From: Christiangramia crocea
GTDB lineage: Bacteria; Bacteroidota; Bacteroidia; Flavobacteriales; Flavobacteriaceae
Reading direction: 5' to 3'
DNA: 64,000 nucleotides
NCBI RefSeq assembly: GCF_022410465.1
Contig: NZ_JAJSON010000020.1
Coordinates: 124,001 to 188,000 of the forward strand
The notes beneath the pieces were generated by a model. The model saw only the letters and a list, made by a program, of their open reading frames with translations. It ran no database searches and had not been told where the DNA came from. The translations under genes and the position numbers were made by a program. Shown here in pieces: positions 1 to 64,000 of the stretch. Position 1 is the first letter of the stretch, and every line of letters starts with the position of its first letter.

Positions 1-1550
1 TTGATTTTCCCTGCGATGCTATCTATCTTGATATTGACTATATGGATGGTTTTCGCTGTTTTACCTGGAACAAGGAATATTTTCCCGATCCAAAAAGAAT
101 GGTAAAAGAGCTGGAAAATGATGGTTTTAAAACAGTTGCCATTATAGATCCCGGTATAAAAATAGACCTGAATTACAGCATATTTAAAGAAGGACTGGAA
201 AACGACTATTTCTGTCGAAGGGCAGACGGACCATACATGCGTGGAAAAGTCTGGCCTGGAGAATGCTATTTTCCCGATTTCACCAATCCCGAGGTTAGAG
301 AATGGTGGAGCGGATTATACCGCGAACTCATTGGAGAAATTGGAGTAAAAGGTGTTTGGAACGATATGAACGAGCCGGCAGTGATGGAGGTTCCGGGAAA
401 AACCTTCCCTTTTGATGTTCGCCATGATTATGACGGGCATCCCTGCAGCCATCGAAAAGCCCATAATGTCTATGGGATGCAAATGGCCAAAGCCACTTAT
501 GAAGGGGTTAAAAGATTCAATTTCCCAAAACGACCCTTTATCATCACCCGGGCCAATTATTCCGGTGGGCAACGTTATACCTCAACCTGGACCGGAGATA
601 ATATAGCAAGCTGGGAACACCTATGGCTGGCCAATGTACAGATCCAAAGACTTTGTATGAGCGGTATGAGCTTTGCCGGATCAGATATTGGTGGATTTGC
701 CGAACAGCCTTCCGGCGAATTATATACCCGATGGTTACAACTAGGAGTGTTCCATCCTTTCTGCAGGGTCCATTCCTCTGGAGATCATGGAGAGCAGGAA
801 CCCTGGTTTTTTGGCGAGGAGGTGCTCGATATTTCCAGAAAATATGTAGAATTAAGGTATCAACTACTGCCTTACCTGTATACCACTTTCTATAAATATG
901 TAGCTGAAGGAGTCCCAATTCTTAAGCCACTGGTATACCATGATCAGGAAGATGTGCAAACCCACTATAGGGCAGATGAGTTTATCTTTGGAAACCATAT
1001 CCTGGTATGTCCCATACAGGAGCCAAATGTACAGGGCAGAAGAATGTATATTCCAAGAGGTAAGTGGTACAACTTCTGGAATGACAAACCGGTCTCTGGC
1101 GGACGTGAAATGTGGGTGGATGCTCCTCTGGATACGATTCCCGTTTTTATCAAGGAAGGGGCGATTATCCCTAAGTATCCGGTACAGCAATATGTTGATG
1201 AAAAAAAATTAGAGCAGATCAGTCTCGATATCTACTATAAATTAGGAAAAGAGAACTCTGAATTCTATGAAGATTCTCATGACGGCTATGAATACCGCCA
1301 GGGGATATTCAGCCTGAGGACTTTCAAATTAACCGGAAAGACAGATGAAATCATTCTGCAACAGCATAAAAGCGGAAAATACTCTGCTCCCTACACCACT
1401 TTCAAACTGAAGTTCCACGGACTTCCTTTTCAGATCAAAAAAGCATTCTTTGAAAATGAAGAAGTTCCGCTTAAAGAACTTCAATTTGATAAGGATGAAA
1501 ATACGATGATCGTGAATAAGGATTTTAGTGAGATACACCTGGTAGGTTAA
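1..1550 (+). CDS. GH31 alpha-glucosidase, 5' end missing
   Basis: This is the C-terminal part of a family 31 glycoside hydrolase, which removes alpha-linked glucosyl (or related) units with retention. The frame is open from base 3 at the window edge, so the true start lies outside; the first in-frame Met at 42 is internal. The text begins with the GH31 block LDIDYMDG. The nucleophile motif WNDMNEP follows at about bases 357-377, and a TGDN segment typical of the acid/base region lies near base 593. The C-terminal beta-sandwich is complete to the stop. The gene converges on the large regulator at 1623-5480 and shares a bidirectional terminator with it. The substrate cannot be read from this part; alpha-glucan or maltooligosaccharide is an inference from the family. 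Confidence 0.93.
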   Translation, partial: DFPCDAIYLDIDYMDGFRCFTWNKEYFPDPKRMVKELENDGFKTVAIIDPGIKIDLNYSIFKEGLENDYFCRRADGPYMRGKVWPGECYFPDFTNPEVREWWSGLYRELIGEIGVKGVWNDMNEPAVMEVPGKTFPFDVRHDYDGHPCSHRKAHNVYGMQMAKATYEGVKRFNFPKRPFIITRANYSGGQRYTSTWTGDNIASWEHLWLANVQIQRLCMSGMSFAGSDIGGFAEQPSGELYTRWLQLGVFHPFCRVHSSGDHGEQEPWFFGEEVLDISRKYVELRYQLLPYLYTTFYKYVAEGVPILKPLVYHDQEDVQTHYRADEFIFGNHILVCPIQEPNVQGRRMYIPRGKWYNFWNDKPVSGGREMWVDAPLDTIPVFIKEGAIIPKYPVQQYVDEKKLEQISLDIYYKLGKENSEFYEDSHDGYEYRQGIFSLRTFKLTGKTDEIILQQHKSGKYSAPYTTFKLKFHGLPFQIKKAFFENEEVPLKELQFDKDENTMIVNKDFSEIHLVG

Positions 1551-1569
1551 ACACTCACCATGTTAAAAC

Positions 1570-1608
1570 AATTAGCCTGGCTGAAAATACTCAACCAGGC
1601 TAATTTTC
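1570..1608. terminator. Bidirectional terminator
   Basis: A perfect 11-bp stem (1570-1580 AATTAGCCTGG with 1595-1605 CCAGGCTAATT) has a 14-nt loop. It is followed by a T-rich run on the plus strand and preceded by an A-rich run that serves the minus strand. It lies between two convergent genes. Confidence 0.85.
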
Positions 1609-1622
1609 TTTAGGGCAAAAGA

Positions 1623-4600
1623 TTATAGGGGTTTCTCAATAGAATCACTTAGATTATATCCATAGAACTTTTTGAAGGAGCTGTAAAAAAGTTTGGGGCT
1701 GGAAAAGCCTGATTTGTAGGCGACTTCCATGGGATTATACTCACCACTCTCCAGCATTTCTCTAGCATAATTAAGCCTTGTGAACTCCATGAAATCCTGA
1801 GGAGATAGATTGACCAGACTTTTTAGTTTCATAAAAAGGGCATTACTGCTTATCCCAATTTTTCCACTTAGATCATGCACACTAAAATTCTCATTATTTA
1901 TATTCCCGATCACGATATCCGTAAGATTTGAAATAAATCTCTCATCGCTTCCATTCCTGAATTCAACTTTAGAATTATCAATATGCGACTGAATATAGGA
2001 GTTTCTTATTTCCTGCTGCCAGATAAGGATTTTGGTTAATTTGGATAACAACAGGTTTATTTCGAGTGGCTTTCTAATGATTTCAGTCATTTCATCCAGC
2101 TGCTCCCCGGCAAATTTCTGGCCTGCATCGGCGATAAGAATCAAGTTAATATGGTTCAGACCAATATTCCTTTTAAGCATCTTAGTCAGTTGAAAGAAAT
2201 TCATATCTGCCAGCACCGTTGCCGAAATAATGATATCCGGAAATATCATACCCGCCTTTTCCAAGCCTTCTTCGGCAGTAGCCGCCTGATAAATCTGGCA
2301 GTATTTTCCAATATTGTTCACGAGTAAGTGCCGGGTATTGCTGTCCCCTTCTATGATCAGGATCTTAATTTCACTAAGATTCTTAAGTTCTGACGGAACA
2401 CTGGTAGCAGGTTGATTTTTTGATTTTTCAGCCTTGAAGATCGCAGCAGCCCTTTCAGGCACTTTACGATAATCTTCTCTCCTGTTCTTAAGTATAGCTG
2501 TAAATGTTGAGCCTTCATTTTTTTCGGTCTCATAACTGAAGCTACCTCCAGATTTAGAGATCAGGTCTTTCGCCTTCAGAATATACCTAAGCCCGCTCCT
2601 GTCTCTTAATTTCATTTTTTGGTTTGGATATTTATTCTTCTCCAACACCTTGATATCATGGGTAGGCATTCCCCGCCCATTATCGGTAATCTGTAGTTTG
2701 AGGTCTCCCACACTGGTTTCAATAAGATTGATTATGATCTTGCCTCCTTTAAAGGAATAACCTGCACTCCCGGAAATAAGACTAAAGAAGATCTTATCCA
2801 GCATTTCCATATTATAATAGAATTCGGCATCGCCCCACTGATCATTCACGATCATTTCCAGATTTTTACTTTTATACACAGGCTCAATATCTTTTACCAC
2901 CTGCGGAAAGTGCCTGTTAAGGTTGATCTTAGAGATCTCATATACAGATTCCTGATAATTGAAATTAAGTATCTGGTGGAAAAGATCATCAAACCTCGCT
3001 GCAAATCGCTGAAGTTCTTCAACACTTTCGGAATCGGCTGATGCTGAGATCTTGCTTAAAGACTGCACCGCGCTTTCAACCGGTTTTCTGAATTCTTTTT
3101 GAAGCCGGTTACGGAGTTCTACCTTAGCCAGCTGATCGGCGTTTTTTGACCTTCTGCTAAAGACAAAAATGAATATTGCCACCATCGCCAGAACACTAAT
3201 CCCCATAAAGACGTAGACCGTACTTATGGTTGCCGGTGCCGCCTGAACATTAATACTTAACCGTTTTGGTTCTGTCCAGCCGGAATCCCTGAGCCTGGAA
3301 CGCACCTTAAAGACAAAATTACCGGGGGGCAAATTTGAGTAACTTGCTTTATTTAATGTTGTAGGCCTGCTCCAGTCATCTTCCAGCCCCTCCATTTTCC
3401 AGGAATAGAGTATGCCCTCAGGATCCAAATGAGAAATTCCTTGAAAGTTTATATAAAACCCGGAACCTTCTTCTATCTCAAGATCATTTATTCCGGCAAG
3501 CTGAACCTCGTCCGTTTTTCCATTCTCATCAGGACTTACAAAATTTCTAAACTGCAAACGGGGTTTGAATTCCTGCTGTGCCAGCATAACTTTTGGCTTG
3601 AATATATTCACTCCTTTTGAACTTCCCAGGACAAAACTACCGTTATCCAATTTCATAAAATCAGTGGTAAGTTCATTTGTACTAAGTCCGTTGAGTTCTG
3701 AGAAAACCTTAATTTCATTTTCCACGCCATTATAATATGCCATGCCCTTGTCAGTCGCCAACCATATCTTTTCATCTGACAGCCATTCAATACCGGTGAC
3801 GTTACTGGAAGGCAGTCCTTCCTCTGCTCCTAATCTCTGCAAGGTATCATCTTCAAAATCATAGATAAGTAATCCGGCTCCCTCTGTAGCAAAAAGGCCA
3901 CGTCCCCCATGGGTAATCTTTAGATCCTTAACTGAATAATATAAAAGATCTTTCCCGGCATTAAGAGCTTCCAGATCGCTAATTCTTCCTGTAATGGGAT
4001 TAAGAGAGTGAACCCTTGTGCGGGTCGCCACAATAAGTTGCTTTGGCCCCAGTTCGGCTATTGCCTGAACTTCCTTAACAGGATAATCCTTTATCTCATT
4101 ATCGGGCCGTATAACGGTAAGATAGCCCTCCTCACCCCCGATCCAGACATTCCCGCCTGCATCTATAAAAAGTGTGTTGGCGGACTGTATCTTCGTTTTG
4201 TAAAGTGCATCTACCGAATAATGAGCTCTCAAAAGCGTGTTTATATTAATCTTATAAACACCGTCCTTTGCAGTAGCCACCCACATATGCTCATCTATAG
4301 CAGCCAGATCTGTGATATTATCTGGTGCATTCATACGCCGGTTGTAATTCAGGTTTTCAATATGTCTCCAGCGATTGGTTTCAGGATTCCAGATACTTAA
4401 GCCCTTACCTGTTCCAAACCAAAGATTCCCTTGTGAGTCCACTTCTCCAGTTGTGACAAAATCATTTGCCAGACTGGAATATCTTAACGGGTCGTTTTTA
4501 AGTTTTTCCACCGCAAATCCGGAATAATTCTGAATAAAAAGTCCCTCTTTAGCAACGACCCAAAGAAGGTTCTGATCGTTAAGCAGGACTGAATATATAT

Positions 4601-5480
4601 TTTGAGGGTATATTTTATCTGGTCCCTGTATCATTTCCAGCTTTTTATTCAGACGAATTACACCGGCACCGTTTGTAGATATTATTATTTCATCGTTAAA
4701 TTCCTGGAGTGCTGTTATCTCCTTTTGGGCCACGATATAAGGAAGTGAATATACCTTCTGAATATTCATAAAATCCCTGTCGGTTTTATATAATCCCTGA
4801 TCTTTTGTTCCAAAAAGTATAAGATCGTCCATGGGCAGAACGCTGGTTATATGCAGATTCTGGTAATACCCCATATCTATCTTATTGAATTTTCCTGACC
4901 TGCGGTCTATAGTGAGTATCCCATTTGGCCCCGCAAAAATGACCGAATTCTCAAAGAGGGTCACATCGGCAGCTAGTGTATTTTCTGAAAGAAAGCGTGA
5001 GATGCCATAATCGGCTTTTGAGGAATCCACCTTTAGTTTAAAAATACCATTCTCGGCAGCTATCCAAAGTTGTTTACCAGAATCCTCCCGCAGAGCATAG
5101 ATCCTTCCCGTAACATCACTTATAAATTCAAAGCTATCCTTTTCAGGATTGTAAATTGCAAGCCCCTGGTTACCGGCCAGCCAGGTTTGATCTTCAGAAT
5201 CGGTATAGGTTGCAATGAATTCATCGCCAATATCCCGTGGAACACCTCGAAATTTATTATAATCTAATGCCCTGACTGAATTGTACTTTAAGACCTTAAC
5301 GGGAGTAGTGATCCAAAGATTATCTTCAGAATCCTGTTGAATGTGTACTTCATCGGCCCTAATAAAAGGATCGATGGATTTTACTCTCTGAACTGAACCT
5401 GCATCCTGCCCGATAAGCCTACCGGTAATTCCCAAAACCAATAAAAGGGAATACAGAATTTTAAATTTAAAATGCCCCAA
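1623..5480 (-). CDS. Hybrid two-component-like regulator (propeller, Y_Y_Y, HATPase, receiver, AraC) with degenerate phosphorelay
   Basis: The architecture is that of the Bacteroidota hybrid two-component systems that sense carbohydrates and activate glycan-use genes. In order it has a signal/anchor segment (about 1-24), two-component propeller repeats (to about 660), a Y_Y_Y domain (about 690-770), one membrane helix (about 778-798 region), a kinase core, a receiver (about 1045-1160) and an AraC-type HTH at the C-terminus. The phosphotransfer residues are gone. The H-box reads QKEFRKPV, with Lys795 in place of the His. The N-box Asn is missing (SLISGS). The receiver Asp is Ala1087 (IIISATVLADMN) and the acidic pair reads EG. 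The G1 box DNGRGM, the receiver Lys and the HTH look intact. The start is TTG at 5480, because a stop lies two codons upstream and no ATG precedes the signal segment. The neighbouring GH31 gene suggests alpha-glucan sensing. Confidence 0.88.
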   Translation of the reverse strand: MGHFKFKILYSLLLVLGITGRLIGQDAGSVQRVKSIDPFIRADEVHIQQDSEDNLWITTPVKVLKYNSVRALDYNKFRGVPRDIGDEFIATYTDSEDQTWLAGNQGLAIYNPEKDSFEFISDVTGRIYALREDSGKQLWIAAENGIFKLKVDSSKADYGISRFLSENTLAADVTLFENSVIFAGPNGILTIDRRSGKFNKIDMGYYQNLHITSVLPMDDLILFGTKDQGLYKTDRDFMNIQKVYSLPYIVAQKEITALQEFNDEIIISTNGAGVIRLNKKLEMIQGPDKIYPQNIYSVLLNDQNLLWVVAKEGLFIQNYSGFAVEKLKNDPLRYSSLANDFVTTGEVDSQGNLWFGTGKGLSIWNPETNRWRHIENLNYNRRMNAPDNITDLAAIDEHMWVATAKDGVYKININTLLRAHYSVDALYKTKIQSANTLFIDAGGNVWIGGEEGYLTVIRPDNEIKDYPVKEVQAIAELGPKQLIVATRTRVHSLNPITGRISDLEALNAGKDLLYYSVKDLKITHGGRGLFATEGAGLLIYDFEDDTLQRLGAEEGLPSSNVTGIEWLSDEKIWLATDKGMAYYNGVENEIKVFSELNGLSTNELTTDFMKLDNGSFVLGSSKGVNIFKPKVMLAQQEFKPRLQFRNFVSPDENGKTDEVQLAGINDLEIEEGSGFYINFQGISHLDPEGILYSWKMEGLEDDWSRPTTLNKASYSNLPPGNFVFKVRSRLRDSGWTEPKRLSINVQAAPATISTVYVFMGISVLAMVAIFIFVFSRRSKNADQLAKVELRNRLQKEFRKPVESAVQSLSKISASADSESVEELQRFAARFDDLFHQILNFNYQESVYEISKINLNRHFPQVVKDIEPVYKSKNLEMIVNDQWGDAEFYYNMEMLDKIFFSLISGSAGYSFKGGKIIINLIETSVGDLKLQITDNGRGMPTHDIKVLEKNKYPNQKMKLRDRSGLRYILKAKDLISKSGGSFSYETEKNEGSTFTAILKNRREDYRKVPERAAAIFKAEKSKNQPATSVPSELKNLSEIKILIIEGDSNTRHLLVNNIGKYCQIYQAATAEEGLEKAGMIFPDIIISATVLADMNFFQLTKMLKRNIGLNHINLILIADAGQKFAGEQLDEMTEIIRKPLEINLLLSKLTKILIWQQEIRNSYIQSHIDNSKVEFRNGSDERFISNLTDIVIGNINNENFSVHDLSGKIGISSNALFMKLKSLVNLSPQDFMEFTRLNYAREMLESGEYNPMEVAYKSGFSSPKLFYSSFKKFYGYNLSDSIEKPL

Positions 5481-5624
5481 ATCTCAAATTTTAAATAATG
5501 TAAACTGGGATAATTTAGGAAATATCGGCTTTATAAATCACTGTTTTTTAAAGTTTTGGAGGGTATTTATTAATAGGATATTAACAATTTTGTTATATTT
5601 AGGTCAATCCATCTAGTAAGCATT

Positions 5625-6368
5625 ATGAAAAAAATATTCAGTGTTTTATCCATCCTTATATTATTCCCTTTAATTTCACCAGCCCAGAAAATTAATTCTG
5701 GTGTTATTACCGGATCAGGAGACCACAACAATAGATATCTTGATATGTTTCAAGATTTAAAAAAGAATATTAATACCGCAATACCCATAAGCGAACTCGA
5801 AGGAAGCCCTTATCTGAAAGAAGAATTTGTTCAGGGTCAGATTTTTGAAGCCGGTAATAGCTTAGGAAGTTTCTATATTCGCTATAATATTTATAATGAG
5901 GTTATGGAAATCCTTACCGAAAACGATAAGGTTATGGAACTTCGAAAATCCCCATCCCTAAATGTGTATTTAAATAATAGAAGATTCAGGGTTTTACCTT
6001 ATTTAAACCCGGACAACAAAGTTGAACAGGTATATTTTGAAATTCTTGAAGATGGCAACAGAGTTAACTTTTTGAGAAAACATTATCGTAATTTCCATCC
6101 CGGTCAAAGAGCAAAAACAAGTTTTCACGTTGAAAAGAAACCAGAGTTAGAGGCATCAACATCTTATTATTTTCATTTTAATAATGAGAACCTACCAGTG
6201 GAGATTAAGAAACTGAATGAACGGAATATAATTAATTCCCTGAATATTAATAAAAAGGAAATTGTGGGTTTGATAGAAAAGAATGATCTGAACCTAAAAA
6301 GAATCGAAGATGTAAACAAATTAATAGCGCTTCTCAATCAGAGAGATTTAACTAATAAAAAAGGCTAA
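5625..6368 (+). CDS. Exported hypothetical protein, 247 aa
   Basis: I do not recognise this protein. It starts with a clear Sec signal peptide (MKKIFSVLSILILF, cleavage probably after PAQK near residue 20). The rest is a soluble, charged protein rich in Asn, Glu and Lys, with a predicted helical C-terminus. There is no lipobox, no CxxCH and no obvious enzyme motif, so it is probably periplasmic or secreted. It is transcribed divergently from the propeller regulator, 144 bp apart, so the two could share control signals. No function can be assigned. Confidence 0.75.
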   Translation: MKKIFSVLSILILFPLISPAQKINSGVITGSGDHNNRYLDMFQDLKKNINTAIPISELEGSPYLKEEFVQGQIFEAGNSLGSFYIRYNIYNEVMEILTENDKVMELRKSPSLNVYLNNRRFRVLPYLNPDNKVEQVYFEILEDGNRVNFLRKHYRNFHPGQRAKTSFHVEKKPELEASTSYYFHFNNENLPVEIKKLNERNIINSLNINKKEIVGLIEKNDLNLKRIEDVNKLIALLNQRDLTNKKG

Positions 6369-6507
6369 TCGTTATACAAACGCATAGCCGACTAGCCTTC
6401 TGAGTTATCCTTTTACAGATAACAACCCTTAAATTTACGAAGTAAAATTTTTATATCCTATCCGTAGGTTTTTATTGACGAAAAATACGGGATTTCCCCT
6501 ATTCCTG

Positions 6508-6666
6508 TCATTTATCTTTATCACTTTTACCGTTGTTAGTATTCTTTCCACTGTTAATCATATGATGCACTGTAAGCATAAGGCCAATACAAACCAGGCC
6601 GAAAAACATGATTATACCTGTGCCCAGATTCCAGTTTACGAGGGGTATTAGTAAATTTAATAGCAT
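6508..6666 (-). CDS. Small membrane protein at end of the cbb3 cluster, 52 aa
   Basis: The reading frame extends back to an ATG at 6711, but that start would overlap the TauE-like gene by 34 nt. I prefer the ATG at 6666, which gives MLLNLLIPLVNWNLG followed by one hydrophobic helix and a charged tail rich in Asn, Lys and Asp. It is the last gene of the cbb3 unit, 11 bp after the TauE-like gene, so it may be a small accessory protein. I do not recognise the family. The longer start is possible. Confidence 0.5.
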   Translation of the reverse strand: MLLNLLIPLVNWNLGTGIIMFFGLVCIGLMLTVHHMINSGKNTNNGKSDKDK

Positions 6667-6677
6667 AATCTTCAACT

Positions 6678-7403
6678 TTAGTGTTTTATAATTTGATTTG
6701 ACGCATGACATTCGTAGTTAGCAGAAATCTTTCCCCCCTTTTGTTTGGGAGAGAGATATGGTATTCCAAGACCTAGCCCTCTTATTATAAATAGTACCGC
6801 AATTACTCCAAGAAATACAGGTATCATGCGGCGGATGTATTTTCTCACATTTACCGATATGAAATTCCCGATCCAGATTGCCCCGGTCATTAAAGGGATC
6901 GTCCCAATGCCGAACAGCATCATGTAAATACTTCCATTAAAAGCATTTCCGCTCGCTATGGCTCCAAAAACAGCCATATAAACCAATCCGCAGGGTAGAA
7001 ATCCATTCAAAAACCCAACAGTATAGAATGTATCAAGACGTTTCTTCTTTAATTCCTGACCCAGGGAATTTTTAAGTCTCCCTATCCATTTCATCCAGAT
7101 CCCTGATATTTTATTTCCTGTTAATCTGCGGGAGGGAAGAAAAAGGACTATCAGCATAACCACCCCGATGATTATTGAAAGCTGTTGCTGAAGTCCAAAA
7201 AGTGAAAGGCTCTTACCTACCAGGCCAAAAGCCAATCCAGTTATAGCATAAGAAGTGATCCTGCCAAGATGATAAAGAAAGATCTGCAAATATTTACGGA
7301 CATCATTTTTCCGGTCTACCGGTAACAGGAAAGCTATCGGGCCACACATGCCCACGCAATGAAAGCTTCCCAGTAATCCGAATATTAATGCAGATAAAAA
7401 CAT
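6678..7403 (-). CDS. TauE/SafE-like membrane protein of the cbb3 assembly locus
   Basis: A multi-spanning inner membrane protein of the COG2836 type. The first helix carries the conserved FHCVGMCGP motif (about residues 14-22) and a second conserved patch reads GFLNGFLPCGLVY (about 139-151). The Cys/His/Met-rich motif suggests copper handling; in other bacteria members of this family sit beside cytochrome oxidase genes and are proposed to help supply copper. Its ATG directly follows the ccoH stop codon with no intervening base, so the two are translationally linked. The annotation 'sulfite exporter' would be misleading here, since the context supports oxidase assembly. Confidence 0.8.
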   Translation of the reverse strand: MFLSALIFGLLGSFHCVGMCGPIAFLLPVDRKNDVRKYLQIFLYHLGRITSYAITGLAFGLVGKSLSLFGLQQQLSIIIGVVMLIVLFLPSRRLTGNKISGIWMKWIGRLKNSLGQELKKKRLDTFYTVGFLNGFLPCGLVYMAVFGAIASGNAFNGSIYMMLFGIGTIPLMTGAIWIGNFISVNVRKYIRRMIPVFLGVIAVLFIIRGLGLGIPYLSPKQKGGKISANYECHASNQIIKH

Positions 7404-7853
7404 TTAAAAAACGATTTCTTTTTTGAATAAATATTCCTTGCCCTTAGTGTTCCAGTTCACACTCACATTCCATCTCCCATCAACCAGCTTTTCCCCTGGA
7501 ATTAAAAACTCCCTGGTCTTAACCTCAGAAAGCGGGATTTGAAAATCAAGATTTTTATTGGAAGGACGGTACAGATAAATAGCCCCTTCCATCTCTTCAA
7601 TTTTCATACTTTCCGGAAATACCAACACCAGTTTTCCGTTTTTTATTTCCAGGCGGATATTTTCTTCCAGGCTAAGCGCATTCTTTTCAGCATCAATATC
7701 CTCCTGATAGTGAAGTTCCGCCTTATAGTAATCTTCTACTACCAGGTCATGATCATATTCCGTACTACTCAGCATGGTCACCACGAAATACATGATAAAA
7801 GAAATAAAAGCCAGCATTCCTATAACCAGTCCTGTTCCCCAATTGATTTTCAT
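7404..7853 (-). CDS. ccoH: CcoH/FixH-like cbb3 oxidase assembly protein
   Basis: A 149-residue protein with one N-terminal membrane helix (about residues 8-28) and a periplasmic domain, the usual size and layout of FixH. The stretch YDHDLVVEDYYKAEL with a following helical region is typical of the Bacteroidota version. FixH/CcoH is known to be needed for stable assembly of the cbb3 oxidase. It lies between ccoG and the TauE-like gene. The 98-bp gap to ccoG shows no strong promoter. Confidence 0.85.
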   Translation of the reverse strand: MKINWGTGLVIGMLAFISFIMYFVVTMLSSTEYDHDLVVEDYYKAELHYQEDIDAEKNALSLEENIRLEIKNGKLVLVFPESMKIEEMEGAIYLYRPSNKNLDFQIPLSEVKTREFLIPGEKLVDGRWNVSVNWNTKGKEYLFKKEIVF

Positions 7854-7951
7854 ATGATTATTTTTTTAATTCAACTTATTTTGTTGCCACGAAAGCACGA
7901 ATAATCTTTTAAACTGATCTTCATTATTTTTAAAAGCAAATCAGTTCACTT

Positions 7952-9364
7952 CTAATTATAGCTTCTTGGTCCTAAAAATGTGGTGGTTGTGGTTTCGATC
8001 AGTTGTTCGCCGCTGTAGACGCCAATTTCTACCTTATCCTTTTCATTTTCCAGTCCCGATCTGTCTATTTCTATAAAAAGTGTTCCCTCAGCCAGTCCAT
8101 TTCCCGGCACCAAAATCCCGTGATCTTTTACGGTACGTATCTTACCCTTATGAGATATCAGCTTAAAACTTACATCCTCAAAATCCCGGGTTGTTTTATT
8201 GATCAGCTTATAGGTATATACATTACTGATCATATTATTTTCCTTATGTTCATATAACTGCCCGGGCAACCTTAGTATATTAGCTTCCACATCGCTTCTT
8301 AAGAACAGCATTCCGGTTAATACAGATATCAGAATAAAAAGTACTGCTGAATAACCTTTTAAGCGAGGGGTGAATTTAAACTTCGCCTTCTTTTCAATAT
8401 TCTCTTCACTTGCATACCGAATCAGGCCCTTAGGCAGGTCTACCGCTTCCATCATCTGGTTACAGGCATCAATACAAGCTGTACAGTTTACACATTCAAG
8501 CTGTGTACCATTACGAATATCAATACCTGTAGGACAAACCTGAACACATTGAAAACAGTCTATACAGTCACCTTTACCACTGGCTTCACGATCTTCATTC
8601 TTTTTGAATTTGGCCCGCCCTTTTTCCTTCTCTCCACGTTTGTGATCATAAGCCACTACAATGGATTTATTATCCAGAAGTACTCCCTGAAGCCGGCCAT
8701 AGGGGCAGGCAATGATACAAACCTGTTCCCGAAACCATGCGAACACAAAATAGAATACCCCGGTAAAAATCAATAATGATATAAGCGTACTTAAATGAGC
8801 TTCAGGACCTTCCTGTATATAAAGCAACAACCTGTCACTACCAATAAGATAGGCCAGGAATATGTTTGCTATAAGGAAGGAAATGATAAAGAAAACAGTC
8901 CATTTAAATCCTTTTTTTCGAATCTTTTCAGCGTTCCATGGCTGCTTATTAAGTCTTATTTGTTTTCCTCTATCTCCTTCTATCCAGTATTCAATTCTGC
9001 GAAAGACCATTTCCATAAAAATGGTCTGCGGGCATACCCACCCACAAAAGATCCTTCCAAAGGCAACAGTGAACAGCAAAATGAACACCACGCCTATAAG
9101 CATTATGATCACAAAGAGATAGAAGTCCTGGGGCCAGAAAGTCGCTCCAAAAATATTGAACCTTCTTTCCAGAACATTAAACATGAGGAACTGGTTACCG
9201 TCAATTTTTATAAAGGGGGAGACGAACAGAAAGGCCAGCAGGATATAGCTTACATATTTACGGTATTCATAAAGTTTACCGGAAGGCTTCTTAGGATAGA
9301 CCCAGGAGCGTTTCCCTTCATTGGTTACCGTACCTATGCTGTCTCTAAATCTTTCGTTCTCCAC
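7952..9364 (-). CDS. ccoG: CcoG (FixG/RdxA) iron-sulfur membrane protein
   Basis: The protein has an N-terminal soluble stretch, membrane helices with the FCGWVCPQT motif, then two 4Fe-4S ferredoxin motifs (CIDCFQCVQVCP and CVNCTACIDACN), and a C-terminal immunoglobulin-like FixG_C domain. CcoG is reported to act as a cupric reductase during cbb3 assembly. The length of 470 is normal. The start is GTG at 9364; no ATG is available before the conserved region. It follows ccoP with a 95-bp spacer that holds a strong hairpin (9431-9451). Confidence 0.93.
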   Translation of the reverse strand: MENERFRDSIGTVTNEGKRSWVYPKKPSGKLYEYRKYVSYILLAFLFVSPFIKIDGNQFLMFNVLERRFNIFGATFWPQDFYLFVIIMLIGVVFILLFTVAFGRIFCGWVCPQTIFMEMVFRRIEYWIEGDRGKQIRLNKQPWNAEKIRKKGFKWTVFFIISFLIANIFLAYLIGSDRLLLYIQEGPEAHLSTLISLLIFTGVFYFVFAWFREQVCIIACPYGRLQGVLLDNKSIVVAYDHKRGEKEKGRAKFKKNEDREASGKGDCIDCFQCVQVCPTGIDIRNGTQLECVNCTACIDACNQMMEAVDLPKGLIRYASEENIEKKAKFKFTPRLKGYSAVLFILISVLTGMLFLRSDVEANILRLPGQLYEHKENNMISNVYTYKLINKTTRDFEDVSFKLISHKGKIRTVKDHGILVPGNGLAEGTLFIEIDRSGLENEKDKVEIGVYSGEQLIETTTTTFLGPRSYN

Positions 9365-9430
9365 CTTTTTCTATTTATCTATTCTACCTTATTAATAGCC
9401 CGTCAACGAAAATCTCCTTTCAGGAAGATT

Positions 9431-9451
9431 GGAACTGATAAAATCAGTTCC
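9431..9451 (-). promoter_or_regulatory. Hairpin between ccoP and ccoG
   Basis: A perfect 9-bp inverted repeat (GGAACTGAT at 9431-9439 with ATCAGTTCC at 9443-9451) has a 3-nt loop. No T-run follows on the minus strand, so it is more likely an mRNA-stabilising or processing hairpin than a strong terminator. It separates the oxidase subunit genes from the assembly genes. Confidence 0.55.
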
Positions 9452-9459
9452 GAAAGTGT

Positions 9460-10413
9460 TTATTCTTCCTCGTTATCCATTTCAATTTCTACCGAAGTAG
9501 AATCGGGCCTTGTAACCTCAACTTCTTCAACTCTGGCGTCGGGATCTACCCATAATTCACCTTCAGGTTCTTTAGCATCTGCAGGAGTGGTTCCGTGAAG
9601 ACTCAGGACATAACTTGCTACCTGAGCGATCTCATCTGGTTTAAGATCGGTTTTCCAAGCAACCATTCCCTTACCGGCCCGGCCTCCTTCAGATATTGAA
9701 TTGAATACGTTTTTGATTCCACCTCCCAGTATCCAGTATGAGTCGGTAAGATTAGGACCTATGCCCCCGCCACCATCTATCTTATGGCAGGCAGCACAAT
9801 TCCCTTCAAAAATTGCCTTCCCGGCGTTGATATCCTCTTCACCAGTTAATAATTCAACCGTATTGGCATCAATAAGACCTTTTGCATTCTTCTTATATTC
9901 CTCCACTGCCGCTTTGGCTTCGGCCACTTCGATCAAATATTCCTCTCTTTGGGTTGTTCCGTCAAAAATGTGATACCTGGCGAGATATATCCCGGCAAAG
10001 ATGATACTTGCGTAAAAACCGTAAAGCCACCATGGCGGAAGGTTATTATCAAGCTCCTTTATTCCATCATAATTATGATCCAGAATGATCTCATCCTCCT
10101 TTTCAATAGGCTTTTTATCCACTAGCTTTTCATAGGTTCTTCTCCACCAGGATTTCTCTGCCTTTTTACTTGCCATTGCAGCATCGTATTTTTCCCTGGC
10201 TTCAGGCTTAAGGGAATTATATAAGGTTCTTTCAAGTGCCGCAATTGAAACTTCTATGGCAAAAGCAATGATTACTACCACTGCCAGAATCAGCCATAAA
10301 ACAGGATAGACTTCGAAACTGGTTTTATCTCCTGTTTCCAGAGTTACTTCGGCAATGACTACAGCAAGAATGGTCAGGCCCAGAATTCTTAATGCTGAAA
10401 AAACTTTTTTCAT
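9460..10413 (-). CDS. ccoP: cbb3 oxidase subunit CcoP, single-heme form
   Basis: Membrane-bound cytochrome c subunit that passes electrons to the catalytic subunit. There are two N-terminal hydrophobic segments (about 9-22 and 36-58), a charged linker, a further membrane helix with PPWWLYGFY (about 126-147), then one cytochrome c domain with C206-A-A-C209-H210 and a likely axial Met250. Proteobacterial CcoP normally carries two c-type hemes; only one CxxCH is present here. The C-terminus is a long acidic tail. The ATG overlaps the ccoQ stop (ATGA, 4 nt). Confidence 0.92.
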   Translation of the reverse strand: MKKVFSALRILGLTILAVVIAEVTLETGDKTSFEVYPVLWLILAVVVIIAFAIEVSIAALERTLYNSLKPEAREKYDAAMASKKAEKSWWRRTYEKLVDKKPIEKEDEIILDHNYDGIKELDNNLPPWWLYGFYASIIFAGIYLARYHIFDGTTQREEYLIEVAEAKAAVEEYKKNAKGLIDANTVELLTGEEDINAGKAIFEGNCAACHKIDGGGGIGPNLTDSYWILGGGIKNVFNSISEGGRAGKGMVAWKTDLKPDEIAQVASYVLSLHGTTPADAKEPEGELWVDPDARVEEVEVTRPDSTSVEIEMDNEEE

Positions 10414-10622
10414 GATAAGTCTGTTTTTTGGTTGTTATGGCTTTCCTCATCGGTATCAAAATCAAGCGGCATCCTACTCACATATTTTATATAGTCTTTT
10501 TTCGCCGTAATCACCCACCAGAAAAGTGCAGTGAAAAAGATGAAAAAAATGAGCAGGGAGATGATGGGGTAGATCTCCACCCCATCTATACTTTCCAATG
10601 GACCTTTTACGAATTTCAACAT
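10410..10622 (-). CDS. ccoQ: CcoQ-like small oxidase subunit, 70 aa
   Basis: A small protein with one membrane helix (PIISLLIFFIFFTALFWWV, about residues 19-37) followed by a short charged tail. The size, topology and place between ccoNO and ccoP match CcoQ/FixQ, which stabilises the cbb3 complex. The sequence itself is too short for a motif-based call, so the name rests mainly on synteny. It overlaps ccoP by 4 nt. Confidence 0.78.
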   Translation of the reverse strand: MLKFVKGPLESIDGVEIYPIISLLIFFIFFTALFWWVITAKKDYIKYVSRMPLDFDTDEESHNNQKTDLS

Positions 10623-10633
10623 GGTCTCTGGTT

Positions 10634-12832
10634 TTAATTATTAGTTACTTGTTCTTCTAAATCTTCAGCTTTGATATCTGTACCCAGCCTTTGCAGGTAG
10701 GCTATAAGTGCCACGATCTCACGATCCCGCATCTCGGTAAATTCCAGTCCGTTCTCTTCCGCATATTTCTTATCGGCTTCATAGCTCGTCACAAAATCGG
10801 GATCCGAATACAGGTTCTGCTCAATTTGAGTCCCCTGCTCATCCATCCACTCCTGAGCTCTGGCAATCTCTTCTTCGGTATAAGGAACTCCAAGTGTTTG
10901 CATGGCGCGCATCTTATCTTCAGTCTGGGATTTATCCAGTTCATCGGTTACTAACCATTTATAGGATGGCATTATGGAACCTGAAGAAGTACTTTGCGGA
11001 TCGTACATGTGGTTAAGGTGCCAGTTATCTGAATATTTCTGGCCTATCCTGTGCAGATCGGGCCCGGTTCTCTTACTTCCCCATAGGAAAGGATAATCAT
11101 ACCGATATTCCCCTGCTTTCGAATACTCTCCATAGCGTTCCACTTCACTTCGGAAAGGCCTAATCATTTGTGAATGACAGGAAACACAGCCTTCACGTAT
11201 ATAAATATCCCGTCCTTCAAGTTCCAGAGGGGTATATGGTTTTACGCTTGAAATTACCGGAACATACTCATCTACCATCAACGATGGAATGATCTGCACC
11301 ATTCCACCAATTAGAATGGCGATAGTAGCGAAAATGGTTAATTTGACAGGTCTTCTTTCCAGCCAGCTGTGATAAGCCTCCCCGGTAGTTCTCTTTTTGG
11401 TTACAGGTTGAAGGGCAGCTGCTTCAGCAAGCTCATCCTCTACTTTGCTACCCTGGCGAACAGTTTTTACAATGTTGTAGAGCATTACAAAGGCTCCAAG
11501 AATATAAAGACTTCCTCCAATTGCGCGCATCCAGTACATTGGGATGATCTCTGTAACCGTTTCAAGGAAGTTACCGTAAGTCAAAGTTCCATCAGGATTG
11601 AATTGCTTCCACATTGAAGCCTGAACGAATCCGGCAACATACATTGGTAACGCATAAATAATGATACCAAGAGTTCCAATCCAGAAATGGGTATTGGCAA
11701 GTTTTACAGACCAAAGTTTTGTCTTAAAAAGTCTGGGAACAAGCCAGTAAATCATACCGAAGGTCAGGAATCCGTTCCATGCCAGTGCTCCAACGTGAAC
11801 GTGAGCAATGATCCAGTCACTAAAGTGTGCTATAGCATTCACGTTCTTTAGAGAAAGCATCGGTCCTTCAAAAGTGGCCATTCCGTAACCGGTGATCGCC
11901 ACAACCATAAATTTAAGAACAGGATCTACCCTTACCTTATCCCAGGCACCGCGAAGTGTTAATAATCCGTTGATCATCCCTCCCCATGATGGGAATAGAA
12001 GCATTACAGAAAAAGCTACCCCAAGGTTCTGAGCCCAGTCTGGCAAGGCTGTATATAATAAGTGGTGTGGCCCAGCCCAGATATAGATAAAGATGAGCGA
12101 CCAGAAATGTATGATAGAAAGGCGGTAAGAATATACCGGGCGGTTAGCGGCCTTCGGAACAAAGTAGTACATAAGTCCAAGGAAAGGCGTGGTCAAAAAG
12201 AATGCAACGGCATTATGACCATACCACCACTGAACCAGAGCATCCTGAACTCCCGAATAGAATGAATAACTTTTGAAGGCGCTTACTGGAATTTCGATAT
12301 TGTTAAAAATATGGAGCACTGCAACCGTCACGAAGGTCGCCAGGTAGAACCAGATCGCCACGTACAAATGCCGTTGTCTTCTTTTGATCATTGTTCCTAT
12401 AAGGTTGGCACCGAAAGCAACCCAGATGATCGCGATGGCAATATCAAAAGGCCATTCCAGTTCGGCATATTCCTTTGACGAGGTAAAACCTAGTGGCAGA
12501 GTGATAGCCGCACCTACGATAATCAGCTGCCAACCCCAGAAATTGATATTACTCAGGGCATCACTCCACATCCTGGCTTTAAGTAAACGCTGGGTAGAGT
12601 AATATACACCGGCAAAAATGGCATTCCCCACGAATGCGAAAATCACCGCATTGGTATGCAGGGGTCTTAGCCTTCCAAAGCTAAGCCATGAGATACCCTC
12701 GGTCACATTCGGAAAAATGAACATAAAGGCAAGCAATAATCCAACGCTCATACCTATAATGCCCCAAAACATAGTGGCAATAATAAATTTCTTTACGATT
12801 TTATTATCGTAATAAAATTGCTGTACTTCCAT
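10634..12832 (-). CDS. ccoN: Fused cbb3 oxidase catalytic subunit CcoN-CcoO
   Basis: A single 732-residue chain combines the heme-copper catalytic subunit (about 1-480) and the membrane-anchored mono-heme cytochrome c subunit CcoO (about 505-732). In the CcoN part the ligands are visible: His59 (low-spin heme), His206 and His256/His257 (CuB, with Tyr250 in the active-site helix), and His344/His346 (heme ligands in HVHVG). The CcoO part starts with a membrane helix and carries C549-V-S-C552-H553. It reduces O2 at low oxygen and pumps protons. The fusion is known in Bacteroidota. It lies just downstream of ccoS in the same unit. Confidence 0.96.
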   Translation of the reverse strand: MEVQQFYYDNKIVKKFIIATMFWGIIGMSVGLLLAFMFIFPNVTEGISWLSFGRLRPLHTNAVIFAFVGNAIFAGVYYSTQRLLKARMWSDALSNINFWGWQLIIVGAAITLPLGFTSSKEYAELEWPFDIAIAIIWVAFGANLIGTMIKRRQRHLYVAIWFYLATFVTVAVLHIFNNIEIPVSAFKSYSFYSGVQDALVQWWYGHNAVAFFLTTPFLGLMYYFVPKAANRPVYSYRLSIIHFWSLIFIYIWAGPHHLLYTALPDWAQNLGVAFSVMLLFPSWGGMINGLLTLRGAWDKVRVDPVLKFMVVAITGYGMATFEGPMLSLKNVNAIAHFSDWIIAHVHVGALAWNGFLTFGMIYWLVPRLFKTKLWSVKLANTHFWIGTLGIIIYALPMYVAGFVQASMWKQFNPDGTLTYGNFLETVTEIIPMYWMRAIGGSLYILGAFVMLYNIVKTVRQGSKVEDELAEAAALQPVTKKRTTGEAYHSWLERRPVKLTIFATIAILIGGMVQIIPSLMVDEYVPVISSVKPYTPLELEGRDIYIREGCVSCHSQMIRPFRSEVERYGEYSKAGEYRYDYPFLWGSKRTGPDLHRIGQKYSDNWHLNHMYDPQSTSSGSIMPSYKWLVTDELDKSQTEDKMRAMQTLGVPYTEEEIARAQEWMDEQGTQIEQNLYSDPDFVTSYEADKKYAEENGLEFTEMRDREIVALIAYLQRLGTDIKAEDLEEQVTNN

Positions 12833-12834
12833 AA

Positions 12835-13029
12835 TTAATTTGATTTCACTTTATTGACAGGTTGATTTTTTTCGTGATCATTTTTGACCAATTCATCATC
12901 GAAGAGCATCCTAACAGAAGGTGTGTATACATCGTCATACTGTCCCTTTTTCACAGAGACTATGAAAGCGATAAAAAATATAAGGGCCACAACCACACTG
13001 ATAGCCAGCAACATGTAGATAATGCTCAT
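12835..13029 (-). CDS. ccoS: CcoS cbb3 maturation protein, 64 aa
   Basis: A short protein with one N-terminal membrane helix and a charged tail that starts after FIVSVKKGQYDD, a CcoS/FixS hallmark. It is known to be required for cofactor insertion into cbb3 oxidase. It is the first gene of the oxidase unit, 2 bp before ccoNO. The start lies 49 bp downstream of a TGA-N6-TCA operator. Confidence 0.88.
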   Translation of the reverse strand: MSIIYMLLAISVVVALIFFIAFIVSVKKGQYDDVYTPSVRMLFDDELVKNDHEKNQPVNKVKSN

Positions 13030-13047
13030 ATTAATTGAATATGGCTG

Positions 13048-13090
13048 TAAAAGTATTCTGAGAGTAGTGGCTAAAAAATGACAACGGTCA
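13048..13090 (-). promoter_or_regulatory. Crp/Fnr-type promoter of ccoS-ccoNOQP
   Basis: On the minus strand the palindrome TGACCGTTGTCA (13090-13079) is followed, 35 nt from its first base, by TACTTTTA (13055-13048), which matches TAnnTTTG except for the last base. The predicted transcript starts near 13043, about 14 nt before the ccoS ATG. The same spacing occurs at five other promoters in this window. Confidence 0.72.
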
Positions 13091-13103
13091 GCTTTGTTTT
13101 CAT

Positions 13104-15515
13104 TTAATGCTTTAATCTTTTCCCAAGGATTTGAGTGGCCAGTGTGGTAAATCCAACTATGCTGATGGAACTCAAAGGCATAAGAATGGCGGCTACCACA
13201 GGCATAAGATTTCCTGAAACAGCAAAACCCAGTCCGATAAGATTATAACAAAGCGATAGAATGAAACTCCATTTTATAACTGAAATAGCTTTTGAGGACA
13301 GCTCAAAAAAGTCATGAAATTTACCAAAATTTCGCGCGTCCAGTATTCCGTCACAGGCCGGAGAAAAGACATTGATATCCTCTGAAATGACTATCCCTAC
13401 ATCGCTCTGGGCCAGAGCCCCGGCATCATTAAGACCGTCTCCTACCATCATTACTCTTTTGTTCTGCTTCTGCAGGTCTTTGATAAACTGAAGTTTATCT
13501 CCAGGTTTCTGGTTGAAGAACATTCTGATCCCGCCTGGAAGAAGCTGTTCCAGTCTTTCCTGTTCGCCATCGTTATCCCCTGAAAGTATGATAAGTTCTT
13601 TATTTTTCCCCAGGCTGGTGAAAAGCGACGAAAGTCCTTCTCGGTATGAGTTATGAAAGGTAAAACAGCCTTTATACTGATCGTTCGAGCTGATATGAAC
13701 CGAAGTTTTTTCCAGTTCTTCTCTTTTTTGTACTGATGTACCGTTAATGAATTTCTCCTTTACGAAAGCAGCAGAGCCTATCTTTAAAGACAGATCTTTA
13801 GAAGAGGTTTCGAGCCCCTGCCCCACATGTTCGTGGAAGACTTCTGGGGTAGAGATGCTATTCTTCTGAAGTACCTTATACAGAGCACGGCTCAGGGGAT
13901 GATTGGACGCCCTTAAGCTACCGGTTAAAAGTTCCTGTTCCTCTATACTAAGCTCTATGCCTTCATATTTAATGCTATCACGCTGATTGGTGGTAATAGT
14001 CCCGGTCTTATCAAAAACCACAGTATCAATTTTAGCGGCCTGCTCAATAACGGTAGTATCTTTCAAATAAAGATGGTTCCTTCCGAAGATGCGTAAAAGA
14101 TTCCCCAGAGTGAAGGGTGCTGCCAGCGCAATGGCACATGGACAGGCTATAATGAGTACCGCCGTAAAAACGTTCCATGCCTTGCCCGGATCATACATCA
14201 TCCAGAAGATGGCCGAAATAAATGCTATACTCAAGACAGCATACGTAAACCTTTTACTTATCTGATTTGTCAAGGTTTGAAAAGCACTGCTCTTATCTTT
14301 ACTAAAAACCTCATCACTCCATAATTCGGTAAGATAACTTTGCTTAACTGGTTTCAGCGCTTCCACCTCAATAATGCTTCCCTGCTGCCTTCCTCCAGCA
14401 TACAATCTGTCGCCACTGTACTTTTTCACTGGCTCAGCTTCTCCGGTCACAAAACTGTAATCAATTTTCGCATCACCTTTAATGAGAATGGCATCCATAG
14501 GAATAAGCTCCTCATTCCTGATAATTACCCTATCACCTTTCTTAATCTTATAAACCTGGACCTGTTCTTCTTTTTGCTGACCCTCTTCGGAAAAAATTCG
14601 AGTAACCGCAATGGGAAAATATGATTTATAATCCCTTTCAAAAGAAAGGAAAGAATAGGTCTTTTGCTGAAAGAATTTCCCCAATAAAAGGAAAAATACA
14701 AGTCCGCTAAGGCTGTCAAAGAAACCGGTTCCTGTGTCCATAATGATCTCGGCTGTACTTCTTAAAAATAAGACAGCGATCCCCAATGCAATGGGCACAT
14801 CTATATTCAGCAATCCTGATCGAAGCCCTTTATAGGCAGAAACGAAATAATCCTTTCCGGAATAGAACACCACCGGTAGTGCAAAGCTGAACGTGAGCCA
14901 GCGAAAAAGATGTTTGAACTGCTCCAGCCAGAATTCTTTGATTTCGAAATATTCAGGAAATGAGAGAAACATAATATTGCCAAAGGCAAAGCCAGCGACA
15001 CCTAATTTGTATATGAGGCTGCGGTCTATCCCCTTCTTCTCCTCTTCAAAATTCTCCAGGGATATATTGGGTTCATAACCTATTCTACCCAATAAAATAA
15101 CAAGTTCTTTCAGGGATAATTCTTCTGCAGAAAAACTGATCCTCAGTTTTTTCTTTGGAAAATCTACCTGGGAACTTTTAACCGCTTTGTGAAGTTTGTT
15201 AAGATTCTCAAGGATCCAGATACAAGAACTACAATGTATAGAAGGAATTCTAAAGGAAACTATCTGGCTGTCACCATGATCAAATTCCAGGAGTTTTTCT
15301 ATTATTTCTTCATTCTCAAGAAAATCGTATTTCTCTTCGCTGAGTTTGGGAGAATTACCCGGAGCATTCTCCAGATCGTAATAGTAAGAGAGGTCATTTG
15401 AATTCAAAATCTCAAATACCGTTTTGCATCCTGTACAGCAAAATGACTTTTCCGAATAGTTTATCGGCCCGTCCACACACTCTTCTCCACAATGAAAACA
15501 ATTTACCCTATCCAT
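13104..15515 (-). CDS. ccoI: CcoI copper-transporting P-type ATPase
   Basis: A P1B-type ATPase that delivers copper for cbb3 oxidase. The order is: a Cys-rich N-terminal cluster (CFHCGEEC and FCCTGC), an HMA-like domain with HCSSCIW, membrane helices, the actuator motif TGEAEP, the metal motif CPC in helix 6, the phosphorylation site DKTGT, the HP pair (SNHPLS), and GDGLND. I chose the ATG at 15515; a GTG at 15527 overlaps the stop of the preceding usp gene (GTGA) and would add four residues. It ends 75 bp before ccoS on the same strand, but an operator-promoter in that gap makes the ccoS unit separate. Confidence 0.94.
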   Translation of the reverse strand: MDRVNCFHCGEECVDGPINYSEKSFCCTGCKTVFEILNSNDLSYYYDLENAPGNSPKLSEEKYDFLENEEIIEKLLEFDHGDSQIVSFRIPSIHCSSCIWILENLNKLHKAVKSSQVDFPKKKLRISFSAEELSLKELVILLGRIGYEPNISLENFEEEKKGIDRSLIYKLGVAGFAFGNIMFLSFPEYFEIKEFWLEQFKHLFRWLTFSFALPVVFYSGKDYFVSAYKGLRSGLLNIDVPIALGIAVLFLRSTAEIIMDTGTGFFDSLSGLVFFLLLGKFFQQKTYSFLSFERDYKSYFPIAVTRIFSEEGQQKEEQVQVYKIKKGDRVIIRNEELIPMDAILIKGDAKIDYSFVTGEAEPVKKYSGDRLYAGGRQQGSIIEVEALKPVKQSYLTELWSDEVFSKDKSSAFQTLTNQISKRFTYAVLSIAFISAIFWMMYDPGKAWNVFTAVLIIACPCAIALAAPFTLGNLLRIFGRNHLYLKDTTVIEQAAKIDTVVFDKTGTITTNQRDSIKYEGIELSIEEQELLTGSLRASNHPLSRALYKVLQKNSISTPEVFHEHVGQGLETSSKDLSLKIGSAAFVKEKFINGTSVQKREELEKTSVHISSNDQYKGCFTFHNSYREGLSSLFTSLGKNKELIILSGDNDGEQERLEQLLPGGIRMFFNQKPGDKLQFIKDLQKQNKRVMMVGDGLNDAGALAQSDVGIVISEDINVFSPACDGILDARNFGKFHDFFELSSKAISVIKWSFILSLCYNLIGLGFAVSGNLMPVVAAILMPLSSISIVGFTTLATQILGKRLKH

Positions 15516-15523
15516 CACAAAGA

Positions 15524-16339
15524 TCACTTACATTCGTGAATCACCAGTATAGGAAGGGAATTGCTCAGGGTTGAAAGTAAACCATAGCGGGCGTGGAGAA
15601 AGTGGTCACAAACACTCAGATTCTTACCTATAATAATTATCATATCAAACCTGCCCTGTATCTCCTTCAGCAGATCTTCGCTAAAGATCTGAGATTCACC
15701 CATTTTTAAATACTTTGTCTTTACCTCACCATTTACGGTTGAAAGTTGGGGCCATTCAAATTCTTTGGTCATGCTTTCGTGGTGATCTTCGTCCAGTTCA
15801 ATGACCGTAAGTCGGCCCTGACTTATAAAACCTGCCTGTTCAAGATGCTGAAACACCTTTTCCCTTGAGATCACTGAATAATCCACCGGCAGAACGAACT
15901 TCTCTGCCTTAATATAGGTGCTACCCCCGGGTACCGCCATGATATTACACCTTATCTTGCGTATTACCTCATAGGCATGATCCCCAAGTATAGGGTGCTG
16001 ATGCACTTCCTGACTGGCCGCACCAATAAATATAAAATCGATCTTCTTTTCTGCCTGTGCCTTTCGCACAGCATTTATAAGGTTATCTGAAGATAATATA
16101 GTATTGAAGTTATGTTCAGGATTTTTAGTATGATTTTCCAGGTCTTGAACACTATTCTGAAGCTGTTCCAGGGTTGAAACCAGTTCATTTTCAAGGGACT
16201 TACTGGCCGATTTACTAAAATTAAAGTCATGTATATTGAGAAGAAAAAAGTTCGCAGCGATATTCTGCAGAAAATCTACAGCATAACGGCCGGCGTTATC
16301 AGAAACCTCCGAAAAATCGGTAAGGATTAATACATTCAT
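15524..16339 (-). CDS. Universal stress protein, tandem domain
   Basis: A 271-residue protein with two UspA-like halves; the N-terminus MNVLILTDFSE is the typical first strand and loop. The nucleotide-binding glycine pattern is weak in both halves, so ATP binding is uncertain. It is the promoter-proximal gene of the ccoI unit and overlaps or abuts ccoI, so it is co-expressed with copper insertion. Usp proteins are commonly induced under low oxygen; a specific role in oxidase maturation is only an inference. Confidence 0.85.
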   Translation of the reverse strand: MNVLILTDFSEVSDNAGRYAVDFLQNIAANFFLLNIHDFNFSKSASKSLENELVSTLEQLQNSVQDLENHTKNPEHNFNTILSSDNLINAVRKAQAEKKIDFIFIGAASQEVHQHPILGDHAYEVIRKIRCNIMAVPGGSTYIKAEKFVLPVDYSVISREKVFQHLEQAGFISQGRLTVIELDEDHHESMTKEFEWPQLSTVNGEVKTKYLKMGESQIFSEDLLKEIQGRFDMIIIIGKNLSVCDHFLHARYGLLSTLSNSLPILVIHECK

Positions 16340-16359
16340 AGGTCATCACTTATCAATAG

Positions 16360-16402
16360 CGAAATTAAGTGAAGCCTGCAACCGGAAAAATGATAAAAGT
16401 CA
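16360..16402 (-). promoter_or_regulatory. Crp/Fnr-type promoter of usp-ccoI
   Basis: On the minus strand TGACTTTTATCA (16402-16391) is followed at exactly 35 nt by TAATTTCG (16367-16360), one mismatch from TAnnTTTG. The predicted start is near 16355, about 16 nt before the ATG at 16339. It shares geometry with the ccoS, hpf, nos, thioredoxin-like and hemN promoters. Confidence 0.68.
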
Positions 16403-16433
16403 GTTCTTCCTGTTTAAATGTTTTTTTTGATGT

Positions 16434-17480
16434 TTAACTTATATTTTTTAACGCCTCGGAATCAACAAGTTTAATGTTACGCCCTTCGATCTCTATAAGG
16501 CCTTCTTTTTTAAATTCAGAAAGGGTTCGTATAAGGCTTTCCGGAGCCATACCGGCCACTCCCGCAAGATCGGCCCTCGAAATCCGGATGCTTTTAAGCG
16601 GATGTTTTTTGATCCTTTCTGCAAAAAGAAGGATGGTATTTGCAGTTTTTTTACGTACCGAGCCGTAGGCCATATCCATGAGCTGTTTTTTCAATTCTGA
16701 AAGGTTATTATTCAGAACTTCAACCAATTGCAACGTGATTCTCGGATTCCTGCCAAGGATCTTATGGAATTCCTCTCTTGAGACCACGTGTAGATGTGTG
16801 TCTTCCATCGCAGTGGCATAATCTTCATACGCCGACTGTGAATCGTTGGCATGATTTCCGAAGAAATCGTCATCCTTATAAAGCTCTGTGATGAGTTCCT
16901 TTCCCTGGTTATCCATCCTGTGGGCTTTCACCACACCTCTTTTTACCAGATAAAAGAAATTAGACTTTTTACCTTTCTCATAAATAGTATCGCCTTTTTT
17001 AAATTCTTCCAGAGGATAATCACTGAAAAGCTCTCTAAGGTCCTCAAGGTTTTTCAGGCCACCTTCTTTAACTTCTGAAACTTCATTTTTCTTTTGATGG
17101 GATTTCAGAATTTCAACTTTTGCAAGGCGACTTTCTATTGCACTCAGAAGATCTTCTTCCTCAAAGGGCTTGGTAAGATAATCGTCAGCCCCAAGGTCCA
17201 TGCCTTTTCTTATATCCTTATGTTCGGTCTTAGCCGAAAGGAAAATAAAAGGAATATTTATGGTCTTGGGATCCTTACTTAATTCCTGCAACACTCCGTA
17301 GCCATCGGTCTCCGGCATCATGATGTCACAAACTATAATATCAGGAAGGTTTTGTTTTGCTTTTTCAATTCCATTTTTACCATTAGAAGCCGTAACCACA
17401 TCATAACCGGACAACTCCAGCAATTCCGCCGTATTTTCACGAACCGTTACATCGTCTTCAATTAGCAATACTTTCTTCAT
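16434..17480 (-). CDS. Receiver domain fused to Crp/Fnr-type regulator
   Basis: The N-terminal receiver (about 1-120) has the acidic pair Glu8/Asp9-Asp10, phospho-acceptor Asp52 (CDIMMPETDG) and Lys104. A linker leads to a cyclic-nucleotide-binding-type beta-roll (about 150-240), then a helical hinge and a Crp winged helix at the C-terminus, with recognition helix PESLIRTLSEF (Glu314, Arg318). Those two residues match the Glu and Arg that read the TGA core in Crp and Fnr. The only cysteine is Cys51, so an Fnr-type Fe-S oxygen sensor is excluded; input should come by phosphorylation. It follows the PAS kinase gene by 13 bp and lies directly beside the cbb3 locus. It is the best candidate to bind the TGA-N6-TCA sites of this window. 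Confidence 0.92.
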   Translation of the reverse strand: MKKVLLIEDDVTVRENTAELLELSGYDVVTASNGKNGIEKAKQNLPDIIVCDIMMPETDGYGVLQELSKDPKTINIPFIFLSAKTEHKDIRKGMDLGADDYLTKPFEEEDLLSAIESRLAKVEILKSHQKKNEVSEVKEGGLKNLEDLRELFSDYPLEEFKKGDTIYEKGKKSNFFYLVKRGVVKAHRMDNQGKELITELYKDDDFFGNHANDSQSAYEDYATAMEDTHLHVVSREEFHKILGRNPRITLQLVEVLNNNLSELKKQLMDMAYGSVRKKTANTILLFAERIKKHPLKSIRISRADLAGVAGMAPESLIRTLSEFKKEGLIEIEGRNIKLVDSEALKNIS

Positions 17481-17493
17481 AAGAATACTCTAA

Positions 17494-18720
17494 TTAATTA
17501 TTTTTCACTGGAACCTCAACAGTAAACTTTGTTCCCACATTTTCCTTACTTGTAAAATGTATGCTTCCATTAAGGTTTTCAAGGTGAGCCTTGGCAATAT
17601 TGAGGCCAATTCCTGTACCCTGATCCAAAAGGGCATTTTCTGCCCTGAAATATCTTTCAAAAATATGCTTCTGATCCTTTTCCGGGATTCCCCTTCCCTG
17701 GTCTTCCACTTCAAAAATAATGTTCCCCTCTTTTATTTTCACATCAAATTTGATCACCGTATTTTCGGGTGAATACTTGATGGCATTCCCTAATAGATTA
17801 GAGAGTATCAGTTCCAGGATCTTTTCATCCTGATGCAGACTAATATCCTCCAGATCTCTGGGGTAAAGGATCTCCTGCCCGTCTTTAAGTGTGATATTGG
17901 CATTGTAGACCACTTCATTAATGAGTCTCTTTAGGCTGAAAGTAGTATACTTATACTGGCCTTTTCCGGAATCAAGTCTTTCTATTGAAAGAAAGTCATT
18001 AAGAATATTATTGAGATAATGAACCTTGTTCCTAATGGTGACAAGGTGTTTCTCCCTTTTCTCCTGCTGATCTTCCCTGGTATATTTTTCAGTAAGCGTT
18101 GCAGAAGTAAGTATCCCACTCAATGGGGTTTTAAATTCATGCGATACCAGCGAAAGAAATTTAGTCTTTAATTCGTTGAGTTCCTTTTCCTTTTGAAGGG
18201 CATCCTTGATCTTCCGCTCTGCCTCTTTCCTTCTCATTATTTCCTCTTCGAGGTTCTCAACGGTTTCTCTCAGCTCCTGGGTTCTTATTTTGATCTTATC
18301 TTCAAGTTGGGTGTTGAGTTCTTTGATCTGGCGCTGAGTCTCTTTCCTAACTGTAATATCTATCACCAAGGACATCACATAATCCTTGCCGTCCATTTTG
18401 AACGGGTTAAGTCCTGCTTCCACAGGAAAACGGGTGCCGTCTTTTTTCACTCCATAAAGATCCCTGCCGTGACCCATCTGGCGCTTTTCACTTTTATTCA
18501 GAAAATTATTGAAGTGATCGTGATGGCTGTGATGGTACTCTTTAGGAATAAGCACATCCAGGTGTTGATCTATGAGCTCACCTTCCCTGTATCCAAACAT
18601 CTCCTGGGCCGCTTTATTGGCAGCAACCACGATCTGATCTGAATTTACAACGATGATGCCTTCAGAAGCAGCCTGAAATAGGACATTGAAAATATCTCTG
18701 TGATCCAGAAATTCCTGCAA
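17494..18720 (-). CDS. PAS-domain sensor histidine kinase, FixL-like
   Basis: A soluble kinase with no membrane helix: one PAS domain (about 8-125), a coiled coil (about 125-190), H-box with His194 (SLVSHEFKTPL), N-box (LLGNAIKYSP), G1 box DQGRGI and the GTGIGL lid. The PAS segment IPKEYHHSHHDHF resembles the FixL heme region; His66 falls four residues after the conserved Tyr62, where the FixL heme ligand lies. Non-heme PAS domains of the same subfamily can also have a His there, so heme binding is a hypothesis. The start is TTG at 18720; no ATG occurs before residue 41. The partner is the receiver-Crp protein 13 bp downstream. Confidence 0.9.
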   Translation of the reverse strand: MQEFLDHRDIFNVLFQAASEGIIVVNSDQIVVAANKAAQEMFGYREGELIDQHLDVLIPKEYHHSHHDHFNNFLNKSEKRQMGHGRDLYGVKKDGTRFPVEAGLNPFKMDGKDYVMSLVIDITVRKETQRQIKELNTQLEDKIKIRTQELRETVENLEEEIMRRKEAERKIKDALQKEKELNELKTKFLSLVSHEFKTPLSGILTSATLTEKYTREDQQEKREKHLVTIRNKVHYLNNILNDFLSIERLDSGKGQYKYTTFSLKRLINEVVYNANITLKDGQEILYPRDLEDISLHQDEKILELILSNLLGNAIKYSPENTVIKFDVKIKEGNIIFEVEDQGRGIPEKDQKHIFERYFRAENALLDQGTGIGLNIAKAHLENLNGSIHFTSKENVGTKFTVEVPVKNN

Positions 18721-18870
18721 ACTATATACTTATTAAGTAGGTTTCCTGTTTAAATGCTTTAAAGTCCTTGAGGGGACTCTAAGCGATTTTAAAGGTAAAA
18801 CTTTTTTACAAAGTTGACGATATTTAATAAGGATTTCAAATATGCAAATACAAAAAATTGTAAATTGTAA

Positions 18871-19092
18871 CTATTCGTCCTTAACCGGGTGGTCTTCATA
18901 AAAATCGTCAAAGGTTTTTGTAGTGGTATACTTTTCGGTAAGGATCTTATAAACTGTAAATATCAGCAACAACTGGCCCGCGCACATCAAAAAATAAACA
19001 ACAGGAAAAGAGAAACCCAGAGCCGAAAAAACAGCCAGCAAGACCAATATAAATGTGGTTAAAGCCAGTAATTTCAAACCAGTACTTTTCAT
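18871..19092 (-). CDS. Small membrane protein with two helices, 73 aa
   Basis: I do not recognise the family. Residues about 7-27 and 30-50 form two hydrophobic helices, followed by a charged tail rich in Thr and Asp. It lies 150 bp upstream of the PAS kinase gene on the same strand and is divergent from hpf. It could be co-transcribed with the kinase, but the gap is long enough for a separate promoter. The operator at 19175 is aligned with hpf, not with this gene: no -7 element appears at the expected distance on the minus strand. Confidence 0.65.
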   Translation of the reverse strand: MKSTGLKLLALTTFILVLLAVFSALGFSFPVVYFLMCAGQLLLIFTVYKILTEKYTTTKTFDDFYEDHPVKDE

Positions 19093-19174
19093 GTAATTAA
19101 TTTAATCATTCCCAGTTAAAGCTTCTCTTAAAAATTAGCTAAAACCCACTTCTACCCGGGAAAAAATGCAATAC

Positions 19175-19217
19175 TGACAAGAGTCATATTTTTTGAAGAA
19201 AGTAAAGAGTAGCTTTG
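19175..19217 (+). promoter_or_regulatory. Crp/Fnr-type promoter of hpf-usp
   Basis: TGACAAGAGTCA (19175-19186) is followed at exactly 35 nt by TAGCTTTG (19210-19217), a perfect TAnnTTTG element. The predicted start is near 19222, which gives a leader of about 20 nt to the ATG at 19242. The TTG at 19215 lies inside the promoter and so cannot be the hpf start. Confidence 0.78.
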
Positions 19218-19241
19218 AGTAGAACTAAAATACACACAATT

Positions 19242-19541
19242 ATGAGCACTCAAATTCAATTCGTGAAAATACCTACCAGCGAAGCCCTAACAACATATAC
19301 CGAGAACAAACTGAACAAGCTAAGAGCCAGATTTGAAATTATAAAAGCAATAAATATCTATTTCAAATTAGAAAATGACCCAAAGGGAGAAGGAAAAATT
19401 TGCGAGATAGAATGCATCATTCCCGGAAGCAAGGTTTTTGCAGCTACCTCGCAACATTATTTTGAGCATTCCGTAAAAGTGGCCATTGCTGAAATAGAGA
19501 AACAGCTGGAAAAAAGAAAAGCTGTAATGATGGTTTATTAA
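19242..19541 (+). CDS. hpf: Ribosome hibernation promoting factor, short form
   Basis: A 99-residue protein of the HPF/RaiA family, which binds the 30S subunit and silences idle ribosomes. The fold is recognisable from the beta-alpha-beta pattern (IQFVKIPTSEALTTYTENKL, then strands with IEC and the helix ending EIEKQLEKRK). The short length lacks the C-terminal dimerisation domain of long HPF. The ATG at 19242 is preferred over the upstream TTG, which overlaps the -7 element. It is followed 17 bp later by a universal stress gene. Control by the same operator as the oxidase genes implies ribosome hibernation at low oxygen. Confidence 0.88.
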   Translation: MSTQIQFVKIPTSEALTTYTENKLNKLRARFEIIKAINIYFKLENDPKGEGKICEIECIIPGSKVFAATSQHYFEHSVKVAIAEIEKQLEKRKAVMMVY

Positions 19542-19558
19542 TCTTAAATCTTTTAGTT

Positions 19559-20392
19559 ATGAATACGATTCTAGTCCCCGTTGATTTTTCAGAGCATTCC
19601 GAATATGCCCTTGAAGTAGCCGCTACCATCGCCAAAAAGCAAAATGCAGATATAGTTGTGGTGCATATGATGGGCCTTCCTGAATCTTTTCTGACTAATG
19701 ATGAAAAACAGGAAGTCTTCAATGCTATTCATTTTATGAAACTCACAAAGCAGCGCTTTGAAAAATTCCTCGATAAGGACTATCTGGAAGGCATCGAGGT
19801 AGCCCAGGAGGTGAAAAACTTCAAGGTTTTCAGGGAAATAAATGAAGTAGCCAAGGAATATGAGGCCGATCTTATAGTGATGGGTTCTCATGGAGCCTCT
19901 GGTATTAAAGAGGTCTTTGCAGGATCCAATACTGAAAAAGTGGTGCGAACCTCAGAAACCCCGGTACTGGTAATTAAAAATCGTATCCCTGATTTTAAAA
20001 TCGAAAATGCGGTATTTGTGACCGACTTTGAGCCGGAAACCATAGATACATTTATAAGATCAAGGCAGTTTTTTAAATTTTTTGAAGTTGAACCAAAACT
20101 GCTTTTCGTAAATGTTCCCGAAAAATTCATGAGCACTAAAGAAATGCTGTCTATTGCCAATAAATTTTTGGAAGATGCAGGTATGGATGCTCCCGAAGTA
20201 AAGGATCAGATTACTTATTATGATGATTATACGCTTGAAAAAGGAATTTATAATTACTGTAATTCTATTCATGCTGATATCATCGCAATATCCACTCATG
20301 GAAGAAAAGGTATCGCCCATTTCTTTTATGGCAGTATAGGTGAGGATCTTGCCAATCACGCAAATACTCCCGTTCTAACTTTCAGGCTCTGA
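19559..20392 (+). CDS. Universal stress protein, tandem domain
   Basis: Two UspA domains in 277 residues. The first begins MNTILVPVDFSEHSEYAL and ends with the ATP-binding pattern GSHGASGIKEVFAGSNTEKV. The second ends with STHGRKGIAHFFYGSIGEDL, so both halves retain the G-x2-G-x9-G type signature, in contrast to the usp gene at 15524. It is 17 bp downstream of hpf and probably in one transcript with it. Its target is unknown. Confidence 0.93.
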   Translation: MNTILVPVDFSEHSEYALEVAATIAKKQNADIVVVHMMGLPESFLTNDEKQEVFNAIHFMKLTKQRFEKFLDKDYLEGIEVAQEVKNFKVFREINEVAKEYEADLIVMGSHGASGIKEVFAGSNTEKVVRTSETPVLVIKNRIPDFKIENAVFVTDFEPETIDTFIRSRQFFKFFEVEPKLLFVNVPEKFMSTKEMLSIANKFLEDAGMDAPEVKDQITYYDDYTLEKGIYNYCNSIHADIIAISTHGRKGIAHFFYGSIGEDLANHANTPVLTFRL

Positions 20393-20430
20393 CAGACCAT
20401 CTTCTTGAAGCTGGATAATCTTTGGGTATC

Positions 20431-21519
20431 ATGAAGATCGTATTTATAGCATTACTGATTATTCATCTTCTTATCCATTTTATTGGATTTTTTAAGGCTT
20501 TTGATTTAGTTAAACTACCGGAATCAAGCAATGCCATTTCCATAACCCAGGGGATATTCTGGCTGTTCACTGCATTACTTTTTATACCGTCTGTTATTTT
20601 TTATATTCAGAGTAATCCTGTATGGGCAGTAATAGCTATTCCGGCTGCCATTGTTTCACAGGTATTGATCGTCCTGAACTGGAATGATGCAAAATTCGGC
20701 ACTATAGTAAACCTGCTTATCATCCTGATCGCGATCATACATTTTGCAGGCTGGGAGTTTGAAAGAAGCTTTCAAAAAGAAGTGTCTGAAAGAATTGAAA
20801 ATTACCCCGCAGATACACTCACTCAACAGGATCTTGCCGGTCTACCTGAAGTTGTAAAGAATTATCTCCTATTTGTAGGTGTAGTGGGAAAGCCGAAAGT
20901 AAAAAACATTAAAATCAGTTTTGAAGGAGAAATGCGTGAAAAGGATAAGGAATGGTTCAAATTTAGATCTGAACAATTCAATTTTACAGACTCTCCTGCA
21001 CGTTTCTTTTTTATGAAAGCCAACTTTAAAGGACTACCAACCAGGGGTTTTCATTCCTTCAAAAGTTCCGGAGCCCGGATGCAGATAAAACCGCTTTCAT
21101 TATTCAGCGTGGTAGATCTTTCGCCCCCAGAATTGTTCCCTACAGAAATGGTTACTTATTTAAACGACATTTGTCTTTTCGCACCGGCAGCTCTTATAGA
21201 TAAGCGCATAGAATGGGAGGAGCTTGACGATCTTTCCGTTAAAGCGATTTTCAAACTGAACAACGAGAAAGTTTCAGCTGTCCTGGAATTCAATGAAGAA
21301 GGAGAACTTGCCAATTTTATTTCTGAAGACCGATATGCAATAGACATTATGAAAAAACTCAGGTTTTCCACTCCCGTGAAGAACTACAGACATATAAGGG
21401 GATATCGCCTTCCATCCTATGGTGAAGCTATATGGTGCTATCCCGAAGGAGAATTCACTTATGGAAGATTCAATTTGACAGATGTTCAATACAATATAAC
21501 AAAGTTGAATAAAACCTAA
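20431..21519 (+). CDS. Membrane protein of the DUF6544-like type
   Basis: The N-terminus has about four membrane helices (residues about 2-115), followed by a soluble domain with LAGLPEVVKNYLLFVGVVG and a beta-rich C-terminal part (GYRLPSYGEAIW near the end). This pattern matches proteins annotated DUF6544/DUF6920, whose role is unknown. The ATG at 20431 is preferred to the TTG at 20422. It follows the usp gene by 38 bp and may end the hpf transcript. It converges on deoD with a 4-bp gap. Confidence 0.75.
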   Translation: MKIVFIALLIIHLLIHFIGFFKAFDLVKLPESSNAISITQGIFWLFTALLFIPSVIFYIQSNPVWAVIAIPAAIVSQVLIVLNWNDAKFGTIVNLLIILIAIIHFAGWEFERSFQKEVSERIENYPADTLTQQDLAGLPEVVKNYLLFVGVVGKPKVKNIKISFEGEMREKDKEWFKFRSEQFNFTDSPARFFFMKANFKGLPTRGFHSFKSSGARMQIKPLSLFSVVDLSPPELFPTEMVTYLNDICLFAPAALIDKRIEWEELDDLSVKAIFKLNNEKVSAVLEFNEEGELANFISEDRYAIDIMKKLRFSTPVKNYRHIRGYRLPSYGEAIWCYPEGEFTYGRFNLTDVQYNITKLNKT

Positions 21520-21523
21520 TTCA

Positions 21524-22222
21524 TTAAAAAGAATGAAGGGCGATCTCCACCATTTCTACCAGTTTCTGTTCTCTTACCAAAGCACTTATTTCCTCACCGT
21601 TTACCAGGGAGTCTGATATGGTAAGGATGGCCAGAGCATCTACCCCGTATCTTGCCGCGACCGTATAGATTGCCGCAGCTTCCATTTCTACACAAAGTAC
21701 TCCGTGATCTGCCCATTCCTTATAGGAATCCTTTTTATCTTCATAGAATTTATCTGAAGAAAGCACATTTCCGGCCTTAAAGGAAATACCATTGTCTTTG
21801 GCATAAGCAACAGCCTTCATTAACAAATCAAAACTGGCTGTCGGAGCAAAATCGGCATGTGGAAAATAAGACTTATTGATCGCTGAATTCGTTGAAGCAG
21901 CCATGGCAATCACAATATCCATAAGCTTAATTTCGGGCTGATAGGCACCTGCACTTCCTACCCGAATTAGCTTCTTCGCTCCATAATCCTTAATCAGCTC
22001 ATTGCAATAGATAAGCGTGGAAGGAATTCCCATGCCCGTGCCCTGTACCGAAACCTTTTTTCCTTTATAGTTACCGGTATAACCAAGCATCCCTCTAATA
22101 TTGTTATAACAAACAGCATCTTTCAGAAAGGTTTCTGCAATCCATTTTGCCCTGAGCGGATCTCCGGGAAGAAGTACAGACTCGGCTATCTCCCCCTTTT
22201 TAGCTTCAATGTGTAAACTCAT
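21524..22222 (-). CDS. deoD: Purine nucleoside phosphorylase DeoD-type
   Basis: Splits purine nucleosides with phosphate to base and (deoxy)ribose-1-phosphate. Family signatures are LLPGDPLRAKWIAE at the N-terminus, GTGMGIPSTLIY, RVGSAGAYQP, and the C-terminal VEMEAAAIY and SDSL motifs. The length of 232 is normal for the hexameric DeoD group. The ATG overlaps the deoC stop by 4 nt, so the two are one operon for deoxynucleoside salvage. Confidence 0.94.
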   Translation of the reverse strand: MSLHIEAKKGEIAESVLLPGDPLRAKWIAETFLKDAVCYNNIRGMLGYTGNYKGKKVSVQGTGMGIPSTLIYCNELIKDYGAKKLIRVGSAGAYQPEIKLMDIVIAMAASTNSAINKSYFPHADFAPTASFDLLMKAVAYAKDNGISFKAGNVLSSDKFYEDKKDSYKEWADHGVLCVEMEAAAIYTVAARYGVDALAILTISDSLVNGEEISALVREQKLVEMVEIALHSF

Positions 22223-22875
22223 AATCTTTCGGGGTTTTCAGAAACTATTTTAATACCGGAAGAAGTACCTATCCTGTCCACACCAAGTTCTACATATTCC
22301 ATTGCTGTTCTGGCATCCCGAATTCCTCCGGAAGCCTTGATCTTCATTCTAACTCCCACTACTTCTCTCATGATCCTGATGTCTTCCAGGCTTGCTCCCC
22401 GACTCCCAAATCCGGTTGAAGTCTTTACAAAGTCGGCTCCGGCTTTAAGGGCCATCTCACAGGCAAGCCTTATCTCTTTTTCAGACAGGTAACAGGTTTC
22501 AATAATGACCTTAAGTACCTTATTTCCGATTGTATTTTTAATCGCGGTGATCTCCTCCTCTACCTCAGCTTTCTTCCCATCTTTTAAAAAACCTATATTG
22601 ATCACCATATCAATTTCATCAGCACCCTCCAGCACCGCCTTCCTGGCTTCTTCAATCTTCGATACTGCCAATGCCGCCCCTAAGGGAAACCCTACAGTTG
22701 CCGCAAGTTTCACCTGTGATCCTTTCAAGTATGCCTTTGCTGTTTCTGTATAACTGCTATTTACACAAACCGCATAGAAATTATGAGTTACCGCTTCTTC
22801 ACAAAGTTTTTTTATATCTGCCGAAGTTGCACTGGCCGAAAGTAAGGTGTGGTCAATAAACCGGTTAAGATCCAT
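22219..22875 (-). CDS. deoC: Deoxyribose-phosphate aldolase
   Basis: Class I aldolase that cleaves 2-deoxyribose-5-phosphate to acetaldehyde and glyceraldehyde-3-phosphate. The fold markers are FIDHTLL at the start, EIDMVINIG, KVIIETCYL and the Schiff-base strand GADFVKTSTGF, followed by KASGGI. The length of 218 is typical. It is first in a two-gene operon with deoD. A weak TGA-N6-TCA promoter copy lies upstream (22967-23009). Confidence 0.95.
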   Translation of the reverse strand: MDLNRFIDHTLLSASATSADIKKLCEEAVTHNFYAVCVNSSYTETAKAYLKGSQVKLAATVGFPLGAALAVSKIEEARKAVLEGADEIDMVINIGFLKDGKKAEVEEEITAIKNTIGNKVLKVIIETCYLSEKEIRLACEMALKAGADFVKTSTGFGSRGASLEDIRIMREVVGVRMKIKASGGIRDARTAMEYVELGVDRIGTSSGIKIVSENPERL

Positions 22876-22966
22876 AAAATGATTTTTAGATTGGAATATC
22901 TACTTATAAAAGTAAGCTTTTTAAATTCCGGAATTGTCATCTGGTACTATTCCCAGAATATTTCTG

Positions 22967-23009
22967 CTAAAATATAGAGAGTCTCTCCTACTTAAAATGA
23001 CATATATCA
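22967..23009 (-). promoter_or_regulatory. Possible Crp/Fnr-type promoter facing deoC
   Basis: On the minus strand TGATATATGTCA (23009-22998) is followed at exactly 35 nt by TATTTTAG (22974-22967), one mismatch from TAnnTTTG. The predicted start near 22962 would give an 87-nt leader before deoC, longer than at the other six promoters. The site could instead be an accessory operator for the nos promoter 64 bp away. Confidence 0.4.
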
Positions 23010-23072
23010 TACTTCTTCACTGGCTGGGTTTTCAGGGCCTCGGATCAATAAAGGACCTTTTTATCCTAAATA

Positions 23073-23115
23073 TGATAATAGTCATATTTTCCCTTCTCCT
23101 TCCGCACTAAATTTG
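23073..23115 (+). promoter_or_regulatory. Crp/Fnr-type promoter of the nos operon
   Basis: TGATAATAGTCA (23073-23084) is followed at exactly 35 nt by TAAATTTG (23108-23115), a perfect TAnnTTTG element. The predicted start is near 23120, so the operator centre is near -41.5. The TTG at 23113 falls inside the -7 element, which rules it out as start codon. Confidence 0.8.
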
Positions 23116-23142
23116 AAAAGATTAATTAAATGTCAAAAAACT

Positions 23143-23646
23143 ATGAAATACATTATTAAAAGCCTTTGGATACTTAGCATTATGGCACTTATCAGTTGCG
23201 GCGGAAAAGAAGAAAAAAAAGAATCAGATGAGATCGAATTAGGAGATTACTCCAAAAAAGAAGAAGTAAAAAAACCTGAAACCTCTACGTCTGAAGTTGC
23301 CATGATAGATATGGACAATAAAGGAATTGGCCCTGTTAAGAACCTTGAATTACCAGCTGAGATCGACCAGGCTATGGTGGCTAAAGGAAAGGCTATTTTC
23401 GATTCCAAATGTTTGGCCTGCCACAAACCAACAAAAAAATTCATCGGGCCGGCACCTGCTGGTGTTCTGGAAAGAAGATCTCCGGAGTGGGTAATGAACA
23501 TGATCCTCAATCCTGAAGAGATGGTCATGAAAGATCCTATCGCAAAACAATTGCTTATTGAACACAATGGATCACCTATGGCAAACCAGAACCTTACAGA
23601 GGAGGAAGCAAGGCAGATCCTGGAATATTTCAGGACACTTGAATAG
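23143..23646 (+). CDS. Mono-heme cytochrome c lipoprotein of the nos operon
   Basis: A lipoprotein signal peptide ends in LISC (Cys19), followed by a charged linker rich in Glu and Lys and one cytochrome c domain with C90-L-A-C93-H94 and likely axial Met146 (GSPMANQ). It is anchored on the periplasmic side or outer membrane and probably carries electrons to NosZ. No NosR-type membrane flavoprotein is encoded nearby, so an electron path from the bc1-like or alternative complex through this cytochrome is inferred. The ATG at 23143 is chosen because the upstream TTG lies within the promoter. It is first in the operon, 33 bp before the fasciclin gene. Confidence 0.9.
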   Translation: MKYIIKSLWILSIMALISCGGKEEKKESDEIELGDYSKKEEVKKPETSTSEVAMIDMDNKGIGPVKNLELPAEIDQAMVAKGKAIFDSKCLACHKPTKKFIGPAPAGVLERRSPEWVMNMILNPEEMVMKDPIAKQLLIEHNGSPMANQNLTEEEARQILEYFRTLE

Positions 23647-23679
23647 GGATTAAAATATGACCAACTAAAACCTATAAAT

Positions 23680-24252
23680 ATGAAAGCAACATTCAAAATT
23701 TTTCTATTAACAGTTCTCATTGTCGGTATTACCGCATGTAGAAATAACAACGGAGAAGGAGAAGAAGAAAACGTTTCCACTTCCACAGAGCAGGCCAGTA
23801 CAGAAAGACAGGGGCAGGCCTTTGTTAAGGATGATGTATCTGAACCCACGGTTCTGGATATCGCCATCCAATCTGAAGATCACAAAACCCTGGTTGCTGC
23901 CGTTCAGGCTGCAGAGCTGGAAAATGCTTTGGTAAATGCAGGACCCCTAATGGTTTTTGCTCCAACCGATGAAGCATTTGCAGCCTTACCTGAAGGTACT
24001 GTGGAAGACCTTTTAAAGCCGGAAAATAAAAACAAACTATCACATATCCTTAAACACCACGTCACCCCCGGTAAGTATGACAAGGAGTTTTTGAAGAAAT
24101 TCAAAAAACTTGGACAGGCGAGCGACCTTAATGTGCCGGTAGAAGTAAAAGGTGAAGACGTATATGTTGGCGGAGCAAAAATCATAGCCAGTGTACCAGC
24201 CGGAAATGGAATCGTGCACGTGGTGGACAAAGTAATCATACCCGAAAATTAA
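23680..24252 (+). CDS. Fasciclin-domain (FAS1) lipoprotein
   Basis: Lipoprotein signal with ITAC (Cys20), an acidic Ser/Thr/Glu-rich linker, then one FAS1 domain (about 57-188) with the usual motifs: TVLDIAIQSEDHKTLVAAV, FAPTDEAFAAL and the terminal GNGIVHVVDKVI. FAS1 domains mediate adhesion or protein contact at the cell surface; an enzymatic role is not known. Its place between the cytochrome gene and nosZ, 27 bp before nosZ, suggests a structural role near the N2O reductase, such as docking. That is inference. Confidence 0.9.
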   Translation: MKATFKIFLLTVLIVGITACRNNNGEGEEENVSTSTEQASTERQGQAFVKDDVSEPTVLDIAIQSEDHKTLVAAVQAAELENALVNAGPLMVFAPTDEAFAALPEGTVEDLLKPENKNKLSHILKHHVTPGKYDKEFLKKFKKLGQASDLNVPVEVKGEDVYVGGAKIIASVPAGNGIVHVVDKVIIPEN

Positions 24253-24279
24253 TAAGCTTATAAATCAATCTCACAAATC

Positions 24280-26244
24280 ATGAAAAAATCAATTTTATTT
24301 ATACTATCACTGTTCGTTGCAGCAAGTTTTTTTAGCTGTGACAACAGTGAAAGTTCGAAAAATGGAGATCGTGGAGCATTAGCTTCCAGCGCTGCAGAAA
24401 AAGTATATGTGGCACCGGGAGAGCACGATGAATTCTATGCCTTCATCTCCGGAGGGTTCAGCGGACAATTATCAGTCTACGGTCTTCCCTCAGGAAGGCT
24501 GTTAAAGGTAATTCCGGTATTCTCTCAGGATCCTGAAAAAGCCTGGGGATATAACGAAGAGACAAAACCAATGTTGAACACTTCTCACGGTTTTGTACCA
24601 TGGGATGACGCTCACCATCCGGACATCTCACAAACCGATGGAAAACTTGACGGTCGCTGGGTATTCATCAATGGTAACAATACCCCTAGAATTGCAAAAG
24701 TTGACCTTACTACTTTCGAGACCACTGAGATCATCGAGGTACCAAACTCTGCCGGTAACCACAGTTCTTCTTTTGTTACTGAAAATACCGAATATGTGGT
24801 AGCAGGAACAAGATTCTCTGTACCCGTACCTCAGCGTGACATGCCTATTAATGAATACAAAGGTAATTTCAAAGGCTCCCTCACTTTCATAAGCGTTGAC
24901 CCCGAAGAAGGACATATGGATATCAAATTCCAGCTTATGATGCCTGGATTTGACTATGACCTTGCCCATCCTGGTAGAGGAAAATCTCACGGCTGGTTCT
25001 TCTTCTCAACTTATAATACTGAAGAGGCTAACTCTTTACTTGAAGTGAACGCTTCCCAAAATGACAAAGACTTTATTGCAGCGGTTAACTGGAAAAAGAT
25101 CGAAGAATACGTTAATAATGGAGGCGGTAAGACAATGCCTGCCAACTACGCTCACAATATTTATGATGATGATACTCATACTGCTACCTCAACTATGAAA
25201 AAAGAGGTTCTTGTTGTAGATCCTTTAGAAGTTCCAGGCGCAGTATTCCTGTTACCTACCCCAAAATCCCCTCACGGTTGTGATGTAAACCCAACAGGAG
25301 AGTATATTGTTGGAAATGGTAAACTTTCAGCCGACCTTACCGTGCATTCCTATACTAAAATGATCGATGCCATCGAGAATGAAAAGTTTGATGGAGAGGC
25401 CTATGGAATCCCAATCCTTAAATTCGAAGATGTACTTGCCGGAACTGTAAAACAGGCTGGTCTTGGACCTCTGCATACCGAGTTCGACGGTGAAGGGAAT
25501 GCCTATACCTCATTCTTTATCTCTTCTGAGGTTGTGAAATGGAATGTGGAAACACGTGAAGTGATAGACAGAAAACCATGTTACTACTCTGTAGGTCACG
25601 TGATGATCCCTGGTGGTAACTCTGCAGACCCATTCGGTAAATACGTACTGGCGATGAACAAGATCACCAAAGACCGTTATCTGCCTACCGGTCCGGAAGT
25701 GACCCAGTCTGCGCAGCTTTATGATATCACAGGTGAAAAAATGGAGTTGTTACTTGACTTCCCAACTATTGGAGAACCTCATTATGCAGCAGGTATCCCC
25801 GCAGATATTGTAAAAGCCAATTCCAGAAAAATTTTCAAACTGGATGAGAACAAGCATGAATATGCTACTCTTTCTAACGGAGACGCCCGTGTGGAAAGAG
25901 ATGGAAATGAAGTACATGTTTATATGACCATGATAAGGAGCCACTTCACTCCAGATAATATTGAAGGTATAAAAGTGGGAGACAAAGTATACTTCCACGT
26001 TACCAACCACGAACAGGATTACGATGTACCACACGGAATAAGTATGATAGGTGCCAACACCTCTGAATTGCTGATCATGCCCGGACAGACCGAAACCTTT
26101 GTCTGGGAACCAAAACAGCCGGGAGTCTGGCCATTCTATTGTACCGATTTCTGTTCAGCTTTACACCAGGAAATGCAGGGATATGTTAGGGTTTCCCCTG
26201 CTAATTCTAACATAGAGTTAAGCTGGTCTCTAGGTGAAGATTGA
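24280..26244 (+). CDS. nosZ: Nitrous oxide reductase, clade II, lipoprotein-type signal
   Basis: Reduces N2O to N2 in the periplasm with the CuZ and CuA copper centres. The N-terminus has no twin-arginine motif; it is a Sec signal ending in SFFSC with Cys20, so the enzyme is predicted to be lipid-anchored. A beta-propeller with the paired His of DDAHHPD and several further His (HGFVPW, HSSSF, SPHGCD) supplies CuZ ligands. The C-terminal cupredoxin domain has the CuA motif C621-TDF-C625-SAL-H629-QE-M632. The length of 654 and the Sec signal fit clade II. No nir or nor genes are in the window. An internal terminator-like hairpin follows (26291-26322). Confidence 0.97.
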   Translation: MKKSILFILSLFVAASFFSCDNSESSKNGDRGALASSAAEKVYVAPGEHDEFYAFISGGFSGQLSVYGLPSGRLLKVIPVFSQDPEKAWGYNEETKPMLNTSHGFVPWDDAHHPDISQTDGKLDGRWVFINGNNTPRIAKVDLTTFETTEIIEVPNSAGNHSSSFVTENTEYVVAGTRFSVPVPQRDMPINEYKGNFKGSLTFISVDPEEGHMDIKFQLMMPGFDYDLAHPGRGKSHGWFFFSTYNTEEANSLLEVNASQNDKDFIAAVNWKKIEEYVNNGGGKTMPANYAHNIYDDDTHTATSTMKKEVLVVDPLEVPGAVFLLPTPKSPHGCDVNPTGEYIVGNGKLSADLTVHSYTKMIDAIENEKFDGEAYGIPILKFEDVLAGTVKQAGLGPLHTEFDGEGNAYTSFFISSEVVKWNVETREVIDRKPCYYSVGHVMIPGGNSADPFGKYVLAMNKITKDRYLPTGPEVTQSAQLYDITGEKMELLLDFPTIGEPHYAAGIPADIVKANSRKIFKLDENKHEYATLSNGDARVERDGNEVHVYMTMIRSHFTPDNIEGIKVGDKVYFHVTNHEQDYDVPHGISMIGANTSELLIMPGQTETFVWEPKQPGVWPFYCTDFCSALHQEMQGYVRVSPANSNIELSWSLGED

Positions 26245-26290
26245 TGTTTAGTTAGATGGAATACATGAACTAAGGGCATGTATTTCTGAG

Positions 26291-26324
26291 AAGGCGGGGG
26301 TTGGTTGATTGCTCCCGCCTTTCT
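26291..26324 (+). terminator. Hairpin after nosZ, partial terminator
   Basis: An 8-bp GC-rich stem (AAGGCGGG at 26291-26298 with CCCGCCTT at 26314-26321) is followed by TTCT. It lies within the nos operon, 14 bp before the next gene, so it probably reduces expression of the accessory genes relative to nosZ or stabilises the nosZ end of the mRNA. Confidence 0.65.
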
Positions 26325-26337
26325 ATTAAAAAATATT

Positions 26338-26952
26338 ATGATGAAAAAAGCAGGAATAATAATGATAGTAGGTTCACTACTATTGCTGGGCCTCTTTAAA
26401 TTCCCACTATGGAATATCATGCTGGGAGCTCCCCAGTATCCCGATCCAATGGGGATGAACATATACATCACCGGAATTGAAGGAGTTCAGGAATTCGATA
26501 TCCAGAATATTGACGGCCTAAATCATTATATAGGAATGAAAAAAATTCCCAAGCCTGAAGAAATGTGGGAATTCGAAGTATTTCCAAAGGTAATTGCAGG
26601 AATGGCTATATTAGGAGTTTTAATAGGAATTCTGGGACTTTTAGGCAAAGTAAGCTATAAATGGTTTCTGGGTTGGCTCATTTTAATGACCATTCTGGGA
26701 ATCATGGGAATGTATGACTTTAACACCTGGCTTACAGAATATGGTACAGACCTGGACCCCAACGCCATCATGAAGATGACACATCCCGATGGCACACCAA
26801 TGACTTATAAACCGCCATTATTCGGTCACCAAAAAATGCTTAATTTCGATGTGGATTCCTATCCTCATACAGGAGCCTATATGCTCTTTGCCGGAATGCT
26901 TCTCACACTTATGGCATTCTTCGTTGGAAAAAAGGAATGGCGAACAAAATAA
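26338..26952 (+). CDS. Membrane protein of the nos operon
   Basis: About 204 residues with four predicted helices: one at the N-terminus (about 4-24), then a periplasmic segment of about 60 residues, and three near about 88-108, 113-133 and 180-198. Two Met-rich stretches (GAPQYPDPMGMN and MKMTHPDGTPM) face the same side. I do not recognise a family firmly. A membrane protein gene next to nosZ (nosB in Wolinella) is reported for clade II clusters, and this may be its counterpart. The Met content suggests copper, but that is inference. The ATG at 26338 is used; 26341 is equivalent. Confidence 0.72.
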   Translation: MMKKAGIIMIVGSLLLLGLFKFPLWNIMLGAPQYPDPMGMNIYITGIEGVQEFDIQNIDGLNHYIGMKKIPKPEEMWEFEVFPKVIAGMAILGVLIGILGLLGKVSYKWFLGWLILMTILGIMGMYDFNTWLTEYGTDLDPNAIMKMTHPDGTPMTYKPPLFGHQKMLNFDVDSYPHTGAYMLFAGMLLTLMAFFVGKKEWRTK

Positions 26953-26962
26953 TTAGAAAAAG

Positions 26963-27397
26963 ATGAAACGCTTTATTTACACGCTCATATTTGCCTTCAC
27001 GCTTATCTCCTGTGAGATTGGCCCCGAACCCATAAATTATGGTGAGGATGGTTGTGAATACTGCAAGATGACCATCGTAGACAAACAACATGCCTCAGAA
27101 CTGGTTACAAGCAAAGGCAAGATCTATAAATTTGATGCTATTGAGTGTATGATCAATTTCAGAAAGGAACATAAAGACATTCAATATGCGATGTACCTGG
27201 TAAGCGATTTTAGCAAGCCGGGTGAACTGATAGATGCTACCATGGCCACATTCTTAATAAGCGAGAAAATTTCAAGTCCTATGGGGGCTAACCTTTCAGC
27301 CTTTTATACTGAAACTGCCGCAAATGAGATACAGGCCTCTTACGGAGGGGATATTTATAACTGGCATGAAATTCAGCCATACATCGGTAAAAATTAA
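26963..27397 (+). CDS. nosL: NosL copper chaperone lipoprotein
   Basis: A periplasmic lipoprotein (Cys17 in LISC) of the NosL family, which delivers Cu(I) for CuZ assembly of N2O reductase. The metal motif is C31-E-Y-C34-K-M36, and the second conserved block SSPMGANLSAF carries a further Met. The length of 144 is normal. It lies 11 bp after the membrane protein and 4 bp before nosD. Confidence 0.94.
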   Translation: MKRFIYTLIFAFTLISCEIGPEPINYGEDGCEYCKMTIVDKQHASELVTSKGKIYKFDAIECMINFRKEHKDIQYAMYLVSDFSKPGELIDATMATFLISEKISSPMGANLSAFYTETAANEIQASYGGDIYNWHEIQPYIGKN

Positions 27398-27400
27398 GAC

Positions 27401-28648
27401 TTGAAATTACCGATTTTCATATTGCTCTTTTTTGCTCTCTTCTTCAATCAGGGAAGAGCTAATACTATTGAAGTTTGTGAAAGCTGTAGTTATAAGAATA
27501 TAAAAACTGCAATTGCTGAAGCTGCGGCCTTCGATACCATTAAAATAAAAAAGGGAGTCTACAGAGAATTCAATTTACATATCACCAAACCACTTACCAT
27601 AATTGGAGAAGGATTTCCGGTTATTGATGGTGAAGACCAGGGTGAGATCCTTACCATAGAAGCTGATAATGTCACGATTGACGGTCTTAAGATCATAAAT
27701 GTTGGTACTAGTTATACTACAGACTTTGCCGCAGTGAGAGTCGTGAAAAGTGAAAACTTCCTGATAAAGAATCTTCAACTGGAGCGTCTCTTTTTTGGGA
27801 TCTATCTCGAAAAAGCCAGGAACGGAAAGGTGATAAACAACACCATTCTTGGGGATGCGGTTGAGGAGTTCAGTTCCGGGAATGGGATACAGCTCTGGTA
27901 CTGCAATAATGTAGAGGTTATTGGAAATACCATCAAAAAAGTTCGGGATGGTATCTACCTTGAATTTTCAGATGATATTCTTATAAAAGATAATATTAGT
28001 CAAAACAACCTGAGATACGGGCTGCACTTCATGTTCTCAAATAACGATATTTACGAAAACAACATTTTTGAAAACAATGGTGCTGGCGTAGCTGTGATGT
28101 TCTCCAAATTCATAACCATGAAAGGAAACATTTTCAGAAAGAACTGGGGAACAGCCTCCTTCGGATTATTACTGAAAGAGATCAACGATTCAGAGATAAG
28201 CAATAATAAGTTTGTAGAGAATACGGTAGGTATCAATATCGAAGGTTCAAACCGTATCAATTATGTAGATAATGATTTCAGGAATAATGGCTGGGCTGTT
28301 AAGGTTAGAGGGGCCTGTTATTCCAATATTTTCAAAAAGAATAATTTTTTCAACAATTCATTCGATATTTCATATAACAGCAAATTGAATGATAACAGTT
28401 TCGACGGAAATTACTGGAGCAGCTATACGGGCTACGATCTCAATAAGGACGGGATTGGCGATGTACCATACAGGCCCGTAAAGCTGTTTTCCTACATCGT
28501 GAACCGGACACCCGAAACCATTATTCTTCTAAGGAGTCTTTTTATCGATATTATTGATTTTTCAGAAAAGGTTTCCCCCGTATTTACCCCAGATAACCTG
28601 TTGGATCAAAATCCGTTACTAAAACCTGTATCCCATGATATCCATTGA
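27401..28648 (+). CDS. nosD: NosD periplasmic copper-processing protein
   Basis: A parallel beta-helix protein of the NosD family with many short right-handed repeats (for example GNTIKKVRDGIYLEFSDD). It works with NosF and NosY, which are thought to supply sulfur or copper to NosZ. A signal peptide (KLPIFILLFFALFFNQGRA) lies directly at the start, and the only start codon before it is TTG at 27401, four bases after the nosL stop. The end overlaps nosF by 14 nt, which implies translational coupling. Confidence 0.93.
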   Translation: MKLPIFILLFFALFFNQGRANTIEVCESCSYKNIKTAIAEAAAFDTIKIKKGVYREFNLHITKPLTIIGEGFPVIDGEDQGEILTIEADNVTIDGLKIINVGTSYTTDFAAVRVVKSENFLIKNLQLERLFFGIYLEKARNGKVINNTILGDAVEEFSSGNGIQLWYCNNVEVIGNTIKKVRDGIYLEFSDDILIKDNISQNNLRYGLHFMFSNNDIYENNIFENNGAGVAVMFSKFITMKGNIFRKNWGTASFGLLLKEINDSEISNNKFVENTVGINIEGSNRINYVDNDFRNNGWAVKVRGACYSNIFKKNNFFNNSFDISYNSKLNDNSFDGNYWSSYTGYDLNKDGIGDVPYRPVKLFSYIVNRTPETIILLRSLFIDIIDFSEKVSPVFTPDNLLDQNPLLKPVSHDIH

Positions 28649-29345
28649 AAACCTACATAAGAAATTCGGAAAGAATCAGGTCTTAAAAGGCATTGACCTG
28701 GAAATAGACCAGGGAGGGATATTTGCAGTTCTGGGACCCAATGGTTCCGGAAAGACCACCCTTATAAAAAGCATCCTGGGAATGGTAGTTCCAAATTCAG
28801 GAAGCATCAAACTCAATGGGAAATCGGTCAAAAATGACTGGAAATACCGCAATAATATTGATTATCTGCCCCAGATCGCGAATTTTCCCGGAAACCTCAC
28901 AGTCCGGGAACTTATTCGCATGATAAAAGATCTACGATCCTACAAAAAAGCGGAAGACGAAAGATTGATTCAATTATTCAAGCTGGAACCTTTTCTAAGC
29001 AAAAAACTGAGCAACCTTTCTGGAGGTACCAAACAAAAGGTAAACCTGGTGTTGACTTTCATGTTCGACAGTCCGCTTATCATCCTGGATGAACCTACTA
29101 CCGGTCTCGATCCCATTTCGCATTTAAGGCTTAAAGAACTTATTACCGAAGAAAAGAAAAAAGGAAAAACCATTATTATCACTTCTCATATCATGAGTTT
29201 TGTAGAAGAGATAGCAGACGAGATTGTATTCCTGCTGGAAGGCAAGATCTATTTTAAAGGTGGTATTCCTGCCCTGAAGACCAAGACCAAGCAGCCCGAT
29301 TTTGAGCATGCCATAGCATCAATTTTAACCACCAGTTATGTTTAA
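28635..29345 (+). CDS. nosF: NosF ABC transporter ATPase
   Basis: A single ABC domain with Walker A GPNGSGKTT, Q-loop, signature LSGGTKQKVNLVL and Walker B LIILDEPTTGLDP followed by the H-loop TSHIM. It energises the NosFY transporter needed for NosZ maturation. The length of 236 is typical of short NosF. It overlaps nosD by 14 nt and nosY by 8 nt. Confidence 0.94.
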   Translation: MISIENLHKKFGKNQVLKGIDLEIDQGGIFAVLGPNGSGKTTLIKSILGMVVPNSGSIKLNGKSVKNDWKYRNNIDYLPQIANFPGNLTVRELIRMIKDLRSYKKAEDERLIQLFKLEPFLSKKLSNLSGGTKQKVNLVLTFMFDSPLIILDEPTTGLDPISHLRLKELITEEKKKGKTIIITSHIMSFVEEIADEIVFLLEGKIYFKGGIPALKTKTKQPDFEHAIASILTTSYV

Positions 29346-30120
29346 GATATTAAAATACAGTTTCTACGATCTTATGCGAAGCCGCTGGAGCTACGTATAT
29401 TTCCTTTTCTATTTAATGCTGGGCTTCGTATTGCTTTTTCTTAATAATGATCTTTCCAAGGCGGTGATCACATTAATGAACGTCATCATTATCCTGGTAC
29501 CACTTATCGGAACCATTTTTGGAGTGATGTATTATTATAATTCAAAGGAATTTACCGAATTGCTTCTCGCCCAGCCGGTAAAAAGAAGTTCGATCTTTTT
29601 GGGACAGTATTTTGGAGTAGCACTGTCTCTGGCCATGAGCCTGGTGATAGGCCTTGGTTTGCCATTTATCTTTTACGGCATCTTTAACAGTGATGCCATA
29701 GCTAATTTCTCATTACTCCTAATAACAGGAGTTTTCCTGACACTTATCTTTACTGCTCTGGCCTTTGTGATCGCACTCACGAACGACAATAAGATAAAGG
29801 GCTTTGGATATGCGATTTTGCTCTGGCTCTTTCTGGCCGTAATCTATGACGGAATATTCCTGATGTCACTCGTGTTCTTTGAGGATTATCCACTGGATAA
29901 ATTCTCACTGATCGCCACCATGTTAAACCCTATAGATCTTTCCAGGGTACTTATTCTGCTGAAAATGGATATTTCAGCCCTACTGGGTTATACCGGAGCG
30001 GTTTTCCAAAAGTTCTTCGGAACCAATCAGGGTATCATATTATCATCAGCTATGCTCATTCTTTGGGTAAGCGTTCCTCTTTATTTCATCAGAAGAATTT
30101 CAAACAGAAAGGATTTCTGA
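29338..30120 (+). CDS. nosY: NosY ABC transporter permease
   Basis: A permease with six predicted membrane helices of the ABC-2 type and the family block NSKEFTELLLAQPVKRSSIFLG cytoplasmic loop (only part quoted: ELLLAQPVKR). It partners NosF. It is the last gene of the operon; the next gene has its own operator-promoter 19 bp after the stop. Confidence 0.92.
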   Translation: MFKILKYSFYDLMRSRWSYVYFLFYLMLGFVLLFLNNDLSKAVITLMNVIIILVPLIGTIFGVMYYYNSKEFTELLLAQPVKRSSIFLGQYFGVALSLAMSLVIGLGLPFIFYGIFNSDAIANFSLLLITGVFLTLIFTALAFVIALTNDNKIKGFGYAILLWLFLAVIYDGIFLMSLVFFEDYPLDKFSLIATMLNPIDLSRVLILLKMDISALLGYTGAVFQKFFGTNQGIILSSAMLILWVSVPLYFIRRISNRKDF

Positions 30121-30138
30121 TAATATAATTGGCTAATA

Positions 30139-30181
30139 TGAGAATGGTCATATATCCCTGAAGGTATAGTGCTTAATTTAG
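30139..30181 (+). promoter_or_regulatory. Crp/Fnr-type promoter of the thioredoxin-like gene
   Basis: TGAGAATGGTCA (30139-30150) is followed at exactly 35 nt by TAATTTAG (30174-30181), one mismatch from TAnnTTTG. The predicted start is near 30186, 16 nt before the ATG at 30202. The GTG at 30169 lies upstream of the predicted start and so is unlikely to be used. Confidence 0.7.
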
Positions 30182-30201
30182 TGCCACCTAAATTTTTTGT
30201 C

Positions 30202-30819
30202 ATGCGTGAACTACTGCTACAAAGCCTGAAAAATTCTTTCAGCTATCCGGACTATTTAAATCTTTTAGAAGACCTGGTAAAGTATAAAAGCACCACAGGA
30301 GAACCTAATGAAGACAGGGTAAATTTCACAGCCCTCAATTTCAAACGTATCCAACGCCTGAACAAGACCATTAAATTATCTCCTGAACAGGAAGACAGTT
30401 TCAAAAACCTAAGGCCCCAACAAACCTGGCTGGTGATCCTGGAATCCTGGTGTGCTGATGGCGCACAGACCATCCCGGTATTAAATAAGATTGCCGAAGC
30501 TTCCGAAAATATCAGTCTAAAGATCGTATTGAGGGACGAGCACCCGGAACTAATGGATAATTTTCTCACCAATGGTACCCGCTCGATTCCAAAACTTATC
30601 ATTCTGCATAAGAATCTTGAGGTAATGACCACCTGGGGCCCGCGATCAGTTCCAGCCACCGAAATGGTAACCGATTATAAAACTGAATTTGGGAAAATAG
30701 ATGCAGCCTTTAAGGCCAAGCTCCAGATATGGTACACTAAAGACCGTGGAATGAGTATTATCAATGAGCTGGCCGACACCGTAGATAAACTGAAATCTGA
30801 TAGATTCACAACGGTTTAA
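30202..30819 (+). CDS. Thioredoxin-fold protein with a single active-site Cys
   Basis: A cytoplasmic protein of about 205 residues with a helical N-terminus and a thioredoxin-like fold. The active-site segment reads ESWCADGAQTIP, so only one Cys is present where thioredoxins have CxxC, and the cis-Pro loop reads SIPKLI. It resembles the Thioredoxin_9 group; no reaction is known. Its stop codon overlaps that of the convergent membrane protein gene (TTAA shared, 30816-30819). The promoter carries the same operator as the nos and cco genes, so the protein probably acts under low oxygen. Confidence 0.85.
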   Translation: MRELLLQSLKNSFSYPDYLNLLEDLVKYKSTTGEPNEDRVNFTALNFKRIQRLNKTIKLSPEQEDSFKNLRPQQTWLVILESWCADGAQTIPVLNKIAEASENISLKIVLRDEHPELMDNFLTNGTRSIPKLIILHKNLEVMTTWGPRSVPATEMVTDYKTEFGKIDAAFKAKLQIWYTKDRGMSIINELADTVDKLKSDRFTTV

Positions 30820-32021
30820 TCATTAGACAAAAGCTGACTGCCCAGAATCATGGCAATGGCTATTAGAATGATTATACTGGCAAGACTTATAAGCAAATGT
30901 AGCGATGGATAAGTGCCGGCATTCGTTATGATTGCCAGGCCCCTGGAAAAGATCAGGAGTTCAGTAAGGAAGAAACCCGCCAGGTAAATATAAAGCTGAG
31001 TCATGGATAGTTTCAGAAGTCTGAAATGCTTGAGAAATGCCAGCAAAAGCACACTTACAATGCCAAGAAATACCCAGTGAATATAACTGATGATCATATC
31101 TAGATTGGTAAAGATCGTTTGGGTTATCACCGGAAATGAGCCTAGGATCTGCGCAATCAGTTTTATGAATAACATGAATAAAACCAGCCTTATAGAAAAG
31201 CTGAGCAGCGGCGGGAAACCTTTAAAAACAGATATGGCTTTGGAGTATATAGCTTTGAAAAGCACACCAAAAGCAATAAGCTGTAAAATCCCGCCAATTA
31301 AAGCAATTAGATAAATAGACCAGTGCGGGTGCATCCATAACAGCGAAAGGAAAAAGGTGAGGATCACCCCTGCATTCAGCAGGTAATAAAAACGCTTAAA
31401 GATCATTTTGGGGAGAACAAAAGACTTTTTTTCAAAAATATATAGAAAAATACCACAGAGAGCGACTATGAACCAGCCGTTATACTGAAAATGAAGGTAG
31501 AAATATATTGCATTTCTGTATAGGGCTGAACCACTTCCAGCTGTATTCATAATTATCCCGAGGGCCCAGGGACCAAGGCTGGAGATGACCATATACCATA
31601 GGGAAATCCTTACAAGCTTATAGCTATTGGTTTTCCTGAAATTTTGAGGACAATATTTAAAAAAGAAAAAGACGAACCAGTATGACACGATAAGGAATAG
31701 GCTGGAAAAAATTATTGAAAAAAGGGCATAACCGGTAAATGGAAAAGTAACCAGCATGCCTATTATGGTTCCCTGTGTACACCAGAAAATAAGCCGGTAT
31801 TTTTTTTGAACAGGCTGGGATCGCAGAAACGCAAAGTAAATAAGAGTGGTTAAAGCCGTATATACCCAGCCCAGTAAAGCGATATGAGAATGTGTATGAA
31901 CGATGAACTTATAGGTGACCGGAATATCAAAAACAACAAAGAACCGCAGCATGACTCCCAGAATGGCAATTATCATGAAATAAATGATCGCAAGCGTGGT
32001 ATGATGTTTCAACATTCGCAT
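30816..32021 (-). CDS. Multi-spanning membrane protein, heme-copper-oxidase-I or NnrS-like
   Basis: About twelve membrane helices in 401 residues, with no soluble domain. Helix 2 carries HTHSHIALLGW (His42, His44, His46), reminiscent of the heme-ligand helix of CcoN-type subunits and NorB. Further His lie in membrane segments: His177 (FYLHFQYNGW), His231/His233 (WMHPHW) and His315 (YIHW). The canonical CuB HH pair and the TM10 H-x-H are not evident, so it is not a standard oxidase or NO reductase. It is divergent from the Rrf2 regulator across a shared palindrome, which suggests a role in nitric oxide response or sensing. Confidence 0.7.
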   Translation of the reverse strand: MRMLKHHTTLAIIYFMIIAILGVMLRFFVVFDIPVTYKFIVHTHSHIALLGWVYTALTTLIYFAFLRSQPVQKKYRLIFWCTQGTIIGMLVTFPFTGYALFSIIFSSLFLIVSYWFVFFFFKYCPQNFRKTNSYKLVRISLWYMVISSLGPWALGIIMNTAGSGSALYRNAIYFYLHFQYNGWFIVALCGIFLYIFEKKSFVLPKMIFKRFYYLLNAGVILTFFLSLLWMHPHWSIYLIALIGGILQLIAFGVLFKAIYSKAISVFKGFPPLLSFSIRLVLFMLFIKLIAQILGSFPVITQTIFTNLDMIISYIHWVFLGIVSVLLLAFLKHFRLLKLSMTQLYIYLAGFFLTELLIFSRGLAIITNAGTYPSLHLLISLASIIILIAIAMILGSQLLSND

Positions 32022-32081
32022 ATAAAAAGGATAAAAACTGCTCTACGGTGAATTTAATAACTAAAAATTAAATGAAAATTT

Positions 32082-32107
32082 AAAAAAGGACAATTTTGTC
32101 TTTTTTT
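32082..32107. promoter_or_regulatory. Palindrome between Rrf2 gene and divergent membrane protein
   Basis: The core GACAA-TT-TTGTC (32089-32100) is a perfect inverted repeat, flanked by an A-run and a T-run that extend the symmetry to 26 bp with one mismatched pair. It lies 35 bp before the Rrf2 ATG and 61 bp before the divergent start. It is the likely operator of the Rrf2 protein itself. Confidence 0.6.
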
Positions 32108-32141
32108 TAAATTATCTTCAATTTTATAAAAACTCTGGTGA

Positions 32142-32573
32142 ATGTTTTCAAAAGCATGCGAATACGGAATAAGAGCAACTCTGTTCATAACACAGGAATC
32201 GAAAAACAAGAGACGTGCGAGCCTCAAAACAATAGCCAGGGAAATTAATTCTCCTGAAGCTTTCACAGCCAAGATCCTTCAAAAGCTGGTTCAGCAGGAA
32301 ATTGTTGAATCAGCAAAAGGCCCACAGGGTGGTTTCTTTATTAGTCCGAAAAAACAGACAACTGTCATTGCCGAAATCGTAAAGGCCATAGATGGTGATT
32401 CTATCATGAACGGATGCGCATTAGGTCTTGAGAAATGTTCAGAAGAACATCCCTGTCCCTTGCACTACGATTTTACCGAAATCAGAAGCAATCTGAAACA
32501 TATGCTTGAAAACACAACTATCCTTGAACTTACATCAAGGCTGGATTCCGGGTTAGGTTTTCTAAAGCTCTAA
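32142..32573 (+). CDS. Rrf2-family Fe-S regulator, NsrR-like
   Basis: A winged helix at the N-terminus (ACEYGIRATLFIT, then a recognition helix around SPEAFTAKILQKLV) and the wing GPQGGFF are hallmarks of Rrf2 proteins. Three cysteines, Cys92, Cys99 and Cys105 (C-x6-C-x5-C), could hold a 2Fe-2S or 4Fe-4S cluster, as in NsrR or IscR. The neighbours (RIC repair protein, heme-copper-like membrane protein) point to nitric oxide sensing rather than Fe-S homeostasis. The length of 143 is normal. Confidence 0.9.
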   Translation: MFSKACEYGIRATLFITQESKNKRRASLKTIAREINSPEAFTAKILQKLVQQEIVESAKGPQGGFFISPKKQTTVIAEIVKAIDGDSIMNGCALGLEKCSEEHPCPLHYDFTEIRSNLKHMLENTTILELTSRLDSGLGFLKL

Positions 32574-32579
32574 AAGCAA

Positions 32580-32640
32580 GAAGGCGTCTATAAAAGGTGA
32601 ATTTAAGGTATGAGATTGTTTAGACGTTATAGACACCTTC
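32580..32640. terminator. Long inverted repeat between convergent genes
   Basis: A 14-bp stem with one mismatch (32580-32593 with 32627-32640) and a 33-nt loop lies between the convergent Rrf2 and RIC genes. A T-run is lacking on both strands, so it may be a weak bidirectional terminator. Confidence 0.5.
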
Positions 32641-32662
32641 TCTGCAGAGCTTTAAAGGAATT

Positions 32663-33385
32663 CTAAGTCCTTAATTTTTTCTCCAATTGCAGGGCTTTTG
32701 GATGCAGAATATTATTTTCCAGGTGGATATGCTGATGTAAATCCTGTTCAAATTCATCCAGCTTATCAAACAGCGCCCTGTAAGTATTACAAGCGTGTGC
32801 TGGAGGGGTATAACCATCGGTAAGGCGGGAAATTTCCTTAAAGATATCACCTGCATCTTCATGTTCTACCTCCATCATTTTAATAGGGTTCTCTACAGTA
32901 TTGAATTGCGGAATATTTATTCCGGTCCTTTCTTTTGCTGCCTTTACCATTTTCTTGATAAAAGGGAAAAGGATCAATTCTTCTTTTTTGAGATGTGAGG
33001 CCAGTTCACCGGCTACTTTCTGAAAAAGCTGATGCACTTCAATAAGTTCCGGATTGTTACCACCGTGTACCCTGGCCACTTTATTGGTGTATTGAAGCAG
33101 CAGTGGAATATTCGCCTCGACATAGGTATGATGTTTTTCCACTATATGATCTATTAGTTCATCTAATGGAAGTTTATTGTAGTCGGTTTCCTTATCATTA
33201 AGGCTTCCTATGCTTTTAAGGTCTTCGACTACAAGGCTGTAATCAACGCCATTTTTTTCGCAGGCTTTTTGTATACTTATCCCTCCCCCGCAGCAAAAAT
33301 CTATTCCATATTTCTTAAAGACATGAGAGGCTTTTATATTTTCTGTCACACAATCGGCAACGGTTCTTTCTGGTGTAAATTCCAT
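32663..33385 (-). CDS. ric: RIC (ScdA/YtfE) di-iron Fe-S repair protein
   Basis: The N-terminal ScdA domain has the YGIDFCCGGG motif, followed by a hemerythrin-like di-iron bundle with conserved His and Glu (HHTYVEANIP, HLKKEELILFPF, EHEDAGDIF, HIHLENNILHP). RIC proteins repair Fe-S clusters damaged by nitric oxide or peroxide and are induced by nitrosative stress. The length of 240 is normal. It follows hemN by 21 bp and may share its promoter, which would place RIC under the Crp-type operator as well. Confidence 0.94.
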   Translation of the reverse strand: MEFTPERTVADCVTENIKASHVFKKYGIDFCCGGGISIQKACEKNGVDYSLVVEDLKSIGSLNDKETDYNKLPLDELIDHIVEKHHTYVEANIPLLLQYTNKVARVHGGNNPELIEVHQLFQKVAGELASHLKKEELILFPFIKKMVKAAKERTGINIPQFNTVENPIKMMEVEHEDAGDIFKEISRLTDGYTPPAHACNTYRALFDKLDEFEQDLHQHIHLENNILHPKALQLEKKLRT

Positions 33386-33406
33386 AATATTAAATTTAAG
33401 TGTTTA

Positions 33407-34771
33407 TTATACTGTCATTGAAAATAATTGTGTCTGAGGCTTATTTCTTTGCAGCCTCATATCGAAGGCCATACATATATTGCGTACGAATGGCCTCCCT
33501 TTTTCGGTAATCTCCAGATAATTGCTGTCAATTTCGATAAGACCATCCTTTTGCATTTCCTTTAAACGGATCAAAACATCTGGCAGTTCCTTAAAAAACT
33601 CCTTACGCGTATACCAGGAGGTCTTTAATTTGCACATGAGATTGAGAATATGCTTTCTTATAACCAGATCCTCATCGGTTAAAATATGACCTCTGTAAAC
33701 GGGCAGAATATCCTTACTGACTAACTCCTGATATTCTTCAACGCTTTTTACATTTTGAGCAAAGCCATACCAGCTATCACTGATAGCAGAAACTCCGAGA
33801 CCTATCATAGCCTGGGTCTTAGAATTGGTATATCCCATAAAATTTCGATGGATGGTTTTCTCTTCCACGGCTTTATAAAGGCTATCTGTTCTAAGGGCAA
33901 AGTGATCCATCCCTATCTCCACGTAACCTGCATCCAGTAACATTTGCTTGCCTGTTTCGTATTGCTCTCTTTTTTCCTTTGCCGTCGGGAGATCTTTTTC
34001 ATTAAAACCCCGCTGTCCATTTCCCTTTATCCATGGAACATGGGCATAACTATAAAAAGCGATGCGGTCTGGCATCAGCTCTTTGGTTCTCTCTATGGTG
34101 TGAATAATGTGTTCCTTTGTCTGAAATGGAAGTCCGAAAATAATATCATGCCCTACCGAAGAAAATCCTGTTTCTCTGGCCTGTAGGGTAGCTCTTTTCA
34201 CATTTTCAAAAGGCTGGATCCTGTGAATTGCCTTTTGAACAGTAGGATTATAATCCTGCACCCCATAGCTCACCCGGTTGAATCCGAGTGCTGCCAGAAT
34301 TTCCAAATGTTCCTTTGTAGTATTGTTTGGATGACCTTCAAAACTCATTTCCGCTTCAGAAGATCTCTTCGCCTTTTTAAAAATTCCGTCGATAAGAAGT
34401 TTAAGATTTTCAGCAGAAAAGAAGGTAGGAGTACCTCCTCCAAGGTGTATTTCCTTTACTACCGGGTCTTCTTCCAGAAGCTCAGAATACATTTCCCATT
34501 CCCTTAAAACTGATTTTATATAGGGATCTTCCACTCCGTGATTCTTCGTGATCCTCTTATTACAACCACAAAAAGTACAAAGGCTTTCGCAAAAAGGAAG
34601 ATGTATATAAAGGCTTATGCCTTCTGAAGAATTACTTTCATTAAAGCTCCTAATAATAGAAGACTTCCACTTCTCTGAATTAAAATCCTGTTCCTCCCAA
34701 TAAGGAACGGTAGGATAACTCGTATATCGTGGTCCCGCAACGTTATATTTCTGTATTAAATCTGAAGCCAC
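33407..34771 (-). CDS. hemN: Oxygen-independent coproporphyrinogen III oxidase
   Basis: A radical SAM enzyme that decarboxylates coproporphyrinogen III in heme synthesis without oxygen. The cluster motif is CESLCTFCGC (C-x3-C-x2-C-x-C) near residues 59-68, preceded by YIHLPF; GGGTPTF follows at about residue 110. The N-terminal GPRYTSYPT is the HemN signature that distinguishes it from HemW. The start is GTG at 34771, supported by the promoter position, which places the transcript start about 15 nt upstream. ric follows in the same unit. Confidence 0.95.
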   Translation of the reverse strand: MASDLIQKYNVAGPRYTSYPTVPYWEEQDFNSEKWKSSIIRSFNESNSSEGISLYIHLPFCESLCTFCGCNKRITKNHGVEDPYIKSVLREWEMYSELLEEDPVVKEIHLGGGTPTFFSAENLKLLIDGIFKKAKRSSEAEMSFEGHPNNTTKEHLEILAALGFNRVSYGVQDYNPTVQKAIHRIQPFENVKRATLQARETGFSSVGHDIIFGLPFQTKEHIIHTIERTKELMPDRIAFYSYAHVPWIKGNGQRGFNEKDLPTAKEKREQYETGKQMLLDAGYVEIGMDHFALRTDSLYKAVEEKTIHRNFMGYTNSKTQAMIGLGVSAISDSWYGFAQNVKSVEEYQELVSKDILPVYRGHILTDEDLVIRKHILNLMCKLKTSWYTRKEFFKELPDVLIRLKEMQKDGLIEIDSNYLEITEKGRPFVRNICMAFDMRLQRNKPQTQLFSMTV

Positions 34772-34790
34772 CTTAGGTTTTATTTGGCTC

Positions 34791-34833
34791 CAAAAATACT
34801 GGCAATCAGGCTAAAGAAATATGATATGCATCA
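34791..34833 (-). promoter_or_regulatory. Crp/Fnr-type promoter of hemN-ric
   Basis: On the minus strand TGATGCATATCA (34833-34822), an Fnr-like TGAT-N4-ATCA palindrome, is followed at exactly 35 nt by TATTTTTG (34798-34791), a perfect TAnnTTTG. The predicted start is near 34786, 15 nt before the GTG at 34771. It overlaps the end region of the upstream hypothetical gene's spacer. Confidence 0.78.
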
Positions 34834-34846
34834 GCTTTTGTCCAGA

Positions 34847-35473
34847 TTAAAGCTTGATCTTTTCAATCTCTACCACTCCGTTGGCGCTAATATTTAAAGA
34901 AATCCAAAGATCATTCTCCCCGGCCATGAATTGCGATATTTCCAGATCATCAAGTGAACCTATAAGATGAATTCCCTCTTTTGCTTCAAGCTTATTTTCA
35001 AGTTTTTCGTTGAGTGCATCCATCTGCTCTTCGATGTGCGGCATAAAATTGAAATTCATTTTCTGCTTCAATTTTGAATACATCCATTTATTAATTACAG
35101 CCTCCAGTAACTGATTTGCGATCCAGTTACTGGTCTTACTATCTACTTCATAATCTTTCAATGAAATTTTCTGATTTTCTCTGTCAAGCTCCAGGGATGC
35201 ATGACAAAGGAGCCTTACCTGTTTATTCTTAAAAAGGCTCGTGAGCGTTTGCAGATTAACATGGAGACATAGATCAAAATCTTCGAGTTCGCTTTTAGTT
35301 ATGGAAACATCCAGGATCTGCGCATAATTGGAAGTTTTCCCCTCCTCATTTTCCTTGCTGATGATTTCGCCTACCAGCTTCTCCCTTAAATAATTATCAA
35401 GTACGGGATAGCCTATTTTAACAGGAATGGTCACATTAAAATTAGCTTCTGAAATTTTATCTAAATCATTCAT
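34847..35473 (-). CDS. Hypothetical protein, 208 aa
   Basis: I do not recognise this family with confidence. It has no signal peptide or membrane helix. The N-terminal strand pattern (FNVTIPVKIGYPVLDNYLRE) and the amphipathic layout resemble lipid-binding DUF4403-like proteins, but it is much shorter than that family. It ends 76 bp before hemN on the same strand. The hemN operator-promoter lies in the gap, so they are separate units. Confidence 0.75.
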   Translation of the reverse strand: MNDLDKISEANFNVTIPVKIGYPVLDNYLREKLVGEIISKENEEGKTSNYAQILDVSITKSELEDFDLCLHVNLQTLTSLFKNKQVRLLCHASLELDRENQKISLKDYEVDSKTSNWIANQLLEAVINKWMYSKLKQKMNFNFMPHIEEQMDALNEKLENKLEAKEGIHLIGSLDDLEISQFMAGENDLWISLNISANGVVEIEKIKL

Positions 35474-35944
35474 TCTAAAAAAGTTTATATTTTACATAGA
35501 GCTTTTGAAGCCTGAAGAAAATATTTCAGAAAAAGGTACGCATTTCAGTATAGTCAACAGAAACGCGAAATGATAATTTTTTGCTAATTCCAGAAATTAA
35601 GAAAACCGGGAAACAGATTAGTATAACTGAACCAAACAAAAACCTTTCATTAGAATGAAAGGTTTTGTGACTGGCAATTCAACAGTAAAGTTCAGGTGTA
35701 ACAATGCTATCTTTATACCCTACATATGAAATAAGCATCTAAACCATCCTAGCCTACTGGAAAATTTATCCTACCCCTAATATAGTGAGAAGAAGAACTC
35801 CAGAAAATACCTAAAAAGTGGTATTTTGTTTTCCAGCAATTCCTTAAGAATGCACAATCCGTCTACTAATTTTTCTGGTTTTAACCTATTTACACAATGA
35901 GAAAAATACATGACCTTAAATATTAATTTCAAAAATTTATAGTC
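35474..35944. other. Intergenic region with an isolated hairpin
   Basis: No convincing gene is seen in these 471 bases. It contains a strong terminator-like hairpin at 35639-35666 that no annotated gene needs; read on the minus strand it is followed by TTTTTG. A small RNA transcribed from right to left, ending at the hairpin, would explain it. Confidence 0.5.
35639..35666 (-). terminator. Orphan terminator-like hairpin
   Basis: A 12- to 13-bp perfect stem (35639-35651 with 35654-35666, core AACCTTTCAT and ATGAAAGGTT) has a tight loop. On the minus strand a T-rich run (TTTTTGTTTGG) follows. The neighbouring CDS does not end here. Confidence 0.65.
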
Positions 35945-36421
35945 ATGAAATCTCTGATCAAAAAGGAATCAATTAAACTACTGCTCATTGTACCTCTTAT
36001 GCTAATTTCATTGACGATAAACGCTCAGGACATTAGTTCTTATGAAAAGGCCAAAGCCGAAATTGAAGAAGAATTCGGGATGTTTCCTGAAATGTTTGAA
36101 GTATTCCCCGACCATGCCCTGGCCGGTGCCTGGGAAAATTTTAAAATGCTGAACAGCCCGGAAAGTAAGATTCCACCCAAATACCGGGAATTACTACAGC
36201 TCGCGGTGGCCTCACAGATCCCCTGCAACTACTGTATATATTATCACACTGCCGCCGCTAAGGCTCATGGTGCCACAGATGAAGAAATTCAGGAAGCAGT
36301 TGCCCAGGGAGCCCAAACCCGGCATTGGAGTATGATATTACAGGGAAATCAGGTGGATTTTGAGGAATTCAAGGATGAATTCAATGCAATGATGAAGCAT
36401 ATGGCTTCAAAGTCTAAATAG
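35945..36421 (+). CDS. Exported AhpD-like (carboxymuconolactone decarboxylase family) protein
   Basis: The core motif CNYCIYYHTAAAKAHGATDEEI-type stretch (C-x2-C with His two helical turns later, about residues 98-108) is that of AhpD/CMD peroxidase-like proteins. Unusually, the first 27 residues form a Sec signal peptide (ending INAQ), so the protein should act in the periplasm. Cytoplasmic AhpD reduces AhpC through lipoamide, which is not present outside, so a different partner is needed. The length after cleavage is about 131. It stands alone between two non-coding stretches. Confidence 0.88.
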   Translation: MKSLIKKESIKLLLIVPLMLISLTINAQDISSYEKAKAEIEEEFGMFPEMFEVFPDHALAGAWENFKMLNSPESKIPPKYRELLQLAVASQIPCNYCIYYHTAAAKAHGATDEEIQEAVAQGAQTRHWSMILQGNQVDFEEFKDEFNAMMKHMASKSK

Positions 36422-36479
36422 GGATCTCATCAAGAAAGGATCAGTTCTGCTGGTCCTTTTTCGTTCGATTCTATATAGC

Positions 36480-36572
36480 TCATTTGTTTTTAAAATGTTT
36501 AAATACAATCAACAATACTATAAGTGCTACCACCAGGATTGTAATAAGGCCTATCAATTCTAAATTTTCCAT
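36480..36572 (-). CDS. Possible single-helix membrane peptide, 30 aa
   Basis: A frame from ATG 36572 to TGA 36480 encodes a peptide with a short acidic start (MENLEL), a continuous hydrophobic helix (IGLITILVVALIVLLIVF) and a basic end (KHFKNK). This has correct positive-inside topology for a small membrane protein, and I find no other reason for such a pattern. No promoter is recognisable and no family is known to me. Confidence 0.4.
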   Translation of the reverse strand: MENLELIGLITILVVALIVLLIVFKHFKNK

Positions 36573-36662
36573 TATTGGGAATTTATCATGAATCTATTCC
36601 AAAAAAACACTGTCTAGAACAATTCACTATCAATTTATGAAAATAAGCTTTAAAAAATAAAA

Positions 36663-36692
36663 AAGGGCCGATGCCCTACACTATCGACCCTT
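36663..36692 (-). terminator. Hairpin with minus-strand T-run
   Basis: A stem AAGGG-c-CGAT with ATCG-a-CCCTT (36663-36672 with 36683-36692) has a 10-nt loop. On the minus strand it is followed by TTTTTTATTTTTT. It would end a transcript coming from the pckA side, but no gene is seen there. On that strand it lies about 90 bp upstream of the 30-aa frame. Confidence 0.5.
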
Positions 36693-36984
36693 CAAATCCT
36701 TAACCAAAGAAGGAATCAAATATATTTTTATTTGTGGTTGGTAGTTAGCTGTATAGCATTAAATATTAGCTCTATGAAACGATTCCTTTCCCAGGAGAAT
36801 GTCTTAATTCCCCAAAAATCTTTTGATCCTCAAAACACCAGTTTAATCCGTTCGCATCCCTTCCCTTTTCTTTTCGGAAAGACTAAGACCATTAAATTTT
36901 AATAAATTTTAATAAAAACCAGTAAAGGCCATTATTTTAGTAATAATTTAGTCATATTGCTGACATATCAACAAAACATATCTT

Positions 36985-38565
36985 ATGAAATCAGATGTTT
37001 TATCAGACTCACAGGTACTTTTTCAACCTGATCCTGAAGAATTAACAGATATAATCCTTGCTAATAATGAAGGCCAGCTGACCAATTCGGGAAGTATTGC
37101 CATTAATACCGGTAAATATACAGGAAGATCTCCAAAGGACAGGTTTATTGTTAAAGATGAGATCACTGATGAAAAAGTGGACTGGGGTAATATAAATCAA
37201 CCTATTCAACCCGAATATTTTACCAAACTTAAAGATGATGTATTGCAATATCTCAAAGGGAAAAAGATCTTTAAAAGATATGCATATGCCGGAGCCCTTA
37301 ATGAGTATCGCTTAAACCTGGAGGTAATTACCGAATATTCCTGGTCTAATCTGTTCGCATACAACATGTTTTTGAGGCCTGAAGCATCAGAACTTGAAAA
37401 TTTCCAAAAGGAATGGACAGTTATTGATGCACCCGGATTTATGGCAGACCCTGAAGTCCACGGAACGAGGCAGTCTAATTTTGCCATTCTAAATTTTAAG
37501 GAGAAAACGGTTCTTATTGGAGGTACGGGATATACGGGGGAGATCAAAAAAGGAATTTTTTCAGCTCTTAATTTTATACTTCCCGTACAACACAATGTAC
37601 TTCCCATGCACTGTTCAGCAAATGTAGGCGGAGATGGCGATACCGCGATTTTCTTCGGTCTCTCGGGAACGGGAAAGACCACTCTTTCTGCAGATCCCAA
37701 TCGAAAATTGATTGGGGATGATGAACATGGCTGGACTCCAGATGATAAGATTTTCAATTTTGAAGGAGGCTGCTATGCAAAGGTCATCAACCTGAAAGAG
37801 GAATCGGAACCGGATATCTTTAAGGCGATCAAAAAAGGAGCCCTCCTTGAAAATGTGATCATTAAAAACGGGGAAGTAGATTATACTGACACTTCCATCA
37901 CACAGAATACACGGGTTAGTTATCCCATAGATCATATAAAGAACATTCAGGTTCCTTCGATAGGCAGTAATCCGAAAAATATATTTTTCCTCACTGCTGA
38001 TGCATTTGGAGTATTACCTCCTGTCTCCAAGCTTACTTCCAGCCAGGCAGCATATCATTTCATTTCCGGGTACACTTCAAAGATTGCGGGTACCGAAGCG
38101 GGAATTACGGAACCAGTTCCATCTTTTTCAGCCTGTTTTGGAGCACCATTCATGCCCTTACATCCAACGGTATATGCCGAGATGCTCAGTGAAAAGATTG
38201 ATAAAAGCGGGGCGAATGTCTGGCTTATCAATACCGGCTGGACCGGAGGAGCATATGGAGTTGGAGAACGAATAAAGCTGAAATACACCAGGGCTATGGT
38301 AAATGCGATTTTAGAAGGAAAACTTGACACCCGGTATTCCTATGAAAAATACCACATACATTCAGTCTTTGGGGTGGCTCAACCAAGAACCTGCCCGGGT
38401 GTACCCGATAAGGTATTAAGTCCCAGGGCAACCTGGAATGACGATAAGGCCTACTATACAGAAGCTTTCAAACTTTCAAATGCTTTCAGGAAAAATTTTG
38501 AAAAATTCGAATCCTACGCAAATGAGGATATAAGAAGAGGCGGCCCCCAGCGATTCGACTTTTAA
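36985..38565 (+). CDS. pckA: Phosphoenolpyruvate carboxykinase (ATP)
   Basis: Converts oxaloacetate and ATP to phosphoenolpyruvate, CO2 and ADP. The kinase loop reads GLSGTGKTTLSADPNRKLIGDD-type (P-loop GLSGTGKTT at about residues 229-237, metal site LSADPNR then GDDEHGW). N-terminal TGRSPKDRF binds substrate, and the C-terminal TRYSYEKYH region is conserved. The length of 526 is normal. It converges on the next gene with one base between them. Confidence 0.96.
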   Translation: MKSDVLSDSQVLFQPDPEELTDIILANNEGQLTNSGSIAINTGKYTGRSPKDRFIVKDEITDEKVDWGNINQPIQPEYFTKLKDDVLQYLKGKKIFKRYAYAGALNEYRLNLEVITEYSWSNLFAYNMFLRPEASELENFQKEWTVIDAPGFMADPEVHGTRQSNFAILNFKEKTVLIGGTGYTGEIKKGIFSALNFILPVQHNVLPMHCSANVGGDGDTAIFFGLSGTGKTTLSADPNRKLIGDDEHGWTPDDKIFNFEGGCYAKVINLKEESEPDIFKAIKKGALLENVIIKNGEVDYTDTSITQNTRVSYPIDHIKNIQVPSIGSNPKNIFFLTADAFGVLPPVSKLTSSQAAYHFISGYTSKIAGTEAGITEPVPSFSACFGAPFMPLHPTVYAEMLSEKIDKSGANVWLINTGWTGGAYGVGERIKLKYTRAMVNAILEGKLDTRYSYEKYHIHSVFGVAQPRTCPGVPDKVLSPRATWNDDKAYYTEAFKLSNAFRKNFEKFESYANEDIRRGGPQRFDF

Positions 38566-38566
38566 C

Positions 38567-39709
38567 TTATCTGCAAATATTGTTGATATACTGATCGTCC
38601 AGTACGAAGATCTTTTCATAATCAACTAAAAATCTGCCGGTGGTGAACTGACATTTAAAACTCAGTTCATCACCTTCATCAATATAATGAAAGTCTGTAT
38701 TAGGCACGTCAGTTGGCTGGCAGCTTATTGGTTTGGAGAAATCCTCAAGCCGGTTCTTTGCTATCGCGTTTATCTCACTCTTAAGTTCATCTATCAGTTT
38801 TTCTGAATCGATCTTTTTCAGAAGTGATTCTTCAGGCAGAAATTCAATATCCCTGCCAATAGCTTTCCCCTTCCTGTTTATCAAAGTACTGTCTATTGAG
38901 AATTCATTCCTGAAAAAGGTATGTACATAAGCGATCTTCACGAAGTTATCATCACTGGCAAAATCTGAATTATTATAAGATTCCCTGATCCTGGTTCTGT
39001 TATCGGCCATTAAAAATGAATCTATGGGAAACTCCCTCTTATCATACCATATTTCATGTAGCTGATACTCATAGCCCTCAAAATTTTTCCCATCATCACT
39101 ACTTTCATCCATGCACCTGGCATACATCACAGCATCCTTCGCTACATAATGAAACCCGTTCCTTTCCCTGAAAAACGGGATCTTATATTCATTCTTTAAA
39201 GTCCACTTTCCCTGATATTTATAACATGGGTAATTACAGTCAGCCGGAAGTTCCTTAAGTTTTACATACGGCATGATATATTTATTCTCAAAACTCCATT
39301 TTAACATCTCATATCGGGGCGATTCCTTAGTGATCAGATTTTTACCGGTGTCTCTGGAATATAAGAATAACAAATAAGCCAGTAGAATAATAAATGCCAG
39401 CCCGAGAATATAAATAATCCAGTTTCTTTCAGCCCGGACACTGCCATTTTCCGGAGATCGATGTTCTTTTTGAAGCCTGTCTTCATTTAACAAACGGTTA
39501 ACATTCCTTAAGGCTCTTTTAAATTCACCTTCAGAAGCAGTATTGTTGATCAACCTGGAAAATTGTGAATCACTATAACATAGGTCCCTTGCAATTCTTG
39601 AATTGCTGGTAGATTCAAACTTATTCTTCCCAGAATCAAACTGACCATACTTAGTCTCAAGCTTTGAAACAAATTCTTTATGATAAGGGGTAGTATTTTC
39701 CTGGTTCAT
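38567..39709 (-). CDS. Membrane-anchored protein with N-terminal HTH-like region
   Basis: I do not recognise the family. Residues about 1-75 look like a cytoplasmic helical domain with a possible HTH (RIARDLCYSDSQFSRLINN). One membrane helix follows at about 95-114 (WIIYILGLAFIILLAYLLFL), and then a long extracytoplasmic domain with four or more Cys (NYPCYKY, ARCMDE, SCQPT, FKCQF). The layout resembles a transmembrane one-component regulator such as a ToxR-like or anti-sigma-type sensor. It is transcribed away from susC across a 171-bp gap and could control that locus. Confidence 0.75.
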   Translation of the reverse strand: MNQENTTPYHKEFVSKLETKYGQFDSGKNKFESTSNSRIARDLCYSDSQFSRLINNTASEGEFKRALRNVNRLLNEDRLQKEHRSPENGSVRAERNWIIYILGLAFIILLAYLLFLYSRDTGKNLITKESPRYEMLKWSFENKYIMPYVKLKELPADCNYPCYKYQGKWTLKNEYKIPFFRERNGFHYVAKDAVMYARCMDESSDDGKNFEGYEYQLHEIWYDKREFPIDSFLMADNRTRIRESYNNSDFASDDNFVKIAYVHTFFRNEFSIDSTLINRKGKAIGRDIEFLPEESLLKKIDSEKLIDELKSEINAIAKNRLEDFSKPISCQPTDVPNTDFHYIDEGDELSFKCQFTTGRFLVDYEKIFVLDDQYINNICR

Positions 39710-39880
39710 TTTAGGCTTTAATCAATAAAATTCGGTAAAAATCATTAAAAATTATTAAAGTGACAATTATATGGTTATCATTTTATATAATTGCTAACAA
39801 ACGTTACAGTTTTTTAAGGTTATAATAACAGATCCTAAAGGTACAATTAATTAACCAGTACTTTAAAAAAACCAATTCCA

Positions 39881-42800
39881 ATGAAATATTTATTTACTAA
39901 ATCTTTTTTGCTCTTACTCTTTTGCTTTTCTCAGGTTGCGTTTAGTCAGCAACAGGTTTCAGGAACTGTTAAAGATCAATATGGCATGCCACTCGCCGGA
40001 GTAACGGTTTTAGAAACCGATACCCAAAACGGAACAGCGACCGATTTTGATGGCAAATTTACGATATCGATTTCGAATGAAGATGCTTCGCTAACATTTA
40101 GCTATCTCGGCTTTAAAAGAAAAGTGGTTAGCGTTGGGGATGACACTAATATAGATGTTGTTCTGGAAGAAGATGTGGAGTCGCTGGAAAGCGTAGTGAT
40201 CAACTCTCTTGGCTTTAAAGAAAAACGAGATGAGTTAGGTTATGCCAGTTCCACAGTAGATGGAGAAACCGTAAGCGAATCAGGTGAAAGCACCTTATTA
40301 AATGGGCTATCCGGTAAATCTTCCGGAGTAAGGATCTCCCGAAATTCAGGGGATCCCGGAGCTGGCGCCTATATTCAGATCAGAGGTTTATCCTCTATAA
40401 CCCGAAACAGTCAGCCACTTATTGTAGTTGATGGAGTACCAATTAGTAATGATGTACGGGGAAATTCTGAAAGCAGCGGGGTTAGCCAGGAATCCAGGCT
40501 AAACGATATTAACCCGAACGATATTGCATCAATTTCAGTATTAAAAGGTGCTTCAGCGGCTGCCTTATGGGGTACACAGGCGCTTGGTGGAGTTGTGATC
40601 ATTACCACTAAAGATGGTAGTTATAACCAGGGCCTTCAGATAAATTATTCCACTACTTTTTCTTATGATGTGATCAATCAGAAGTATCCATTACAGAATG
40701 AATACGGACAGGGTGATGGTGGAGTTTATGACCAGCGCGCGAGGGATTCATATGGAGACCTCATTGCCGATCGCCCCGGTGGCCAGGATGACTTTGACAC
40801 TTCAGGAGAATTCTATGAAGACCAGGATGGGCGTATCTATTACCCTATCATAAACAAGAATTCACAGCAAACTTATGATGATTCAAATTTCGACCAGGTA
40901 TTCGACAATGGTTATTTCTGGGAAAATAATATTAGCCTTAGTGGAGGAAGCGCAAAAAGTTCAGTTTTCTTCAGTATAAGTGATCTTGATCAACAGGGTA
41001 TTATTAAAAATAATTCTGATTACAGAAGAACTACAACGCGTTTAAACGCGAAACATAAATTTAATGAGGTATTGAGTCTGGACTTTAGTTCAACTTATGC
41101 CCGAACAAACTCCAACAGAATTAGAAAAGGTGCAAGTTCTTCAGGCTTATATCTAGGACTGTTAAGGAACCCTACAGATTTTGATATATCCGGATATAGA
41201 GGAAATTACTATTCCGGGCCTGATGCCTCACCTGTTTCAGACAGACAAAGATCTTATCGTGAACCCTTGGGAGCCGATGGATCACCGACTTATAACAACC
41301 CATTATGGACCATAAATGAACAGGAAAATGAAGCAAAGGTAGACCGTTTTATCACAAATTTTGAGCTTACCGCTGAACCAATGAGTTGGCTTGACCTTAT
41401 CGCTAGAGTTGGTCTTGATCATTACACTGAAGAACGAGATGAATTCTTTACCCCCGGATCTGCTGCTGGTGCCTTTCGTTCAGGCCTTATAGATAATTCT
41501 ATCGCCAAGAATACCATCTTCAATATGGACTATATCGCCAAATCTCAGTTCAACGTAAGTGATAATTTTGGTGGTATTTTCCTTGCCGGATTCAACTATA
41601 ATTCAAAATCAAGAAGTGTTGAGGGAGCATCCGCAAGAAATTTCATTCAGTTTGTAGATGTAGACAGCGGAATTCGCGATATAGACAATGCATTGCCTGA
41701 AAACAGATCGGTTACAAGTTCTGAAGGCCATGAAAGGACTGCCGCGGTCTATTCCTCATTGTCCCTGAACGCTCTTGAGATGTTATACTTCACAGGAACT
41801 ATCAGGGTAGAATCAGCCTCTACCTTCGGGAATAATGTAGATAATACTTTCGCTTTTCCATCGGCCTCCCTGGCATGGCAGTTCACCAAGCTTCTGGACA
41901 TCAATGACGATGTACTTTCATTCGGTAAATTAAGAGCTTCTTATGGTGAGGTTGGGGTGCAACCCTCTCGTTATAATACTTCCAATATATTTGTTTCACC
42001 TTCATTTGGCGATAGTCTTGGTGGTGACCTCGATTTGACCCTATTCGGAAATGGAGCGTTCATTCCAGCTGCTGGTAGAGGAAATACCGCACTAAGACCT
42101 GAAAGAAAAAAAGAAGTTGAATTTGGAGTAGATCTTAGATTCCTTCAGGATAAACTTCGATTTAGTGTTACTTATTTCGATAATAAAACTGAGGACGTCC
42201 TTTTAGATTTTCCTTTACCAAACTCAACCGGTTACAGTTCCATTTATGCTAACGGAGCAGAAATTGAGAATAAAGGGCTCGAGTTAGATTTAGGATATCA
42301 AATAATCCTGACAGATGATTTCTCATGGAGCATTAACTCAAATTTCACCACTGTAGAGAATAAAGTTACCGACCTAGTTGGTATAGAATCATTCGATTTA
42401 GGAGGCCTGGCAGCAGTTTCTTCTAGAGCGGTTAAAGGCGAGCCACTAGGTGTACTTTGGGGTTCGAGAGTTTTAAGGGATGAAGAAGGTAATTATGCTT
42501 TAGATGAAAATGGATTTCCTATACAAGATCAGGAAGTAGGTGTGATTGGGGATCCCAATCCAGATTGGCAGGGAGCATTGTCTACTTCTATTAAATACAA
42601 AAACTTTAGACTTTCAGCATTGCTGGAAACCTATCAGGGAGCCGATATTTTCGCTGGAACAAAATCTGTACTTCGTGATCTGGGTAGATGGTACGATACA
42701 GCTAACAGAGTTACTGCTGAACGAAATTATGTGACTTCAGCAGGTAATGTGATCAATATAGGTGAAACCTTCCGTGGAAATATTCAGGATTTTGGTGGAG

Positions 42801-43129
42801 GACCTGTAGCACTTACCGAATCATGGTATAATGGTGAAGGAGGATTTTTTGGTGGAGGGACTGATGAACTTTATATTGAAGATGGTTCCTGGACAAGGCT
42901 TCGTGAATTAAGTCTGGGTTATTTATGGGATTCCCAATGGCTGAAAAATACAACCAAATTACAGTCGATTGAATTTACAGTAACAGGAAGAAACCTGTTC
43001 TTATGGACACAGTTTGAAGGTAATGATCCAGATACCAACCTTTCCGGGATTAGTGCAGCTCGTGGTATTGACTATTTCAACAACCCGGCAACAAAATCAT
43101 ATCTGGTAAATCTTAACGTAAAATTTTAA
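39881..43129 (+). CDS. SusC-like TonB-dependent outer membrane transporter
   Basis: A signal peptide (to about 22, ending AFSQ) precedes a carboxypeptidase-like regulatory domain (VSGTVKDQYGMPLAGVTV, about 26-110), a plug with the GKSSGVRISRNSGDPGAGAYIQIRG-type block (short quote: AYIQIRGLSS), and a 22-strand barrel up to the C-terminal NVKF. A SusC plug domain signature is followed by VLKGASAAALWG. With the SusD-like lipoprotein 13 bp downstream it forms an outer membrane uptake pair. The substrate is not readable, and no glycoside hydrolase is nearby. Confidence 0.96.
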   Translation: MKYLFTKSFLLLLFCFSQVAFSQQQVSGTVKDQYGMPLAGVTVLETDTQNGTATDFDGKFTISISNEDASLTFSYLGFKRKVVSVGDDTNIDVVLEEDVESLESVVINSLGFKEKRDELGYASSTVDGETVSESGESTLLNGLSGKSSGVRISRNSGDPGAGAYIQIRGLSSITRNSQPLIVVDGVPISNDVRGNSESSGVSQESRLNDINPNDIASISVLKGASAAALWGTQALGGVVIITTKDGSYNQGLQINYSTTFSYDVINQKYPLQNEYGQGDGGVYDQRARDSYGDLIADRPGGQDDFDTSGEFYEDQDGRIYYPIINKNSQQTYDDSNFDQVFDNGYFWENNISLSGGSAKSSVFFSISDLDQQGIIKNNSDYRRTTTRLNAKHKFNEVLSLDFSSTYARTNSNRIRKGASSSGLYLGLLRNPTDFDISGYRGNYYSGPDASPVSDRQRSYREPLGADGSPTYNNPLWTINEQENEAKVDRFITNFELTAEPMSWLDLIARVGLDHYTEERDEFFTPGSAAGAFRSGLIDNSIAKNTIFNMDYIAKSQFNVSDNFGGIFLAGFNYNSKSRSVEGASARNFIQFVDVDSGIRDIDNALPENRSVTSSEGHERTAAVYSSLSLNALEMLYFTGTIRVESASTFGNNVDNTFAFPSASLAWQFTKLLDINDDVLSFGKLRASYGEVGVQPSRYNTSNIFVSPSFGDSLGGDLDLTLFGNGAFIPAAGRGNTALRPERKKEVEFGVDLRFLQDKLRFSVTYFDNKTEDVLLDFPLPNSTGYSSIYANGAEIENKGLELDLGYQIILTDDFSWSINSNFTTVENKVTDLVGIESFDLGGLAAVSSRAVKGEPLGVLWGSRVLRDEEGNYALDENGFPIQDQEVGVIGDPNPDWQGALSTSIKYKNFRLSALLETYQGADIFAGTKSVLRDLGRWYDTANRVTAERNYVTSAGNVINIGETFRGNIQDFGGGPVALTESWYNGEGGFFGGGTDELYIEDGSWTRLRELSLGYLWDSQWLKNTTKLQSIEFTVTGRNLFLWTQFEGNDPDTNLSGISAARGIDYFNNPATKSYLVNLNVKF

Positions 43130-43142
43130 AACTATCAACAAC

Positions 43143-44561
43143 ATGAAACGAATTATAATTTTAATACTTGTTGTAAGCTTTCAGCTCTCGTGTAGCGACC
43201 TGGTAGATGGCATTAATGACGACCCTAATAATATTACAGAAAGTACATTTGGTAGTATCCTAACAGGTGCTGAAGTTGGAAATCTTCTTGTGCAGAGTGG
43301 GGAAACAGCAAGAAGGTCTGCCCTTTTTGCCGGACAATACACAGGATTAGACCGCCAGCACCTGAGTTTAACACAATACAATGTAACTACCAGTACTTTT
43401 GATGCTTTATGGTATGATCTCTATGTAAATGCATATAGAAATGCAGTTGTTGCTGAAACTGTTGCGATAGATGATAATATTGGTCCTGTAAGCCTTGGAA
43501 TTACCCAGGTTTTAAAGGCATATATTATTGGGACTGCAGCTTCACTTTATGGAGATGTTCCTTATGATGAAGCTGGCGATATTGAGAATACGAATCCTGC
43601 TTATGAAGATCAGCCTGCCGTATTTCAGAAAATCCAGGATCGCCTGGATGAAGCTATCTCAAATTTACAAATAGGTGGAGGGCGACCTGTTGGAGGATCT
43701 GATATTTATTATGATGGTGCCCCAAATAAGTGGATCGAATCCGCCTATACTCTAAAGGCAAGATTTTATTTAGTTACAAAACAATACGATTTAGCCTATC
43801 AGGCTGCACAAAATGGAATAAGTTCTATGGAGAACAGCATGTACGCTCCACACGGTACAGCGGTTCAAAATTCAAATTTAAATTATCAGTTATTTGCTGT
43901 CGCAGTTAGACAGGCCGATGTGGTAGTTTCTGATTTTATGACCAGTTTGGTGCAACCCGGATCGGAAAACCCAATGCCCGAAAATTATCGCGGAAATAGT
44001 AAAACCGACGAAACAGCGAGATTTAACTATCTCTTCAATATTACCAGCGTAGGAGTTCAGCCGAATACTGAAGATGGTTTTGCGGCGCAAACAGCTCCTG
44101 CCCCACTTGTAACCTATCAGGAAAATTTACTGATCCTGGCTGAAGCCGGATTACGTTCCCAGGGTTTTGATGCAGGATTGAATGCACTCAACAATTTCAG
44201 GGCATTTATGGATGCAGGAGGATATTTAATGAATATAGACGCTGCTAACCTTAATTATGAAGCTTATGCTGCTGCGGACTTCGCTCCGGGAGGTATTGAG
44301 AATCAAGATGGGTTATCTCAGGAAGATGCCTTGCTAAGAGAAATTCTGGAAGAAAGATATGTTACACTTTTCGGACTTATTGAACCATTCAATGACATGC
44401 GAAGAACTCTTAATGAAAGTAACGTAAGGGTTCCGGTAGAGCCTAATACAGGTAACCAGTTGCCTCAGCGTTTTCTAATCCCCCAAACTGAAATAGACAG
44501 GAATGAGAATGTTCCAAACCCAATTCCAGACTTTTTTGAACCTACAGATATCAATTCATGA
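43143..44561 (+). CDS. SusD/RagB-like lipoprotein
   Basis: A lipoprotein (Cys17 in LSCSD) of the SusD-like_2 type, with the N-terminal DDPNN motif and TPR-like helices, and a conserved C-terminal EERYVTLFGLIEPFNDMRR-type block (short quote: EERYVTLFG). It binds the substrate as the lid of the SusC transporter. The length of 472 is normal. Its end overlaps the SGNH gene (ATGA). Confidence 0.94.
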   Translation: MKRIIILILVVSFQLSCSDLVDGINDDPNNITESTFGSILTGAEVGNLLVQSGETARRSALFAGQYTGLDRQHLSLTQYNVTTSTFDALWYDLYVNAYRNAVVAETVAIDDNIGPVSLGITQVLKAYIIGTAASLYGDVPYDEAGDIENTNPAYEDQPAVFQKIQDRLDEAISNLQIGGGRPVGGSDIYYDGAPNKWIESAYTLKARFYLVTKQYDLAYQAAQNGISSMENSMYAPHGTAVQNSNLNYQLFAVAVRQADVVVSDFMTSLVQPGSENPMPENYRGNSKTDETARFNYLFNITSVGVQPNTEDGFAAQTAPAPLVTYQENLLILAEAGLRSQGFDAGLNALNNFRAFMDAGGYLMNIDAANLNYEAYAAADFAPGGIENQDGLSQEDALLREILEERYVTLFGLIEPFNDMRRTLNESNVRVPVEPNTGNQLPQRFLIPQTEIDRNENVPNPIPDFFEPTDINS

Positions 44562-45346
44562 TAATGACAGAAATGAAGAGAAATAATGCCCGACGTTTAC
44601 TGCGTCTATCTATCATATTACTTTTTCTTCCGGCTGTATTGTTCAGCCAGGAAGAGCAGGCAGAGAAAGTTCTGTTTGTTGGAAATAGTTTCACCTATTT
44701 CTGGAACATGCCCCAAATGGTAGAAGCTATGGCAAAAGATCAGGATGTAAAGCTGCAAACCTCACAATCCACTGTGGGGGGCAGCAACCTGGAACAGCAC
44801 TGGAAAGAAGAAAAGGAAACGAATACCCGGATTATTCTTGAAGAAGAAAGCTGGGACTATGTGGTGCTTCAAGATCATAGTATGAGTACCATAGATGCAC
44901 CTGAAAGGTTTACTACTTATGCCACCAAGCTCATTGAGCTTGTAAAGGAAAAAGATGCCACTCCCCTGCTTTCAATGACCTGGGCTTATGATTCCAATCC
45001 GTTAATGCAGGAAACTATTGGCACTTCCTATATAAAACTTGGAAAAGAGACCGGTGTGAACGTAGTTCCCGTGGGAACCATTTTCATGCAGGCTCAAAAA
45101 GCGAGGCCAGACCTTAAGATGTACTTTGATGATAAACATCCTTCATCCGACGGGTCTTACCTGATAGCTCTCATTTACTATAAATATCTCACAGGTAGAT
45201 CTGTAAAAGATATTCCGAACCGATTAAAAACCACAGATTCTGATGGAGACCTATTGTATCTCAATTTCGTTCTCCCAGAAACCGGTGTTTTTCTAAGACA
45301 ACTGGTGGAAGATTTTGATATGGAATCATTTAAAAAGGCACATTAA
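44558..45346 (+). CDS. Exported SGNH/GDSL-family hydrolase
   Basis: A signal peptide (ending LFSQ near residue 31) is followed by block I VLFVGNSFTYFW with the catalytic Ser, and block V FDDKHPSSDGSYL with the Asp-x-x-His pair. The GNSFT form is seen in SGNH hydrolases that often act as esterases. The starts at 44558, 44564 and 44573 are all possible; I use the first because it couples to susD (ATGA). It ends with TAATG shared with the transporter gene. It probably deacylates or hydrolyses the substrate bound by SusD. Confidence 0.85.
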   Translation: MIMTEMKRNNARRLLRLSIILLFLPAVLFSQEEQAEKVLFVGNSFTYFWNMPQMVEAMAKDQDVKLQTSQSTVGGSNLEQHWKEEKETNTRIILEEESWDYVVLQDHSMSTIDAPERFTTYATKLIELVKEKDATPLLSMTWAYDSNPLMQETIGTSYIKLGKETGVNVVPVGTIFMQAQKARPDLKMYFDDKHPSSDGSYLIALIYYKYLTGRSVKDIPNRLKTTDSDGDLLYLNFVLPETGVFLRQLVEDFDMESFKKAH

Positions 45347-46824
45347 TGAAGGCTCGGAAAAACATTTTTTTAGCACTCGGCCCGGTATTATTCATTGTAT
45401 TACAAAGCATTGGAGGACCCGAAGGAATGCCAGATGCTGCTTATGATGTATTATCAGCAACCATCTGGATCGCATTATGGTGGGTGACAGAAGCAGTACC
45501 TATCGCCGTAACTGCATTACTCCCCATTGTTTTATTCCCGTTAACGGGAGCCCTTGATCTTTCTACGACAACCGCTTCCTACGGGCATAAATATATTTTT
45601 CTTTATATGGGAGGATTTATGCTTGCGATCGCGATTGAAAAATGGAATCTCCATAAGCGTATTGCATTGCATATCATAAATCTAATAGGCACTAATGTAA
45701 AGAATATCATTCTTGGCTTTATGGTGGCCACGGCATTCCTTTCCATGTGGATATCGAATACCGCGACATCTGTAATGATGCTTCCCATAGGGATGTCTAT
45801 CGTTTCACAGCTTAAGGATAATCCGGCTACCAAAGAAGATGAGAACAGGGTCTTTGGAAAAGCTTTAATGCTGAGCATTGCATACAGTGCATCAATAGGA
45901 GGTGTTGCAACCCTCATAGGAACACCTCCAAACCTGGTCTTTGCCGGCTACATACAGGAGATATACAATATAGATATCACTTTTTTCCAGTGGTTAAAAT
46001 TTGGGCTGCCCATATCTGTATTATTACTTATCATCTCCTGGTACTATATAACCCATATAGCATTCAGTTTTAAACAGAAGGAATTCCCCGGCGGGAAACA
46101 GGAAATTCAAAAATTTATTGCTGAATTGGGTCCAATGAAACGGGAAGAGAAGATCGTAATGAGCATTTTCATTATAACGGCATTCTGCTGGATCACCCGT
46201 TCATTTATCCTGGAAAAATTCCTTCCGGGAATAGACGACACCATTATAGCGATGATCGCAGGGATAAGCCTTTTCACCATAAGTTCTGGAGGGGAAGGAA
46301 AAAGGATCATTAAATGGAAGGAAGCCGTAAAAATGCCATGGGGGATTATTCTCCTGTTTGGCGGAGGTATGGCACTTGCTTCAGGATTTGAAGTTACAGG
46401 ACTGGCCGAATGGTTTGGCCTACAGATGACATTACTCCAGACTTTACCGCTACTGCTCCTGGTATTGATCGTAATTTTCAGTGTTAATTTCATTACTGAG
46501 CTTACATCTAATCTGGCGACCACAGCAATGCTTTTGCCAATCCTGGCCCCTATCGCATTAAAACTAGACCTGAATCCATATATGTTACTGGTCGCAACAA
46601 CGGTAGCAGCATCATGTGCTTTTATGTTACCGGTGGCCACCCCGCCAAATGCAGTGGTTTTTGGCTCGGGATATTTAAGAATCCCAGACATGGTGAGAAC
46701 AGGTATCTGGATGAACCTGATCTCAATCCTTATACTAACGGCAATGGTCTACTTAATGCTACCAATCCTCTGGGATTTTGATCCTTTTGGATTCAGTGAA
46801 GAATTTGTACTAAAACAACCATAA
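45346..46824 (+). CDS. DASS-family (SLC13) sodium/carboxylate symporter
   Basis: An inner membrane transporter with about 11-12 helices of the divalent anion-sodium symporter family. Two SNT/SN motifs (WISNTATSVMMLP and ITELTSNLATTAMLLP) form the paired sodium and substrate sites, and WWVTEAVPIAVTALLP is the early conserved block. Typical substrates are succinate, malate, citrate or sulfate. The start codon overlaps the preceding stop (TAATG). Its presence inside a SusCD operon suggests that a carboxylate is the final product imported. Confidence 0.93.
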   Translation: MKARKNIFLALGPVLFIVLQSIGGPEGMPDAAYDVLSATIWIALWWVTEAVPIAVTALLPIVLFPLTGALDLSTTTASYGHKYIFLYMGGFMLAIAIEKWNLHKRIALHIINLIGTNVKNIILGFMVATAFLSMWISNTATSVMMLPIGMSIVSQLKDNPATKEDENRVFGKALMLSIAYSASIGGVATLIGTPPNLVFAGYIQEIYNIDITFFQWLKFGLPISVLLLIISWYYITHIAFSFKQKEFPGGKQEIQKFIAELGPMKREEKIVMSIFIITAFCWITRSFILEKFLPGIDDTIIAMIAGISLFTISSGGEGKRIIKWKEAVKMPWGIILLFGGGMALASGFEVTGLAEWFGLQMTLLQTLPLLLLVLIVIFSVNFITELTSNLATTAMLLPILAPIALKLDLNPYMLLVATTVAASCAFMLPVATPPNAVVFGSGYLRIPDMVRTGIWMNLISILILTAMVYLMLPILWDFDPFGFSEEFVLKQP

Positions 46825-46853
46825 AATAGAATAACTCTCTAAAACATTAAATA

Positions 46854-48641
46854 ATGGAAACTATTATAAAATCTAAAACGAGAGCACTTTTGAGTTCATG
46901 TGTCTTTATCTTCATCTTGCTGGCTTTCTCAGCCTGTTCCAATGATGATGACATAGCTGTTAAAGATGACGGAGTTCTTAGGCTGCTAAAACAGAATATA
47001 GGAGAAGATGACCTCATGGATGGTGCTGAGAATATTCCCGTGGAATCTTCTTTAACCCTGGTATTCTCCCACAGTTTGAATACCGAAGCGCTGAGTTCAG
47101 CACTACAGGTGAACGCTGAAGGAGGAAACGCCGACTACAGCCTGGAATTTTCAAATTCTAATTCAACAATAAAAATTACTCCAAATACGAGATTTGATTA
47201 TGAAACAAGTTATACTATAAACATTCCGGAAGGAGTATACGGGGCTGAAGGAGAAGCTCTAAAAGAACCGGTAAATATCAATTTCAGAACCGCAGCTTAT
47301 GTACCTCCTGTTATTAAGCTTTCTTCTGACGCCGATAAAGTAAAGGAAAGTGCAGAGACCATAACGATCACTGCTGAACTTGATAAGGATACTGATGAAG
47401 ATGTCACGGTAGACCTCGATTTCGCAGGAACAGCCACTTTGGATACAGATTATTCTGTAAGTAGTACGGAACTGGTGATCCCTGCGGGTGAACTTTCTGC
47501 CACTTTTGAGCTTACTACCACCCCAGATCAGGAAAATGATGACAACGAATCCGTGATCATAAGCGTAGCATCCATAGAGAATGCAACCGATAATGATAAT
47601 ACACAGGTTCAGATCAATATTACTGAAGAATTACCGCCGCTTTCACTTAAAGGTGTGATGGCACTTACCTGGGATGGTTCAGACACTAACGACGGTAAAG
47701 CAGTTCATGTGGTGGCCAATGCAGATATTGCAGATCTTAGTATCTACAGTATTGGAGTCGCGAATAATGGTCTTGGCACCGACGGACCTGAATATACCTT
47801 CCCGGCGATCTCACTTTCTGAAGGGGACAACGTTCTTGTTGCCCGTAATCCGGAAGCATTATCAGCGTATTTCGAAAATTGTACTGATGAATTTGCAGTA
47901 ATACTTGAATCTAACAATTCAATTAGCCAGAACGGAGATGACGCGATAGAACTTTATAATGGGGATACCATCATTGAAGTATATGGAGATTCAGATGTTG
48001 ACGGGACTGGTTTAGAATGGGAGTATTCAGGCTCATGGGCTTATAAGATAGGCAGAGAATGGACTTACGGTGGTGTTGACTGCAGCGTTGGAAGTACTCT
48101 TAACAGCCAGTCATCCTGTCCATATCCAATTTGTAAAGAAGCTCTTGAGCTTAAAGGAGTACTGGCCATTCTTTGGGATGGTAGTGGTACAAACGGTGGA
48201 AAAGCCGTCCATTTTAAAGCAAATAAGGATATTGAAGACCTTAGTATCTACGGTGTAGGTATCACCAACAATGGCGGTGGAACCGATGGAGTGGAATACG
48301 TATTCCCTCAAATGGCTGTAGAAGAAGGTGATGACATCCTGCTCGCCAGAGAGCCGGGTACCATAGCAGCCTATTTTGGCGGATGTATAGATGATTTTGA
48401 ACATGTACTGGAGTCAGACTCCATGAATCAGAATGGAGATGACGGTGTTGAGCTTTTCAATGGCGAGGCCGTGGTTGAAACCTATGGTGATGCCAATGTT
48501 GACGGAACAGGTGAATTCTGGGAATACTCAGGATCCTGGGCCTATAAGATCAATGGTGAATGGACCGTTGGCGGGGTAGACTGCGCCGCTGGTTCTACCA
48601 CCACTCAAAATTCCAGTTGCGTATATCCAATTTGTGAATAG
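46854..48641 (+). CDS. Surface lipoprotein with Ig-like, Calx-beta and two tandem repeat domains
   Basis: A lipobox (FSACS) precedes an SbsA-type Ig-like domain (about 40-135), a Calx-beta domain (about 150-258), and two tandem copies of a ~160-residue module (about 262-427 and 432-595). Each copy begins with LKGV(M/L)A, contains TDG, GDDxxELYNG/FNG, DxDVDGTG, and ends in CxYPIC. The modules resemble lamin-tail-like domains with conserved Cys pairs. The gene is in the SusCD locus, 30 bp after the transporter, so it may bind substrate at the surface. No catalytic motif is visible. Confidence 0.8.
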   Translation: METIIKSKTRALLSSCVFIFILLAFSACSNDDDIAVKDDGVLRLLKQNIGEDDLMDGAENIPVESSLTLVFSHSLNTEALSSALQVNAEGGNADYSLEFSNSNSTIKITPNTRFDYETSYTINIPEGVYGAEGEALKEPVNINFRTAAYVPPVIKLSSDADKVKESAETITITAELDKDTDEDVTVDLDFAGTATLDTDYSVSSTELVIPAGELSATFELTTTPDQENDDNESVIISVASIENATDNDNTQVQINITEELPPLSLKGVMALTWDGSDTNDGKAVHVVANADIADLSIYSIGVANNGLGTDGPEYTFPAISLSEGDNVLVARNPEALSAYFENCTDEFAVILESNNSISQNGDDAIELYNGDTIIEVYGDSDVDGTGLEWEYSGSWAYKIGREWTYGGVDCSVGSTLNSQSSCPYPICKEALELKGVLAILWDGSGTNGGKAVHFKANKDIEDLSIYGVGITNNGGGTDGVEYVFPQMAVEEGDDILLAREPGTIAAYFGGCIDDFEHVLESDSMNQNGDDGVELFNGEAVVETYGDANVDGTGEFWEYSGSWAYKINGEWTVGGVDCAAGSTTTQNSSCVYPICE

Positions 48642-48651
48642 AATTAGTCAT

Positions 48652-48679
48652 GAGCGGGAGTAAAAAAGCTCCCGCTCTT
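48652..48679 (+). terminator. Hairpin before the hydrolase gene
   Basis: A perfect 9-bp stem (GAGCGGGAG at 48652-48660 with CTCCCGCTC at 48669-48677) has an 8-nt loop. Only two T follow, so read-through to the gene 10 bp later is likely; it may act as an attenuator or mRNA-end stabiliser. Confidence 0.6.
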
Positions 48680-48689
48680 AAAAACCATT

Positions 48690-50054
48690 ATGAAAAAATT
48701 AAACATATCATTTCAGATACTGGGATCATTATTAATAGCCTTTCTTTTTACAGGCTGCGATACTGACTCAGATCCTCCTAAAACTGAATTAACAATTAGT
48801 TCAGTAAGGATCAATGGCTCAAATCTGGGTAATGATATGTCAAATGTTCCTCTGGATGGAAGTATAGAGATCGCCTTCTCCAGCACCCTGAATTCTGAAG
48901 GATTTACAGAAGCATTTTCATTTTCAGATTTCCAGGGAGAAGCGATTTATGATATTTCTTTGACTAGTGCCGGATCAAAAGCGGTCATATCGTATACAGG
49001 ACTCAACCCTAATTCACCTTATACCCTTTCAATTAATACGATGGCAATGGGAAGCAATGGGGAAGCATTGTCCACTCAGTTCTCCAGAAGTTTTACCACT
49101 ACCGAAGCTGAAGAAACAAAGACTCCGTGCACTTCGGCTACGGAAGAGTGTATCCAGCAACTGGAAATTACTGAAGGCCTTTCTTTTCAGTTTTACAGTA
49201 CATTCGAAATAGTTTCAGACAATAACTACGTGTGGGAGGAAATTGAAGAAGTAATTTTTTCAGTTCACGGGCAAAACAGGGATGCTGATAACTATTTTGG
49301 TTACATGACCAATGCGGTTGGTGCTACCGGGAAACTGGAAAACTCACTTGTTATTTCCCCTAATTTTAAAGAGGAAGCCAATGCCTCGTCTGGTGAATTA
49401 TTCTGGGGGAGCAGCTGGAGAACAGGTGCCGATTCAGGAAATAGTGGAAACAACATTAGCTCATTTTCGGTTCTGGATATAATAATAGATTATCTAAGTG
49501 ACCAGGAAAAATTTCCTAATCTGAAGAAGATCACTATTGCCGGGCATAGTTCCGGAGCAGCATTTGCTCAGCATTATGCCATAGTGAATACTTCAGAATC
49601 TAATCATCCCGATTATGAATTCCGGTATGTTGTGGCAAACAACCAGTATTTCTATTATCCCGACGGAAAGCGATATAATGAAAGCACCAGTGAATTCTAT
49701 ACCCCTACAGATTGTACGGGCTATAATTACTGGCCTTACGGATTTGAGTTCGCGCCGGCCTATGTAGACGGAATAACACAGGAAGATCTCCTGCAACTGC
49801 AAATATCCAGAAACACTGTTTATTTACTGGGAGCAAACGACACCCAAACCGAAGGAACCCTGAATACCACCGATTGTGCAGCAATTCTTTTAGGTTCAAA
49901 CAGACTTGAACGTGGAAGGAATATCTTCACTTATTTTGAGACTTTCTATTCTGCTGAGAACAATCATCACAAGATCGAAGTTGAAGGTGTTGGCCATGAT
50001 GCCAGCGCCATGTTCAGTTCGGATGAATTCAAACAATTTATCAGTTCTGATTAA
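48690..50054 (+). CDS. Alpha/beta-hydrolase lipoprotein with N-terminal Ig-like domain
   Basis: A lipobox (FTGCD) is followed by an SbsA-type Ig-like domain (about 32-135, DGSIEIAFSSTLNSEGF) that is related to the one in the preceding lipoprotein. The rest is an alpha/beta-hydrolase: a strand with VIFSVHGQNRD (oxyanion region) and the nucleophile elbow ITIAGHSSGAAFAQH, with catalytic Asp and His near the C-terminus (VEGVGHDAS gives the His). It is predicted to be a surface esterase or lipase. It ends the SusCD locus and is followed by a perfect terminator. Confidence 0.82.
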   Translation: MKKLNISFQILGSLLIAFLFTGCDTDSDPPKTELTISSVRINGSNLGNDMSNVPLDGSIEIAFSSTLNSEGFTEAFSFSDFQGEAIYDISLTSAGSKAVISYTGLNPNSPYTLSINTMAMGSNGEALSTQFSRSFTTTEAEETKTPCTSATEECIQQLEITEGLSFQFYSTFEIVSDNNYVWEEIEEVIFSVHGQNRDADNYFGYMTNAVGATGKLENSLVISPNFKEEANASSGELFWGSSWRTGADSGNSGNNISSFSVLDIIIDYLSDQEKFPNLKKITIAGHSSGAAFAQHYAIVNTSESNHPDYEFRYVVANNQYFYYPDGKRYNESTSEFYTPTDCTGYNYWPYGFEFAPAYVDGITQEDLLQLQISRNTVYLLGANDTQTEGTLNTTDCAAILLGSNRLERGRNIFTYFETFYSAENNHHKIEVEGVGHDASAMFSSDEFKQFISSD

Positions 50055-50379
50055 TATTTCAGACTTAGCTTTTTTAAAAGAGGTGTTCAGAATATGAATG
50101 CCTCTTTTAATTTCGCCAATATTAACTGCAGCCGGCGAATGAATCTTCCCTAAGTTAGGGTCCTGTAGATTTTTCTAATCCAGCCTGGGCTATGCATAAA
50201 AACAGCCGGGAAAACCCCATTATTTTAAATCGATTAACATAAATAAAACATTAGTTAACAGCTATTTATGAGGTAAAAACTGATTCACATCTTATCTTTA
50301 TCACAGAAGATCTGATGTTTTTACAGAAAAAAGCACCACCTCCCGCTAAAATTATATACATCCATTAAACCCTACAAAA
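50055..50379. other. Intergenic region after the SusCD locus
   Basis: This holds a terminator (50074-50113) and about 265 further bases in which I see no gene or clear operator. The AT-rich final part should contain the promoter of the 86-residue hypothetical gene. Confidence 0.5.
50074..50113 (+). terminator. Terminator of the SusCD locus
   Basis: A perfect 10-bp stem (TTAAAAGAGG at 50074-50083 with CCTCTTTTAA at 50101-50110) is followed by TTT. It ends the 39881-50054 gene set. Confidence 0.8.
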
Positions 50380-50640
50380 ATGGAATTAATCACAATTAAA
50401 GAGTTCAACCTTCTTCCCGAGAACGAAAAAAAGGAGATCATTATTTATCATGGCGATATCATTGAATACAGAAGCGGATGGCAAAAAAATTTTGCTTTAT
50501 ATGCCGTTGAAAGATTCTTTGTGGAAGTGGAAATATCTGATGATGATGATATAATGAATTTTAAAGCCTTTCAAACCGGAGAGCTTCTCGATAAATATAC
50601 CTTAGAACCAGGAATTTTAAAGTCTATTTTGCTTTCATAG
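50380..50640 (+). CDS. Hypothetical protein, 86 aa
   Basis: I do not recognise it. It is a small acidic cytoplasmic protein (no signal or helix) with the sequence EVEISDDDDIMNFKAF in its middle, and the N-terminus reads MELITIKEFNLL. Frame and codon use look coding. It stands alone between the SusCD locus and a frameshifted small gene. Confidence 0.6.
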   Translation: MELITIKEFNLLPENEKKEIIIYHGDIIEYRSGWQKNFALYAVERFFVEVEISDDDDIMNFKAFQTGELLDKYTLEPGILKSILLS

Positions 50641-50737
50641 TTATTATAATTCTAATTTAAATAATTATAAGAGTTGTAGTAAAAAAAGGGTATCCAGAAA
50701 CTGAGTGCCCTGCATCTGGATGCTGTAATTTCAAGGA

Positions 50738-50994
50738 TTAACAGTCTCTCACTTCAAACCCATTAATCTCGTTGTGAAATAAATGTGAATAAGAATTATC
50801 TTCACTACGATGCAAACAAGCCATTCCGTAGACACCTGGATTAAGATCCAAATCCAGTTTCTTAGAATCAGATGATTCATCCTCATCAAAGGAGACATAG
50901 TAGACTGGAGTTGGGTTTTCCATTTCCAAACCCTCATTTTCTCTTCTCTTGCCACCTTCTGTTCTTTTGAAAATTTTATTAAGTCACATGCCAT
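50738..50994 (-). pseudogene. Small gene split by a frameshift
   Basis: The minus-strand frame from ATG 50994 (MACDLIKFSKEQKVAREE) is continued in another frame by NEGLEMENPTPVYYVSFDE... to VRDC at 50738. A one-base change in the run of four A (plus-strand TTTT at 50937-50940) would join them into a single protein of about 84 residues. Each half alone looks coding in its own frame, and the alternative continuation is unlike a protein. It may be a true frameshift, a programmed slip or an assembly error. No function is known to me. Confidence 0.5.
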
Positions 50995-51040
50995 CTTCCA
51001 CCCTGTAAATCATACAATTATGATCTTCTAAAAATTTTAA

Positions 51041-51075
51041 TTTTTGAAAAACACATTATTTTTTTATAACTTTTG
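51041..51075 (+). promoter_or_regulatory. Candidate Bacteroidota promoter
   Basis: TTTTTG at 51041-51046 and TAACTTTTG at 51067-51075 are 20 nt apart and match the TTTG and TAnnTTTG consensus closely (one extra T). They lie about 52 bp before the ATG at 51127. Confidence 0.45.
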
Positions 51076-51126
51076 ATACTCCCTACTCGATTTATTTTCC
51101 TAATTATCAACTTAAAAATTATTAAA

Positions 51127-51555
51127 ATGAAGAGATTATTTTTATTCCTATCCATTTCATTTTTCTGTTTTTCAGTGCTCAGTGCACAGGAGAATACTCA
51201 GCCGGAGAATGGCTATATTTTAACAGAGATATGGAAAGCGAAACCAGAATGGTACAAATTAACCACCGAGCAGAGAACAGATTTTTTTGAAAACAAGATC
51301 AATCCGGTGCTCATGCAAACACTTGAGAGTGGAGCCCAGATTATCGGGACCGCGATAAATAATAATACGGGTGGGGAACGAATGGATTACCAGTTTATGG
51401 CCGTCTGGAAATTTCCCAACAAAAAAAGTTCAGACCAACTGGAAAAGGCCGCAAAAGAGGCTGGGTTTCTCAAGTATTTTGACCAGGTAAATTTTAGCGG
51501 TAATATTATTCCTCCTCCTGCCCTGAATGAGCATATGGTTAAAATATCCAAATAG
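51127..51555 (+). CDS. Exported hypothetical protein, DUF6616-like
   Basis: A Sec signal peptide (MKRLFLFLSISFFCF, cleavage near AQE at about residue 22) fixes the start at 51127 rather than the upstream 51073. The mature part of about 120 residues begins YILTEIWKAKPEWYKLT and looks like a small globular alpha/beta fold similar to Dabb-like domains. I know no function. It is alone, with a terminator 43 bp later. Confidence 0.72.
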   Translation: MKRLFLFLSISFFCFSVLSAQENTQPENGYILTEIWKAKPEWYKLTTEQRTDFFENKINPVLMQTLESGAQIIGTAINNNTGGERMDYQFMAVWKFPNKKSSDQLEKAAKEAGFLKYFDQVNFSGNIIPPPALNEHMVKISK

Positions 51556-51597
51556 CAACCAGCTTAGATCCGGAAGGATAGAAGCTATCTAAACAAA

Positions 51598-51623
51598 AAA
51601 GCCACTCAGTTGAGTGGCTTTAC
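51598..51623. terminator. Terminator hairpin, copy 1
   Basis: GCCACTCA (51601-51608) pairs with TGAGTGGC (51611-51618), flanked by AAAAAA and TTTA, so it can work on both strands between convergent genes. A near-identical hairpin lies at 52756-52779. Confidence 0.8.
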
Positions 51624-51673
51624 TTTTAAAAACTGGACGTCAGACTATTTTATTATTAGTAGTCCGTGACCAT

Positions 51674-52579
51674 TCATTTGAATTTCTGACTCCATTCTAC
51701 AAAACCAGGTTCAATTTTTTCCAGTCTCATTACAAGCTCTTCATTATTATCGAGAGATTCTTTTCCTGCCGGAAATTCATTTTTAAGTAATCTTAAAAAA
51801 TTCTCCCCCCTTTTATCAAATAAATCATTTGCCCGGCTTTCAAACATGGATTGATACCAGGCATAATCAGGAACGCCAACTCCGGCATATTTTTCATTAA
51901 AGGTATCTAAACCAGTATGAGTTGGATCATAGGCTTCCAGGATCACCCGGTTAGAAATATCCCAAACCTCTGCCAGGTGAGGATTGGTACGTCGTAAAAA
52001 TGCATATGAAAAATAGTTGGCAACAAATTCATTTAACCAGTGATTGGTGTTATTGATGCCATAGGCGATCATGTAAGCATGACCTATTTCGTGAAAGCCG
52101 ATAAGGTCCAGCATTTTAGCTGAAAAATTCTCATAGGAATAACCTAATTCAGAAATTTGAGACATTAATTCAGGAGACACCTCATCCTTTATTTCAAGCA
52201 TAAAGTCATATACGGCTCCATCTGCCACAGAAGGAATAATGGCAATAGAGGGATTCCCGGCAGAATAAAACGGAAGCCCGTAGGGAACATCGGTATCCAA
52301 AGTCTCCCAGGCTTTTTGATCCAGTAAAGCAAGTCTGAAGTTGAGATCGGTTCCAAAGCTTTCTTTATAATATTCAAGGGCATCGGCCATTATGGGACCT
52401 AATTCTTTAGCTTTCTTCTCGGCATTCTCGGGATGATAGACCATTATTTCATACCTGGATGAATCAAGGTCTAAAGATCTGATCTTTTTTATAGGTTCGG
52501 TTCTTTTTTGAGCATTAGTGGTAAAAAATGATAGTACAAGAACACTTACAAGAAATGAGGTTTTTATTTTAAAATTCAT
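51674..52579 (-). CDS. Exported zinc metallopeptidase-like protein
   Basis: A signal peptide (MNFKIKTSFLVSVLVLSFF) supports the start at 52579; the longer frame to 52624 begins before it. The HExxH zinc motif is in LIGFHEIGHAYM, with a possible third ligand Glu in NHWLNEFVANYF, the gluzincin arrangement. The length after cleavage is about 278. The protein is predicted to act in the periplasm or outside. The substrate is not known; no inhibitor or partner gene is adjacent. Confidence 0.8.
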   Translation of the reverse strand: MNFKIKTSFLVSVLVLSFFTTNAQKRTEPIKKIRSLDLDSSRYEIMVYHPENAEKKAKELGPIMADALEYYKESFGTDLNFRLALLDQKAWETLDTDVPYGLPFYSAGNPSIAIIPSVADGAVYDFMLEIKDEVSPELMSQISELGYSYENFSAKMLDLIGFHEIGHAYMIAYGINNTNHWLNEFVANYFSYAFLRRTNPHLAEVWDISNRVILEAYDPTHTGLDTFNEKYAGVGVPDYAWYQSMFESRANDLFDKRGENFLRLLKNEFPAGKESLDNNEELVMRLEKIEPGFVEWSQKFK

Positions 52580-52755
52580 ATCGCACTGATTTGATTGGTC
52601 TTCAATCAATATATCGAATTTCAAATTTTGCTCCTAAAAGCCTCGGTGTAATAAGAGTTTTATCGATTAATTGTTAATTAAGAAATAAGAAAATTAAACT
52701 GAAAACCTGAGAATCATGGGATTAATTCTAAAAGGAAAGCCATATTATAAGAAAA

Positions 52756-52779
52756 AAAGCCACTCGTTTGAGTGGCTTT
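52756..52779. terminator. Terminator hairpin, copy 2
   Basis: GCCACTC (52759-52765) pairs with GAGTGGC (52770-52776) with a 4-nt loop, flanked by A- and T-runs. It is almost the same as the hairpin at 51598-51623. It lies downstream of the large lipoprotein gene on the minus strand. Confidence 0.75.
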
Positions 52780-52878
52780 GCTTTTAGTAGCGAGTAAAAT
52801 TGAAATATCGAACCAATTCTTCGAGGATTTAGCATCTATTTCGAAATTATAGAAATACACCTTACCCAATAAAAGAAT

Positions 52879-54876
52879 TTACAACCTAACCAACCTAATG
52901 TAGGATGTGGATTCTGGGTCCTCACTCCTTATTATAAACTCTGTTTGTTCTACAGAATCAACCTGAAAGTAACTTACATTAGAGGTATAATAGTTATTAG
53001 TTAGGCGCAATGTTTTATTACTGGAATTGTAGAGTAAATAATAAGTAATATGATAATCTACCCATTCATTCCAACTGAAGTCATTAGGATTTCTATTCCT
53101 ATATTCTGACGATACACTTTTTCCCGAAGCATCCATGATAAATTTAATTTCAGTACGACATTCTCCATCCCAACAACTATATTGATACAACCATGTACCT
53201 TCGTAATCAAATACTTCCTCAGAAACCTTAAGATTATATTCAACTTCATCTATAACTTCACCTCCTTCTCCTCTCACTGAAGCATGAATAACCTGTTTCT
53301 CTTCCTCTCCTGCAACAAATGTAACTTCAGCCATTCCATCTGAACTTACATTGGTAATTTCTGAATCAAGTGTTCCATCACCCTCGATTACTTCCCAATG
53401 TATTTTAGCCCCAACGGGGTATGTCTCTTCCTCTGGAGTAATATTTAACTCTGTACTTACATCTATTTTAAATTGCTCATCTTTTGCCAGAACCGTATCA
53501 TCGATATCTGGATTTTCTACTAATTTGAAGCAGGGATATATTTCTCCATCGAGAACCTGGCGACAGATATCGATATTGTTGAGTAATGCCATGTCACCAA
53601 ATTTCTTTCCCAATTTGTATGAAATTTCTACTTTTGAATAAGCATCCAAGAATCTAAGAGCATGACCAAGATATTTTTCTTTGTTGCTTGTCACAGCATC
53701 TGACATCCCACTAAAATACTCAGAGCACCTCGATAGCTCTAAAAGAGATGATTTTGAAAATTCATATAATTCAAATAAGAAAAATTTTACCGTCAATTCA
53801 TCTTCTTGAAGTGCATTGATGTATATATCTATCAAACCACCAAATATATTTCCATCACAACTTTCTATGCTGGGTGCATATTGGTCTGATTTCACTCCGA
53901 ATGCTGTAAATATATCATTGATTGATGTATAGAAGTTATAGAACGCAGCATCTATAGATAAAGAAGAGCTACCACGCATTGGTCCACCAAATTTCATTCG
54001 ATATTTACCTTCATATCCTAAAGGTATTTCTAAATCCTCTGCTTTTTTAAATACCATACTGGTAGCAGAGCCATCATTCCAGAAATAATCCCAAACACTC
54101 TCTATAGATGGAAAACTTACTTGATTTCCGACCAACATAAGATTCCCAGTCAATGAGGTATTATCTTCATAGTCAAGAACCTCCAACCCCCAGGCAGCCG
54201 TAGTAGTTCCATCATTATTTACTAATAGATTACTATTTTCATAATTAATCTTTGGTTCAACTAAATAATCAACTTCCTGCACACGCATCATAGATTGTTG
54301 TTCATTTGCAGAAGAACTCGATAATAAACTCTTGAAAGAGGAAAGTACGGTTTCGTCTGTTAAAGGAGATTGATTATTTTTGGCAGCTACTTCTATAGCC
54401 TCAACAAGAGCTATAAATTGTTCCTTCTCTTTAACTTCATCCAATATTTTAGATAAATCACTAAAGCTGGTGTTCGCAGTCCATGGCATCATCCCAAAAA
54501 TTACTTTGGCAGTAGTTTCTGCATTTATAGCTTGATTTTCATCTTCAACAAAAGAAGCGTAAAGCATATCTCCATTGTTGTTTTCAACGAACAGAACCTT
54601 CTTATCCATTGAAGTAACCCCTGCAATATAGTCTCCGTTTTCAGCAACCTCGTAATCATCAGCTACTCCAACTACTTTTAATTCCTCACCTTTAAGGTTT
54701 TCTCCTAAATCTACAGTACCAGTTATTTCGACAAGGTCATAATCAATATTAGGATTTTCAGAGGAACCAGGATTTTCGGTAGGGTCGGTTGGTGTATTAT
54801 CTTCAGGTGAGTCCTTTGAGCAGCTGAGATTAAAAAGCAAAATCACAACTAACAACACTTTTAGCGAACGAAACAT
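52879..54876 (-). CDS. Large lipoprotein of unknown function, 665 aa
   Basis: A lipobox (FNLSCSKDS) is followed by a Pro/Thr/Asn-rich linker, an N-terminal beta-domain (about 45-110, DLVEITGTVDLGENLKG), a helical middle region and a C-terminal Ig-like Big_1-type domain (about 470-560), ending in a beta-rich domain with two Cys (YSCWDGEC). No enzyme motif is visible. It is a probable surface or periplasmic lipoprotein specific to a narrow group. Lower GC feel and odd codon use compared with neighbours are suspected but not measured. Confidence 0.75.
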   Translation of the reverse strand: MFRSLKVLLVVILLFNLSCSKDSPEDNTPTDPTENPGSSENPNIDYDLVEITGTVDLGENLKGEELKVVGVADDYEVAENGDYIAGVTSMDKKVLFVENNNGDMLYASFVEDENQAINAETTAKVIFGMMPWTANTSFSDLSKILDEVKEKEQFIALVEAIEVAAKNNQSPLTDETVLSSFKSLLSSSSANEQQSMMRVQEVDYLVEPKINYENSNLLVNNDGTTTAAWGLEVLDYEDNTSLTGNLMLVGNQVSFPSIESVWDYFWNDGSATSMVFKKAEDLEIPLGYEGKYRMKFGGPMRGSSSLSIDAAFYNFYTSINDIFTAFGVKSDQYAPSIESCDGNIFGGLIDIYINALQEDELTVKFFLFELYEFSKSSLLELSRCSEYFSGMSDAVTSNKEKYLGHALRFLDAYSKVEISYKLGKKFGDMALLNNIDICRQVLDGEIYPCFKLVENPDIDDTVLAKDEQFKIDVSTELNITPEEETYPVGAKIHWEVIEGDGTLDSEITNVSSDGMAEVTFVAGEEEKQVIHASVRGEGGEVIDEVEYNLKVSEEVFDYEGTWLYQYSCWDGECRTEIKFIMDASGKSVSSEYRNRNPNDFSWNEWVDYHITYYLLYNSSNKTLRLTNNYYTSNVSYFQVDSVEQTEFIIRSEDPESTSYIRLVRL

Positions 54877-54901
54877 ATTATAACTTTAGGTTAAGACGCC
54901 T

Positions 54902-54949
54902 CAAATATAAATGCTTACGCTTTTCAATGCCATACCCCTAAAAGGGTAT
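54902..54949 (-). promoter_or_regulatory. Candidate promoter with upstream palindrome
   Basis: On the minus strand TATATTTG (54909-54902) is a perfect TAnnTTTG 26 bp before the lipoprotein ATG at 54876. Upstream, ATACCC and GGGTAT (54932-54937 and 54944-54949) form an inverted repeat with a 6-nt loop that could be an operator. Confidence 0.45.
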
Positions 54950-54976
54950 TTGGTTCGATAATGGACTGAAAATAAA

Positions 54977-55011
54977 AAAGCCAATTATCTAATTAATAGA
55001 TAATTGGCTTT
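54977..55011 (-). terminator. Terminator of the tRNA gene
   Basis: A 15-bp perfect stem (54977-54991 with 54997-55011) has a 5-nt loop and TTTTTT follows on the minus strand. It lies 4 bp after the tRNA 3' end. Confidence 0.85.
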
Positions 55012-55015
55012 GAAG

Positions 55016-55088
<73 letters not shown>

Positions 55089-55147
55089 ATATTGGACGGC
55101 AAATATAAGACAGAAAAAAGGATTCTTCCAAACTTTTTTGAAATAAA

Positions 55148-55501
55148 TTATTCAGTCACCCACCGAATGGCTTCAAGCCTGTCCTTTAACTCAAAAGACC
55201 TAACTTCTGTAGACACAAAAAAGTTGTCTATATCCATGAACCTACGCACCCATGCCAGGTCTGTTACCATAGCCAGCTTCTTAATCTGATTAGAATGGTC
55301 GAACTTGAACTTGATGTTTTCCAGGAGTAATTTCAACGGCACCTTATTATCTGGCATAATCTCACAGAAAAGATTGATGTAATTATGCTCCTTCAATTTT
55401 TCTTCAATAACTGCATGGATCTCCTCCAGATATTCACTGGTTATATTCCTGTCAACCATTATCCCTACCACGTGACCTGCTAATTCAAAACTAATTGCCA
55501 T
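55148..55501 (-). CDS. STAS/SpoIIAA-like protein
   Basis: A 117-residue cytoplasmic protein with the SpoIIAA-like pattern of alternating strands and helices; VVGIMVDRNITSEYLEEIH near the start and the conserved AMVTDLAWVRRFMD in the middle. Proteins of this kind are often annotated STAS/SEC14-like and have no known enzymatic activity. It is alone, between the tRNA and the CPXCG gene on the same strand. Confidence 0.8.
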   Translation of the reverse strand: MAISFELAGHVVGIMVDRNITSEYLEEIHAVIEEKLKEHNYINLFCEIMPDNKVPLKLLLENIKFKFDHSNQIKKLAMVTDLAWVRRFMDIDNFFVSTEVRSFELKDRLEAIRWVTE

Positions 55502-55564
55502 AACTAAACTAAAACTTTAAATTAGCAATTATTCATAAGTAATAATACGCGGAACCGAAAAATA

Positions 55565-55747
55565 TTATTGTTCTATATCCCTGGCTTCAAATCCAACCAG
55601 TTCAGAATTTTCAAAGTTCACATGAAATTCGATAGGCCTGCAGCATACCTCGCAGTCTTCTATATAGGTCTGACTCGAAATCGAAGGGTCAAGAAGAACC
55701 GAGATCTCTTCCCAGCAATAAGGACATTGAAAAAAATGTTCATACAT
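55565..55747 (-). CDS. CPXCG-type Cys-rich small protein, 60 aa
   Basis: Two metal-binding Cys pairs, CPYC (about 8-11) and CEVC plus adjacent Cys (about 32-36), form a probable zinc ribbon. The length and layout match the CPXCG-motif cysteine-rich proteins, whose role is unknown. It lies 2 bp after the TolC gene, so it is the last gene of the efflux transcript by position. Confidence 0.8.
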   Translation of the reverse strand: MYEHFFQCPYCWEEISVLLDPSISSQTYIEDCEVCCRPIEFHVNFENSELVGFEARDIEQ

Positions 55748-55749
55748 AA

Positions 55750-57084
55750 TTACAACTCAACATTCAGTAACTGACCGGTTAACTGAAGCACTTGCAATTC
55801 TGCAAGCTTTGCATCATACTTTGCAAGATTAAGACTGGTCCTGGCATCAAGAAGGTTTATCTGTGCCTGCCTGAACTCTATGGAGGTGATCCTTCCCAGT
55901 TTATACTGTTCTTCAGACCGGTTAAAATTATCAAGGTTGGTTTCTACATTTTCCTGCTGAACATTCAAAATATAAAGTTTATTGCGGTAATTCCCCAGGG
56001 CATTTGCTATATCCCTGCTAACTTCACTTATCAACCGGCTTTTAATGATCTCCTGATTCTGATATCTGATCTTAGAGTTCTTAACCTGTACGCTGGTCCT
56101 CCCGCCATCAAAAATATCCCATCTAAGGCTCAGACCAGCCGCAAGGCCATCTGTTGTGGTAGTTGAACCGGGAAAGAATGCTGTAGCAGCACTTTGATTC
56201 CGGTTCCAGCCATAGGAACCGGTAAGCCCTAAAGTAGGCAGATAACCTGATTTACTAATCTTGATATCGTAATCGCTTATTTCAAGATCTTTTTCTATCT
56301 GAAGCAAGGAGACGTTGTTAAGTTCAGCCTGATCAACAAAACTCTCCAGCTCAAGTTCAGAGATAAAACTCACTGTAGTGTCTACCTGAAATTCATTCGC
56401 ATTCACATCCCGGTTAAGCAACACGTTAAGATCTCTCTTGGTATTTCGAAATAACTGTTCGGCCTCTATAAGCGCAATACTATCGTTATTCACGTCTACC
56501 CTCGCATTCAATACAACCAGATTATTGGCCTGGCCATACTGAAACTGATATTTAGCTCTTGTAACCCTGTTCTGCGAGATCTCCAGGCTTTCTTCCAGCA
56601 CACCTATATTTTCTGATAAACGGGCGACCTCATAATATACGCTCATGATCTGCAGGATTGTATTCTCAATGGTTTCCCTGGCTTGGAGCTGAGAAAGATC
56701 ATATTGTTCCTTTAGACTTTGGTAATTATATAATCTTCCAAGACCATCAAATAGGGTGTAGTCCAGATTTATAGAAGCGTTATAACGAGTGTTCTCAATA
56801 TCCTGCTGATCCACTACTTCTCTCCCATCTGGCTCTGTAAGCCGGTCGTTGATATCATAATTTGCACCTGCAATTCCACTAAGGCTGGGTAGATATCCGG
56901 AATTCCAGATGCTTTGATTATTTTCTGCTATTTCCACATCATTCCTCGCAAGCCTTATCCCGAAGTTTTCCTCCAGAGCCCTGGCAATGACTTCATCCTT
57001 GGTTAAGACCGGCTGCTGAGACCAGGAAGGACAGGAATAAAAAAGGCTAAAAACAAGAATTATTAGACTATGTAATACTTTCAT
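55750..57084 (-). CDS. TolC-family outer membrane efflux protein
   Basis: A signal peptide (MKVLHSLIILVFSLFYSC) sets the start at 57084, and the longer frame to 57171 would run through the RND gene. Two outer membrane efflux repeats follow, with the usual coiled-coil helices and the block GLRWDIFDGG. It forms the exit duct for the RND pump upstream. The start overlaps the RND end by 17 nt. The length of about 444 is normal. Confidence 0.92.
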   Translation of the reverse strand: MKVLHSLIILVFSLFYSCPSWSQQPVLTKDEVIARALEENFGIRLARNDVEIAENNQSIWNSGYLPSLSGIAGANYDINDRLTEPDGREVVDQQDIENTRYNASINLDYTLFDGLGRLYNYQSLKEQYDLSQLQARETIENTILQIMSVYYEVARLSENIGVLEESLEISQNRVTRAKYQFQYGQANNLVVLNARVDVNNDSIALIEAEQLFRNTKRDLNVLLNRDVNANEFQVDTTVSFISELELESFVDQAELNNVSLLQIEKDLEISDYDIKISKSGYLPTLGLTGSYGWNRNQSAATAFFPGSTTTTDGLAAGLSLRWDIFDGGRTSVQVKNSKIRYQNQEIIKSRLISEVSRDIANALGNYRNKLYILNVQQENVETNLDNFNRSEEQYKLGRITSIEFRQAQINLLDARTSLNLAKYDAKLAELQVLQLTGQLLNVEL

Positions 57085-60000
57085 GCGATGCTGATTCTTT
57101 TTTCTCTTTAATAGCTCTTTCCATTTCTTCTTTTGCAGGCTTTTCTCCCGTTCGTAACCAATATCCGCCAACTTTTATGCTATTGCTTATAGAAAGTAAT
57201 AAAGGCAGCAGAAGTAAGGTTAGGATGGTAGCAACAGCAATTCCATACGATATGGATATTGCCATTGGTTTAAGGAATTGTGCCTGCCTGCTTTTTTCCA
57301 GTAATAATGGTGCTAACCCAGCTATAGTGGTAAGCGATGTAAGAAATATCGCCCTGAATCTTGACCTGCCTGCCTCATAAAGTGCTTTTTTGAAATCCAT
57401 TCCTTCCCGTAGGAAGCTATTATATTTTCCAATAAGCACAAGACCATCATTCACCATAATTCCCACGAGAGCTATGATTCCAAGGGCTGAAAGCACATTA
57501 ATTGGAAAATCATGAAGCCAGTGACCCCAGGCTACTCCAATAATACTAAAAGGGATCATGATCATTAGCAGGAACGGCTGACTATAACTTCTGAATGTAA
57601 AGGCAATAGTTGCATAGATCAGGAACAGAATAATAGGTATAACCTTGGCCGCAGAGCTGGATAGCTTGGAGGCTTCCCTGTTCTGCCCTTCATAGGAAAC
57701 CGTTATACTCGGATATTTTTCAAGGAGTGGCGGAATCACATTTGCCCGCATATCTTCCAGTATCTCGGTAGAGCTCCCGTTTGGATCTTCCATATCTGCC
57801 GAAACACGAATCTCCCTCATCCCGTCCAGGTGACTGATGGATTCGGTTCCACGCACGATCTCATAATTGGCTATCTCATCAAAAGGCACTCTCTGGCCGG
57901 TAGGTGTAACGATTCGGAAATCGTCAAGATCATTGATAGAAGACCTGTTCTCCCTGTTATATCTTACCCAGACCCTGATCTCGTCCTGCCCACGCTGAAA
58001 ACGTTGTGCCTGGGCTCCAAAGAATCCATTCCGGATCTGCCTCATAACCTCTCCAAGATCAAGACCCAGCGCATAGGCATTGTCTTTTAGCTGAACGTTG
58101 ATCTCCTTGATCCCTTTTGGATCATTGTCGGTCACATCCTTTAACAGGGAATTATTCTCAAGATTTTGTTTTAACTCTTCCTTGGCAGCCTCAAGTTCTG
58201 CCATATTATTTCCTAAGAGGGATACCGAGATCGGGGAACCTCCAAAATTTCCTCCCGAGCCAAAAGTAAGGCTCTCCACACCATAAACGGGACCTACTTC
58301 ATCTCTAATCGCATTGGTGATCTCAGGAGAACCGAAATCTCTTTCTTCCCCGGGTAGTAAGTTTACCTGTAAGGAAGCCTTATTATTTCCGGGGCCAACT
58401 CTTTTTATTATATTTTCAACTACCTGTTTATTGCCGGTTTGTTTTTCCGTATATTCTTCATTTACCCTCCATGCAGCTGCTTCCACCATAGTGATAATGG
58501 AATCTGTCCTTTCGGGATTCACCCCTTCCGGCATCAACAGGTCTATGCTCACCCTGTCACTTGCAATACTGGGAAAGAGAGTAACCCTTATCCAGTTACC
58601 ACCAATGGCTCCGATGGTAAGAATAAGTACTGCAGCAAGTATAGCAAACGCCATTACCTGTTGGGTAAGAATAAATCTTAATACCGGACTATATATCCTG
58701 TCCCTCATAAAGACCATTACCCGGTCTCCCAGAGCGTTTATTTTGCGCATATGCTGGAAGAATCTGGCCAGCCCTTTTTTAGGGCTACCATTCTCTTCCC
58801 TTTTTCTTAAGGCTTTTGAATGTGCTATGTGTGCGGGTAAAATAATAAGCGCCTCGACTAATGAGATGACCAGGGTTAAAATTACTACCGTAGAAACCTC
58901 TCCAAAAAATTCACCTATCCGGCTATCCAGGAAAAGGAAGGTCGCAAATGCGAGAACCGTGGTGATAATTGCCGAAAGGATGGGGGGCACTACTTCCATA
59001 GTACCATCAAGGGCCGCCTTTATCGGGCTTTTTCCCATTTCAGAATGCTGATAGATATTTTCAGAGATCACGATCCCGTCATCTACCAAAATTCCTATCA
59101 CGATTATCATCCCGAATAAGGAAAGGACATTAATGGTCACTCCAAGCGAACCTGCGAAAATGAACATTCCAAGAAAAGCTACCGGAAGTCCGAATGCCAC
59201 CCAGAAAGCCAGCCGTAAATTCAAAAAGAGAGAAAGAAAGAACAATACCAGCAAGATCCCCACAAATCCATTCTCCACCAGCAACTGTGTCCGTTGCCCC
59301 AGTGTAATGGAAGCATCGCTCACAACATTCAGCTGAACATTGCTGTTCTTCTGATTGAATTCCTCTATGTATTCATTTATCTTTTCAGCAGTGGAAAGAA
59401 GATCTTCGCTGTTAGTATTACTAATGGAAACATTCACTGCAACATTACCATTAAAATAAAGTGCATTTGGAGTCTCTGAGAACTGATCCCTTACCATGGC
59501 CACATCTCCCAGTTTTACGATCTCTCCTGCAGGATTCGATTTGAGCACGATATCATTCAAAGCATCGGCATAATATGCCCTGTTATTGGCACGAATAAGA
59601 TAATCTTCCGCATCGGTCTTAATAGTCCCTCCTGTAGAAAGAATGTTGGAATTCCTTACGGCCTGTGCCACCTGTTCAAAAGTAAGGTTATAGGCCAAAA
59701 GGTCGTTCTGGCTTACAGCTATCTCTATCTCTTCCTGCGGAAAACCGGAAATTTCTATCTGGGAAACTCCGTCTAGTAACCTTAGGTCGTTCTCTATTTG
59801 CTGACTTATTCGCTTAAGAGTAGCAAGGGGAACATTCTCCCCGCTAACGGCAAAACTTATGGTCTCCCTTACAAATTCCTGTTTTGAAACCACAAGTGGC
59901 TCCATACCTCCCGGGAATGTAGGAACGCGGTCTACCGCATTCTTCACTTCGGTAAGCATGGCGTCTATATTCTCTCCTCTTTCAATCTCCACCGTAATGG

Positions 60001-60271
60001 AACCTCCGCTCTCTCTCGCTACTGAAGTCACCCGATCTATTCCTTCAAGCCCCTTCAGGTTATCCTCTATTTTAAGGATTATCCCTTCTTCTATTTCTTC
60101 AGGCGCTGAACCAGGATAGGCAATGCTGATATTGATGATTCTGGATTCCTGTAAAGGGAAAAATGAAGATTTCATATTCATCACCCCTATGACCCCAAAG
60201 ATCACAAAGGCAATGATCACGACATTTACCGCGACCCCGAACTTTATAAAGTAATTGATAAGATTTCTCAA
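57068..60271 (-). CDS. RND multidrug/organic efflux pump, HAE1 family
   Basis: A 12-helix inner membrane transporter of the AcrB/HAE1 type with two large periplasmic loops. Helix 4 carries the proton-relay pair in LVDDGIVISENIYQH and the second half has ALGIIALVGIMVNDGLVLIG. The start is TTG at 60271, overlapping the MFP stop (TTGA), because helix 1 must be included. It works with the MFP upstream and the TolC protein downstream. The substrate is not known. Confidence 0.94.
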   Translation of the reverse strand: MRNLINYFIKFGVAVNVVIIAFVIFGVIGVMNMKSSFFPLQESRIINISIAYPGSAPEEIEEGIILKIEDNLKGLEGIDRVTSVARESGGSITVEIERGENIDAMLTEVKNAVDRVPTFPGGMEPLVVSKQEFVRETISFAVSGENVPLATLKRISQQIENDLRLLDGVSQIEISGFPQEEIEIAVSQNDLLAYNLTFEQVAQAVRNSNILSTGGTIKTDAEDYLIRANNRAYYADALNDIVLKSNPAGEIVKLGDVAMVRDQFSETPNALYFNGNVAVNVSISNTNSEDLLSTAEKINEYIEEFNQKNSNVQLNVVSDASITLGQRTQLLVENGFVGILLVLFFLSLFLNLRLAFWVAFGLPVAFLGMFIFAGSLGVTINVLSLFGMIIVIGILVDDGIVISENIYQHSEMGKSPIKAALDGTMEVVPPILSAIITTVLAFATFLFLDSRIGEFFGEVSTVVILTLVISLVEALIILPAHIAHSKALRKREENGSPKKGLARFFQHMRKINALGDRVMVFMRDRIYSPVLRFILTQQVMAFAILAAVLILTIGAIGGNWIRVTLFPSIASDRVSIDLLMPEGVNPERTDSIITMVEAAAWRVNEEYTEKQTGNKQVVENIIKRVGPGNNKASLQVNLLPGEERDFGSPEITNAIRDEVGPVYGVESLTFGSGGNFGGSPISVSLLGNNMAELEAAKEELKQNLENNSLLKDVTDNDPKGIKEINVQLKDNAYALGLDLGEVMRQIRNGFFGAQAQRFQRGQDEIRVWVRYNRENRSSINDLDDFRIVTPTGQRVPFDEIANYEIVRGTESISHLDGMREIRVSADMEDPNGSSTEILEDMRANVIPPLLEKYPSITVSYEGQNREASKLSSSAAKVIPIILFLIYATIAFTFRSYSQPFLLMIMIPFSIIGVAWGHWLHDFPINVLSALGIIALVGIMVNDGLVLIGKYNSFLREGMDFKKALYEAGRSRFRAIFLTSLTTIAGLAPLLLEKSRQAQFLKPMAISISYGIAVATILTLLLLPLLLSISNSIKVGGYWLRTGEKPAKEEMERAIKEKKESASHESIT

Positions 60272-61410
60272 GATTGTTCCTTTTTAAGAAGGTCTTTCTG
60301 ACCTTCAACCTTCACCAGCATTCCAGAATATGCTCCCGGCACATTTGCCGAAAGTATTCTTGTTCCATCTTCAAGACCCTTTATTACTACCGTATTGTTA
60401 GTGAAATACACCGGGTTCACATCTACCAGGTTAAGTGTACTGTCCTGAACCACAAAAACCCGGGATCTTTCTACCAGCAACTCCCTTGGGATCTCTATGG
60501 CGTTTTCTTCATCTTTGGCATCCAGTTTCGCCTCCAGATACATTCCTTCACTCAACTCAGGATTTTCTACACGAATGAACACCCGGATACTTTGAGTTTC
60601 CGGATTCACTTTTCCGTTGATCCTGCTTACAGTCCCTTCATAGGTTTCAGTGCCTTCCAGGTTTGCAAGTTCCACTTTCTTTCCTATTTCAAGAACATCA
60701 CTGAATTTTTTTGCGATAGAAACCTCCAGCTCATAAACACTGGGATCTATATATTCTCCCAGTTTCTGTCCCGGTCTTATAAGAGTTCCCCTATTCACCA
60801 GGGCTTCAGTAAGTATACCATCATAGGGTGCAATTATACTATATTTTGAAAGTCGCTCTTCCAGATTTTTCACATTGTAGTATGCTGAAATTATTCCGCG
60901 GCCAGTAATGAAATACTGTTCCTGCTCCGTATCTGTCTCAGGAAGTGCAGGAACCGGTTTTGAGATATCAAAATTATTGAGATACTTCTCCCATTTCTGA
61001 AATGCATCAGGATAATCCAGTCTTAGATCTGGCATTAGAGAGGTTATATTATTATAAAGATCACTCTTCGCCGCCTGCACACTGGCGCGGTATTCTTCTG
61101 AATCTATACTCAGCAACACCTGGCCTTTGCGATATTCTTGCCCCGGACGGAAATCCTTACTGCTATATCTAAAAATGCCCTGTACTTCTGAATATAGTTC
61201 CATTCTGTGAAGGGCCGTAATATTCCCATTTGCGGGAACTACAATAGGTACGGTCCGATTCCTTACCGTATCTATAAATACACTCTTCACAGTTTTCGTG
61301 ACGGGAGGTTTCTCCTTCACGTTACTGTCTATAATAAGTTTTGCGCCAAAAATGGCAACAATAATGAGCACAATGCCCAAAGCAGATAGAATGATCTTGC
61401 GTTTATCCAT
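60268..61410 (-). CDS. Membrane fusion protein (HlyD/AcrA family) of RND pump
   Basis: An N-terminal membrane anchor (about 8-26), a biotinyl/lipoyl-like segment with IIAPYDGILTEALVNRGTLIRPGQ-type (short quote: APYDGILTEALV), an alpha-hairpin and a beta-barrel domain form the periplasmic adaptor. The length of 380 is typical. It is first in the MFP-RND-TolC operon and overlaps the RND gene by 4 nt. Confidence 0.93.
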   Translation of the reverse strand: MDKRKIILSALGIVLIIVAIFGAKLIIDSNVKEKPPVTKTVKSVFIDTVRNRTVPIVVPANGNITALHRMELYSEVQGIFRYSSKDFRPGQEYRKGQVLLSIDSEEYRASVQAAKSDLYNNITSLMPDLRLDYPDAFQKWEKYLNNFDISKPVPALPETDTEQEQYFITGRGIISAYYNVKNLEERLSKYSIIAPYDGILTEALVNRGTLIRPGQKLGEYIDPSVYELEVSIAKKFSDVLEIGKKVELANLEGTETYEGTVSRINGKVNPETQSIRVFIRVENPELSEGMYLEAKLDAKDEENAIEIPRELLVERSRVFVVQDSTLNLVDVNPVYFTNNTVVIKGLEDGTRILSANVPGAYSGMLVKVEGQKDLLKKEQS

Positions 61411-61473
61411 AATATCTATTAAGACTGAAATTTGTCCATATGGTTTAATTGTAAATTGAAATTCGATACATTT

Positions 61474-63390
61474 TTAACTCAATCCCTCCAGATCGAGCTG
61501 GAGTTCCTCCCACTCTTCCATGAGTTTCTCAAGTTTCTTTTTGGAAGCATTATAGTTATTGAGAAAATCGGGTTTAGTTACCGTATTCTCATAATTCTCT
61601 GCCAACTGTTTGTCTTTCGCCTTCAAATCTTTTTCGAGCTTTGTTATTTTGGCTTCCGTTTTACTCAGTCGGTTTTTTAATTTTTTTATTTCTTTTTGAT
61701 CGGAAAAAGATCTTTTCTCGGCACTCTCATTTCGTGGCTTTGACGCTTTTACTTTCTCGCTCTTTTCCACTGCCCTCATATCCTGAAGTTTTCTCTGCTC
61801 CAGGTAATAATCTATATCGCCAAGATACTCTTTGATCTTATGATTCCTGAACTCATAGATCCTGCTTGTTAGATTCTGAAGAAAGTCCCGGTCGTGAGAA
61901 ACGAGGATCAGGGTGCCTTCAAAATTCTTTAAAGCTTCCTTTAAGACGTTCTTTGATTTGATGTCTAAATGATTCGTGGGCTCATCCATTACCAGCACAT
62001 TGAAGGGTTCCAGTAACATCTTGCATAATGCAAGTCTGTTCCTTTCACCTCCAGATAACACCTTCACTTTCTTTTCCACTTCATCTCCGCGGAAAAGGAA
62101 AGCTCCCAGCATATCCCTAACCTTTGTCCTGTTTCTTTCGTTCGCTGCATCTTCCATAGTTTCCAGTACGGTTTTCTTACCATCAAGATACTCAGCCTGA
62201 TTTTGTGCGAAATATCCCAGCTGAACATTATGTCCAAGTTTCAATTTTCCCTGATGCTGAATTTCTCCAATGATGATCTTAGCCAGCGTGGTTTTCCCCT
62301 GCCCGTTCTGACCTACAAAAGCGATTTTGCTTTGCCTTTCGATCAGGAAGTTTACATCCCTGAGCACCTTCTTATCTCCATACGATTTTTCCAGGTGCTC
62401 CGCCTCAATCACCACCTTTCCCGGATTTAGGGATACAGGAAAGTTGACCGCCATCACCGCATTATCATCTTCATCCACCTCAATACGATCTATCTTCTCA
62501 AGTTTTTTAATGAGGGACTGAGCCATCGAAGCCTTGCTGGCCTTAGCGCGGAACTTATCTATAAGTTTCTCTGTGTTCTCGATCTCCTTTTGCTGATTTT
62601 TCTGTGCTGCCAACTGTTGGTCACGCAGTTCCTTTCTGAATTCAATAAATTCAGAATAAGGTTTACGGTAATCGTAGATACTTCCCAGGGAGATCTCTAT
62701 ACTGCGATTGGTAACATTATTGAGAAACATCTTATCATGCGATACCAGCATCACCGAACCGGGATAATTGTTAAGAAAACCTTCAAGCCAGATGATACTT
62801 TCAATATCAAGGTGATTAGTAGGCTCATCCAGCAGCAGAATATCATTGTTCTGGAGCAGTAATTTAGCAAGCTCTATCCTCATTCTCCATCCGCCGGAAA
62901 AGGTGTCTGTAGGCTTATCAAAATCTTCCCGTTCAAAACCAAGACCCTGAAGAACTTTTTCAGTCTCTCCCTCATAATTATAGCCGCCAATGATCTCATA
63001 CTGATGAGTGATCTCACTAAGATCCTGAATCAACTGGTTATAAGATTCGCTTTCATAATCTGTACGGGTCGCCAGTTGCTCATTGATATGAGCCATCTTT
63101 TCTTCCAGCACCTTGATCTCTTCAAAGGCCTGGTGAGCTTCATCCACTACGGTCCTTCCTCTTTCAAAATCCAGATCTTGCTTTAAAAAGCCTATTTTAA
63201 GCTCTTTATCCTTGGCGATCTGTCCCGAATCATATTCCTGTTCCCCGGAAATAATCTTAAGTAAGGTGGATTTTCCGGCACCATTTTTTCCGATCAATCC
63301 CACTCTGTCCCCGGCTCCCAACCTAAAACTGATCTCATGGAAAAGATATTCTCCACCGAATGAAACTGAAAGATTATGAATATTAAGCAT
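61474..63390 (-). CDS. ABC-F family ATPase (Uup/YheS-like)
   Basis: A soluble protein with two ABC domains in tandem and no membrane helix: Walker A GKNGAGKSTL and GQNGQGKTTL, signatures FSGGWRMRIELAKLL and LSGGERNRLALCKML, each followed by LLDEPTNHLD or VMDEPTNHLD. The linker between the domains and the C-terminal coiled coil (about 560-638) are those of ribosome-associated ABC-F proteins. Function is translation-linked; antibiotic resistance cannot be claimed. Confidence 0.95.
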   Translation of the reverse strand: MLNIHNLSVSFGGEYLFHEISFRLGAGDRVGLIGKNGAGKSTLLKIISGEQEYDSGQIAKDKELKIGFLKQDLDFERGRTVVDEAHQAFEEIKVLEEKMAHINEQLATRTDYESESYNQLIQDLSEITHQYEIIGGYNYEGETEKVLQGLGFEREDFDKPTDTFSGGWRMRIELAKLLLQNNDILLLDEPTNHLDIESIIWLEGFLNNYPGSVMLVSHDKMFLNNVTNRSIEISLGSIYDYRKPYSEFIEFRKELRDQQLAAQKNQQKEIENTEKLIDKFRAKASKASMAQSLIKKLEKIDRIEVDEDDNAVMAVNFPVSLNPGKVVIEAEHLEKSYGDKKVLRDVNFLIERQSKIAFVGQNGQGKTTLAKIIIGEIQHQGKLKLGHNVQLGYFAQNQAEYLDGKKTVLETMEDAANERNRTKVRDMLGAFLFRGDEVEKKVKVLSGGERNRLALCKMLLEPFNVLVMDEPTNHLDIKSKNVLKEALKNFEGTLILVSHDRDFLQNLTSRIYEFRNHKIKEYLGDIDYYLEQRKLQDMRAVEKSEKVKASKPRNESAEKRSFSDQKEIKKLKNRLSKTEAKITKLEKDLKAKDKQLAENYENTVTKPDFLNNYNASKKKLEKLMEEWEELQLDLEGLS

Positions 63391-63455
63391 CTGTAACTTA
63401 TATAACTTTATAATTCCTGCAAAGATGCTTAAATTTGCTATGCAAAAAAAATTAG

Positions 63456-63842
63456 ATGAGCCTTCTTAAAGGAACCAAAATTTACAGCATTCTTACCGGC
63501 ACCTGTCCCGTCTGTCACGAAGAAAGTATGTATATAGAATCAAACCCATACAAACTCAACCGGGTATATAAAATGCATGAACGCTGCTCGAACTGCGGCA
63601 CTAAATATAAGATTGAACCTTCCTTTTTTTATGGGGCTATGTATGTAAGCTATGCTGTGGGAATAGCATTTGCAGTGGCCGCTTTCGTGATCTCATATGT
63701 ATTCCTTGGCGCCAGTCTTATGGGTGCTTTTTTGTCCATTGTTGGCACTTTAATAGTGTTCATGCCGGTGATCATGCGTTTATCTAGAAATATCTGGATC
63801 AACATTTTTTTTAAATACAATAAAAACTCGGGAAAGAATTAA
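63456..63842 (+). CDS. DUF983 membrane protein
   Basis: A 128-residue protein with a zinc-finger-like N-terminal pair of Cys motifs (CPVCHEE and CSNCGTKY) and two or three membrane helices (about 60-105). The DUF983 family has been linked to cytochrome oxidase assembly loci in other bacteria, but its role is unproven. Its stop codon overlaps the stop of the next gene by 4 nt. Confidence 0.9.
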   Translation: MSLLKGTKIYSILTGTCPVCHEESMYIESNPYKLNRVYKMHERCSNCGTKYKIEPSFFYGAMYVSYAVGIAFAVAAFVISYVFLGASLMGAFLSIVGTLIVFMPVIMRLSRNIWINIFFKYNKNSGKN

Positions 63843-64000
63843 TTCTTAGAATAATATTTTTGGGTAAACCGCTGAAGGTCGATTTCCAAATCCAGGGGCT
63901 TGCCATTTTCTATGTTTTCGATAAGCTCTACAGCCATATTAGGAGCTATAAGTACTCCCCGGCTTCCAAAGCCATTACAGCAATAAAGATTGGATATTTC
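63839..64000 (-). CDS. FAD-dependent oxidoreductase, C-terminal fragment
   Basis: Only the last 53 residues are in the window; the frame is open to the right edge. NLYCCNGFGSRGVLIAP is the C-terminal FAD-binding signature of DAO-type oxidoreductases such as the MnmC C-terminal domain and related enzymes, and the end reads QRFTQKYYSKN. The exact enzyme cannot be decided from this piece. It converges on the DUF983 gene with overlapping stops. Confidence 0.8.
   Translation of the reverse strand, partial: EISNLYCCNGFGSRGVLIAPNMAVELIENIENGKPLDLEIDLQRFTQKYYSKN

Follow-up and report, generated by a model that had tools for sequence, protein, structure and literature searches.

The window analysed here (the whole stretch of 64,000 nucleotides from Christiangramia crocea) carries putative target operons for low-oxygen functions, a candidate activator gene beside a candidate kinase gene, and seven copies of a composite promoter, defined as a TGA-N6-TCA operator, a 23-nt spacer and the -7 element TAnnTTTG. 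The features, in order of position, are:

6678-13029, minus: ccoS, ccoNO, ccoP, ccoG, ccoH and a dsbD2-like gene, putative cbb3 oxidase targets (Pfam for NO, P, G and DsbD_2; ccoS and ccoH named by position only)
13048-13090, minus: composite promoter before ccoS (operator 13079-13090, -7 element 13048-13055; one mismatch, in the -7 element)
13104-16339, minus: usp-ccoI, putative target operon (Pfam)
16360-16402, minus: composite promoter before usp-ccoI, directly 3' of the receiver-CRP gene (one mismatch)
16434-17480, minus: receiver, cNMP-binding-type domain and Crp-type HTH in one protein of 348 aa, candidate activator (Pfam)
17494-18720, minus: soluble PAS-HisKA-HATPase kinase, candidate oxygen sensor and partner kinase (Pfam)
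19175-19217, plus: composite promoter before hpf-usp (exact match)
19242-21519, plus: hpf-usp-DUF6544, putative target operon (Pfam)
22967-23009, minus: seventh composite, before a DeoC-like/PNP gene pair and divergent from nos (one mismatch)
23073-23115, plus: composite promoter before the nos operon (exact match)
23143-30120, plus: nos, putative target operon (Pfam)
30139-30181, plus: composite promoter before a thioredoxin-like gene with its ATG at 30202 (one mismatch)
32663-34771, minus: hemN-scdA, putative target operon (Pfam)
34791-34833, minus: composite promoter before hemN-scdA (exact match)

The first-pass annotation had described six of these composites, and each operator and -7 element was found where it had placed them, three exact (hpf, nos and hemN) and three with one mismatch (ccoS, usp-ccoI and the thioredoxin-like gene) as it had said; the seventh, whose operator lies 122 bp from the ATG, had been overlooked. 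Its range of 49-58 bp from operator to start codon agreed with the measured distances (ccoS 49, usp 51, hpf 55, nos 58, thioredoxin-like 51 and hemN 50 bp), the ATG of ccoS, first in a run of same-strand cco genes, being at 13029. That most operators fit TGAnAAnnGTCA held for five of the six sites, but only with every site taken in plus-strand orientation, regardless of promoter direction; among 103 sites in relatives, the inner operator bases were weakly constrained beyond TGAY-N4-RTCA. No regulator had been named; the receiver-CRP fusion and the FixL-like kinase sit between the usp-ccoI and hpf sites.

The composite was compared with shuffled controls and scanned in the genome and related genomes, two of the checks that had been proposed. 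The window held seven composites (at most one mismatch), against 0.71 expected (sd 0.83), and none of 100 shuffles reached seven, while the palindrome alone was weak evidence (44 in the window vs 24 expected). When spacers of 5-41 nt were scanned in the window, again allowing up to one mismatch, spacer 23 gave seven hits and the others 0.64 on average (maximum three). Exact composites in the whole genome numbered 12 at spacer 23 vs 40 across 30 other spacers (Poisson P 2e-8). All 12 were intergenic, and for 11 of them an ORF begins no more than 260 bp away. Around the fusion gene in 80 related Bacteroidota loci, spacer 23 accounted for 103 of 153 exact composites (spacers 5-41; next highest seven), whereas four scrambled word pairs at this spacer gave 0, 2, 0 and 1. 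These 103 sites collapsed to 78 at 60% identity; 100 of them lay outside any ORF of at least 150 aa, and 85 had an ORF start within 150 bp. Spacer positions 19-34 carried at most 0.27 bits each; thus it is the distance rather than the sequence that is kept. With up to one mismatch the genome held 74 hits, and context was examined for 46 of them (12 exact and 34 with a mismatch in the -7 element), the remaining 28 having a damaged palindrome or lying in DNA left out of the context check. The 34-site set is a mixture, since 20 lie outside and 14 inside an ORF longer than 300 nt.

That operator and -7 element align by chance or through composition in AT-rich intergenic DNA draws on the fact that both words favour such DNA (28 of 40 composites at spacers 5-21 and 26-41 fell outside ORFs of at least 150 aa). 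Against this stand the one sharp spacer peak that recurs in window, genome and 80 loci, and a stricter composite word that was found 54 times in 61 genomes vs none for reversed-pattern controls. We regard the chance reading as having practically no probability; the composite promoters are confirmed as real and far above chance.

The geometry is that of class II activation, as the first-pass annotation had claimed: a palindromic TGA-N6-TCA operator stands at a fixed distance from the core, and because TAnnTTTG occupies -12 to -5 in Flavobacterium psychrophilum (according to the accessible part of PMC9723704), the 23-nt spacer puts the operator centre at -41.5. A scan for a -33 element found TTG at any one of the starts 9-18 in at most 7 of the 103 sites (19 in all), starts 9-11 being excluded by the operator itself.

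The genes behind the sites form a coherent set. The nos operon encodes a cytochrome c, a fasciclin-domain protein, NosZ, NosL, NosD and an ABC transporter (Pfam); HemN scored above its NCBIfam cut-off, and a ScdA/hemerythrin gene follows 21 bp past hemN. By gene content, the composites appear to serve cbb3 oxidase, N2O reduction, anaerobic heme synthesis, ribosome hibernation and universal stress proteins, a low-oxygen reading that is supported. The proposed regulon of microaerobic and N2O respiration, heme synthesis and hibernation is upheld by the fixed spacing in 80 loci, the intergenic sites and this gene set. For its being one regulon, the shared fixed-distance sites and the gene set speak in favour; it may answer to a single regulator or to more than one.

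The candidate activator combines a receiver (PF00072, 9.6e-30) with a cNMP-binding-type domain (PF00027, 5e-15) and a Crp-type HTH (PF13545, 3.6e-13), the latter two placing it in the CRP/FNR family. The response regulator residues E8, D9, D52 and K104, as well as E314 and R318 of the reading helix, were kept in all 81 proteins (the fusion and its 80 relatives); E-xxx-R in the reading helix goes with TGA half-sites. The fusion has no CxxC of the kind expected for an FNR iron-sulphur cluster. Its predicted structure (mean pLDDT 79.7, pTM 0.40) matched CRP-family and receiver proteins among the 50 matches listed, and no mechanism is taken from the model. Among 60 of the 417 PDB matches, none covered the receiver together with the CRP portion in a single stretch, and none of 25 of the 111 NCBIfam matches reached its cut-off. 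A literature search, judged by titles and the start of abstracts and with subscription journals mostly outside it, returned no paper on the promoter rule or on a receiver-CRP fusion in Bacteroidota, which does not establish absence from print.

The sites are linked to this gene. Composite density around it was 103 in 1.44 Mb vs about 3 per Mb across the carrier genomes. In 39 of the 80 related loci the 400 bp on the 3' side of the fusion gene contained an exact composite, and in 41 they contained none; exact composites were absent altogether from 26 loci, of which 18 belong to L120-L148. Neighbours in these loci were named after dropping BLAST matches that covered less than 60% of the query. 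Full-length fusions occur in 12 of 119 genomes of the order and in 9 of 15 within the family; G074, with a receiver piece (61% identical) ended by the contig end, was counted as lacking the fusion and kept outside the family comparison. Salinimicrobium, Aquimarina and Arenibacter are among the carriers. A tree of 45 chosen CRP parts indicated one or two fusion origins (22% of 200 bootstrap trees showed a single one). Covariation of residue 317 in the reading helix with the outer operator base could be read from only three sites of two loci with Ser, too few.

In 76 of the 80 loci a kinase gene sits no more than 400 bp from the fusion gene. In a PDB search the PAS domain of the window kinase was closest to FixL and DosP: 13 of 16 hits were FixL, DosP (including YddU, which we take to be DosP) or DosP-type heme PAS domains, and FixL 1d06 matched at 4.8e-16 with the proximal heme His aligned. 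Of 77 kinases, 69 carry H at this position and eight have no aligned His, one of which (L138) is probably misaligned. The oxygen pocket of FixL has a conserved Arg, and the corresponding column is R in the window kinase but in only 44 of the 77 overall. The rhizobial FixL equivalog of NCBIfam was not reached (95.9 bits vs a cut-off of 850).

Taken together, these features suggest a FixL-FixJ-FixK equivalent in which the FixJ receiver and FixK would form one chain. The soluble kinase would bind heme in its FixL-like PAS domain and, on loss of oxygen, phosphorylate the receiver at Asp52, whereupon the CRP portion joined to it might dimerise or tighten on the operator and recruit RNA polymerase. 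A CRP/FNR-family dimer would sit on (C/A)TGAY-N4-RTCAT with its centre at -41.5, covering the site of the -33 contact, with the primary sigma factor reading TAnnTTTG, and a CxxC-bearing FNR-like protein of the same genome probably takes part of the regulon. Binding, phosphotransfer, heme and oxygen as the signal are here inferred from sequence.

The composite is not exclusive to the fusion: that idea was rejected, as fusion-free genomes of the family carry it too. Its density there was 1.90 per Mb (six genomes) vs 3.15 in the nine with the fusion (one-sided p = 0.07), and in the two fusion-free genomes whose spacers were counted (G064 was searched but left out) it peaked at 23 in G114 (10) and was split in G048 (8 at 23 and 8 at 24). 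Such composites are probably under CxxC-bearing FNR-like proteins. In ten of 12 plain CRP/FNR proteins from relatives, CxxC stands near the N terminus and the helix, E(S/T)xIR, resembles that of the fusion (only one of the 12, L060 of G064, comes from a fusion-free genome of the family). Both G026 and G014 have a composite 3' of a plain CRP/FNR-like gene, on that gene's strand. The genome itself encodes four more CRP-type proteins with the E-xxx-R helix (the C10 paralogue, L031, L032 and L037), of which L032 (contig C18) bears C-x2-C-x4-C at its N terminus. All this would fit promoters mainly under L032, with oxygen read via an iron-sulphur cluster and the fusion controlling only its neighbours or nothing here, a reading that we consider unlikely: the composites are dense near the fusion, although the cbb3 and usp genes also lie there, and L032 is a long-branch member with a putative cluster. 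Several paralogues may instead share one operator word under separate signals (oxygen, NO, redox) with no single regulon. The helix common to five CRP-type proteins of the genome points that way, as do the clustering of sites near the window fusion, the C10 paralogue and L037 (C4, beside a ScdA gene), and the TAnnTTTA ending of four of the five C10 sites; but this would limit the fusion's role rather than remove it, and we find it somewhat improbable.

We favour, as the probable account, that the sites are genuine class II promoters and belong to a low-oxygen regulon activated via the receiver-CRP fusion and the FixL-like kinase, and the neighbouring fusion is most likely the direct activator at the cbb3, usp and hpf operons of the window. 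A broader proposal is tentative, and we doubt it slightly more than we believe it: that in Flavobacteriaceae and other Bacteroidota i) a FixL-type kinase directly phosphorylates a receiver-FNR-type fusion, giving the cascade in two proteins; ii) a CRP dimer is switched by phosphorylation, not by a small ligand or iron-sulphur cluster; and iii) iron-sulphur FNR and the fusion share promoters under one -41.5/TAnnTTTG rule. Both the primary sigma factor and the promoter of Bacteroidota are unusual, and activated promoters in this phylum are little described in the literature examined. An exact operator-to-core rule would make low-oxygen and N2O-reduction regulons predictable from sequence in many genomes, and the fusion beside a FixL-like kinase would make oxygen sensing in N2O-reducing bacteria directly testable.

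Escherichia coli class II CRP/FNR-dependent promoters have their operator centre at -41.5, the same as here, but their core is TATAAT in place of the TAnnTTTG of the Bacteroidota sigma factor. The FNR-like regulators of relatives share the E-xxx-R reading helix and have composites in their genomes; unlike these proteins with N-terminal cysteines, the fusion carries a receiver in front and lacks CxxC. Nitrosophilus labii is a Campylobacterota-type organism. Its clade II nosZ was likewise suggested to be under Crp/Fnr control, with predicted TTGA-N6-TCAA-type sites upstream, but neither a TAnnTTTG grammar nor a receiver fusion appears in the accessible part of that report (PMC11539149). HcpR2 of Bacteroides belongs to the same family and phylum, but its operator is GTAAC-N4-GTTAC and its regulon hcp-centred (PMC1274295, in part). 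With FixL-FixJ-FixK of Alphaproteobacteria the locus shares a PAS kinase closest to FixL and a CRP/FNR-type candidate activator of cco, hemN and nos genes. FixK, as described in the available portion of PMC4999443, has no iron-sulphur cluster, depends on the FixLJ pair and recognises TTGANCNNGATCAANG, compared with (C/A)TGAY-N4-RTCAT here; FixJ there controls the fixK gene, whereas in Christiangramia crocea a single ORF encodes both the receiver and the CRP part, as one protein.

The six composite sites (a TGA-N6-TCA operator, a 23-nt spacer and a TAnnTTTG -7 element) that the first-pass annotation had proposed were confirmed in the window in their coordinates, mismatch counts and distances to gene starts, but the count was incomplete: a seventh composite, on the minus strand, had been missed. 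Moreover the enrichment was evident against shuffled sequence, with seven composites (at most one mismatch) in the window versus 0.71 expected, a number that 0 of 100 shuffles reached. Two features that this annotation had not named are:

16434-17480, minus strand: single ORF fusing a receiver to a cNMP-binding-type domain and a Crp HTH, located immediately upstream of the usp-ccoI composite
22967-23009, minus strand: seventh composite, facing a DeoC-like/PNP gene pair, its operator 63 bp from the nos operator

Two divergent composites, facing apart, lie between the DeoC-like gene and nos (22967-23115), and two dimers could occupy this intergenic region with their centers 75 bp apart.

Across the whole genome (3.90 Mb in 32 contigs, window included), the composite matched 74 times at up to one mismatch versus 21 times for the reversed pattern. 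Of the 52 exact matches at spacers of 8 to 38 nt, 12 had spacer 23, and the other 30 spacers together accounted for 40. All 12 exact sites were outside ORFs longer than 300 nt, and 11 had a correctly oriented ORF start no more than 260 bp away (minimum ORF length 60 aa). The remaining one (C4:29689) precedes a ScdA/hemerythrin gene; the TTG listed as the start of this gene lies within the composite itself, and translation would therefore begin at a start codon further on. Position -41.5 is the class II position for CRP and FNR. According to PMC9723704, TAnnTTTG of Flavobacterium psychrophilum spans -12 to -5, and setting TA at -12 accordingly puts the operator center at -41.5. The data support the sites as class II FNR-type activation, a known kind in a new variant, with binding predicted; the earlier interpretation is supported and extended.

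The putative targets have the profile of a low-oxygen regulon. In the window they are the cbb3 oxidase genes, usp-ccoI, hpf-usp, nos, the thioredoxin-like gene and hemN-scdA. Outside the window, genes with an exact site in front of them encode a universal stress protein, 2-oxoacid:ferredoxin oxidoreductase, NadA, a U32 peptidase-family protein, a LolA-like protein, a SHOCT-domain protein and small proteins without family; one-mismatch sites precede ferredoxin, complex I chain 3 and hemerythrin; and candidates recognized by eye are PpsA, acetyl-CoA synthetase, MlaE and an indolepyruvate-type oxidoreductase. A 401-aa hydrophobic protein (30816-32021, minus strand), for which neither Pfam nor NCBIfam gave a match at E 0.001, is encoded between the thioredoxin-like gene and the gene of an Rrf2-family regulator. 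The regulator itself (32142-32573, plus strand), between the nos region and hemN-scdA, may belong to the NsrR type, which responds to NO.

A profile of 13 receiver-CRP proteins was used to collect fusion loci from relatives, and the best 80 of 586 matches (1.44 Mb) were kept: mainly Flavobacteriaceae (including Salinimicrobium, Aquimarina, Arenibacter, Algibacter and Winogradskyella), together with Mucilaginibacter, Hymenobacter, Ekhidna and Chitinophagaceae. These 80 loci contained 103 exact composites at spacer 23, and 50 at the remaining 36 spacers of the range 5 to 41 together (at most seven at any one); four scrambled word pairs at spacer 23 gave 0 to 2 matches each. The sites were spread over 43 of the 51 loci L069-L119 (84 composites) and 11 of the 29 loci L120-L148 (19 composites), with no exact spacer-23 composite in 26 of these best 80 loci, and 78 of the 103 remained after collapse at 60% identity. 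Information content was concentrated in the words TGAY and RTCAT and in the -7 element. The A/T-rich positions 13-18 carried 0.17 to 0.66 bits, and positions 19-34 at most 0.27 bits. By best window relative, the downstream gene was a universal stress protein for 51 of the 103 composites, ccoS for seven, hpf for two, and ccoI and scdA for one each, leaving 41 without assignment. In many of the loci L069-L118 (e.g., L084, L087 and L116), the fusion gene is followed by a series of universal-stress-protein-like genes, some with their own composite.

In the fusion, receiver residues E8, D9, D52 and K104 and reading-helix residues E314 and R318 were kept in 81/81 sequences, and Ile317 in 77/81. FNR has Ser at the position corresponding to Ile317. 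The operator is asymmetric, with T following it in 97/103 sites and the preceding base being C in 50, A in 32 and T in only 11; Ile317 in place of the FNR Ser would fit this rarity of T as outer base. The genome has eight Crp HTH matches (seven over cut-off), one of them that of the window fusion, and a fusion paralogue (41% identical) on contig C10 is found among further composites. This second receiver-CRP fusion (L149, C10:15000-34900) has five one-mismatch composites around it, which adjoin genes resembling PpsA, Usp and SDR by eye and of which 4/5 read TAnnTTTA, a consistent variant -7 element.

In 76 of the 80 loci (the best of 586), a kinase gene and the fusion gene were at most 400 bp apart. 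No long hydrophobic stretch was found in the window kinase (17494-18720, minus strand), whose PAS domain matched FixL best (4.8e-16) and DosP second. Its H66 aligns with a His that in FixL and DosP is the proximal heme ligand. Heme in this PAS domain is likely rather than certain, because parts of the pattern are also common to other PAS domains. The FixL arginine was present in 44/77 kinases, and the window kinase scored far below the cut-off of the NCBIfam FixL model. FixL-type control, again a known kind in a new variant, is the likely reading, with phosphotransfer and oxygen response predicted.

The spacing rule is chiefly one of the own order (Flavobacteriales, judged by named relatives), with fewer sites elsewhere: at least one exact composite occurred in 86/119 genomes of the order; 15 genomes of the own family (58.6 Mb) gave 155 composites versus 11 reversed controls; and across the phylum, a sample of 61 genomes searched with the more stringent word TGAYN4RTCAT yielded 54 matches, of which 35 fell in the seven own-order genomes, versus 0 for the controls. 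Composites are also present in genomes without the fusion. One of these (G114) had 10 at spacer 23 and at most five at any other, and a same-family genome without full-length fusion (G048) had eight, eight and seven at spacers 23, 24 and 21, respectively. Within the family, carriers of the full-length fusion had 3.15 composites per Mb versus 1.90 in non-carriers (nine versus six genomes, one-sided p = 0.07). Among plain CRP/FNR proteins read from relatives, 10/12 had a CxxC in the N-terminal region and an E(S/T)xIR helix. Furthermore, at G026:C39:5661-5703 and G014:C1:1065445-1065487 a plain CRP gene has a composite immediately past its 3' end and in the same orientation, an arrangement like that of the fusion gene. 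Given the composites in fusion-free genomes and those 3' of plain CRP genes, the grammar looks wider than the fusion. In the own genome, three exact composites occur in the vicinity of a plain CRP gene (L037) on contig C4 (L168, 22000-34000). This locus also encodes an ScdA, an integrase and a protein with a match to the Pycsar effector family PycTM.

On the simplest interpretation, an FNR-type activator of Bacteroidota would have been placed under two-component control through fusion to a receiver. FnrN and FixK of Alphaproteobacteria offer a parallel: according to PMC4999443 they recognize very similar sites, and FixK is proposed to have originated from FnrN, with the cluster lost and the FixLJ system joined.
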